This document shows positions 1 to 33,664 of a stretch of 33,664 bases of DNA, piece by piece; positions within the stretch are counted from its first letter, which is position 1, and each line of letters opens with the position of its first letter. The DNA lies in IMG/VR virus record IMGVR_UViG_3300015360_000123, positions 1-33,664 of that record. The stretch is one strand, 5' to 3'. The stretch is from a virus. Position numbers and translations under genes: made by a program. Below the pieces are notes generated by a model that was given only the letters and a program-made list of their open reading frames with translations, had not been told where the DNA came from and searched no databases.

Positions 1-30
1 GACGAGTTCGAGGCGCTGATGGGCCCATGA
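1..30 (+). CDS. C-terminal end of a truncated upstream gene
   Basis: Only the last nine codons lie in the window. They read DEFEALMGP and then TGA at 28-30, which overlaps the ATG of the DNA polymerase gene as ATGA. The identity of the protein cannot be told. Its last residues carry the DEFEALM peptide that ends or begins several other proteins in this window. The 4-base overlap suggests it is translationally coupled to the polymerase and belongs to the replication operon. Confidence 0.6.
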   Translation, partial: DEFEALMGP

Positions 31-1955
31 GCACGCTCATCTGCGACATCGAAACCTATCACGGGTTTTTCCTGGTCGCCTTCAAGCGGGCCGAGGACGG
101 CAAGATCCGCACCTTCGAACTGTCGGATCGATCCACGATCAATCGCGACGTTCTACGATCGATCCTCAAACAGAATCGCATCGTCACTTTCAACGGCATG
201 ACCTACGACATGCCTCTCATCTGGTACTATCTGGAGGGTGCCGACAACGCCGCCCTGAAGCTCGCCAGTGACCGCATCATCAATGGCAACGTGCGCTATT
301 GGGAAGTCGAACAGTTGCTCGGCATCCAAATTCCGCGTCTGGACCACATCGATTTGATCGAGCCGCAGCCGAACGCCTTCGCCAGCCTGAAGACGCTGAA
401 CGGCCGGCTTCACGGCCCCCGGATGCAGGATCTCCCGATCGCCCCGGATGCGCGGCTCACGCACGCCGATATGGACCTGCTGACGAGCTACTGCATTAAC
501 GACCTGGACGCGACGCATCGGCTGTTCGACGCCCTGGCCGAACCTCTCGCGCTGCGGGAAGCCCTGTCGAAGGAATACCGGCAGAACTTCATGTCGAAGT
601 CGGATTCCCAGATCGGCGAGCAGATCGTCAAGCGTCGTGTCGAGGACATGACGAAAGAGAAAGTGCAGCGCGTCGAGACGCCGGCGGGCACCAGCTTCCG
701 CTACAAAGTGCCCGTATATATGCAATTCGAAACTGCCGAACTGAAGGCCCTTCTGGAGCGGCTGCACAGCACGGAGTTCTTCGTCCAGGACAACGGCAAG
801 GTCGATCTGCCGGCATGGCTGTCGTCGAAGTCGCTCATGATAGGCACGACGACCTACGCCGTTGGTATCGGCGGCCTGCACAGTACTGAATCGAACCGGG
901 CGGTTTACTCAGACGAGGATAATCTGCTGATCGACTGGGATGTGTTAAGTTTTTATCCGGCCATCATCCTCGGGTCGGGGCTGTATCCTAAGTCGCTCGG
1001 GCCGGAGTTCTTGGAGATATACAGCAGGATTCGTGATGAGCGGATTGCAGCGAAGGAACAGTCGTCCGATAAGACGCGATCTAACCATGACCGCCTGGTC
1101 GCCAAGACGAAAGCGGAAGGAGGCAAAATTCAATTGAACGGTGTATTTGGTAAGCTCGGCTCCCCGTATTCCGTCCTCTATGCCCCCTATCTGCTGATCG
1201 CCGTCACGCTCACCGGCCAGCTCAGTATCCTGATGCTCATCGAACGGGCCGAGGCCGCCGGGATTCCGTGCGTCAGCGCCAACACTGACGGCGTGGTCTT
1301 CCGGTGCCCGCGCGACCGGATCGACGAACTTAACCGCATCACGAAACAGTGGGAAACCGAGACAGGCTTCGTCCTGGAGTCGACGCCGTACAAGGCGCTC
1401 TACTCGGCGTCCGTGAACACCTACATCGCCGTCAAGGAGGACGGCAAGGTCAAGCGCAAGGGCACCGTGGCGAACCCTCGCGCGGACGACGACATGCGCG
1501 GCCAGCTTATGAAGAATCCGAATGCCGTGGTCTGCTCCGACGCCGTGGTCGCACTGATCGCGAAAGGCACGCCGATCGAAGATTACATTAGGCAGTGTTC
1601 CGACGTCCGGGATTTCGTGACGGTGGTGAACGTGAAGGGCGGGGCCACCTGGCGCGGCGAGTACCTGGGCAAGGTCGTCCGCTACTATTGGGCCACGGAC
1701 GGCGAGGAGATCCTGTACAAGATACCCCACCCCTCGACGGGCAATTTCAAGCGGGTGGCGAAGACCGAAGCGTGCCGGCCGCTCATGGAACTTCCCGAGG
1801 GAAACGCCCTGCCGCCGGACATCGATTACGCGCGGTATATCCACGAGGCCGAGGAAATCCTGAAGGACGTCGGCATGGTCGAACGGCCGCCGGATGTGAA
1901 GCCGCTCCGGGTGTTTAAGTACAACGCGACTCTAGGGTTCGCGTTCGCGGTATGA
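27..1955 (+). CDS. Family-B-like DNA polymerase with 3'-5' exonuclease domain
   Basis: This 642-residue protein is the likely replicative polymerase of the phage. The N-terminal part is a DnaQ-like proofreading exonuclease: Exo I is D7-I-E9, Exo II is around N56 and D61 (TFNGMTYD), and Exo III is Y155-x3-D159. The C-terminal part has family B palm motifs. Motif A is D305-x2-S308-x-Y310-P311, motif B is K367-x3-N371-G372 followed by GKLGS, and motif C is N419-T420-D421-G422. Motif C is a variant, because the usual D-T-D-S has Asn in the first position. The ATG overlaps the upstream stop (ATGA), and the next gene overlaps its stop the same way, so it lies in a coupled replication operon with helicase and nuclease. 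The general assignment is firm; the exact subfamily is inferred. Confidence 0.93.
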   Translation: MSTLICDIETYHGFFLVAFKRAEDGKIRTFELSDRSTINRDVLRSILKQNRIVTFNGMTYDMPLIWYYLEGADNAALKLASDRIINGNVRYWEVEQLLGIQIPRLDHIDLIEPQPNAFASLKTLNGRLHGPRMQDLPIAPDARLTHADMDLLTSYCINDLDATHRLFDALAEPLALREALSKEYRQNFMSKSDSQIGEQIVKRRVEDMTKEKVQRVETPAGTSFRYKVPVYMQFETAELKALLERLHSTEFFVQDNGKVDLPAWLSSKSLMIGTTTYAVGIGGLHSTESNRAVYSDEDNLLIDWDVLSFYPAIILGSGLYPKSLGPEFLEIYSRIRDERIAAKEQSSDKTRSNHDRLVAKTKAEGGKIQLNGVFGKLGSPYSVLYAPYLLIAVTLTGQLSILMLIERAEAAGIPCVSANTDGVVFRCPRDRIDELNRITKQWETETGFVLESTPYKALYSASVNTYIAVKEDGKVKRKGTVANPRADDDMRGQLMKNPNAVVCSDAVVALIAKGTPIEDYIRQCSDVRDFVTVVNVKGGATWRGEYLGKVVRYYWATDGEEILYKIPHPSTGNFKRVAKTEACRPLMELPEGNALPPDIDYARYIHEAEEILKDVGMVERPPDVKPLRVFKYNATLGFAFAV

Positions 1956-2209
1956 GGGCTGTGGGTGCTCGGGCCGTAGGTGCCGCCGACTGTGACCAGT
2001 ACGTCGGGAAGCCGTCGATGTGGTTTTCGCCGACGGCGGACTACCGCCGCTGGATCGCCCAGCAACCGTCGCTGCTGAGAGAACTGCCGGCCTTGCGGGG
2101 GCAGCGCCTCGGCCACGCCGAGGGCGAAACGCATGCCGCGATCCTCGCCGAACTGGCGAACGCCCTGCCTGATGACGTCGATGAGTTCGAGGCGCTGATG
2201 GCCGGCTGA
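1952..2209 (+). CDS. DUF4326-like small protein lacking the usual cysteines
   Basis: The 85-residue protein resembles the DUF4326 family. It shows a YVGKPSMWFSP stretch (17-27), a middle helix (DYRRWIAQQPSLLRELPALRG, 30-50) and an LAELAN end (65-70). In the family the segment after LRGxxL normally holds a Cys-Trp-Cys and a Cys-His. Here it reads LGHAEGETHAAIL, so only the final His (H61) is kept and the cysteines are gone. The family's function is not established; it is found in phage replication regions. The C-terminus is DVDEFEALMAG, a full copy of the recurring terminal peptide. The ATG overlaps the polymerase stop and the next gene starts on the last base of its stop codon, indicating translational coupling. 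Confidence 0.65.
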   Translation: MRAVGARAVGAADCDQYVGKPSMWFSPTADYRRWIAQQPSLLRELPALRGQRLGHAEGETHAAILAELANALPDDVDEFEALMAG

Positions 2210-3687
2210 TGACCCCCCGCGAAGCCTTCCTGTTCAGCGTCGCGACGCTCACGCCCGAGGTGATGTACGCCGTTGTGCCGCTGCGAGACGGCGCCACGGT
2301 GCCCCTGCGCGACTACCAGGTCGACCTGATCCGCAGGGTCGCCGCGGCGATGCGCCAAGGCTACCGGCGCGTGCTGGTCGTGCTGCCGACCGGCGGCGGC
2401 AAGACGCAGATCGCCGCTGCCATCCTCGCCGCGTCGCGGGGCACGTCGCAGTTCATCGTGCATCGCAAGGAACTGATCGCCCAGACCTCGGCGGCGTTCG
2501 AACGGGCTGATATCCCGCACAGCTTCATTGCGGCCGGGTATCCGATGTCACTCGACGCCGATGTGACCATTGCGGGCGTGCAGACGCTCGTGAACCGGCT
2601 CGACGGGTTGCTGCCTCGCAACCTCATCATATGCGACGAGGCGCACCACGCGACCGCCCGCTCGTGGGACCGGGTTCTCGGCCACAGCGACGAGTCCTTC
2701 GTGATCGGGCTCACAGCGACGCCACAGCGCCTCGACGGGCGCGGCCTCGACGATCACTTCGACACGATGATCTGCGGCCCCTCGACCGGCGAGCTCATCG
2801 CGGCGGGCTGGCTGTCGCCGTTCGATTACTATGCCCCCACCACGCCCGACCTGAGCGAGGTTGAAATCACCGCTGGGGACTTCAATCGGGCCGCCCTGGG
2901 CGACGTGATGGACAAGCCCGCCATCATCGGCGACGTGGTGCAGCACTACCTGCGCCTGGCGCCCGGCGAGCGGGGCATCGTGTTCGCCGTCAGTCGGGAG
3001 CACAGCCGCCACATGGCCGAGGCCTTCCGGACGGCGGGCGTCAGGGCCGCCCATGTCGATGGTGAGAGTAAGGACCGCGACGAGGTGGTGGGGGCGTTCC
3101 GGGCGGGCACTCTGGACGTGATGACGAACGTCGATCTGTTCGGCGAGGGGTTTGACGTTCCCGGCATCGTGTATTGCGGCCTCGCCCGGCCGACGAAATC
3201 CCTGTCGCTGTTCCTCCAGCAGGCCGGCCGTGCGTTGCGCCCCTGCGAGGGGAAGACGCGGGCGATCATCTGCGATCACGCCGGCAATGCGACGACTCAG
3301 GGCCACGGCCTGCCGGACGATCCGCGTGAGTGGTCGCTGGAAGGCCGGGCGCGCGGCGTTCGCGGCACCCCGAAGGCCAGCGACGCCGAGCCGGTGCGAA
3401 CGTGTCTCATGTGCTACAGGATTTCGCTATCCTCGGTGCCCGTGTGCCCATGCGGCGCAGAGTTTCCCGCGAGCGTGCGCGAGATCGAGCAGCGGGCCGG
3501 CGAACTGGCGAAGCTGGAGCGCGAGACCCTGAAGCGGCGCCAGCGGAATCTCCGCCTCGCGCAGGAGCGGGCGGCCAGGACGTTCGGCGAGCTGGTCAGC
3601 CTGGCGATGGCACGCGGCTACGCGAAGCCGAAGGGGTGGGCGCGAGCGCGCATGAAATTCCGAGCGCACTACAGGGTGCCACCGTGA
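2209..3687 (+). CDS. Superfamily II DEAH-box DNA helicase with C-terminal zinc finger
   Basis: This 492-residue ATP-dependent helicase or translocase probably acts in phage DNA replication or repair. Motif I is LPTGGGKT (59-66), motif II is DEAHH (143-147) and motif III is TATP (169-172). The helicase C domain includes a conserved QQAGRALRP (motif VI, arginine finger) near residue 340. After that come four cysteines, C399-x2-C402-x10-C413-x-C415, which look like a zinc ribbon of the kind found in phage-type RecQ/RAD25-like helicases. The tail is basic and helical. The start is chosen at the ATG that overlaps the preceding TGA by one base (TGATG). Its stop overlaps the GTG of the nuclease gene, so polymerase, helicase and nuclease are likely co-translated. 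Confidence 0.92.
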   Translation: MTPREAFLFSVATLTPEVMYAVVPLRDGATVPLRDYQVDLIRRVAAAMRQGYRRVLVVLPTGGGKTQIAAAILAASRGTSQFIVHRKELIAQTSAAFERADIPHSFIAAGYPMSLDADVTIAGVQTLVNRLDGLLPRNLIICDEAHHATARSWDRVLGHSDESFVIGLTATPQRLDGRGLDDHFDTMICGPSTGELIAAGWLSPFDYYAPTTPDLSEVEITAGDFNRAALGDVMDKPAIIGDVVQHYLRLAPGERGIVFAVSREHSRHMAEAFRTAGVRAAHVDGESKDRDEVVGAFRAGTLDVMTNVDLFGEGFDVPGIVYCGLARPTKSLSLFLQQAGRALRPCEGKTRAIICDHAGNATTQGHGLPDDPREWSLEGRARGVRGTPKASDAEPVRTCLMCYRISLSSVPVCPCGAEFPASVREIEQRAGELAKLERETLKRRQRNLRLAQERAARTFGELVSLAMARGYAKPKGWARARMKFRAHYRVPP

Positions 3688-4070
3688 GTAAATCCGAGAA
3701 AGCCATCCTGAACGAAACCCTGGTCGCGGTGTCGGCACTGCCCGAGACGCTGATCATCCGAAATAACACCGGCATGGCGTGGCAAGGCCGCAGGCTAAAC
3801 CTCCGGCCGGGAGAGACCGTCCGCGTGACGGCCGACATGGTGATCCTGACGAACGCGCGGCCTATTCATTTTGGCGTGGAAGGTTCGGCCGATGGAATCG
3901 GCGTCAGTCAGGGGCGAGGCCTCGCCGTCGAAACAAAGACGGCGACAGGTCGTCAGCAGGACAATCAGCGCAACTTCGAACGGGCGTGGGTGAAGGCGGG
4001 CGGACTATACATCCTGGCACGGTCGCCGGACGAGGCGGTCGCCGAGATTCGTAAGGCGTTGAAACAGTGA
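3684..4070 (+). CDS. VRR-NUC domain nuclease
   Basis: This 128-residue protein belongs to the VRR-NUC family, PD-(D/E)xK-fold nucleases that include Holliday-junction and flap-type enzymes. An N-terminal helix carries a Glu (E5). The catalytic core runs from D70 (SADGIGV) to E83-x-K85 (VETKTATGRQ), followed by NQRNFERAWVKAGGLYILA, the usual last strand-helix-strand. The GTG start at 3684 is chosen because it overlaps the helicase stop (GTGA) and gives a family-sized protein; the open frame itself runs upstream into the helicase gene. It probably processes branched or nicked DNA during replication and before packaging. It is the last gene of the replication operon, and the AT-rich gap follows. 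Confidence 0.85.
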   Translation: MSKSEKAILNETLVAVSALPETLIIRNNTGMAWQGRRLNLRPGETVRVTADMVILTNARPIHFGVEGSADGIGVSQGRGLAVETKTATGRQQDNQRNFERAWVKAGGLYILARSPDEAVAEIRKALKQ

Positions 4071-4126
4071 CGACATTCCACATTATGATTAACAGTTAAG
4101 CCTATGATTTAACTACATTCTATCGC

Positions 4127-4154
4127 TTGACACCTACGCACCATCATTTATATC
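4127..4154 (+). promoter_or_regulatory. Candidate promoter
   Basis: TTGACA at 4127-4132 and TATATC at 4149-4154 are 16 bases apart, a good sigma-70-type pair in an AT-rich context. It points toward the appendage and terminase genes. A TTCAA-N7-TTGAC element (4157-4173) begins right behind the -10 box, where a bound regulator would cover the start point. Confidence 0.4.
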
Positions 4155-4156
4155 CA

Positions 4157-4173
4157 TTCAACAAATTGTTGAC
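4157..4173 (+). promoter_or_regulatory. TTCAA-N7-TTGAC element (palindromic copy)
   Basis: The sequence is TTCAACAAATTGTTGAC. Inside it, 4158-4172 is a perfect 7+1+7 palindrome. It is one of the best copies of the recurring intergenic element and lies directly downstream of the candidate promoter at 4127-4154, as expected for an operator. Confidence 0.6.
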
Positions 4174-4291
4174 GGATACGATGGATATGACCCGAAAAAC
4201 TGACGAGCCGCCGCATCTGGGGTTTGCCCGCCGATTTGGAGAAGAAACTGCGCCGGATCGAGACATTCACAAAGCCGCTATAGAGACCACA

Positions 4292-4340
4292 GTCAATCAA
4301 TAGTTGACTTGTTCTAAAAAGCATTGAATATAATGTTGAA
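4292..4340 (+). promoter_or_regulatory. Tandem TTCAA-N7-TTGAC elements overlapping a TATAAT promoter
   Basis: Copy one is GTCAATCAATAGTTGAC (4292-4308). Copy two is TTCTAAAAAGCATTGAA (4312-4328), exactly 20 bases later. A further half-site pair, TTGAA-N7-TTGAA, spans 4324-4340. A perfect TATAAT sits at 4329-4334 and the TTGACT of copy one (4304-4309) is a possible -35 box, although the 19-base spacing is long. Transcription would start near 4341. A regulator bound here would block or recruit polymerase for the 4378 gene. Confidence 0.55.
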
Positions 4341-4344
4341 TTGA

Positions 4345-4375
4345 GGCATGGTGCCCCGTTTCTAAACGGGATGCC
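4345..4375 (+). promoter_or_regulatory. Inverted repeat in the 5' leader, next to the GTG start
   Basis: CCCGTTT (4355-4361) and AAACGGG (4364-4370) form a near-perfect stem. GGCAT (4345-4349) and ATGCC (4371-4375) can extend it past a 5-base bulge. If the TATAAT at 4329-4334 is used, this hairpin is the extreme 5' end of the mRNA and includes the only purine-rich stretch before the GTG at 4378. It could stabilise the message or control ribosome access. There is no U-run, so a terminator is unlikely. Confidence 0.45.
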
Positions 4376-4377
4376 GT

Positions 4378-6132
4378 GTGACAACTGCTGCCGAATTTCA
4401 GACCAAGGTGGCGAAATTTATCGTCAACCTCGCGAGGCTCGACGCGATCGTAAACGGCGATGCCGATACGACGGTCGAGACGGACGGCGGCTTCGTCCCC
4501 ACGTTCGCCAAGCTGCTCGCATTCATCGACGCAGTCGATACCGAACACCTCGAAGCCCTCTCCCAGTCCATGACATCCCTGCCGCTGCTCGGCGGCGATG
4601 CCGTGTTCATTCTGAACGCGGACGGCACGTCCCTCATGGACATCTATTCCGACGAGATCGACCACCCTGACATCAATACCATCCGGTCGAACTCCCTCCT
4701 GGGCGTGACGGCGGGCATGATCGTCAAGCCGATGCTCGGCCCGCCCGACGATGTGTATTTTTGCACGTCGGCGGGGAAATGCTTCGGGGAAATTATCGCC
4801 GGCGAGTTCGCCGGCAGCACGTCGTCCGGCAGCACGGGCGTTTCATCGGCCCTGCTGGATCGCCTGGAGTCGCTCGAACGCCGGCTGAACGTCCTTACGG
4901 CAGAACTGCCGGGCGATGGCGTAGGTTATCCGGCCCAGATTTGCCACGGCCTCCAGGTCGGCGAGAGTCGCTCCATCGGCGCCGTAAACAACGAAATTAT
5001 CACTCTGATCGCGCTGGCCTACGCTGTCATGTTCGACGCGGGCGGCGTTGTAGCGGGCGGCGGCGGCGCCGCTCCCGCGGCGAACGGCAACTTCTCCGCG
5101 TTCGAGGATTTGTTCGAAGAACTGCATTCGACGAGCGGCGAAACCGGCGTCGCCGCTCAGATCGAAGTCGCCTATGCGCTGTGGGGCGACCCACTCGTCA
5201 CGAACACGAAGTTTCTCGGTTCGACTGCTGGGTATTCCGGCCACACGATAGGCGAGCTGTTCCAAACCGCCGAGCTCGCGCGGCTCTACCAGCACATCGA
5301 CTACGCGCCGCTGCTGGCTGCGGCGGACAGTAAAACCTACACGCTGTCCTGGATCAATCTAGTCATCGGCGTCAACGACTACATCGACAACACGTCGCCC
5401 GGCGTCTTCAAGGCCTGGGTACGGCTCTACTACGATACGATCGTCGCTCGGGCGCGCATTGCGACGGGCGACGCCGATCTCGCTCCGCTCATGATGATGT
5501 CGGTGCTGTCGCATCACATGCGCTACAGCAAGACGACGCCGTATCTGGCGCTCGCGATCCTCGAACTCGCCGAAGAGAACGAGCGGTTCATCGCGACGTG
5601 CCCCACCTACATCTGCAATTTCATAGACAAGACCCACGAGACCGCCGAGTCGACTCGCATTCGGGATGCGTACACCGGCCTGGCGAGCCACTGGTGGCAC
5701 ATTCTCGGCAAGAAGTTTCAGCCGACGAAGCCGATCGAGCACTGGCTCGACGATGCTGGCGCGGCCTACGTTCGCTTCAGGCTGCCCTATCCGCCGCTCA
5801 CGCTTCCGACCGGCTGGGTTACGAACCCAGGCGCCTACGGCTTCGTGGCGCGCGACAGCGTCGGCACAATCCTGGCGATCGACACGGTCGAGATACTGGA
5901 ACTGGCGACCGGCTTCCCCTCGCCCGATACGCTGAAAATCACGCCGGTCAGCGGCACGATCGCCTCGCTGGAATATGCGTGGGTGAACGCCAGCGACGCG
6001 ACCACGGCCGACCGCCTGACCGGCCCTCGCGGCTGCATCGCCGATAGCTGCACCGAAACCGTCTACGCGGGGCCGTCCGCCGGCACCTTCACGCTGCAGA
6101 ACTACTGCATGCCGTTCTTCATCGAATTCTGA
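4378..6132 (+). CDS. Virion appendage protein with SGNH-hydrolase-like domain (putative receptor-binding esterase)
   Basis: This 584-residue protein has an N-terminal segment (about 1-60) of the kind that begins many phage fibre proteins (NGDADTTVETDGGFVPTFAKL). A short coiled coil follows (about 158-177, SSALLDRLESLERRLNVLTAEL). From about 185 it shows weak SGNH/GDSL-hydrolase landmarks: HGLQVGES with S197 as a possible nucleophile, IGVNDY with G331-x-N333-D334 as block III, and D417-K-T-H420 as block V. The C-terminal 100 residues look like a beta-rich extra domain. SGNH enzymes de-acetylate or cleave surface glycans, so a role in host-surface binding or processing is likely. The GTG at 4378 is the only start giving the full fibre-like N-terminus. 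The SGNH reading is moderate; the structural role is more secure. Confidence 0.55.
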   Translation: MTTAAEFQTKVAKFIVNLARLDAIVNGDADTTVETDGGFVPTFAKLLAFIDAVDTEHLEALSQSMTSLPLLGGDAVFILNADGTSLMDIYSDEIDHPDINTIRSNSLLGVTAGMIVKPMLGPPDDVYFCTSAGKCFGEIIAGEFAGSTSSGSTGVSSALLDRLESLERRLNVLTAELPGDGVGYPAQICHGLQVGESRSIGAVNNEIITLIALAYAVMFDAGGVVAGGGGAAPAANGNFSAFEDLFEELHSTSGETGVAAQIEVAYALWGDPLVTNTKFLGSTAGYSGHTIGELFQTAELARLYQHIDYAPLLAAADSKTYTLSWINLVIGVNDYIDNTSPGVFKAWVRLYYDTIVARARIATGDADLAPLMMMSVLSHHMRYSKTTPYLALAILELAEENERFIATCPTYICNFIDKTHETAESTRIRDAYTGLASHWWHILGKKFQPTKPIEHWLDDAGAAYVRFRLPYPPLTLPTGWVTNPGAYGFVARDSVGTILAIDTVEILELATGFPSPDTLKITPVSGTIASLEYAWVNASDATTADRLTGPRGCIADSCTETVYAGPSAGTFTLQNYCMPFFIEF

Positions 6133-6141
6133 GGACCATCC

Positions 6142-6912
6142 ATGGCGAACGGCATCTTCAACCTCGACTCAGGCGTGTCGGCGTCGCATCGAGGCTTCCG
6201 CGGACCCACCCTGTCGCCCGATGTTTGCCCCGGCGTTTACGCCCTATATTTGTTCGGCGCCGAGTTGCCTTCGGGCTTCCCTTCGACGGACAGCCGGCCG
6301 CAGTCGCTCAGCGACTATTCGAACTTCCGGCAATATCTCACGGAGATCGGCGCGACGACGCTCAATCCGTCGAGCGTCATCGTGGACGGTACGAATTATT
6401 TCGTGGCGCCGTTCTCCGTGGACGACGTGGCCGCCGAGAACGGCGAGATCACGTTCATCGCGGTCGGTAAGTGGACCACCGATCTGTGCGGTGTCGTGGG
6501 CAACTACAACGGCACGGCTCAGGATGGCACGGGGATATTGATAGGCGGGGGCGGACAGTACCAGATGGTCGCCAATGCCGAGGGCGGCGCGGCGGTCGTC
6601 GCGGCGATTCCCGTGGACGCTGCGTTTAACGATTGGGAGATGCTCGCCATGACGGCAGACGTTACGTCCGTCATCGCCTACAAATACAACACGACCGGCG
6701 TTGCGACTCCGGTCGTTACGGCGACGGGCTACATCCCCGCAGGCGCGAATCTCGTGCGGATCGGCCGCTCGACGAGCGGCACCTATACCGGCGCCCAGGA
6801 ACTCGGGCTGATCTTCGTCTCGAAGATCACGATGAGCCAGGTGCAGCTTGCGGCGTTCTACGCGGAAGTGCAGGCCTGGTTCGCGGGCCTCGACACGCCT
6901 GTTACGGTGTGA
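6142..6912 (+). CDS. Beta-rich virion appendage protein
   Basis: I do not recognise this 256-residue protein at family level. It is Gly/Ala/Thr/Val-rich with alternating beta-like stretches. A pattern from about residue 95 (NGEITFIAVGKWTTDLCGVVGNYNG, then NDWEMLAMTADVTSVIAYKYNTTG) resembles a concanavalin-A/LamG-type jelly roll as seen in phage fibres. GAGGA lies six bases before the ATG, a good ribosome site. It follows the putative receptor-binding protein by nine bases and overlaps the next gene by GTGA, so it is probably a fibre or adhesin subunit of the same appendage. No catalytic motif is seen. Confidence 0.6.
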   Translation: MANGIFNLDSGVSASHRGFRGPTLSPDVCPGVYALYLFGAELPSGFPSTDSRPQSLSDYSNFRQYLTEIGATTLNPSSVIVDGTNYFVAPFSVDDVAAENGEITFIAVGKWTTDLCGVVGNYNGTAQDGTGILIGGGGQYQMVANAEGGAAVVAAIPVDAAFNDWEMLAMTADVTSVIAYKYNTTGVATPVVTATGYIPAGANLVRIGRSTSGTYTGAQELGLIFVSKITMSQVQLAAFYAEVQAWFAGLDTPVTV

Positions 6913-7157
6913 CGGATTCGCCGCGCCAGATCGTTACGACCGCATGGGAAACCGAGTGGGCGCTCTGGGCCTGGCGCGACGCCGTGCGCGAGGGCCGAGG
7001 CTATCAAATCGTCCGGATGACCGGAGATCTCAGTGGCGGCTACACCGAGACCCTGGCGGTCGGCTCCTCTGTTGAAGCCGAGGCGCAGATGAAGATAATC
7101 AGACGAGAGCGGGCGGCCGAGGCGGTGTTGAAGGCGCTGAATCTACCCGCAGCATGA
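6909..7157 (+). CDS. Small hypothetical protein of the appendage operon
   Basis: This 82-residue protein starts at GTG 6909, overlapping the upstream stop as GTGA. A longer open frame exists upstream but lies inside the fibre gene. The sequence has a Trp-rich start (TAWETEWALWAWRDAVREGRGYQI), a GGYTETLAVGSSVEAEAQM turn and a basic helical end (KIIRRERAAEAVLKALNL). No family is recognised. Its placement suggests a chaperone or minor subunit for the two upstream appendage proteins. It is the last gene of that unit and converges on the minus-strand gene at 7182-7439. Confidence 0.6.
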   Translation: MTDSPRQIVTTAWETEWALWAWRDAVREGRGYQIVRMTGDLSGGYTETLAVGSSVEAEAQMKIIRRERAAEAVLKALNLPAA

Positions 7158-7158
7158 T

Positions 7159-7176
7159 CCCCGGCGCAAGGCGGGG
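7159..7176. terminator. Possible bidirectional hairpin between convergent genes
   Basis: CCCCG (7159-7163) and CGGGG (7172-7176) form a 5-bp stem with an 8-base loop. It lies in the 24-base gap between two converging stop codons. There is no clear T-run on either side, so intrinsic termination is only a weak inference. Confidence 0.3.
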
Positions 7177-7181
7177 CTTCG

Positions 7182-7439
7182 TCACAGCCGCCCCGCAAAC
7201 CCGTCGCGGACGGCCTGTTCGCGCGCCGCCTTCATTTCCTCGGTCAGCGGCTCATCGGTCACTTCGACCGTGACGTTCGCCGGATGGGTGTTCGGGCTCA
7301 CGCTGATTTCCTTCTTCCGGACCTCATCGCCGACCCAGTCGCCGTCCACCAGCCGCACTTCGTCGGCTACGCCGGGCCGCTTGATCGTTACCGTCGCGCG
7401 GTAGTTGCCGTTCACATGTACTTTGATCGTGGTCGTCAT
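7182..7439 (-). CDS. Minus-strand hypothetical protein in the virion module
   Basis: This 85-residue protein is one of only two minus-strand genes in the window. The start is set at the ATG whose complement is 7437-7439, because AGGAG lies about eight bases upstream on that strand; the open frame itself begins earlier. The sequence is beta-rich (TTIKVHVNGNYRATVTIKRPG, then ANVTVEVTDEPL) and ends in an amphipathic helix (EEMKAAREQAVRDGFAG). No family is recognised. It faces away from the AlpA-like gene across a large palindrome, so the two may share a control region. It may be an added gene (moron), given its reversed orientation and own leader. Confidence 0.7.
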   Translation of the reverse strand: MTTTIKVHVNGNYRATVTIKRPGVADEVRLVDGDWVGDEVRKKEISVSPNTHPANVTVEVTDEPLTEEMKAAREQAVRDGFAGRL

Positions 7440-7478
7440 TGGATATCTCCTGTTGGGTGCCGCCGAGTAGGACATATT

Positions 7479-7506
7479 TTATGTTGAAGTTCAACATAAT
7501 ATTGAA
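7479..7506. promoter_or_regulatory. 10+1+10 palindrome overlapping a TTCAA-N7-TTGAA element
   Basis: 7479-7499 is a perfect inverted repeat with arms of ten bases (the left inner half is TATGTTGAA) around a central G. Its right half runs into TTCAACATAATATTGAA (7490-7506), a clean copy of the recurring 17-bp element. It sits between divergent genes, 12 bases before the GTG of the AlpA-like gene, a classic place for an operator controlling both directions. Confidence 0.6.
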
Positions 7507-7518
7507 TACCATGCCGGT

Positions 7519-7743
7519 GTGACCGACGCACGAATTCAGTTCTGGCCTATCGGCAAGGTCGTCGAGGTGACGGGCCTAAGCAAGACCGAAATTTATCGCC
7601 GCGTGCGCAAGGGCGCCTTTCCAGCCTCCCGCGCCTACCCGGATTCCGTCCGGGTTTTCTGGACGTCGGCCGAAATCGAAACCTGGCAGCGCAACTGCCT
7701 CGCGATGAAAACCGAGGAATTCGAGGCCCTGCTTTCAGCATGA
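7519..7743 (+). CDS. AlpA/MerR-type helix-turn-helix protein
   Basis: This 74-residue protein matches the AlpA/excisionase-type winged helix family. It begins with FWPIGKVVEVTGLSKTEIYRRVRKGAFP (8-35), the helix-turn-helix, followed by the wing (VRVFWTSAEIETWQRNCL, 44-61). Such proteins act as small transcription regulators or as DNA-recognition subunits. The GTG at 7519 gives the family-sized protein. The C-terminus is KTEEFEALLSA, a copy of the recurring terminal peptide. It lies right behind the palindrome at 7479-7499, which could be its own operator, and it overlaps the next gene as ATGA, upstream of small terminase. A packaging-linked DNA-binding role is the alternative. Confidence 0.8.
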   Translation: MTDARIQFWPIGKVVEVTGLSKTEIYRRVRKGAFPASRAYPDSVRVFWTSAEIETWQRNCLAMKTEEFEALLSA

Positions 7744-7949
7744 CCTACGAACGATCGCGGGGCTACGTGTGCCAGGGGAAGATCGGGTATCTGACCTGGA
7801 ATCATGCGAACCGCGCCATGTCACGCGACCGCATACGGCCGGACAAGCGGGAAGGCCGGCTCCAGACGTATCGCTGCCGCCACTGCGCGTTCTGGCACAT
7901 CGGAAAGTCGGCGATGAGCCCCACGCGCAGGTCCGATCTCCATGGATGA
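7740..7949 (+). CDS. Small zinc-ribbon-like protein
   Basis: This 69-residue basic protein has a single C-x2-C (YRCRHCAFWHIGK, near residues 46-58) with a nearby His, a pattern common in small phage proteins that probably bind one metal ion. An additional Cys at residue 11 (YVCQGKIGYLTW) may complete the site. Its start overlaps the AlpA-like stop (ATGA), and its end overlaps the start of small terminase by eight bases. The function is unknown. The context between a DNA-binding protein and terminase suggests a nucleic-acid-related role. Confidence 0.7.
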   Translation: MTYERSRGYVCQGKIGYLTWNHANRAMSRDRIRPDKREGRLQTYRCRHCAFWHIGKSAMSPTRRSDLHG

Positions 7950-8640
7950 ATTCGAAGCCCTGATGGAGACGCCCACTTCCCGGCGTGCGCGCCGCGCCGT
8001 CCGGGACACAGAGGCGGCCCTGCGCGATCACCAGCTCAAGGCCGAGGTGCGGGCGGCAGCGGGCGGGCATACCAAGATCCCCGAAGACGATTTCCTGATG
8101 CCCGTGTCGCTCGGCTTCCTGGCGCGCGTGATGCGGATGGAATCCGCCACCGTGAAGGACCGGCTGAGGGAAGGCGGCTGCAAGCCGGTGGGGCACGGGC
8201 AGGGCGGCCATCCGCTCTACATGTTCCACGAGGCCGTGCCGTACTTCGTCAAGCCGAAGATGGACATCTCGACCTACATCAAGACGCTCAATCCGGGCGA
8301 CCTGCCGAACTCCATAAACAAGACGTTCTGGGAAGCCGAGCGGATCAAGAACAAGACGCTGATCGAAACGGGCGAGGCGTGGCCGACCGAACGAGTGCTG
8401 GACGTGCTGGGCAACGTGTTCATGCTGATCAGGGACCGCATGCCGCTGATTCTCCTCGGCATGCAGGACGAGGGGATCAGCGACCTCCAGGGAAAGAAAC
8501 TCGAAGAATACTGCGATCAGTTCCTCGCCGATCTTCATTCGGCCCTGGTCGATATGCCGAAGCGCGGACAGACCTATAGCCGCCAGATCGACATCGACAT
8601 AGGCCAGCCGCCTCCGGCGGACGGCGAGACGCCCGAGTGA
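7942..8640 (+). CDS. terS: Terminase small subunit (Nu1/DUF1441 type)
   Basis: This 232-residue protein recognises phage DNA and recruits the large terminase. A DNA-binding HTH of the Nu1 type is visible (MPVSLGFLARVMRMESATVKDRLREGGCKPVG, about 53-84). A linker and helical part typical of DUF1441 follows (YWEAxxIK-like FWEAERIKNKTLIETGEAWPTERVLDVLGNVF, about 131-165, then RDRMPLILLG). It lies directly before large terminase with a GTGA overlap. The N-terminus is MDEFEALMETP, a copy of the recurring terminal peptide placed before the HTH. The ATG at 7942 is preferred because it keeps the overlap with the previous gene. Confidence 0.85.
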   Translation: MDEFEALMETPTSRRARRAVRDTEAALRDHQLKAEVRAAAGGHTKIPEDDFLMPVSLGFLARVMRMESATVKDRLREGGCKPVGHGQGGHPLYMFHEAVPYFVKPKMDISTYIKTLNPGDLPNSINKTFWEAERIKNKTLIETGEAWPTERVLDVLGNVFMLIRDRMPLILLGMQDEGISDLQGKKLEEYCDQFLADLHSALVDMPKRGQTYSRQIDIDIGQPPPADGETPE

Positions 8641-10730
8641 GCTATCGCACCCTCGAACAGATGGTGGTCGCCGTGGCCGAGGACGTGCGGCCGCCCGAGC
8701 GTCTGAGCGTCAGCGAGGCAGCGGGCCGCTATCACATCGTCAAGAACCCCGGCCAGCACGAAGGCGCCTTCAGCCTCGCCAAAACACCCTACCTGCGCGA
8801 ACCCATGGACGTGCTGACGAGCCGGGAATTCACCGGCATGGCGTTCGCCGGCCCCGCTCGTACCGGGAAATCCGCTATGGGCATAAACTGGCTCGCCCAC
8901 ACGGCCATCACGAATCCGATGGACATGCTGTTCGTGCAGATGGCGCAGCATACGGCGCGCGACTGGAGCCAGGCGGATCTCGCCAAGGCCCTCCGCAACA
9001 GCCCCGAGCTCCGGCGACGCCTCGTCCCTGGCCGGCAGAACGACAACGTCTATGACAAGCGATTTCTGTCGGGCATGCGCGCGGTCATCACATGGCCGAC
9101 CATGAAGAACCTCTCCGGCAAGACGATTCCCTACCAGTTCATCTTCGATCTCGACCGCATCAAACCGCAGATCATCGACAAGGAGGCGCACGTCTTCGAT
9201 GCGACCCGGACGCGCGGCAAGACCTTCAGGCACTACGCCATGTGCGGCGCCGAAGGATCGCCCGGCTTCCCGATCACCGATGCGAACTGGCAACCGGCCA
9301 CGCCGCACGAGGCGCCGCCGACCGAGGGCATCCTGTCGCTGTACAATCGCGGCGACCGGCGCCGCTGGTATTGGCCCTGTCCGCACTGCGGCGGCACGTT
9401 CGAACCCCGGTTCAATCTGCTGCAGTATCCAAGCGCCGAGGAGTGCCCCGACATGCTGGAGCGCGCCGAGCAGACCTACATGGCGTGCCCCCACTGTTTC
9501 ACGGCGGACGGGGCGCTGATCGAACCGAACATGCAGCGCACCCTGAATCTTGCGGGGCGCTGGATCAAGGAAGGGCAGACCTGGAACCGGGACGGCAGCA
9601 TCACGGGCGTCGCGCGCCGCTCCGACATTGCGTCGTTCTGGATGTTCGGCCCGGCGGCGAGCTTCAGCGATTGGCAGGGCCTCGTCTACCGCTACCTCAC
9701 GGCGCTCGACGTCTATGAGAAAACCTTCGACGAAGGCCCGCTGATGACGACGGTCAACGTCGACCAGGGCGAAGCCTATCTGTCGAAGCAGCTTGAATCG
9801 TCCCGTCTCCCGGAGACCTTGAAGGCTCGCGCCCTGGACTGGGGTGGTAGCCGGGAAACCCCCTGCGTCCCGATGATGGCCGGCGGCGGTTTTCTCACGG
9901 CCACGATCGACGTGCAGGCCGGCGCCCGTAAGTCTTTCGTCGTTCACGTCTATCTGACGTCCTCGGGCGGCGACGTGTGGCACATCGACATGTTCCGCAT
10001 CCTGAAATCCGCCCGCATCGACGACGAGGAGGAGCGCTATCTGATCGATCCGGCTGGATATCCTGAGGATTGGGATCTGCTGATCGAACAGGTGATCGAG
10101 CGAACTTATCCCATGGGCGACGGCTCCGGGCGCCGGCTGCCGATCAAACTTACGGCCTGCGACTCCGGCGGCGAGGCCGGCGTCACGGCGAACGCCTATG
10201 CGTTCTACCGGAGGCTCCGCGTCGCGGGCAAGCACAAGCGGTTTCATCTGCTTAAGGGCTCGCCGTCGAAAACCGATACGGCGCCGCTGCGGCTGACCTA
10301 CCCAGACGCCCAGCAGAAGGATTCCATGTCGGCGGCCCGCGGCGACGTTCCCGTGTGGCTGGTGAATTCGAACATCGTCAAAGATCAGGTCGCCAACATG
10401 CTCGACCGCCGCGATCCCGGCGGCCAGGTGCATTTTCCAGAATGGGCGGAAGGCTGGCTCTACAAGCAGCTTACGACGGAAATTCGCACGGCCAAGGGCG
10501 CATGGGAAAACCCCAGCAAGCGGCGCAACGAAGCCTTCGATCTTCTGGCGTACTGCGTCGCTTTCGGCCGCCATCCCGATATCAAACTGCACACCCTTGA
10601 CTGGTCGAAGCCGCCCGGCTGGGCCGCCGATTGGGCTGTCAATGATATGTTGATTATGCCGGGCGGAATCAGTGCTCCAGAGGCGAAGATAAAGCGGTCG
10701 CTGGCCGACTTGGCGAAAGACCTGGCGTAG
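8637..10730 (+). CDS. terL: Terminase large subunit (GpA family)
   Basis: This 697-residue packaging motor and nuclease is of the lambda GpA family. Walker A is GPARTGKS (72-79) and the ATPase domain covers roughly the first 240 residues. A zinc finger follows, C248-x2-C251 and C284-x2-C287, as is usual for GpA. The nuclease domain begins with TIDVQAG (D425 as the first catalytic Asp). It continues with CDSGGEAG and ends with the conserved RRNEAFDLLAYCVA. The length fits the family. The GTG start overlaps the stop of small terminase, so the two subunits are translated together. The next gap holds two tandem copies of the intergenic element. Confidence 0.95.
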   Translation: MSYRTLEQMVVAVAEDVRPPERLSVSEAAGRYHIVKNPGQHEGAFSLAKTPYLREPMDVLTSREFTGMAFAGPARTGKSAMGINWLAHTAITNPMDMLFVQMAQHTARDWSQADLAKALRNSPELRRRLVPGRQNDNVYDKRFLSGMRAVITWPTMKNLSGKTIPYQFIFDLDRIKPQIIDKEAHVFDATRTRGKTFRHYAMCGAEGSPGFPITDANWQPATPHEAPPTEGILSLYNRGDRRRWYWPCPHCGGTFEPRFNLLQYPSAEECPDMLERAEQTYMACPHCFTADGALIEPNMQRTLNLAGRWIKEGQTWNRDGSITGVARRSDIASFWMFGPAASFSDWQGLVYRYLTALDVYEKTFDEGPLMTTVNVDQGEAYLSKQLESSRLPETLKARALDWGGSRETPCVPMMAGGGFLTATIDVQAGARKSFVVHVYLTSSGGDVWHIDMFRILKSARIDDEEERYLIDPAGYPEDWDLLIEQVIERTYPMGDGSGRRLPIKLTACDSGGEAGVTANAYAFYRRLRVAGKHKRFHLLKGSPSKTDTAPLRLTYPDAQQKDSMSAARGDVPVWLVNSNIVKDQVANMLDRRDPGGQVHFPEWAEGWLYKQLTTEIRTAKGAWENPSKRRNEAFDLLAYCVAFGRHPDIKLHTLDWSKPPGWAADWAVNDMLIMPGGISAPEAKIKRSLADLAKDLA

Positions 10731-10757
10731 TTTCACGGGGCACGCGGGCGCCCTCTA

Positions 10758-10794
10758 TTCAATCTATTATTGACACATTCGAACAATCATTGAT
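10758..10794 (+). promoter_or_regulatory. Tandem TTCAA-N7-TTGAC elements with a candidate promoter
   Basis: TTCAATCTATTATTGAC (10758-10774) is followed exactly 20 bases later by TTCGAACAATCATTGAT (10778-10794). The end of copy one supplies TTGACA (10770-10775), and GATTAT (10792-10797) lies 16 bases downstream, giving a plausible promoter for the head operon that begins at 10825. This is the clearest case of the element being built into a promoter. Confidence 0.6.
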
Positions 10795-10824
10795 TATCCA
10801 CGGAAATTGTGTCATACGGGCGCA

Positions 10825-11031
10825 ATGGCGACCCTCGCTGAACGGCTGACTGCGGCCCAGACGGCGTATGACGCTCTGCTTACCGGCAGGGCGACGGTCG
10901 AATTTCGCGACAGCAACGGAGCAACCGTTCGCTATGCGCAGGCCAATCGCGCCGCGCTCGCCGCCTACATCGTAAATCTGGAAGCTCAGATCGCCGGTTC
11001 GACCGTTGGTCCGATGTATCTGGTGCTGTGA
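10825..11031 (+). CDS. Head-tail joining protein, gpW family
   Basis: This 68-residue protein matches the gpW pattern: an N-terminal helix (ERLTAAQTAYDALLTG), a beta hairpin (ATVEFRDSNGATVRYAQA) and a C-terminal helix (NRAALAAYIVNLEAQIAG). gpW stabilises DNA-filled heads and forms part of the connector. The ATG at 10825 is chosen because it gives the family length; a TTG at 10807 is also in frame. It follows the promoter/operator gap and overlaps the portal GTG, the same order as lambda W-B. Confidence 0.85.
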   Translation: MATLAERLTAAQTAYDALLTGRATVEFRDSNGATVRYAQANRAALAAYIVNLEAQIAGSTVGPMYLVL

Positions 11032-12767
11032 CGTTGGCCGCTGTCGATGAGTTCGAAGCCCTGCTGGCGCCCGGCCCCCTTCCCGGCGGGTCCGCAGTTC
11101 CCCCCGCCGCGGTGACAGTCCCCGCCACGGCGGGGGGCGACCGGGCGATGGGCGGCTACGAGGCCGCCGATCAGTACGACCAGTCGCTCGCCCGCTGGGC
11201 GCCGCAGCTTCAGTCGGTCGATCTCGACATCCTGTTCGACAAGCCGATCGTGGACGCTCGTGCGCGCGACATGCTGCGCAACGACGCCTTCGTCCAGGGC
11301 GGCGCCAGCCTGCACAAGGACAACATCGTCGGGTCGATCTATTCGCTGAACGCCCGGCCCTCCTCGAAAGTGATCTTCGGCAAACTCGACGACACCTGGG
11401 AGGAAGAATTTCAGGAGGAAGTCGAGGAGAAGTGGGATCTCGTCGCCGAGTCTCCCGACAACTGGCTCGATGCGCAGCGCACGAACACCTTCACGTCGAT
11501 GGTGCGCCTCTTCGTCGGCATAAGCCTGGCGGCCGGCGAGGCCCTGGCGGCCGTCGAATGGATTCCCGAAGGCCGCCCGTTCAGCACGGCGATTCAGTTT
11601 ATCGACCTGGACCGGCTTTCGGACGATCCGATGCGCGGCTTCCTGAACAATCAGGATACCCGAGCCGGCGTGCGCTTCGACAAGCGCGGCGCCCCGATCG
11701 CCTATAGCATCCGAACCGAGCATCCCAACGACGTGTCGTCGCTTGTGAATACGGATCTGCCGGTGTGGAAGGAAATCCCCCGGCAGAAGCCTTGGGGGCG
11801 ACTCCAGATCATTCACATCTTCGAACAGGTCCGCCCCGACCAGTCGCGCGGCATCTCGGAGATGGCCGCCGCTCTGCGCGAGATGAAGTTCGCCAAGAAA
11901 TTCCGCGACGTTCAGCTTCAGCGGGCCGTGATGCAGTCGCTCTATGCGGCCACGATCACCTCGGAAATGCCGACCGCGCAGGTTTTCGCGCAACTCGGCG
12001 GCACGGGCGTCAGTTCCGACAACACCCTGGAAGCCGTGACCGCCTATGCGACCGGGTTCCTCGGCGCAGTGAACGAATACACGGGCGCCGCCAAGCAGAT
12101 CCGGCTGGACGGCGCCCGCATCCCGCACCTGTTTCCCGGTACGAAGATGGAAATGCTGTCGCCGACGAACGGCGTCGGGGTCGGCCAGGAGTTCGAGCAA
12201 TCGCTGCTGCGCTACATCGCGGCGTCGATGGGCGTCAGCTACGAACAACTGAGCCGGGACTACACGAACACGAACTACTCGTCCGCCCGCGCGGCGATGA
12301 CCGAGACGTGGAAGTTCATGCAGTCGCGCAAGAAACTCGTGGCCGACCGCTTCGCCTCGATCGTCTACCGGCTGTGGCTGGAAGAGGCGATTAACAAGGG
12401 CGAGATCACCGCCTTCGACAAGCGCCGCGCCAAGACACTCTACACGCGCGACTCCGTGACGGGAATTTCCGCGCTGAACCTGAAGTTCGACGCGATCAGC
12501 CGGGCCGACTGGATCGGCGCCTCGCGCGGCCAGATCGACGAACTCAAGGAAACCCAGGCGGCTGTTCTGCGGATGAACAACGGGCTTTCGACGCTCGAAG
12601 AGGAATCCGCGCGGCTCGGCGGCGACTATCGCAAGCGCCTTCGCACGATCGCCCGAATCAATGCGCTCAAGAAGAAACTCGGCGTCGAGTTCGCCGTCGA
12701 CCAGCAACTTGCCGCTTCGCTGTCATCCGAGCCGACCGACGAACCTGCCCCGAGGAAGGCCGCCTGA
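11028..12767 (+). CDS. Portal protein (lambda portal family)
   Basis: This 579-residue protein forms the dodecameric head vertex through which DNA is packaged. The family core is clear: ARDMLRNDAFVQGGASLHKDNIVGSIY, IQFIDLDRLSDDP, GVRFDKRGAPIAYSI, IIHIFEQVRPDQSRGISEM, and the wing/clip end LSRDYTNTNYSSARAAMTETWK. The C-terminal part holds the long helices that run toward the DNA. The N-terminus is MTLAAVDEFEALLAPGPLPGG, so the recurring DEFEAL(M/L) peptide sits on a flexible Pro/Gly/Ala-rich tether ahead of the fold. The GTG start overlaps the gpW stop as GTGA. Confidence 0.94.
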   Translation: MTLAAVDEFEALLAPGPLPGGSAVPPAAVTVPATAGGDRAMGGYEAADQYDQSLARWAPQLQSVDLDILFDKPIVDARARDMLRNDAFVQGGASLHKDNIVGSIYSLNARPSSKVIFGKLDDTWEEEFQEEVEEKWDLVAESPDNWLDAQRTNTFTSMVRLFVGISLAAGEALAAVEWIPEGRPFSTAIQFIDLDRLSDDPMRGFLNNQDTRAGVRFDKRGAPIAYSIRTEHPNDVSSLVNTDLPVWKEIPRQKPWGRLQIIHIFEQVRPDQSRGISEMAAALREMKFAKKFRDVQLQRAVMQSLYAATITSEMPTAQVFAQLGGTGVSSDNTLEAVTAYATGFLGAVNEYTGAAKQIRLDGARIPHLFPGTKMEMLSPTNGVGVGQEFEQSLLRYIAASMGVSYEQLSRDYTNTNYSSARAAMTETWKFMQSRKKLVADRFASIVYRLWLEEAINKGEITAFDKRRAKTLYTRDSVTGISALNLKFDAISRADWIGASRGQIDELKETQAAVLRMNNGLSTLEEESARLGGDYRKRLRTIARINALKKKLGVEFAVDQQLAASLSSEPTDEPAPRKAA

Positions 12768-12770
12768 AGC

Positions 12771-14087
12771 ATGTCCGGAAACCCCTTCCTCGCCGCCTTC
12801 GCAAACGAGCCTGTCCTGATCGCCCAGGAGAAGCAGGATCTCGTCACGGCGTCAATCAATGCGCTCATCCAGCGGCCCGATTTCGCCAAGATGGTCGCCG
12901 AGCCCGATCTGTCGGGCGTGGATAATTTCTGGCCGGCCGCCGACGACTGGCGTGCGCGCTATCGCCCCTACGCCGTGCAGGACGGTATTCTGCACATCCC
13001 CGTGCGCGGCGTCCTGCTGCACAATTTCGGGTTCGCCGATGGCGCATGGGCGACCGGCTATCAGTATATCGAACGCGCCTTCCTGCGCGGGATCGAGGAC
13101 GCCGGTGTCAAGGCGATCGCCTTCATCATCGACAGTCCCGGCGGCGCCGTGGCGGGCTGCTTCGATGCGGTCGATCGCATGTACGCCGCCAAGAACAAGC
13201 CCGTCAGGGCGTTCGCGCACGAGAACATGTATTCGGCGGCCTACGCCGTGGGCGCGGGCGTCGCGGATCGCATCATCGTGAGCCGCACGGGCGGCGTAGG
13301 GTCGGTCGGCGTGCTGACCAGTCACGTCGATATGTCGAAGATGCTGTCCGACATCGGCGTCAAATACACCTTCATTTTCTCGGGCAAGCACAAGGTCGAC
13401 GGCAACTCGACTGAACCGCTGCCCGATGCAGTTCGCGATCGCATCCAGGCCCGCCTGGACGAATTGCGCGAAGTTTTCGTGACCTCCGTGGCGCGAAATC
13501 GAAGCCGGCTGAGTGTCGACGATCTCCTCAATTCGGAGGCGCGGACATTCACTGCTTCGCAAGCTGTCGAAAACGGGTTCGCCGATGCCTTCGGCGCCCT
13601 CGACGACGCCCTGGCCGCATTTGCGGCCGATCTATCCGCAAGCATTGGAGATGATAACATGTCCACCCAGGACAAGGCGGCCGTCGATACGGCCGCGCTG
13701 GAAGCCGCCAAGGCCGAAGGCAAGCGTGAAGCCGAGACCGCGGCAGTTGCGGCCACCGAGACGGCAGTCAAGGCCGAACGCGCCCGCGTGACCGGCATCC
13801 TCGGCTGCGATGAGGCCAAGGGCCGCGAAGCCCTGGCGGCCCATTTCGCGGAAGAGGGCATGTCGCTCGAATCCTCGAAGAAGGCCCTGGCCCTGGCCCC
13901 GAAGGCCGCGGCCGAGAAGCCCGCGGAAGACACGGCTTTCGACGCCGCCATGAAGAAGGACAACCCCGATCTGGGCGCGGCCGGCGGCAAGAAGCTCGAC
14001 GAGGACGCAGAGGCGGACAAGAGCGCGGAACTCCTCGCCCTGGCCGCCTCGAATGGTCTGCCGGGCTTCCGTTCGGCCGCGAAGTAA
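12771..14087 (+). CDS. Head maturation protease with C-terminal scaffold (S49/SppA-like, gpC type)
   Basis: This 438-residue protein joins an S49-type serine protease (about 55-285) to a scaffold-like tail. The protease shows IIDSPGGAVAG, the nucleophile S155 in NMYSAAYAVG, the GGVGSVGVLTSHVD stretch, and the general-base lysine K206 or K208 in SGKHKVDG. The tail from about 297 is very rich in Ala, Glu and Lys and is predicted to be helical. Proteases of this type cleave the scaffold and themselves during capsid maturation. It lies right after the portal gene, as gene C does in lambda. An internal start for the scaffold alone is described separately. Confidence 0.92.
   Translation: MSGNPFLAAFANEPVLIAQEKQDLVTASINALIQRPDFAKMVAEPDLSGVDNFWPAADDWRARYRPYAVQDGILHIPVRGVLLHNFGFADGAWATGYQYIERAFLRGIEDAGVKAIAFIIDSPGGAVAGCFDAVDRMYAAKNKPVRAFAHENMYSAAYAVGAGVADRIIVSRTGGVGSVGVLTSHVDMSKMLSDIGVKYTFIFSGKHKVDGNSTEPLPDAVRDRIQARLDELREVFVTSVARNRSRLSVDDLLNSEARTFTASQAVENGFADAFGALDDALAAFAADLSASIGDDNMSTQDKAAVDTAALEAAKAEGKREAETAAVAATETAVKAERARVTGILGCDEAKGREALAAHFAEEGMSLESSKKALALAPKAAAEKPAEDTAFDAAMKKDNPDLGAAGGKKLDEDAEADKSAELLALAASNGLPGFRSAAK
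13659..14087 (+). CDS. Scaffold protein from an internal in-frame start (Nu3-like)
   Basis: Inside the protease gene an ATG at 13659-13661 is in the same frame and is preceded by TTGGAG at 13645-13650 with eight bases between. This is a better ribosome site than many true starts here. The product would be 142 residues, begin MSTQDKAAVDTAALEAAK and contain only the Ala/Glu/Lys-rich helical scaffold part. Lambda makes Nu3 from gene C in the same way. The site is seen directly; its use is inferred. Confidence 0.75.
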   Translation: MSTQDKAAVDTAALEAAKAEGKREAETAAVAATETAVKAERARVTGILGCDEAKGREALAAHFAEEGMSLESSKKALALAPKAAAEKPAEDTAFDAAMKKDNPDLGAAGGKKLDEDAEADKSAELLALAASNGLPGFRSAAK

Positions 14088-14113
14088 CAATTCAACCAGG
14101 AGTCTGAAACGAC

Positions 14114-14557
14114 ATGGCAAACGTCAACACGATGTACCGCAACGCCGATACCCACGGTATCCCGGCGTTCGCGGCGCTCGACACCTACCTCCAGCAGGCG
14201 CTTCTGGCCGGTTCGGAACCCGCTCTGCAGCCCGCCTCGCGCGTCCTCCTCGACGACAGCCTCACCCTGGCCCAGTTCACCGTCGTCGGCCTGACCGCCG
14301 GCAAAGTGGTGAAGGCCGTCTACAACGCGACCGTGGCGAGCGGCGTCGTTCCGATCGGCGTGCTTGCGCATGCTGCGGTCAGCGGCGCGACCAACACGAC
14401 GATCTTCGGCGAAGTCTGGCTGACCGGCTGCTTCAACGCGGGCGCTGAGAGCCCGCTCGTCTGGGATTCCACCTTCGACACCGAAGCGAAGAAGACCCAG
14501 TGGGCGGGCCTTGTCGGTCGGCCGAGCCTCATCTTCCGCCTCGCCGCTCTGGCCTAA
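14114..14557 (+). CDS. Head decoration protein (gpD family)
   Basis: This 147-residue protein fits the lambda gpD family of trimeric capsid-stabilising proteins. It shows a beta-rich core with AGKVVKAVYNATVASGVVPIGVLAHA, where gpD-type proteins carry the GILA-like turn, and ends with a hydrophobic helix. AGGAG at 14098-14102 is the ribosome site. It lies between protease/scaffold and capsid, exactly as D does in lambda. It would bind the expanded capsid at its three-fold sites after DNA entry. Confidence 0.88.
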   Translation: MANVNTMYRNADTHGIPAFAALDTYLQQALLAGSEPALQPASRVLLDDSLTLAQFTVVGLTAGKVVKAVYNATVASGVVPIGVLAHAAVSGATNTTIFGEVWLTGCFNAGAESPLVWDSTFDTEAKKTQWAGLVGRPSLIFRLAALA

Positions 14558-14577
14558 GCACAAGGAATCATATCACG

Positions 14578-15669
14578 ATGGCTGCTCCCTACGAACTGTG
14601 GGAAACCCACACGAGCCTTGGCGTCATGCGCGCCACGAAGGCTGAGGACTGGTATTTCGGCCAGTTCTTCAATCGCACGATCCTCTCCGAAGACGAGTGG
14701 ATCGATTTCGAGAAGCTGCCGATCCTCGGCCGCAAACTGGCGCCCTTCGTCAAGCCGCTCGGCCGTGGCCGCAGCGTCTATACGGATAGCGCCCGTGCGA
14801 CCCGCTTCAAGCCGGCCTACACCATCATCGACGAGGTCATCGACCCGCTCGAAGGCCTGTCGATGATCGCCGGTATCGACCAGTCGATGCTGAGCCCGAA
14901 CAAGCTCAACGTCATGCAGCGCCGCGCCCTGCTGAAGATGCAGAAGACCGAGCAGGCCATGAAGGCGACTCGCCGTCGCTGGGAGTGGCTGCGCAGTCAG
15001 GCCATCATCAATGCTGCCGTGACGATAACCTACGAGGACGGCTCGGCCGTCGTGGTCGATTTCGCCCGCGATGCCGATCACACCGAGACCCTGACCGGCG
15101 GCGACCGCTGGGGCGAGGTGGGCGTGTCGATCCTGGATCACATCCAGACCATCGTCGAGACCATGAACAATGCGGAATTCGGCGGCATGCCGACTCGCAT
15201 GACCATGAGTTCGGCGGTTGCGGCGATCGTCCGTGCGGACGATGAAATCCTCGCCCACATGGACATCAACATGGTCGGCGGGTCGGTTTCCGTCGAGCGT
15301 GGCGTGGTCGCGGGCGGGCCGAACGGCGGCAAGGTCTACAAGTTCGGCGAAGTGATGATCGGCGGCGCTTCGGGCGCCAAGATCGAACTGTGGGTCAACG
15401 ACGAGACCTACGACAACAACGCCGGCACCGCGACCCGTTATCTGGCGGCGAACACGGTGATTTTCACCTCCACCGCCGATCAGATCATGGGCTACGACTG
15501 CTTCGGCATGATCATCGACCTGGACGCGCAGTACCGCGCGCTTCCCATCTTCCCCAAGAACTACGTGACCGGGGATGACGTGAAGGTCGAGCATCTGTCG
15601 TTCAAATCGTCGCCGATCATGGTGCCGATCAATCCCGACGCGACCTACAAGGTCGTGGCGATCACCTAA
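14578..15669 (+). CDS. Major capsid protein (gpE/HK97-like fold)
   Basis: This 363-residue protein matches the lambda gpE family: SEDEWIDFEKLPILGRKLAPFVKPLGRGRSVYT near the start, FKPAYTIIDEVIDPLEG, a long helix LMQRRALLKMQKTEQAMKATRRRWEWLRS, and an MTMSSAVAAIVRADDEILAHMD domain. The family usually ends with a PDAxYxVxV strand, and here it ends PINPDATYKVVAIT. The ATG at 14578 is chosen over an upstream in-frame start at 14500 because AAGGAA lies just before it and the upstream part would overlap the decoration gene. A strong terminator follows. Confidence 0.93.
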   Translation: MAAPYELWETHTSLGVMRATKAEDWYFGQFFNRTILSEDEWIDFEKLPILGRKLAPFVKPLGRGRSVYTDSARATRFKPAYTIIDEVIDPLEGLSMIAGIDQSMLSPNKLNVMQRRALLKMQKTEQAMKATRRRWEWLRSQAIINAAVTITYEDGSAVVVDFARDADHTETLTGGDRWGEVGVSILDHIQTIVETMNNAEFGGMPTRMTMSSAVAAIVRADDEILAHMDINMVGGSVSVERGVVAGGPNGGKVYKFGEVMIGGASGAKIELWVNDETYDNNAGTATRYLAANTVIFTSTADQIMGYDCFGMIIDLDAQYRALPIFPKNYVTGDDVKVEHLSFKSSPIMVPINPDATYKVVAIT

Positions 15670-15682
15670 CCGACTGGGGTCT

Positions 15683-15718
15683 GGCGGACGCTCCGGCGTC
15701 CGCCGATTCTATATTTTG
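15683..15718 (+). terminator. Rho-independent terminator after the capsid gene
   Basis: GGCGGACG (15683-15690) and CGTCCGCC (15697-15704) form a perfect 8-bp stem with a 6-base loop. The stem is followed by GATTCTATATTTTG, a T-rich tract. This is the clearest intrinsic terminator in the window and would lower transcription of the connector and tail genes relative to capsid. The T-tract overlaps a copy of the intergenic element. Confidence 0.8.
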
Positions 15719-15723
15719 TTGAA
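15707..15723 (+). promoter_or_regulatory. TTCAA-N7-TTGAC-type element overlapping terminator tail
   Basis: TTCTATATTTTGTTGAA keeps the 5-7-5 geometry with one change in the first half-site. It runs from the T-tract of the capsid terminator to the ribosome site of the next gene (AAGGGAG at 15722-15728), so a bound protein could affect both termination and new initiation. Confidence 0.45.
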
Positions 15724-15736
15724 GGGAGCCAAAAAC

Positions 15737-16156
15737 GTGACGAACAAACTTACGATGCTGCGTGAGATCCGCGCGGAGAAAGTCAAGGCTGTCACCGACC
15801 GTGGTGGACCGCTCGAACCCAAACCCGGCATGCTACCGCTCTATGCCATGCGACGCATCGGTTACGGTCTGGGCCTGAAGGTTCGAACCGGCGAAATCTT
15901 CCTGCCGACGTCGGTCGATGAGCGCACCGCGCTTCTCGCACTCCCCGCGTCAGTGCAGGCCGAGATCACGAGCGTCCCCCCTGAGAACCGCGCGGCGGTA
16001 CTCAAGATTCACGCCGCAGCCCGTGAACTGTCGGATGCCGAGGCGGCCCTATGGGAGAAGCAGCAGGCCCAGATTACCGCGATCGTCAAGGCGCCTGCGA
16101 GGGGGAAGAAGGCCGCTGACGACACGGCCACCATCGACTCGGGCGAGTTCAAGTAA
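15737..16156 (+). CDS. Hypothetical protein at the FI position
   Basis: This 139-residue protein has no family I can name. The GTG at 15737 is chosen because AAGGGAG lies nine bases upstream; an earlier TTG in the same frame would overlap that site. The protein is basic at both ends. It contains PGMLPLYAMRRIGYGLGLKVRTGEIFLP (about 31-58), a helical Ala/Glu-rich middle and a Lys-rich tail. By position, between capsid and connector, it corresponds to FI of lambda, which aids DNA packaging. The match is by position only. Confidence 0.7.
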   Translation: MTNKLTMLREIRAEKVKAVTDRGGPLEPKPGMLPLYAMRRIGYGLGLKVRTGEIFLPTSVDERTALLALPASVQAEITSVPPENRAAVLKIHAAARELSDAEAALWEKQQAQITAIVKAPARGKKAADDTATIDSGEFK

Positions 16157-16158
16157 CG

Positions 16159-16527
16159 ATGAGCATCCGCGACATACAGCGGATGGCGCGCGGGGATCTC
16201 CATCTGGAGATGTCGATTCCCGCGTTTTACTTTCCCGCGGGCGACGTCGAGGAGGAACCTGTTTCCTGCACGGTGCGCGACCACACGAAATTCGCGCCGG
16301 TCGGCGCCCTGGACGGCGGCGACTACGCCCAGCGCCAGGATACGACACCGAAGCTGATCTTGAACGCCGACGAAATACCCGCCCCCGCGCGCAATGCCGT
16401 CGTCCTGGTGGAAGTCGGAGAGGCCTACCGTCTGTCGGTAGTCCATCCGCGCGACTGCGACGACTTCCCCTGCGACGTGACGCGGCTGTCGGCCGCGGCG
16501 GCTGCCGAATTCGAGGCGCCCGAATGA
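16159..16527 (+). CDS. Head-tail connector protein (FII-like)
   Basis: This 122-residue protein lies where lambda FII lies, two bases after the previous gene and overlapping the next as ATGA. The N-terminal helix (MSIRDIQRMARGDLHLEMSIPAFYF) and the following beta strands (VSCTVRDHTKF, TPKLILNADEIPAPARNAVVLVEVGEAYRLSVV) agree with a head-tail attachment fold. The end is AAAAAEFEAPE, which partly matches the recurring EFEAL peptide but lacks the Leu-Met end, so I treat that likeness as doubtful. A role in the neck of the virion is inferred from order and size. Confidence 0.65.
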   Translation: MSIRDIQRMARGDLHLEMSIPAFYFPAGDVEEEPVSCTVRDHTKFAPVGALDGGDYAQRQDTTPKLILNADEIPAPARNAVVLVEVGEAYRLSVVHPRDCDDFPCDVTRLSAAAAAEFEAPE

Positions 16528-17165
16528 TCGCAGCGGTCGGCCAGAATACCTACGTCGTCGCCGTCGAGGGTCTTTCGGCGCTCCGCGACCTTGAGACGAT
16601 CCCGAAAGAGATCCGCCGCAACGCGGCCCGCGCCATAAACCGGACGCTCGATCGCACGGCGACCCGAAGCCGGAAGGCCGTGCAGGCGGAAGTCGCGTTC
16701 AAGGCGCAATATCTCTCCGGCGTCGACAGCAAGGGCAAGCCGCGTCTCGGCGTTTCCTCGCGCGCCAGCGAGGACAATCTTTCCGGCGCCATCACGGCGC
16801 AGTTCCGGCCGACCATGCTGGCGCGCTTCGTGACGTCAGGACGCCCGGCAGCCGGCGGCAAGCGCGCCTCGCCGATCACGGTGCAGGTCAACCCCGGCCT
16901 ATCGCGACGATCGCGACGCATGTTCCTGATCCGGCTTCCGGCCGGTCGGGGCGGCGATTTGCTGAACATGGGCGTAGCGATCCGTCTGCGGCCCGGCGAA
17001 ACGGTGCAGAACAAGAAGAAGATGACCCGCATCTCGGGCAATCTGTATCTCTTGCACGGTCCTTCGGTCGACCAGGTGTTTCGCACCGTCGCCGTGGATG
17101 AGGCGCCCGAGGCCGGCGACTTCCTCGAAGCCGAATTCCTGCGCCTGATGGAGGCGGGAATATGA
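16524..17165 (+). CDS. Minor tail protein Z-like (tail completion)
   Basis: The 213-residue protein starts at ATG 16524, overlapping the previous stop. The open frame extends farther upstream, but only inside other genes. It fits the gpZ family in having an N-terminal helical part with basic residues (PKEIRRNAARAINRTLDRTATRSRKAVQAEV), beta-rich middle parts and a short helical end (GDFLEAEFLRLMEAG). gpZ in lambda is needed to form infectious particles at the head-tail junction. Its neighbours are connector and tail terminator, in lambda order, and it overlaps the next gene as ATGA. Confidence 0.75.
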   Translation: MIAAVGQNTYVVAVEGLSALRDLETIPKEIRRNAARAINRTLDRTATRSRKAVQAEVAFKAQYLSGVDSKGKPRLGVSSRASEDNLSGAITAQFRPTMLARFVTSGRPAAGGKRASPITVQVNPGLSRRSRRMFLIRLPAGRGGDLLNMGVAIRLRPGETVQNKKKMTRISGNLYLLHGPSVDQVFRTVAVDEAPEAGDFLEAEFLRLMEAGI

Positions 17166-17686
17166 GCTACGAGGACCCCTTCAAGATCCGCGCGCTCAAG
17201 GCCCTCACGGACGCCCTCGAAGAAATCACGCCAGACAACGATTACGTCAGCGATCTCACGGACTCCGTGTTTCGCGGACGCCTGTGGTTCGGCGACACCG
17301 ACCCCCTGCCGATGGTCAGCATCATCGAAGGTACGCACCCCGCCGACGACGTGGCCGAGCCGTCGTTCGTCAAGCCGGTCGGAGAATACGACTGGGATTT
17401 GCTGGTCCAGGGATTCGTGGACGACGACCCGCTGAATCCTACAGACCCCGCCTACGTTCTCATGGCCGACGTGCGCAGGCGCCTTGCGGCGCTCGCGACC
17501 CGGAAGGCCGCTGGCACAAATACGCTCGATCCTTTGGGCCTCGGGCTCACGGATCGCAACAAGATCATCGCTTTGCGGATCGGCCCAGGTGTGGTCCGGC
17601 CCGCGGACGATGTTTCAGCCAAGGCCTTCTTCTGGCTGACGCTCACGCTGCGCGTCATCGACTCCGCAGCCCACCCCTATGATTAA
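17162..17686 (+). CDS. Tail terminator protein U-like
   Basis: This 174-residue protein begins with an overlap on the Z-like stop and lies before the tail tube gene, the place of gpU in lambda. The layout fits a tail terminator: an N-terminal helix (FKIRALKALTDALEEITPDN), a beta strand pair (GRLWFGDTDPLPMVSIIEG), a YDWDLLVQGFV strand, an ADVRRRLAALAT helix and a final AFFWLTLTLRVID strand. Such rings stop tail growth and dock to the head. Sequence similarity to gpU itself is not obvious. Confidence 0.7.
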   Translation: MSYEDPFKIRALKALTDALEEITPDNDYVSDLTDSVFRGRLWFGDTDPLPMVSIIEGTHPADDVAEPSFVKPVGEYDWDLLVQGFVDDDPLNPTDPAYVLMADVRRRLAALATRKAAGTNTLDPLGLGLTDRNKIIALRIGPGVVRPADDVSAKAFFWLTLTLRVIDSAAHPYD

Positions 17687-17693
17687 CCTCTTG

Positions 17694-17710
17694 TTCAAGT
17701 TATACTTGAG
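17694..17710 (+). promoter_or_regulatory. TTCAA-N7-TTGAG element before the tail tube gene
   Basis: TTCAAGTTATACTTGAG lies 25 bases before the ATG of the tail tube gene and is followed by CGGAG as the ribosome site. It is a near-symmetric single copy. There is no second copy 20 bases away. Confidence 0.5.
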
Positions 17711-17735
17711 TGAGAAAACACGGAGTTGACCAACT

Positions 17736-18518
17736 ATGCCTCTCGGCAACCAGACCATCGGCAACCAGACGCTCGGTCGTGGCGAGATTCATTTCTCCCT
17801 CTTCCGCACCGGCTACACGCCTGACGGCTTCCGCTATGTCGGCAACACGCCCGAGTTCAGCTACACCTCGAACCTCGAAAAGCTCGACCATTTCAGTTCG
17901 GACCATGGCATTCGCGAGAAGGACAAGTCGGTCGTCCTGCAGACCGACTTCACGGCGTCGCTTACCATGGACGACATTCAGGCCGACAACCTGGCGCTGA
18001 CGATGTTCGGCTCGGCGTCTGTGCTGGCTCAGAGCGCCGCGTCCAGCCTGACCGAGACGTTCACCGACGTCACGCCCGGCCTCGGCTATCAGGTCGGCCT
18101 CACCGACTCCCGCCCCGCCGGCTACCACTCGCTCGCGAGCGTCGTCGTGAAGGTCGGCGTTTCCACGAAGACGATCACCACGGACTACACGGTCGATACC
18201 GAACTCGGCATCGTTACCCCGGTCGTCGGCGGCGGCATCGTCCAGGACGACGAGATGATCGTCGAATTCAACGTGACGGCCAAGAGCCGTATCATGGTCG
18301 TCTCGGGCGCCGAGCAGGTGGAAGGCGCGCTGCGCTTCATCAGTTATAACGCCGAAGGCGACAAGTTCGACTACTACTTCCCCTATGTGAAACTCGGCCC
18401 CAACGGTGACATTCCGCTGAAGACCGACGAGTGGATGCAGCTTCCCTTCACCGTGGAGATCCTGAAGCGGCCGACGCAGGAACGCATCTACTGCAACGGT
18501 CGTCCGTATACGCCGTAA
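17736..18518 (+). CDS. Major tail protein (tail tube)
   Basis: This 260-residue protein is placed as lambda V and has the look of a tail tube subunit: GNQTLGRGEIHFSLFRTG at the start, then SYTSNLEKLDHFSSDHGIREKDKSVVLQTDFTASLTMDDI and a beta-rich remainder with VEGALRFISYNAEGDKFDYYFPYVKL. The end has EWMQLPFTVEILKRPTQERIYCNGRPY, typical of this group. The ribosome site is CGGAG before ATG. It is preceded by a copy of the intergenic element, so expression may be raised or timed separately from the connector genes. Confidence 0.85.
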   Translation: MPLGNQTIGNQTLGRGEIHFSLFRTGYTPDGFRYVGNTPEFSYTSNLEKLDHFSSDHGIREKDKSVVLQTDFTASLTMDDIQADNLALTMFGSASVLAQSAASSLTETFTDVTPGLGYQVGLTDSRPAGYHSLASVVVKVGVSTKTITTDYTVDTELGIVTPVVGGGIVQDDEMIVEFNVTAKSRIMVVSGAEQVEGALRFISYNAEGDKFDYYFPYVKLGPNGDIPLKTDEWMQLPFTVEILKRPTQERIYCNGRPYTP

Positions 18519-18530
18519 AGGGAGGTTGTG

Positions 18531-18992
18531 ATGGGACTGCGCAGCCTTACCCTGCCGACGTCGAACGTGAAGGTCGCGGACGGAGTCGAGTTCTCCGTCC
18601 GCGGCGTTTCCGTCATGGACGCGGTGTTCCTCTATTCGAGGCACGCCGGCGAGATGACATCGTTGTTCGAGCAATATGTGACCGGCGCCCAGAAGCGGGG
18701 CAACGTGACGGCGGCGGACGTTCTGGCGATCAGCCGGGATGTCGCCGCCGGGACGCCCGTGCTGATGGGAGAACTCATCGCCCTGGCGAGCGGAAGCCGG
18801 CCCGAACGGTCGGACGAGTTCGCGGACGACGTTGCGATGGCGATGAGTTTCCCGCTCGCCGCCCAGATGGACGCACTTCAGAAGATCGCCGTTCTCACGT
18901 TCACGTCGGAGATGCCGCCGGGAAAATTCCTGGCCGTGGTCATGGCAATGGCGCAGGGCACCACGGCCGCACTGAGCACGACGAAGGGCTGA
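18531..18992 (+). CDS. Tail assembly chaperone, short form (gpG-like)
   Basis: This 153-residue protein lies between tail tube and tape measure, the hallmark place for gpG/gpGT chaperones. GGAGG at 18521-18525 is a strong ribosome site. ATG at 18531 is better spaced than the GTG at 18528. The protein is helical (DAVFLYSRHAGEMTSLFEQYVTG, DDVAMAMSFPLAAQMDALQKIAVLTF). At 18920-18926 the sequence is G GGA AAA in this frame, a perfect slippery heptamer, so part of the ribosomes should shift by -1 and make the longer product. The short form ends 66 bases after the heptamer. Confidence 0.85.
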   Translation: MGLRSLTLPTSNVKVADGVEFSVRGVSVMDAVFLYSRHAGEMTSLFEQYVTGAQKRGNVTAADVLAISRDVAAGTPVLMGELIALASGSRPERSDEFADDVAMAMSFPLAAQMDALQKIAVLTFTSEMPPGKFLAVVMAMAQGTTAALSTTKG

Positions 18993-19240
18993 AGGCGTGG
19001 CTGTGGGCGTTGCGGCGGCAGGTCAGTCTGCTGCTGCACCACGGACACAGCGAGGCCCACATCTATCCGATCGGGATGGTTTTCGATGAGGCCCGTCTGG
19101 CGGTCGATCGGACGAACAGCGGGTTAGTGAGCATGGCCGTGATTATCCAGGCGGCCACGGCGACGACGGGAATGGGGGCGGGGCGGGAGTCGACGAGTCA
19201 CTTCCGCAAACTGATGAAGGCGTTGGGAACGGAAAGCTAA
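18531..19240 (+). CDS. Tail assembly chaperone, -1 frameshift product (gpGT-like)
   Basis: Zero-frame reading through codon 132 (AAA, 18924-18926), followed by a one-base slip back, continues at 18926 in the -1 frame to TAA at 19238-19240. The result is a protein of about 236 residues. The added part contains GLKAWLWALRRQVSLLLHHGHSEAHIYPIGMVFDEARLAVDR, whose W-rich helix and HxYPI pattern resemble the T domain that binds the tape measure. The extension has no start and ribosome site of its own and ends one base before the tape measure GTG. The heptamer and the open -1 frame are seen; frameshifting itself is inferred from the lambda-like pattern. Confidence 0.8.
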
Positions 19241-22200
19241 GTGGCGAAAAACGACGTCCAACTACTGATCCGAGCCCGCGACGAAGCCTCCAAGGCTGTC
19301 GAAGGTATCTCGGGCGCCCTGCGCGATCTGCTGGGCGCGCAGTCGAACGCGGGGACGAGCGCCCAGGAGTTCGGCAGCAGGCTTGCCGAACTCGCCAATG
19401 TCGCGCTGACCGTCGATAAAGCGTTCGCCGTTATCGATGGCGCCGCGACTAAGGCCACCTCAGCGTTCGCGCGGCAGTCGGCCGCCCTGGATGAATCGCG
19501 GGCGAGCCTGGCGGCGGTCAAGGCGCAGGCCGAAAGTGCCGGTCGGGCGCTGGAGCAACTGCGCACCGCACTGGTCGAGTCCGCCCTAAACGGCGACGCG
19601 ACGGCTGCGAACCGGCTGCGTGAGCAGATCAAGCTGGTCGAACGTGCGTTCGAAGGGCTGATTGGCGAGCAGCATCGTCTGACCACCAGTTCGGCGCAAC
19701 AGCAGGCGGCGCTCGACGGACAGAAATCGTCTCTGCAGCAATTGGGTTCGTTCGCCAACGCCGCCGAGGCGGCGCAGGCCGAACTGCAAGGCGAGCTCCG
19801 CAAGGCCAATATCGAACTCGCGAGGCAGCAGGATATTCTCGGCGAGGCCCGCGTATCGGAAGCCCTGGCCTCCCGCGCCGACCGGGTTGAAGCAAGTCGC
19901 GTTGCCCGTGCCGCCGTCATCCTGGCCGAAGCGCGGGCGCACGAAGAGAACACCGCGAAGCTGAAGGCCGAGCAGGCGGCGACGAACGCCCTGGCCGATG
20001 CGCAGGCTCGGCAGAAACGCGAGACCGGCTTCACCGAACGGAATCTTTCAGGTCTCTCGGCACGGGACTCGGCGAGCGTGTTTACGCAGGCCGATACCGA
20101 GAACGCCACGCGCTACGCGGAGGCTGTGGCCCACGCCGACGCCGCCGAAGATCAGATGACGGCGGGCGCCGCCGCGTTGCGCGCCCAGCTCGACCCGGTC
20201 GCCGCCGTCCATGCGAAGCTGAATCGGGAACTGACCGAAGCGCAAATCCTGTTCCGGGCCGGCAAAATATCCGCCCTCGAATACGCCGCAGCGCAGAAAC
20301 TCCTGGGCGAAAGCGCCCAGCGGGCCGCGGCCCGGATTCAGGGCAGTTCGGGACTCGACAGCAGGGGGCGCCCCGCGCTGTTCGGCCTTAAGCCCTACGA
20401 ACTGCAGAACCTCGGCTATCAGTTCAACGACCTCGCTACGCAGATTGCGTCGGGTACGTCGGTCAGCCAGGCGTTCGCGCAGCAGATCGGTCAGATTTTC
20501 CAGATCTTGCCGAAGATGGGCAACGCCCTGGTAGCCGCGTTCAAGAGCCCGCCGATCCTCCTCATGGTGGCGGCGGTCGTAAGTTTCATCGCGGCCCTCG
20601 TTCGAGCGCAAAGCGAAGCGGAGAAACTTCGCAACTTCGAAGGTATCCTGCGGTCCACGGCGGACGGCGCCGCCTATTCGGCGAAGGCCCTGCTGGAGAC
20701 CGCGAAGGCTCTCGACGTGTACGGCCTGTCAGCCGCCAAGGCGGTCGATGTCGTCAAGATTCTCCTGCGCAATGGCGTCAATCCCGACCGTATTCGAGAA
20801 TTCGGCGAAGCTGCGCAGGACATGGCCGATACGCTCGGTATCGATGTCGTCGAGGCGACCGAAAAACTCTCGAAGGGATTCACGGGCGGCTACGAGGCGA
20901 TCGCGAAATTTGACGCCGAGTTCAACAAACTCTCGGCCGCCGAGCGCACGCACATTCGGGAACTGTTCGAATCTAACCGGGCGATGGAGGCTCGCGCCGA
21001 AGCGTTCGATCTCGTCCGAAGGAAGGGGAAGGATGCGTCCGACGACGCCCGCGGCCCGTGGAGCGAGGCGCTACGCAAACTAGGCGAAGGCTGGTCGAAC
21101 TTCCTCGACATTCTGGCTGACAGTTGGATCGTCAAGGGTCTCGGCCTTGGCCTGAATGCCTTGGCCGATGGCGTCACGACGGTTCTCGACGCCTTGAATG
21201 GGACCGAAGACCTTAACGCCGTCCTGGACGAACGGATCGCCCTAGCGAAGGAAATCGAGACGCTTGAAGCCGCCCTGGCGAAGGGTGACGTCGATGTACT
21301 GTCATGGCTGCAGGGCGACCCCGCCGAAAAACTAAAAAAGATGAAAGATCGGCTCGTCGAACTCCGCGAGGAGTCTGTCAAGCTTGTGAAGGAACTGGAT
21401 CGCGCCGGCGGCGACACACGATCCGCCGGCAGCGAGGCGCAGAAGAAGGCCGACGAAGATGCGCTCCGGCGCATGGAGACCCAGAAGGCCGCCGCGAAGG
21501 AACTGTCGAACCTCGCGCGCATCGAACTCGCCTACAAGACCGCGCTGCTGGAGGAGCAGAATAAGGGCGTCTCGGACGCCGTGGCTGAACGCATCGCCTC
21601 CGAAGCGGCGTCTCGCGAAGCCCTGAAGGTCCAGAAGGAGATCACCGACGAGAAGGAGAAGCAGCTTTCGCTGTCGGAACAGGCAGTCAAAAGCTACGTG
21701 GACAAAGTCGTTGGCGTCGAATCCGGCGGCGATCCCAATGCGAAGAACCCGAGTAGCAGCGCCACCGGACTCGGCCAGTTCATCGAACGCACTTGGCTGA
21801 ACCTATTCCGCAAGCACTTCCCCGCCGAAGCCGCGAACCTGGGCAAGGATGCCATCCTCGAACTGCGCAAGGACGCCGAGACGTCCAAACGCATGATCGA
21901 GATTTATGCGCGTGAGAATGCCGAGATCCTGAAGAAGGCCGGCCTCTCGGTCACGGAAGCCAATCTGTACCTCACGCATTTCCTCGGCCCGGACGGCGCG
22001 GTCAAGGTCATCAAGGCCGCGGCGGACACCTCACTGTCCGCCATCCTGGGCGCCGATCAGATCGCCGCCAACGCTAAAATGTTGCAAGGCAAGACGGCCG
22101 GCGATTTGCGCGCCAACATAGGCCGCAAATTCGGCGAAGCGAATTCAGCCGACTCGGCGATCACCCAGCGCCTCCTGAAGATGGAGCAAGAGCGCGCCAA

Positions 22201-23416
22201 GGTTCAGGCGGGCTTCATCGAAGGGATCGACCAGGAGAACCAGAAGCGTCAGCAGAATATCGCGTCGCTGGAGGCCCAGAGCGGTCTCGTCCGGGAAGCC
22301 CTGCTGAACGAACAGAAGCGCCAGGCCGTCGCCGATGCCGTGCTCGCGAAGCAGCAGGAGATCGACAGCCTGAACGCGGACCTGCGGGCCAAGGGCCAGC
22401 AGGAAATCCAGTTCACCGAGGAACAGCGCGCAGCGATCGAACGGCTCACGGCGGCCGAGTTCGAACTGGCCCATGCCAAGGACTTCGCGGCCGCCCGGCG
22501 CGACACGGTGCAGCAGCCCGTGGACGACCTGACTGCCCAGCGCGACCAGTTGTTGCAGCAGATCGAGGTCTTCCAGGAAGCGGGACAAATCGCACTGGCC
22601 GATGGCCTTGCGCCCCAACTGGCCGCGATCAATGGACAGCTCGACCAAGCAATCGCCAAGGCCGTCGCGTTCTATGAGTCGCTCGCGAACAACCAGACCA
22701 TGCTCGCGGCGCTCGGACTCACGGCCGAACAGCTTCAACTCATCATCGACAAGCTGAACGCCTCTGGCAGTTCCGCGACGAATCTCGGCACGAATTTCAT
22801 CGCGACCGGCAAGCAGATCAATCAGCAGTTCGCGCAGATGGCGACGGGCGCCATCGACCGCTTCGCGCAAGCGGTGGCCGAAGGCAAGAACGTCATCCAG
22901 TCGCTCAAGGAAGCCTTCCTCCAGTTCGCGGCGGACTTCCTGCGCTACATCGCGCAGATGATCCTCCAGCAGCTTATCTTCAACCTGATCAGCGGCGGGG
23001 GTGGTGGGAGCGGCGGGGGTGAAGGTGGTGGTGGATTCGGTGGGCTCCTCTCAGGACTCTTCGGCGGCGAGCATCACAAAGGCGGCATCGCCGGCGACCC
23101 CTCGGCGCCGACTCGCCTCATCGACCCACGCTGGATCGCGAACGCCCGTCGCTACCACGGCGGCGGCATCGCCGGCCTGGCGCCCAATGAGGTGCCGGCG
23201 ATCCTGACGCGCGGCGAGGAAATTCTGACGAAGGCCGACCCGCGTCACGCGGCCAACGGCGGCGGCGGCGGTCAGGCGCCCATCGTCGTGAAGAACGTCA
23301 ATCTGTTCGATCTTGCCGAACTCGCCAGCCAACTCCTCGGCACGGCGGTCGGCGAACAGGCCGTGCTGAACATCATCGCGAACAATCCCGACGCCATCCG
23401 GGCGGCCCAGACCTGA
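19241..23416 (+). CDS. Tape measure protein with embedded lytic transglycosylase domain
   Basis: This 1391-residue protein is the largest in the window. The N-terminal third is Ala/Glu/Gln/Arg-rich coiled coil. At about 437-455 there is a hydrophobic segment (ILLMVAAVVSFIAALV) after the typical YQFNDLATQIASGTSVSQAFAQQIGQ. From about 815 to 945 lies an SLT-type transglycosylase: VVGVESGG with catalytic E827, SSATGLGQFIERTWL, and LYLTHFLGPDGAVK. It would open peptidoglycan during DNA entry. The C-terminus has a Gly-rich linker and HGGGIAGLAPNEVPAILTRGEEIL, usual for this family. By the common relation of about 1.5 angstrom per residue the tail would be around 200 nm. The GTG directly follows the chaperone stop. 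Confidence 0.95.
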   Translation: MAKNDVQLLIRARDEASKAVEGISGALRDLLGAQSNAGTSAQEFGSRLAELANVALTVDKAFAVIDGAATKATSAFARQSAALDESRASLAAVKAQAESAGRALEQLRTALVESALNGDATAANRLREQIKLVERAFEGLIGEQHRLTTSSAQQQAALDGQKSSLQQLGSFANAAEAAQAELQGELRKANIELARQQDILGEARVSEALASRADRVEASRVARAAVILAEARAHEENTAKLKAEQAATNALADAQARQKRETGFTERNLSGLSARDSASVFTQADTENATRYAEAVAHADAAEDQMTAGAAALRAQLDPVAAVHAKLNRELTEAQILFRAGKISALEYAAAQKLLGESAQRAAARIQGSSGLDSRGRPALFGLKPYELQNLGYQFNDLATQIASGTSVSQAFAQQIGQIFQILPKMGNALVAAFKSPPILLMVAAVVSFIAALVRAQSEAEKLRNFEGILRSTADGAAYSAKALLETAKALDVYGLSAAKAVDVVKILLRNGVNPDRIREFGEAAQDMADTLGIDVVEATEKLSKGFTGGYEAIAKFDAEFNKLSAAERTHIRELFESNRAMEARAEAFDLVRRKGKDASDDARGPWSEALRKLGEGWSNFLDILADSWIVKGLGLGLNALADGVTTVLDALNGTEDLNAVLDERIALAKEIETLEAALAKGDVDVLSWLQGDPAEKLKKMKDRLVELREESVKLVKELDRAGGDTRSAGSEAQKKADEDALRRMETQKAAAKELSNLARIELAYKTALLEEQNKGVSDAVAERIASEAASREALKVQKEITDEKEKQLSLSEQAVKSYVDKVVGVESGGDPNAKNPSSSATGLGQFIERTWLNLFRKHFPAEAANLGKDAILELRKDAETSKRMIEIYARENAEILKKAGLSVTEANLYLTHFLGPDGAVKVIKAAADTSLSAILGADQIAANAKMLQGKTAGDLRANIGRKFGEANSADSAITQRLLKMEQERAKVQAGFIEGIDQENQKRQQNIASLEAQSGLVREALLNEQKRQAVADAVLAKQQEIDSLNADLRAKGQQEIQFTEEQRAAIERLTAAEFELAHAKDFAAARRDTVQQPVDDLTAQRDQLLQQIEVFQEAGQIALADGLAPQLAAINGQLDQAIAKAVAFYESLANNQTMLAALGLTAEQLQLIIDKLNASGSSATNLGTNFIATGKQINQQFAQMATGAIDRFAQAVAEGKNVIQSLKEAFLQFAADFLRYIAQMILQQLIFNLISGGGGGSGGGEGGGGFGGLLSGLFGGEHHKGGIAGDPSAPTRLIDPRWIANARRYHGGGIAGLAPNEVPAILTRGEEILTKADPRHAANGGGGGQAPIVVKNVNLFDLAELASQLLGTAVGEQAVLNIIANNPDAIRAAQT

Positions 23417-23417
23417 C

Positions 23418-24812
23418 ATGGCCCTTCCCGACCCCTCGGAATACCGCACCTTCGACTACGGCCCCAACTGGTCGCAGACGGTATCGGGCGGTCTGTCGTT
23501 TCGAACGCAGATCGACGTTTCCAGGTCCGGTCGCGAGCAACGAGCCGCCCTGCGCAACGAGCCGCGGCGCACGATCGAGTTCACGATCCTCCTGAACGCC
23601 GATGAGATGCGCGCCTTCGCCCGTCTGATGGCGAAATGGCAGAACCGCCTCATGGTCCTGGCCGATCCGATCCGGGCCGCCGAGACGCCGCTCGCGACGG
23701 CGGACGGGACGATCTCGCTGCCGGTCGCGGATCTGGCCGAATGGATGGCGGCCGGCGAATCCGTTTTCCTGATCGACGGCGAACGTCGGCTGCTGTGCGA
23801 AATCGACAGCGTGCTCGACGACCGGGTCGCCGGCTATGGCGTAAATTATGGCAACGACTATGGCGGTACGGATTATCCCGACAGCATCGTTTTCAGCGAC
23901 GACCTCGGGGCGACATGGCCGGTGGGGACGATCGTGCGTCCTGCCCTGGTCGGCCGGCTTGCGGCATCCGTTCGAGGCTCGCATCCGACGAGCGATGTCG
24001 TGCAGTCCTCGATCTTGTTCTCGGTCGATCCCGGTTCGGACGTGTTCGATCCGGCCGGGCCGGGGTACGATCTGCTCGACGGACGTGAAGTCCTGGCTCG
24101 AAAGCCGAACTGGTCGGCCTCGCCCGAAAGCACGTTCGAATGGGGACCGGAGAATGTCGATTACGACTACGGCCGGATCGCGACGTACCAGCCGATTGCC
24201 TTCCCGACGCTGCTGCGCAGGGCGACTTATCTTGAGCAGGATCGGGCGGGAGAGGGCTATCTGACGGCGTTCTTCGTTCGCCAGCGCGGGCAGCGCGGCG
24301 AGTTCCTCATGCCGACCTGGATGAACGATCTGCCCCTGGCCGCGGCTCTCATCGACGGTGAGTCGACGCTGACCGTGCTCGGGACCGAGACCGTGGACGA
24401 GTTCGCCGACGATCCGATTTACCGGGCGCTCATGGTCTACATGAACGACGGTCGGCGCATCTATCGCGAGATCGAGTCAATCGTCGCCGACTCGGGCAAT
24501 TCGGTCATCACGCTCACTTCGCCGTGGCTGGGCGACTACGCACTGTCGGAGATCGCCGTCGTCTGCTGGATGCCGGTGTTCCGTTTCGCCACCGACCAGT
24601 TGACGATGCAGCACCTCGTCGAAGGCGCCGCCCAGACCCAACTCACGATGCGGTCGCTGGAATACCTCGACGCCGAGTCGCCGATCACCGGACACGACGG
24701 CGCCGCGCAGTCTGTTCTCGAACTCTGGGGCGACTGGGTGTTCCTCGAACTCGATGGCATCGACTACGAAATCAATACGCACTATCCCCTCATCACGCAG
24801 GCTGTCCCATGA
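23418..24812 (+). CDS. Tail-tip protein (distal tail / GTA gp12-like)
   Basis: This 464-residue protein follows the tape measure by one base and takes the place of lambda M. Its N-terminal part (SGREQRAALRNEPRRTIEFTILLNADEMRAF, about 37-68) recalls the GREQR segment of DUF2460-type tail proteins found in gene transfer agents. The length is greater because a second similar half follows: AREVL-type linker, YDYGRIATYQPIAFPTLLRRATYLEQDRAG, then RGQRGEFLMPTWMND. It contains YGVNYGNDYGGTDYP (about 137-151), a peptide that also appears in the later tip protein. Its stop overlaps the next gene as ATGA. A role in the distal tail ring is likely; the family name is less sure. Confidence 0.7.
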   Translation: MALPDPSEYRTFDYGPNWSQTVSGGLSFRTQIDVSRSGREQRAALRNEPRRTIEFTILLNADEMRAFARLMAKWQNRLMVLADPIRAAETPLATADGTISLPVADLAEWMAAGESVFLIDGERRLLCEIDSVLDDRVAGYGVNYGNDYGGTDYPDSIVFSDDLGATWPVGTIVRPALVGRLAASVRGSHPTSDVVQSSILFSVDPGSDVFDPAGPGYDLLDGREVLARKPNWSASPESTFEWGPENVDYDYGRIATYQPIAFPTLLRRATYLEQDRAGEGYLTAFFVRQRGQRGEFLMPTWMNDLPLAAALIDGESTLTVLGTETVDEFADDPIYRALMVYMNDGRRIYREIESIVADSGNSVITLTSPWLGDYALSEIAVVCWMPVFRFATDQLTMQHLVEGAAQTQLTMRSLEYLDAESPITGHDGAAQSVLELWGDWVFLELDGIDYEINTHYPLITQAVP

Positions 24813-25630
24813 CGTTCGACGCTCGTGAAACCAGCCGGTCGCTCGGCACGCCGCGGACCCTGATCAAGTTCTCCTATCAGAACCAGATGTACGCCTATAC
24901 CGACAACGAGCGCGCGATCGTCCACGATAGCGTGACGTATGCGCCAATCCCTCTCCGGCGCGACAGCATCACGGCGTCCGGGTCGCTCGACAAGGCTGCG
25001 CTGAACATCACCTTGCCGCACGACAATCCCGTCTGCGATCTGTTCAAGGTCGCCCCGCCCAGCGAGCGCGTGGTGGTCACGGTGTTCCAGGGCCACCTGG
25101 AAGAAGCGGAATATCTGGCGGTGTGGATTGGCCGCGTGCTGAGCTGCGCCCGGTCGCGCTCCGAAGGCACGCTGCGGTGCGAGCCGGCCAGTACCTCGAT
25201 GCGCCGGCCCGGCCTGCGCCGCCGCTATCAATATGGCTGCTCGCACGCGCTCTATGGTCCCCAGTGCCGCGCCGTCCGGGAGGATTTCACGGTGACGCCC
25301 GTGACAACCTACGTCTCGGGCGCCCGCATCGGTTTCGCGAACGGATGGAACGGCGCCTTCGCCGAGATGCGATTCGCCCAAGGGCTATTCAGCTTCACGG
25401 ACGCCGGAATTACTCATTACCGGACGATTTTGCAGGTCGATCAGGCGCTCAATCGAATCCTCGTCACGGGCGTCGTGCCGGACCTGATCGTCGGCTCCAC
25501 GGTGTCTCTGTCGCTCGGCTGCAATCATCTGGAGGACGGCTGCAACGTCTTCGATAACATCCAGAACTTCGGCGGCATGCCATGGATACCCACCGAAAAT
25601 CCGCTCGGCCAGAAGAACATCTTCACCTGA
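24809..25630 (+). CDS. Tail-tip protein of the BR0599/DUF2163 type (gpL-like place)
   Basis: This 273-residue protein starts at ATG 24809, overlapping the previous stop; the open frame extends upstream only inside that gene. It matches the GTA gp13-type protein: an N-terminal beta part (VTYAPIPLRRDSITASGSLDKAALNITLP) and a C-terminal BR0599 part with YGCSHALYGPQCRAVRE and LGCNHLEDGCNVFDNIQNFGGMPWIP. The four Cys of the two pairs could hold a metal or iron-sulfur site, as in lambda gpL. It would be part of the tail hub near the membrane-facing end. It ends the first tail-tip operon, with an AT-rich gap after it. Confidence 0.85.
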   Translation: MTFDARETSRSLGTPRTLIKFSYQNQMYAYTDNERAIVHDSVTYAPIPLRRDSITASGSLDKAALNITLPHDNPVCDLFKVAPPSERVVVTVFQGHLEEAEYLAVWIGRVLSCARSRSEGTLRCEPASTSMRRPGLRRRYQYGCSHALYGPQCRAVREDFTVTPVTTYVSGARIGFANGWNGAFAEMRFAQGLFSFTDAGITHYRTILQVDQALNRILVTGVVPDLIVGSTVSLSLGCNHLEDGCNVFDNIQNFGGMPWIPTENPLGQKNIFT

Positions 25631-25691
25631 ACCCCTCGCCTCGACATCCCTTCGCCTCCCTGCGCCTCCCTTCGAACCCGCCGATTTCCAA

Positions 25692-25728
25692 TTCAACAAA
25701 CATGTGATAGGTTCAACAGAATATGGAC
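25692..25728 (+). promoter_or_regulatory. Two TTCAA elements at 20-bp pitch before the second tail-tip operon
   Basis: TTCAACAAACATGTGAT (25692-25708) and TTCAACAGAATATGGAC (25712-25728) begin exactly 20 bases apart. Their first half-sites are perfect, while the second half-sites are weak (GTGAT and TGGAC). The second copy runs over the ATG at 25723, so a bound protein would also cover the start codon region. Confidence 0.5.
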
Positions 25729-25950
25729 CCCCTAACACTCTTCTTCATCGCGCTCGCGCTGAACGTCTTCAGCTACGTGCTGGCGCCCAAGCCGAAGGCG
25801 CCGAAATCCCCTGCGGCGCAGGACATGGACAGCCCGACCGCCGACGCCGGCCGGGAAGTCCCGAAAGTCTGGGGCACCGTCACGATCAAGGGTATTAATT
25901 GCATGGGATTCTGGGACAAATCGAACCACACCTACAAGGTCAAGGCGTGA
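25723..25950 (+). CDS. Small tail-region membrane-anchored protein
   Basis: This 75-residue protein starts with a hydrophobic helix (PLTLFFIALALNVFSYVLA, 3-21). It continues with a Lys/Pro stretch (PKPKAPKSPAAQ) and a conserved-looking DMDSPTADAGREVPKVWGTVTIKGIN. Such short proteins are regularly found just before the tip or central-fibre gene in phages of this type, where the DxPTAEAGRPIPVVFGT-like segment is typical. The function is unknown; assembly of the tail tip is a reasonable guess from place. It overlaps the next gene as TGATG. Confidence 0.75.
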   Translation: MDPLTLFFIALALNVFSYVLAPKPKAPKSPAAQDMDSPTADAGREVPKVWGTVTIKGINCMGFWDKSNHTYKVKA

Positions 25951-26141
25951 TGCTGATTACGCCCGACGACCTGCGTCGTGCGGGCATCTGTGCCGCCGGC
26001 GCGCGGGGATGGTTCGCCACATACGGCCTCGACTTCCGCCATTTCATCCGAAACGGCATCGAGGCGGACACGCTCGCCGCGACGGGCGACGCCAATGCCC
26101 TCCGCGTCATTGCCCTGAAGCAGGCTGCGCTCGATGGGTAA
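25950..26141 (+). CDS. Small conserved tail-region protein
   Basis: This 63-residue protein starts at ATG 25950 on the last base of the upstream stop. The sequence LITPDDLRRAGICAAGARGWFATYGLDFRHFIRNGIEADTLAATGDANALRV is a helical pattern that recurs in small proteins before tail-tip genes in many phages. Its role is unknown. The end overlaps the start of the large tip protein by eight bases, a sign of coupled translation. Confidence 0.75.
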   Translation: MLITPDDLRRAGICAAGARGWFATYGLDFRHFIRNGIEADTLAATGDANALRVIALKQAALDG

Positions 26142-28518
26142 GTCCGCCGCCGGCAAGATGGAGGTGACGGACTACCGCATCTCCTACCATGCAGGCGTCT
26201 GTATCGGGCCGGTCGATGCGCTGCTGAAGATATGGATCGGCGAGAAAATCGCCTGGGAGGGCGAGCAAACCTCGGCGCTCTACATCGAGATCAAGAAGCC
26301 CGACCTGTTCGGCGGCCCGACGAAGGAAGGCGGCTGTCGCGGCGTCGTGACGTTCCTGCCCGGTCAGTCAGATCAGGTTCTTTTCGACCCCCTGGCCGCG
26401 CGCATGGGCCGAACAGCAGCGACGGCGCCGGCCTATCGCGGCATCACGTCGCTGTTCTTCCACGGCGGCGGCTGGAGTACGGTCTGGAATCCGTCGATCA
26501 AGCAGAAGGGCTTCACCTTCGGCTCCAACAATCCATACCTGCGGTCGATATGGGTGACGGTTCGAGACAGCCCCAAGGTCTTCGCGGACATATCTCTGCG
26601 GATGATCGGGGCTAACGCCAATCCGGCCGCAATCATCTATGAGTGTCTGACGAATACCGACTGGGGCATGGGCTACCCCGAGTCCATGTTTCACACCGAA
26701 GACTACGAAGCCTGCGCCACGACCCTGCTGGCCGAGGGCTTCGGCATGTCCCTGATCTGGGCGCAGCAGGCGACGATCGAAGCCTTTGTGCAAGACATCC
26801 TCACGCACATCATGGCCGTTCATTTCCTTGATCCGGCCACGGGCAAATTCCGGCTGAAGCTGATCCGCGCGGACTACGACGTCGAAGACCTTCCCGTTCT
26901 CGACGCCAACAGCGTGAACACGGTGAAGTTCGACCGCAAGGCGTGGGAGGAGACGACAAACGAAATCGTCGTCACATGGACGAACCCCGAAAACGAGAAG
27001 GAAGAAACCGTCTCGGCGCAGGATCTAGGCAACATCACGATTCAGGGCGGCAACGTCATTTCGGACAGCCGCAGCTATTTCGGGGTGCGGAACAAGGATC
27101 TGGCGATGGCGCTCGCCCAGCGCGATCTGGCGACGGCCTCGACCCCGCTGGCGAAGTTCGAACTGACCGTGAATCGAACCGCATGGGATTACTCGCCGGG
27201 CGACTGCATCGTTTTGAACTATCCCGAATACGACATCGAAGGCCTGGTGCTGCGGCTCGGGAAGATCGACTACGGCCGCCCCGACTCTCGGGAGATCAAG
27301 GTCTCGGCGATCGAGGATATTTTCTCGCTGCCGGTGTCCGCCTACACGCTGCCGGACGGCACGATCTGGGAAGATCCTTCCACCGAGCCCACTGCGATGA
27401 CCGCGGTGAAGATCATCACGACGCCGGCCTATTTCACATCGGCGCAACTCCGGGCGGCCGACACCGCCCAACTCGCCTATCCCGAAGTCATCGCGGCAAT
27501 CCTCGCCTCGACGGCCGATGCCCTGGACATCGTCAATTACGATCTGATCGGCGAGACGGTGATCCCGACCGGCGACATGATCGGCGAAATCCTCGGCATC
27601 AAGGAAGTGTTGGGTTACACGACGCTCCAGGATGCCCTGGTCGAGGAGGCGGTCTCGACCGTAACCGATTGGGGCACGATCGTCGGGGGACTCGGCCCCA
27701 TTGTCTCGGGCTTCGTGTTCATCGGCGACACGATCGAGGGCTACAACGAAATCGCCATGCTGCGCTCTGCAGACCTCGACGGCGAATGGGTGCTCGACCG
27801 CGGCGTCCTCGACACGGTGCCGCGCGCATGGGACGCCGGGACGCCTGCCTGGTTCGTCACGCGGTCCAGCAATTTCCTCGACAGCAACACCGTTCGCAGC
27901 GAGGGAGAAACGGCGCTCTATAAACTGCTGCCGCGCACCTCGCACGGCGTGCTGGACGAAGACGATGCGCCGGTCGTCGGCAATGAGATGTCCGCCCGGC
28001 CGCATCTGCCGAACCGCCCGGCCAACGTGACGGCCGGCGGCGTGCAGTTCGGCGCCATCGACCTGTCGTCGTCGCCACCGGCCACGGTCGCCGTGACGTG
28101 GTCGAACCGTAATCGGCTCATGGAGGACGTGACGGTCCTGAAGTGGACCGATGGTACGGTCGTTCCCGAAGTCGGCCAGACGACGACGATCACACTCAAG
28201 AACGTCGACGGCGAAATTATCACCACCCACGCCGGCCTGACCGGCACCAGTTTCGACGTGCCGGTCGCGTCGTTCGGGCCGCACGCCACCTGCGACTTCG
28301 TCGTCACCTCCGAACGCGACAGCCTGGAATCGCTTCAGGGCGTCGCGATCCGCGTGCGCTGGCGCACCGGGGGCTACGGCGACAACTACGGCAACGATTA
28401 CGGCGGCTCCGGCGCTCCCGTTCCTCCCGGCACGCCGGGCGGCGGCGATCCGGGCGGCTTGTACGAACCGCCGCCCGACTACGACTTCCCGCCGATAGCC
28501 GGCAACCCATTCTTCTAG
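26134..28518 (+). CDS. Tail tip / central fibre attachment protein (gpJ-like)
   Basis: This 794-residue protein is the large hub protein at the end of the tail. The N-terminal half has gpJ/GTA gp15-like features: ISYHAGVCIGPVDALLKIWIGEKIAWEG, WSTVWNPSIKQKGFTFGSNNPYLRSIWVTVRD, NPAAIIYECLTNTDWGMGYPESM and the GNVISDSRSYFGVRNKDLAMALAQRDLATAS stretch. Later come fibronectin-like beta parts (PATVAVTWSNRNRLMEDVTVLKWTDG). The end is Gly/Pro-rich and contains YGDNYGNDYGGSG, sharing YGNDYGG with the 23418 protein. It probably binds the fibre proteins that follow. ATG at 26134 overlaps the previous gene. Confidence 0.88.
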   Translation: MGKSAAGKMEVTDYRISYHAGVCIGPVDALLKIWIGEKIAWEGEQTSALYIEIKKPDLFGGPTKEGGCRGVVTFLPGQSDQVLFDPLAARMGRTAATAPAYRGITSLFFHGGGWSTVWNPSIKQKGFTFGSNNPYLRSIWVTVRDSPKVFADISLRMIGANANPAAIIYECLTNTDWGMGYPESMFHTEDYEACATTLLAEGFGMSLIWAQQATIEAFVQDILTHIMAVHFLDPATGKFRLKLIRADYDVEDLPVLDANSVNTVKFDRKAWEETTNEIVVTWTNPENEKEETVSAQDLGNITIQGGNVISDSRSYFGVRNKDLAMALAQRDLATASTPLAKFELTVNRTAWDYSPGDCIVLNYPEYDIEGLVLRLGKIDYGRPDSREIKVSAIEDIFSLPVSAYTLPDGTIWEDPSTEPTAMTAVKIITTPAYFTSAQLRAADTAQLAYPEVIAAILASTADALDIVNYDLIGETVIPTGDMIGEILGIKEVLGYTTLQDALVEEAVSTVTDWGTIVGGLGPIVSGFVFIGDTIEGYNEIAMLRSADLDGEWVLDRGVLDTVPRAWDAGTPAWFVTRSSNFLDSNTVRSEGETALYKLLPRTSHGVLDEDDAPVVGNEMSARPHLPNRPANVTAGGVQFGAIDLSSSPPATVAVTWSNRNRLMEDVTVLKWTDGTVVPEVGQTTTITLKNVDGEIITTHAGLTGTSFDVPVASFGPHATCDFVVTSERDSLESLQGVAIRVRWRTGGYGDNYGNDYGGSGAPVPPGTPGGGDPGGLYEPPPDYDFPPIAGNPFF

Positions 28519-28530
28519 GAGACAATCACC

Positions 28531-29433
28531 ATGGCTGAACGCAATCTTCCCGGTCTCGGTCTGCGCGGCTACTGGCCCGCCGGCACGGACGGCTGGGGCG
28601 ACGAGAACGACGTCAATCTGCGCATGCTCTCGGCGCTGGTGGAGTGCGCCCCGATCTCCCGCGTCACGACGCTGCCCGGCTCGCCCACGAACGGCGACAT
28701 CTACATCGTCCCCACGGGCGGCGACGCCAACAAGATCGCCATCCGCGACGAAGGGGCGTGGGTCTACATCGTCCCGACTGAAGGCTTCATCGCCTGGGTG
28801 AAGGACGAAAACGCACTGGTCGGGTATACCGGCTCGGCCTGGGCGCAGTTGGCCCCCAGCGGCGTCACGGCAAACGGGGCGTCCCTCATCACGGCGGCCA
28901 ACTATGCCGCGATGAAGACCCTCCTGGCCGTCGCAGCAGCCGACATTTCCGACGCCTCGGCGAACGGGCGGTCCCTCATCACGGCGGCCGACTATGCCGC
29001 GATGCGAACCGCCCTCAGCCTCGTCGTCGGTACGAACGTCCAGGCCTATAGCGCCGAGCTTGCCCTGCCGTCTAACCGCGTACTCTGGCAGCTCATCGGC
29101 TGCAACATGAACGACAATACGCTGGACCAGGCATTCACGAAGCTCGGCACCTTCACCAACTTCCTGATCACCGAAATCCGGGCCGTTAACGCCTCGATCT
29201 CCCTGACGACTGCGACCGGCGGAATTTATACCGCGGCGGCCGAAGGCGGCGACGCCCTGGTGGGTTCGACTCAGGTGTATTCGACACTGTCGACGACCAC
29301 TCGCGGCCTCATCCTGACGAAAACCGTTCTGGCGAACGGCAAACGGTCGGATACGAATATATATTTCAACGGCAACGCCAATCAGGCCGCCGCCGCGACT
29401 TGCGACATATACATCCTCGGCCAGCCGCTCTGA
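28531..29433 (+). CDS. DUF2793-type tail fibre protein
   Basis: The 300-residue protein has a good ribosome site (TAGGAGACAATCACC before ATG). Residues 3-115 match DUF2793: RGYWPAGTDGWGDENDVNLRMLSALVECAP, VTTLPGSPTNGDIYIVP and GFIAWVKDENALVGYTGSAWAQL. A tandem repeat follows at about 113-160, with ASLITAANYAAMKTLL and RSLITAADYAAMRTAL spaced 30 residues apart, a spacer repeat common in phage fibres. The remaining C-terminal 120 residues are beta-rich and likely form the outer fibre knob. DUF2793 is common in alphaproteobacterial phages and transfer agents. Confidence 0.82.
   Translation: MAERNLPGLGLRGYWPAGTDGWGDENDVNLRMLSALVECAPISRVTTLPGSPTNGDIYIVPTGGDANKIAIRDEGAWVYIVPTEGFIAWVKDENALVGYTGSAWAQLAPSGVTANGASLITAANYAAMKTLLAVAAADISDASANGRSLITAADYAAMRTALSLVVGTNVQAYSAELALPSNRVLWQLIGCNMNDNTLDQAFTKLGTFTNFLITEIRAVNASISLTTATGGIYTAAAEGGDALVGSTQVYSTLSTTTRGLILTKTVLANGKRSDTNIYFNGNANQAAAATCDIYILGQPL
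28881..29004 (+). repeat. 34-bp direct repeat at 90-bp pitch inside the fibre gene
   Basis: 28881-28914 and 28971-29004 differ at a single base (A/G at the middle Asn/Asp codon). They encode SLITAANYAAM and SLITAADYAAM. The near identity at DNA level, including third codon positions, points to a recent duplication and could allow fibre-length change by recombination. Confidence 0.85.
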
Positions 29434-29470
29434 GGGCGACGTTGCGCCGCAGGGGCTTTCGTGGTAGCTA

Positions 29471-29507
29471 TTCAACATAAAGTGTAATAATTCAATCAAA
29501 GGTTGAC
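29471..29507 (+). promoter_or_regulatory. Tandem TTCAA-N7 elements before the last structural gene
   Basis: TTCAACATAAAGTGTAA (29471-29487) and TTCAATCAAAGGTTGAC (29491-29507) begin exactly 20 bases apart. Only the second copy has a complete TTGAC. It ends five bases before the ATG at 29513, where the ribosome site should be, and the AAAGG within it may serve that purpose. A DNA-binding regulator here would sit directly on the start region. Confidence 0.55.
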
Positions 29508-29512
29508 AGACC

Positions 29513-29905
29513 ATGGCTGCACCGATCACGACCAATCTCTCCCTCCCGCTCGGTACCCTGGGCGATGTGCGATTCAAATCGTCCTATCGCGCCGCCATGG
29601 CGCTGCTCGACACGGCCGTTGCCGCCGCCGCCGGCGAAGCCGGCACGGTCCTGAACGGATCGAAGACCCACGATTTCGCCGATCTAGCTAACGCGGGCCG
29701 CGAGTCGACGACCGTGACCGTGACCGGCGCCGCCCTTGGCGACTTCGTGATCGGCGTCTCCGTCAGCGTCGATGCGGCCGACCTGCTGCTGTGGGGCTAC
29801 GTCTCCGCGGCCAACACCGTGACCGTCGTAGCCCAGAACAACACGGGCGGCGCCGTCAACCTCGCCTCGGCCACGCTGGCCGTCCGGGTCCGCGCCGCCG
29901 CGTAA
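29513..29905 (+). CDS. Small structural protein with beta-sandwich-like C-terminal domain
   Basis: This 130-residue protein has an N-terminal part of about 40 residues (TNLSLPLGTLGDVRFKSSYRAAMALLDTA). Its C-terminal domain has the pattern STTVTVTGAALGDFVIGVSVSVDAADLLLWGYVSAANTVTVVAQNNTGGAVNLASATLAVRV. This second pattern is frequent in phage proteins at fibre ends or capsid surfaces. It has no enzymatic motif. It follows the fibre gene and precedes the endolysin, so it is most likely a minor fibre or decoration protein. Confidence 0.72.
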   Translation: MAAPITTNLSLPLGTLGDVRFKSSYRAAMALLDTAVAAAAGEAGTVLNGSKTHDFADLANAGRESTTVTVTGAALGDFVIGVSVSVDAADLLLWGYVSAANTVTVVAQNNTGGAVNLASATLAVRVRAAA

Positions 29906-29919
29906 TCGGGAGTTCGGCC

Positions 29920-30630
29920 ATGGCCGCAGGGTTTCTGGGAAACATGCTGGAGGGGATCAAGCGGCTGATTGCCGCTCACTCTCCGGCGACCCCTGCGCCG
30001 TCACCGCGACTGGCGCTCCGAGATCCCGCCGCGTTTTTCGATCGCCTGCGAGAAACGCGCCTCGGCCCCACGTTCACCCAGAGGAAAATTAACGGCATAA
30101 ACGCCATCCTCGACGCGGCCGGCGCGCTGCGGCAACCGATCGCCCACGTCGCCTACGAACTGGCGACCGCCATGGTCGAAACCGCCTTCACGATGCGCCC
30201 CCTCACGGAATTCGGCGATGTCGATTATTTCATGCGCCGGTACGACCTGACCGGCAACCCGGCCAAGGCCGCCGAACTGGGCAATACGAAACGGGGCGAC
30301 GGGGCGACCTTCAGGGGCCGCGGCTTCGTGCAGATCACCGGCCGGGCCAACTACGCCAGGGCCGACCGGCTGCTCGGCTTGAACGGCGCCCTGTTGGTCA
30401 ATCCCGAACTGGCCTGCGGCCCCACACTCGCCGCCAAGATCCTGACGCGCGGCATGTCAGAGGGGTGGTTCACGGGCGTCTCCCTGTCCGGCCTGCCGCG
30501 CACGGGTTTCGCCGACATGGCGCACTTCAGGGCGGCCCGGCGCATCGTCAACGGGACCGACCGCGCCCAGGAGATCGGCGTCTACGCCATTCAGATGCAA
30601 CACGCCCTCTCGGCCGGCCGGTGGTCGTGA
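29920..30630 (+). CDS. GH19-family endolysin (chitinase-like muramidase)
   Basis: This 236-residue lysin starts at ATG 29920 with GGGAG seven bases upstream; the open frame runs farther upstream only inside the previous gene. The GH19 core is clear: YELATAMVETAFTMRPLTEFGD with the likely acid E87 and base E97, YDLTGNPAKAAELGNTKRGDGATFRGRGFVQITGRANY, and an AARRIVNGTD end. It would cut peptidoglycan at the end of infection. The first 25 residues form an amphipathic helix (FLGNMLEGIKRLIAAH), not a clear signal peptide, so export through a holin is probable. It overlaps the i-spanin gene as GTGA. Confidence 0.92.
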   Translation: MAAGFLGNMLEGIKRLIAAHSPATPAPSPRLALRDPAAFFDRLRETRLGPTFTQRKINGINAILDAAGALRQPIAHVAYELATAMVETAFTMRPLTEFGDVDYFMRRYDLTGNPAKAAELGNTKRGDGATFRGRGFVQITGRANYARADRLLGLNGALLVNPELACGPTLAAKILTRGMSEGWFTGVSLSGLPRTGFADMAHFRAARRIVNGTDRAQEIGVYAIQMQHALSAGRWS

Positions 30631-30998
30631 TCTGGTTGACAACCAATCTGTTCAAACTGACATCGGCGGCCCTGCTGGCCGTCTGCGTTGTGCTGTTTGT
30701 CCTGTTCCGCATCGAACTGGCCGCGAACAGCGAGCTGTCCCTCGCACTGGCGCAGGCGCGCACGAACGAAGCGACGCTGTCCGGTGCGATCGCCGCCCAG
30801 AACGATCGCATCGCCGCACTGTCGGCCGAGTCCGCACGCCGCACGAAACGGGCGAAGGTGGCCATGGCCGCCGCGAAGCCGGGCGTCACGGCGGCCGAGC
30901 GCCGAGCGGCCGAGATTCTGGCCTACCGGCCCAAGGGCGCCGACGAGTGCGCCCGCCTGCGCGACGTGGACGCCCGTCTGCTGGATGGACTGCCGTGA
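30627..30998 (+). CDS. Inner-membrane spanin (Rz-like)
   Basis: This 123-residue protein has one N-terminal membrane helix (LTSAALLAVCVVLFVLFRI, about 11-29). A coiled coil in the periplasm follows (ELSLALAQARTNEATLSGAIAAQNDRIAALSAESAR) and then a basic helical end. This is the layout of an i-spanin. It starts at GTG 30627 overlapping the endolysin stop and overlaps the lipoprotein gene next to it by GTGA, as expected for a spanin pair. A single cysteine (DECARL) near the end could give a disulfide-linked dimer. Confidence 0.83.
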   Translation: MIWLTTNLFKLTSAALLAVCVVLFVLFRIELAANSELSLALAQARTNEATLSGAIAAQNDRIAALSAESARRTKRAKVAMAAAKPGVTAAERRAAEILAYRPKGADECARLRDVDARLLDGLP

Positions 30999-31300
30999 GC
31001 CGCAGTGGCCGCAGCACCCTCGTCCCGTTCGCCGTGAGGGGCCCGCTCGTCACCACCGCGTCCCTGCTGCTGGCGGGCTGCACCGCCACGCCCATTATCG
31101 TCACGAAGCCCGTCGATATGCCTGTCGCGGTGTCGTGCATCCCTGCGTCGCTCCGGGCCGAACCGGAATACCCGGACACATCCCTGAACCTGCGGGCCGC
31201 CGGAAGTCCGGAGCGACGCTTCCAACTGATCCTGGCCGGCCGCGAGATCCGCATCGGGCGCCTCTCCGAACTTGAGCCCATCGTGGAGATTTGCCGGTGA
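30995..31300 (+). CDS. Outer-membrane spanin lipoprotein (Rz1-like)
   Basis: This 101-residue protein has a signal peptide ending in a lipobox, SLLLAGC (23-29), so the mature protein would be a lipoprotein of the outer membrane starting at Cys29. The GTG at 30995 overlaps the i-spanin stop. A second Cys and a Pro-rich stretch (CIPASLRAEPEYPD) follow. With the i-spanin it would fuse inner and outer membranes in the last lysis step, implying a Gram-negative host. The two genes are arranged end to end and not nested. Confidence 0.85.
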   Translation: MSRSGRSTLVPFAVRGPLVTTASLLLAGCTATPIIVTKPVDMPVAVSCIPASLRAEPEYPDTSLNLRAAGSPERRFQLILAGREIRIGRLSELEPIVEICR

Positions 31301-31689
31301 GTTTTAACGGATCGACGCTGATTCCGGCCGTGGTCGCCGCCGTGACGGCGGGCGCCGCCGCCGCCGAGACGGTTCCCCTGGAGCCGACCAACGACATCAT
31401 TCGGCTGGTCGTCATTCTTGGCGGGGTTATCGTCGGCACGATCGCACGGTCCCCAAACTGGTTCGACGAGACGACCGGAGCCTTTAAGAAGCGGGTCTTT
31501 CTCGTCGACGTATCGGCCGTAGGCCTGATCGCGATGTGCGCCTGGTCGGCCGCTATATTTTTCGACTTGACCAATGCCCAGGTCGGAGCGGGGACCGGCT
31601 TGGCGACCTTTTTCGGCCTAGCGCCGTTCCGGGATTTCGCCCTGACGGCGCTCATGGATTGGCTCGCGCGCAAGACTGGCAAAAAGTGA
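31297..31689 (+). CDS. Putative holin or holin-like membrane protein
   Basis: This 130-residue protein starts at GTG 31297, overlapping the lipoprotein stop. It has hydrophobic segments near 7-24 (LIPAVVAAVTAGAAAAET), 34-50 (IIRLVVILGGVIVGTIA), 69-90 (FLVDVSAVGLIAMCAWSAAIFF) and 92-110, so three or four membrane passes. It ends with a basic tail (WLARKTGKK). Size, topology and position next to endolysin and spanins suggest a holin. The family is not clear to me, and a role shared with the next membrane protein is possible. Confidence 0.65.
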   Translation: MSFNGSTLIPAVVAAVTAGAAAAETVPLEPTNDIIRLVVILGGVIVGTIARSPNWFDETTGAFKKRVFLVDVSAVGLIAMCAWSAAIFFDLTNAQVGAGTGLATFFGLAPFRDFALTALMDWLARKTGKK

Positions 31690-31701
31690 GGATTTTCCCC
31701 C

Positions 31702-32019
31702 GTGGCGCTTGACAGCGAGAACGATCGACAGACCGAGCAAATCCGGCGCAGCGCCCTGAACGCCTTCGGACGCGGCATCACAACCCCGCTAGGGAAGCGC
31801 ATCGTGGAAGGCCTCGGGACGGCAATGTTCGTCGGCTACGTGATGCTGATGACCTGGATCATCGCCACGAACTATGCCAATCGGATGTGGCGCGGCACCG
31901 CGACGACAAACCAATGCCTCTTGCTCAGCCTTCAGGCCGACCACGATCCGTCGAAGGGTGTGCCGGCGTGGTGCCTGGGGCCGCTTGAGGAGATTCGGTC
32001 CGGGAGTCGACCGTCCTGA
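31702..32019 (+). CDS. Small single-pass membrane protein of the lysis cassette
   Basis: This 105-residue protein starts at GTG 31702 with GAGGA upstream. It has a charged N-terminus (DSENDRQTEQIRRS), one membrane helix (about 39-55, LGTAMFVGYVMLMTWIIA) and a C-terminal part with two cysteines (NQCLLLSLQADH, PAWCLGPLEE) that may face the periplasm. No family is recognised. It could be an antiholin or an accessory holin. Its last codons overlap the metallophosphoesterase start as CTGA. Confidence 0.65.
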   Translation: MALDSENDRQTEQIRRSALNAFGRGITTPLGKRIVEGLGTAMFVGYVMLMTWIIATNYANRMWRGTATTNQCLLLSLQADHDPSKGVPAWCLGPLEEIRSGSRPS

Positions 32020-33182
32020 CTACCCACATCGACGAAGAACTCAAGCGGTTCGCGACGCCCCGGCAGGCCGAGTATATCGACGCAGTCAATCAATACGGCA
32101 GCGCACGCAAGGCCGCGGCGCCACTGAATACGTCGCACCAGGTTATCACGAATGCAGTCCACGCAGTCCGGAAGAAGGCCGCCCTGCAGGGCTACAGCCC
32201 CGACCACGATTACACGAAAACCGTGCCGGACGGCTTCATGGTTCGGGGCGTCTCGTCCTACTACAATAAGGAAGGCGAGCTCTCCGGCCAGTGGGTCAAG
32301 AGCCGCGCCGACGATCAGGCGCGCGAACAGATCATCCGCGAAGCCTTCGCCGCCATGGCCGACCAGTTGCCGCGGCTGGAGCCTATCGCGGCGCCCGATC
32401 CCCTCGCTTCGCCGCTCTGCAACCTCTTCACCCTGACCGACTCGCACGTCGGCATGCTGGCCTGGAGACGGGAGGGCGGGGAGGACTGGGATCTGAAGAT
32501 CGCCGAGGACGTCCTGACGCGATCGTTTGAGCATATGGTCGTCGCGGCGCCGCGCGCCCGCGTGGCCGTGGTGAACCAGCTCGGCGACTTCCTGCACCAG
32601 GACTCCATGTCGCCGGTCACGCCGACGCACGGTCACATCCTGGACAGCGACACCCGGTTCTCGAAGATCGTCGCGGTCGCACTGCGGATCTTGCGGCGCG
32701 TGATCGATCGCGCCCTGGAGACCCACGACGAGGTTCACGTCATCCTGGCCGAGGGCAATCACGATATTGTGTCGTCGCTCTGGCTGCGCCACATGTTCAA
32801 GGCGCTCTATGAGCGGGAGCCGCGCGTCACGGTGAACGACAGCGAACTGCCCTATTACGTCTACCGGCACGGCCGGACGATGCTCGCGTTCCACCACGGT
32901 CACATCAAGAAGAACGAAGCCCTGCCGCTGTTCTTCGCGGCCCAGTTCTCCGAGATGTGGGGCGCCACGGCGAAGCGGTATGTCCATGTCGGGCATCGCC
33001 ACCACGTCGACGAGAAAGAGCATCCCGGCATGAAGGTCGTGCAGCACTCGACCCTGGCGGCCCGCGACGCCTACGCGGCCCGCGGCGGCTGGACGACCGA
33101 GCGCCAGGCGCTCGCCATCACATACCACGAGGAGCATGGCGAAGTGGCGCGCAACACCGTTACGCCCGGAATGCTGGGGTAG
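32016..33182 (+). CDS. HTH-metallophosphoesterase with probable CTG start
   Basis: The 388-residue reading begins at CTG 32016, which overlaps the upstream stop as CTGA and is preceded by GGGAG nine bases away. The first ATG in frame (32238) and GTG (32223) would cut off about 70 residues. Those residues form a helix-turn-helix-like part (RQAEYIDAVNQYGSARKAAAPLNTSHQVITNAVHAVRKKAALQGYSPDHD) found in relatives of this protein, so the longer form is favoured. The phosphoesterase core shows D142-S-H144, GD191, GN248-H249-D250, HH293-294-GH296 and GHRHH (326-330), a full two-metal site. Possible targets are nucleic acids or nucleotides. No ATG, GTG or TTG lies between the upstream in-frame stop (31986) and the HTH part. 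Confidence 0.85.
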   Translation: MTTHIDEELKRFATPRQAEYIDAVNQYGSARKAAAPLNTSHQVITNAVHAVRKKAALQGYSPDHDYTKTVPDGFMVRGVSSYYNKEGELSGQWVKSRADDQAREQIIREAFAAMADQLPRLEPIAAPDPLASPLCNLFTLTDSHVGMLAWRREGGEDWDLKIAEDVLTRSFEHMVVAAPRARVAVVNQLGDFLHQDSMSPVTPTHGHILDSDTRFSKIVAVALRILRRVIDRALETHDEVHVILAEGNHDIVSSLWLRHMFKALYEREPRVTVNDSELPYYVYRHGRTMLAFHHGHIKKNEALPLFFAAQFSEMWGATAKRYVHVGHRHHVDEKEHPGMKVVQHSTLAARDAYAARGGWTTERQALAITYHEEHGEVARNTVTPGMLG

Positions 33183-33203
33183 GGTGGATTATCGCGACAC
33201 CCT
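33181..33203. terminator. Possible hairpin at the convergent gene ends
   Basis: AGGGTG (33181-33186) and CACCCT (33198-33203) form a 6-bp stem with an 11-base loop. The last bases of the + strand stop (33180-33182) and the whole minus strand stop (33189-33191) lie within it. There is no T-run, so termination is only suggested by position. Confidence 0.35.
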
Positions 33204-33527
33204 TACAAGCGCCACGTTTATCCTCGACCAGAAACCAATCTCGACCGGGCCGTATACCACGCCGGCGACCATCGCGGCGGCGACATGCCCCAGGATGATC
33301 GAACTGCCGGTGTCCCGGATGTAGGTCAGAAGCTCGTCGGCGTAGGCTCGTCCACGGGCGCAGTCCTGAGTGTAACGCCCCGTCCGGGTCGGATACCAAT
33401 AGTCGGAGCCTCGCGCGAAACTGAATGGCGGCATGGCGCCGGATTCCTCGGCGCTCCAAAATGAGGTGGGACGGTCGCCGGAAACGCGGGCGAAAGGGAG
33501 TTCGGCGATCGAGGCGACAGGCTGCAT
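33189..33527 (-). CDS. Minus-strand hypothetical protein with own promoter
   Basis: The 112-residue protein has a proper ribosome site on the minus strand (GGAG seven bases before the ATG at 33527). The sequence SDRPTSFW-like GDRPTSFWSAEESG, then SDYWYPTRTGRYTQDCARGRAYADELLTYIRDTG and an Ala/Gly/Val-rich end (ILGHVAAAMVAGVVYGPVEIGFWSRINVAL) resembles unnamed small phage proteins. The end is hydrophobic but short for a membrane segment. No function is recognised. It runs against all neighbouring genes and marks the edge of the late region. A longer frame covering 33160-33597 in another phase is a shadow. Confidence 0.7.
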   Translation of the reverse strand: MQPVASIAELPFARVSGDRPTSFWSAEESGAMPPFSFARGSDYWYPTRTGRYTQDCARGRAYADELLTYIRDTGSSIILGHVAAAMVAGVVYGPVEIGFWSRINVALVRVSR

Positions 33528-33557
33528 CAGAGTTCTCCAGGGCGTGATGAGTATGAA

Positions 33558-33585
33558 ATAATACGCAGTCGGATAGGTTTGGCAA
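33558..33585 (-). promoter_or_regulatory. Minus-strand sigma-70-type promoter
   Basis: Read on the minus strand, TTGCCA (33580-33585) and TATTAT (33558-33563) are 16 bases apart. The start point would be near 33551, some 24 bases before the minus-strand gene's ATG. The surroundings are AT-rich relative to the coding regions. Confidence 0.45.
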
Positions 33586-33610
33586 GAAGAAAATCAACCT
33601 GACTCGCCGG

Positions 33611-33629
33611 GGTGACAGAAGGAGTCACC
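33611..33629. promoter_or_regulatory. GGTGAC-N7-GTCACC inverted repeat
   Basis: A perfect inverted repeat with 6-base arms and a 7-base spacer lies 26 bases upstream of the -35 box of the minus-strand promoter. It has the look of a dimer binding site. Its sequence is unrelated to the TTCAA element, although the 7-base spacer is the same. Confidence 0.4.
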
Positions 33630-33664
33630 TTGATATGCGGTGGGGGTGATTCGACGGCTTAGGC

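Follow-up and report, generated by a model that had tools for sequence, protein, structure and literature searches.

A terminal acidic-hydrophobic peptide on unrelated proteins of Casjensviridae-like phages, matched within each phage: a putative docking motif

Tagged genes of the window

The window is the whole 33,664-nucleotide stretch of IMG/VR record IMGVR_UViG_3300015360_000123. The phage is close to the Casjensviridae: its small terminase subunit (TerS), large terminase (TerL), portal and head genes are homologous to those of the family and stand in the same order, and its best named relatives are Casjensviridae, for example Ruegeria phage V18 (portal 54.7%). The peptide [DE]EFEAL[LM] occurs five times, always on the plus strand, with four copies in whole ORFs and one in a truncated ORF; every one of the four whole-ORF copies lies within 12 residues of a protein end.

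The first copy, DEFEALM (1-21), is C-terminal in a gene of which only the 3' end is present (1-30, stop at 28-30, ending DEFEALMGP) and which overlaps the DNA polymerase gene by ATGA. The polymerase (27-1955; phrog_1252, E=1.3e-185) is without the tag. In one relative (G012) the ATGA-overlapping gene at the matching place encodes a PF00145 methylase ending DDEFEALLG, and in another (G011) a GIY-YIG endonuclease ending FENLLGDPA; judged from this gene order, the truncated gene probably encoded an accessory protein, for instance a C5-cytosine methyltransferase. An assignment as SSB, from synteny with PspYZU01 (G001), was dropped in view of the methyltransferase in G012 and the homing endonuclease in G011; no SSB gene lies in the window. 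The second copy, DEFEALM (2180-2200), is at the C-terminus of an 85-residue ORF (1952-2209). The label DUF4326-like, given to this ORF in the sequence-only reading, could not be kept, as the match to PF14216 has E=0.28 and a score of 12.3 bits, below the cut-off of 25. The third, EEFEALL (7714-7734), is at the C-terminus of an AlpA/excisionase-like HTH protein (7519-7743; PF05930, E=2.7e-7).

The remaining two copies are N-terminal. DEFEALM (7945-7965) forms residues 2-8 of TerS (7942-8640; phrog_141, E=2.8e-27), and in an AlphaFold2 model the tag makes up a short helix (residues 2-7, pLDDT about 66) distinct from the following one, which spans residues 11-40. DEFEALL (11046-11066) forms residues 7-13 of the lambda-family portal (11028-12767; PF05136, E=7.6e-82) and leads into a Pro/Gly/Ala-rich arm. 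The head gene located downstream of that for the major capsid protein (15737-16156) ends in TIDSGEFK and has no clear tag, though it is C-terminally tagged in most relatives. Six terminal copies had originally been claimed; five stand, but the sixth, EFEA-PE (16507-16524), was rejected. It belongs to AEFEAPE (16504-16524), the C-terminal end of a Phage_attach protein, and since this family typically ends in GLPVPE or GLPVPA in relatives, the look-alike is the family's own end.

It could be argued that these copies are an artefact: either a DNA tract that mobility or gene conversion has placed at gene ends, or a chance product of a proteome rich in leucine and acidic residues. The DNA of copies 1 and 2 is indeed 95% identical. 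However, the number of copies of [DE]EFEA[LM][LM] expected by chance in the whole proteome is 0.00027 from composition and 0.00037 under a Markov model, computed over the 10,768 residues called in the window. Across all pairs of copies there are 22 synonymous and 10 non-synonymous codon differences, and the 60-bp flanks are only 13-42% identical. Because the codons vary synonymously and the flanks are unrelated, what recurs is the peptide rather than a DNA tract, in line with the earlier suggestion that selection seems to act on the peptide. The cognates in relatives, moreover, use other letters. Chance and a copied tract are rejected on the expectation of about 0.0003, the synonymous codons and the unrelated flanks, and any artefact is hardly credible.

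Dialects and carriers in related phages

The literal peptide has no occurrence in the first 80 loci related by large terminase. In aligned termini, other peptides of similar form stand at the tag positions and are alike within each phage; these dialects include F-x-x-L-L-G, L-S-D-L-I-G and F-E-E-M-L-G, and the C-termini D-D-D-E-V of Chi. A portal scan added 80 further loci and made the pattern clearest: TerS and portal have, for example, FEDLLG and FDELLG (L117) or FDDLFG in both (L161). Where AlpA is included, the TerS, portal and AlpA tags are FEAMLG, FEEMLG and DDFMGALG (L128), IAALIG, IDALIG and DEFGLIG (L135), LSDLMG, LSDLIG and DLTDLLV (L185), and IEDLLS, LSELLS and LEDLLA (L172). An Asticcacaulis contig has one dialect across its TerS, portal, AlpA, integrase and post-capsid proteins. 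Among 50 distinct Casjensviridae-like loci, a terminal cognate is present in TerS in 36, in the portal in 35 and in both in 30, while an identical rule finds one in 0 of 12 lambda-like control loci. Absence of the tag from orthologues had been named in advance as evidence against it; the literal letters are absent, but the motif is not.

Tagged proteins were surveyed in 29 genomes or part-genomes, and are mainly DNA-acting or packaging proteins. They include SSB (DUF2815, PF10991), a gp79-like coiled-coil protein, primase-polymerase, helicase, integrase, AlpA, C5-cytosine and MT-A70 methyltransferases, a DpdA-like protein (phrog_887), GIY-YIG homing endonuclease, a GapR-like protein, RdgC, TerS, portal, and the head protein encoded downstream of the major capsid gene. 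The SSB of V18 is of the Enc34 type (PF10991, E=3.1e-28), and a single-sequence SSB scan of viral contigs gave four loci. DNA polymerase, TerL, capsid and tail proteins have no tag in the genomes read, and the polymerases of tagged phages are of two types, PolA and PolB, neither ever tagged. Many carriers are facultative, AlpA for example being tagged in some phages and untagged in others. In some phages the ends of the DUF2800 exonuclease are tagged; other phages, of several dialects, have FEDLD(D) there. The SSB and gp79-like ends of G003 and G017 are without the tag, though other proteins there are tagged, and those of G010 and G012 (DDEFG, DDDFG) are only loosely like the TerS/portal dialect. 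About 5-11 C-terminal ends per phage have the common tag.

A signal for stability or degradation, in which a host protease would recognize the ends or be kept from them, and protein half-life would be set in this way, would suit the fact that most copies lie at free C-termini whose last residues are small or hydrophobic. This reading is improbable, however, as TerS and the portal have the same dialect near the N-terminus, extra residues follow some copies (FENLLGDPA, DEFEALMGP), and the carriers are mostly DNA-acting or packaging proteins instead of a random set.

Matching within phages and concerted switches

Tag similarity between TerS and portal of the same phage (mean BLOSUM62) is 21.2, compared with 14.5 +/- 0.87 when pairs are permuted (0/20,000; n=27 distinct pairs), a permutation value to be taken with caution, like the others below, because some phylogenetic structure remains in the aromatic/aliphatic state in a column-by-dialect scan. 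The first tag residue is aromatic in both proteins or in neither in 26 of the 27 pairs. Tag-like 6-mers are 5.8-fold denser at protein ends than in interiors, which answers the second refuting test proposed beforehand, a lack of enrichment at termini. Matching extends beyond these two proteins: with TerS and portal left out, the C-terminal ends of other proteins score 51 against the tags of their own phage and 32.9 +/- 6.1 against those of other phages (p=0.0023), and averaging the six best for each genome gives 0/20,000. The last five residues of SSB and of the gp79-like protein, to which it is unrelated, are also alike within a phage (17.5 versus 1.0 +/- 1.8; 0/20,000). A generic statistic for acidic-hydrophobic C-terminal ends is weak in several genomes and is 0 for the window. 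Chi has ten ends of the form [DE][DE][VI], phiAxp-2 eleven [DEG][DE][LM], G015 ten LL[GS], G002 ten LG, and V18 eight tagged ends; these counts and their p-values are descriptive only, because the patterns were picked by eye after seeing the data. That cognates match within a phage lends support to the original suggestion that proteins with differing folds carry a docking tag.

Tag distance between phages was compared with 17 core-protein phylogenies, and none of the Mantel correlations (r from -0.21 to 0.21) is significant. The TerL tree shows five changes of the aromatic state in TerS and five in the portal, never in opposite directions; in an independent-pairs sign test on this tree the switches are too few for significance alone. 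In the sisters G004 (LTELLG/LTDLLG) and G005 (FDDLLG/FSDLLG) the dialects of TerS, portal and integrase switched together. On these sequence comparisons, dialect matching is not due to common descent alone. The column-by-dialect scan gives several families at p<0.05, but is confounded by phylogeny; since the tail tube is among those families, the scan reads phylogeny and is unusable for finding a partner.

The dialect is tied more closely to phage lineage than to host, which bears on whether the partner belongs to the host (a sliding clamp, a protease adaptor, or a nucleoid or membrane protein), with the dialect an adaptation to it. The independence of dialect from phage core phylogeny would fit such a partner, as would the lack of any conspicuous candidate among the universal untagged phage proteins. 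Two Rhodobacter capsulatus phages also have similar dialects, but these phages are themselves relatives. Phages of a single host genus, Achromobacter, differ, with LLA/LL/LF in AchV4 and DDEL in phiAxp-2, whereas phages of Salmonella, Klebsiella and Xanthomonas share the DDEV dialect. The glutamine that marks the bacterial clamp-binding motif is furthermore missing from the tags. A host partner is thus unlikely, although less so than a degradation signal, and a phage-encoded receptor is favored because the Achromobacter phages differ while those of three other genera share one dialect.

A putative docking motif and its candidate partner

The motif system is real, and no published description of a shared terminal motif was found in the literature searched, which covered few subscription journals and preprints; its docking role is predicted from sequence. 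The observed copies, their terminal position, their unrelated carriers, their matching within each phage and their concerted switches are explained best, and with reasonable though far from full confidence, by a short linear motif for docking on a single putative partner common to all carriers, which would gather phage DNA-handling proteins. The motif would consist of an acidic lead followed by hydrophobic-x-x-hydrophobic-hydrophobic-(G/A/S/D), placed at a free C-terminus or on an N-terminal arm of a DNA-acting or packaging protein. The common reader would bring the tagged proteins together, probably at the site of phage DNA synthesis and its handover to packaging. With all copies read by one pocket, any change in the pocket would have to be followed by every copy, giving each lineage a private dialect (here DEFEAL[LM]). 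The candidate partner probably exists and is probably phage-encoded and DNA-associated, and the tag would act as a tether to it, as in the sliding-clamp toolbelt of T4.

Among known systems the closest worked example is that of the T4 sliding-clamp-binding motifs on gp43, gp55, gp33 and DNA ligase, which are read by gp45. In gp43, gp55 and gp33, hydrophobic and acidic end peptides on flexible linkers bind the clamp, and these peptides are interchangeable and also function internally (PMC2988020, PMC7892883). Packaging in T4 is tied to the clamp assembly through a contact between gp55 and gp17 (PMC9026906). The present motif is likewise short, hydrophobic and acidic, and at the ends of unrelated proteins, but its carriers are far more numerous (TerS, portal, head protein, integrase, AlpA and methyltransferases among them), some copies are N-terminal, and each phage lineage has a private dialect. 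Among the proteins scanned, which are far from all of the small ones and for the present phage come from part of a genome, Pfam and PHROG matches show no sliding clamp or clamp loader, and published annotation lists none. As no clamp was recognized, the motif is not classed as a T4 clamp motif and the likeness is one of analogy.

Spacing of the form hydrophobic-x-x-hydrophobic-hydrophobic is also similar to that of the PCNA PIP box. Both the PIP box and the bacterial beta-clamp motif (QL[SD]LF) serve one toolbelt with many clients, as the tag would, but the tag has a strong acidic lead and its dialects vary between related phages. The conserved glutamine of the bacterial motif (QLxLF) is absent at the lead positions of the listed tags. 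The C-terminal tip of bacterial SSB (DDDIPF) is similar in having an acidic stretch with terminal hydrophobics and in recruiting many partners. However, the tag is on clients and not on SSB only, has N-terminal copies, and lacks the terminal Pro-Phe; dialects end in LLG, LLV, LI, DEV, DEL or LM, and literal DDDIPF is found only in single proteins of XAP3 and R22L. By sequence, then, the tag is neither the bacterial clamp motif, having no glutamine, nor the SSB tip.

The acidic tails of the DUF2815/PF10991 SSBs of relatives are like those of T7 gp2.5 and Enc34 SSB. In T7, the acidic tail of the gp4 helicase docks on the polymerase. The portions of the Enc34 account consulted describe an SSB (ORF6, DUF2815) with a disordered acidic tail whose traceable end is in the groove of a neighboring molecule in the crystal, and which loses its preference for ssDNA when the tail is removed (PMC5686142). 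The published cloning primer gives the end of this tail as DEDEV (PMC5686142), which is the Chi dialect. In the phages studied here the tail end is common to other proteins, a sharing that those portions of the account do not mention (PMC5686142).

No family among the 17 core proteins tracks the dialect by Mantel correlation, and polymerase, SSB, the gp79-like protein and TerL remain candidate receptors. DNA polymerase is one candidate for the partner or for its neighbor, and the untagged PolA and PolB are compatible with putative docking of the tails on polymerase. The gp79-like model, from two sequences, has a mean pLDDT of 46.5 and is too poor for judging this protein as a hub. In the same low-confidence model a long N-terminal helix is predicted, followed by disorder, which would suit a system without any separate receptor, in which the tags bind one another and condense a replication/packaging compartment. 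Such homotypic binding would explain dialect matching and the tandem tag copies in some proteins, such as gp65 of PspYZU01, but highly acidic 6-8-mers should repel one another and single copies on small proteins are common. It is a poor candidate, slightly better placed than a degradation signal.

If the docking reading with a common receptor is correct, a single readable peptide would, within one phage family, connect DNA replication and modification with integration and the filling of heads, and members of the phage DNA-handling assembly, hypothetical proteins included, could be listed from sequence only. The private dialects would be a natural experiment in the co-evolution of motif and receptor, usable for finding the hub. 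Finding it would make the coupling of packaging to replication, an old question, testable outside T4, and a new kind of hub would make the system more than a variant on known docking motifs. A broader version, possible but held with rather more doubt than belief, is a family-wide address system in which a private password peptide in each lineage is checked by a candidate hub that admits proteins to a replication, modification and packaging assembly. New genes would have to gain the password, and the whole set would be re-written when the hub changes. Under such a system even an acquired homing endonuclease would be admitted only after gaining the local password.

Tagged proteins and copies of the tag

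The DpdA/queuine tRNA-ribosyltransferase-like proteins of relative G012 (60192-60926, locus L202; phrog_887) and RHph_X2_30 (L110:35475-36164) have the tag at the C-terminal end, as DFERLLG and EFSDVLG before the stop, which would add a possible 7-deazaguanine DNA-modification enzyme to the clients, or tag-carrying proteins. GapR-like (DUF2312-type) small proteins have an N-terminal tag in V18 (L107:328-624; MSGLDDLFG) and S-ESS1 (L114:10976-11284; MSSLSEIDDLLSG), and a C-terminal one in RcCWillis. In PspYZU01, gp65 (L106:46454-46804) and gp66 (L106:46801-47571) repeat the tag in tandem at a single C-terminal end (LDDLDDLLGADLDDDLLGIEPADELEDLL, then the stop); tandem copies at one end suggest multivalent docking.

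Basic leads in two relatives

In G003 (L094-L096) and G017 (L227-L230), there are tags whose lead is basic, not acidic (C-terminal RRSKADLLG; RKRSLDDLLGG). In both genomes the single-stranded DNA-binding protein (SSB) and the gp79-like coiled-coil protein end without the tag, the SSB tails have basic ends, and the polymerase is PolA-type.

Other C-terminal ends

In Xanthomonas phage XAP3 (L233:4623-4997) and Erythrobacter phage R22L (L236:35613-36026), a single protein has the C-terminal tip of bacterial SSB, DDDIPF, as its last residues, whereas further proteins of that phage end in its own dialect, or tag version (DDDEV, DDDI). The DDDIPF end looks like a second address, toward host SSB partners. 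The large terminase has an amphipathic C-terminal end, [ST]LxxLAxxLA, conserved in all genomes and independent of dialect; it would be a C-terminal contact different from that of the tag.

Capsid gene of sister phages

The N-terminal starts of the major capsid proteins of sisters G004 (L097-L100) and G005 (L101-L103) are very unlike, while the flanking genes are similar, which suggests that the capsid gene was exchanged.
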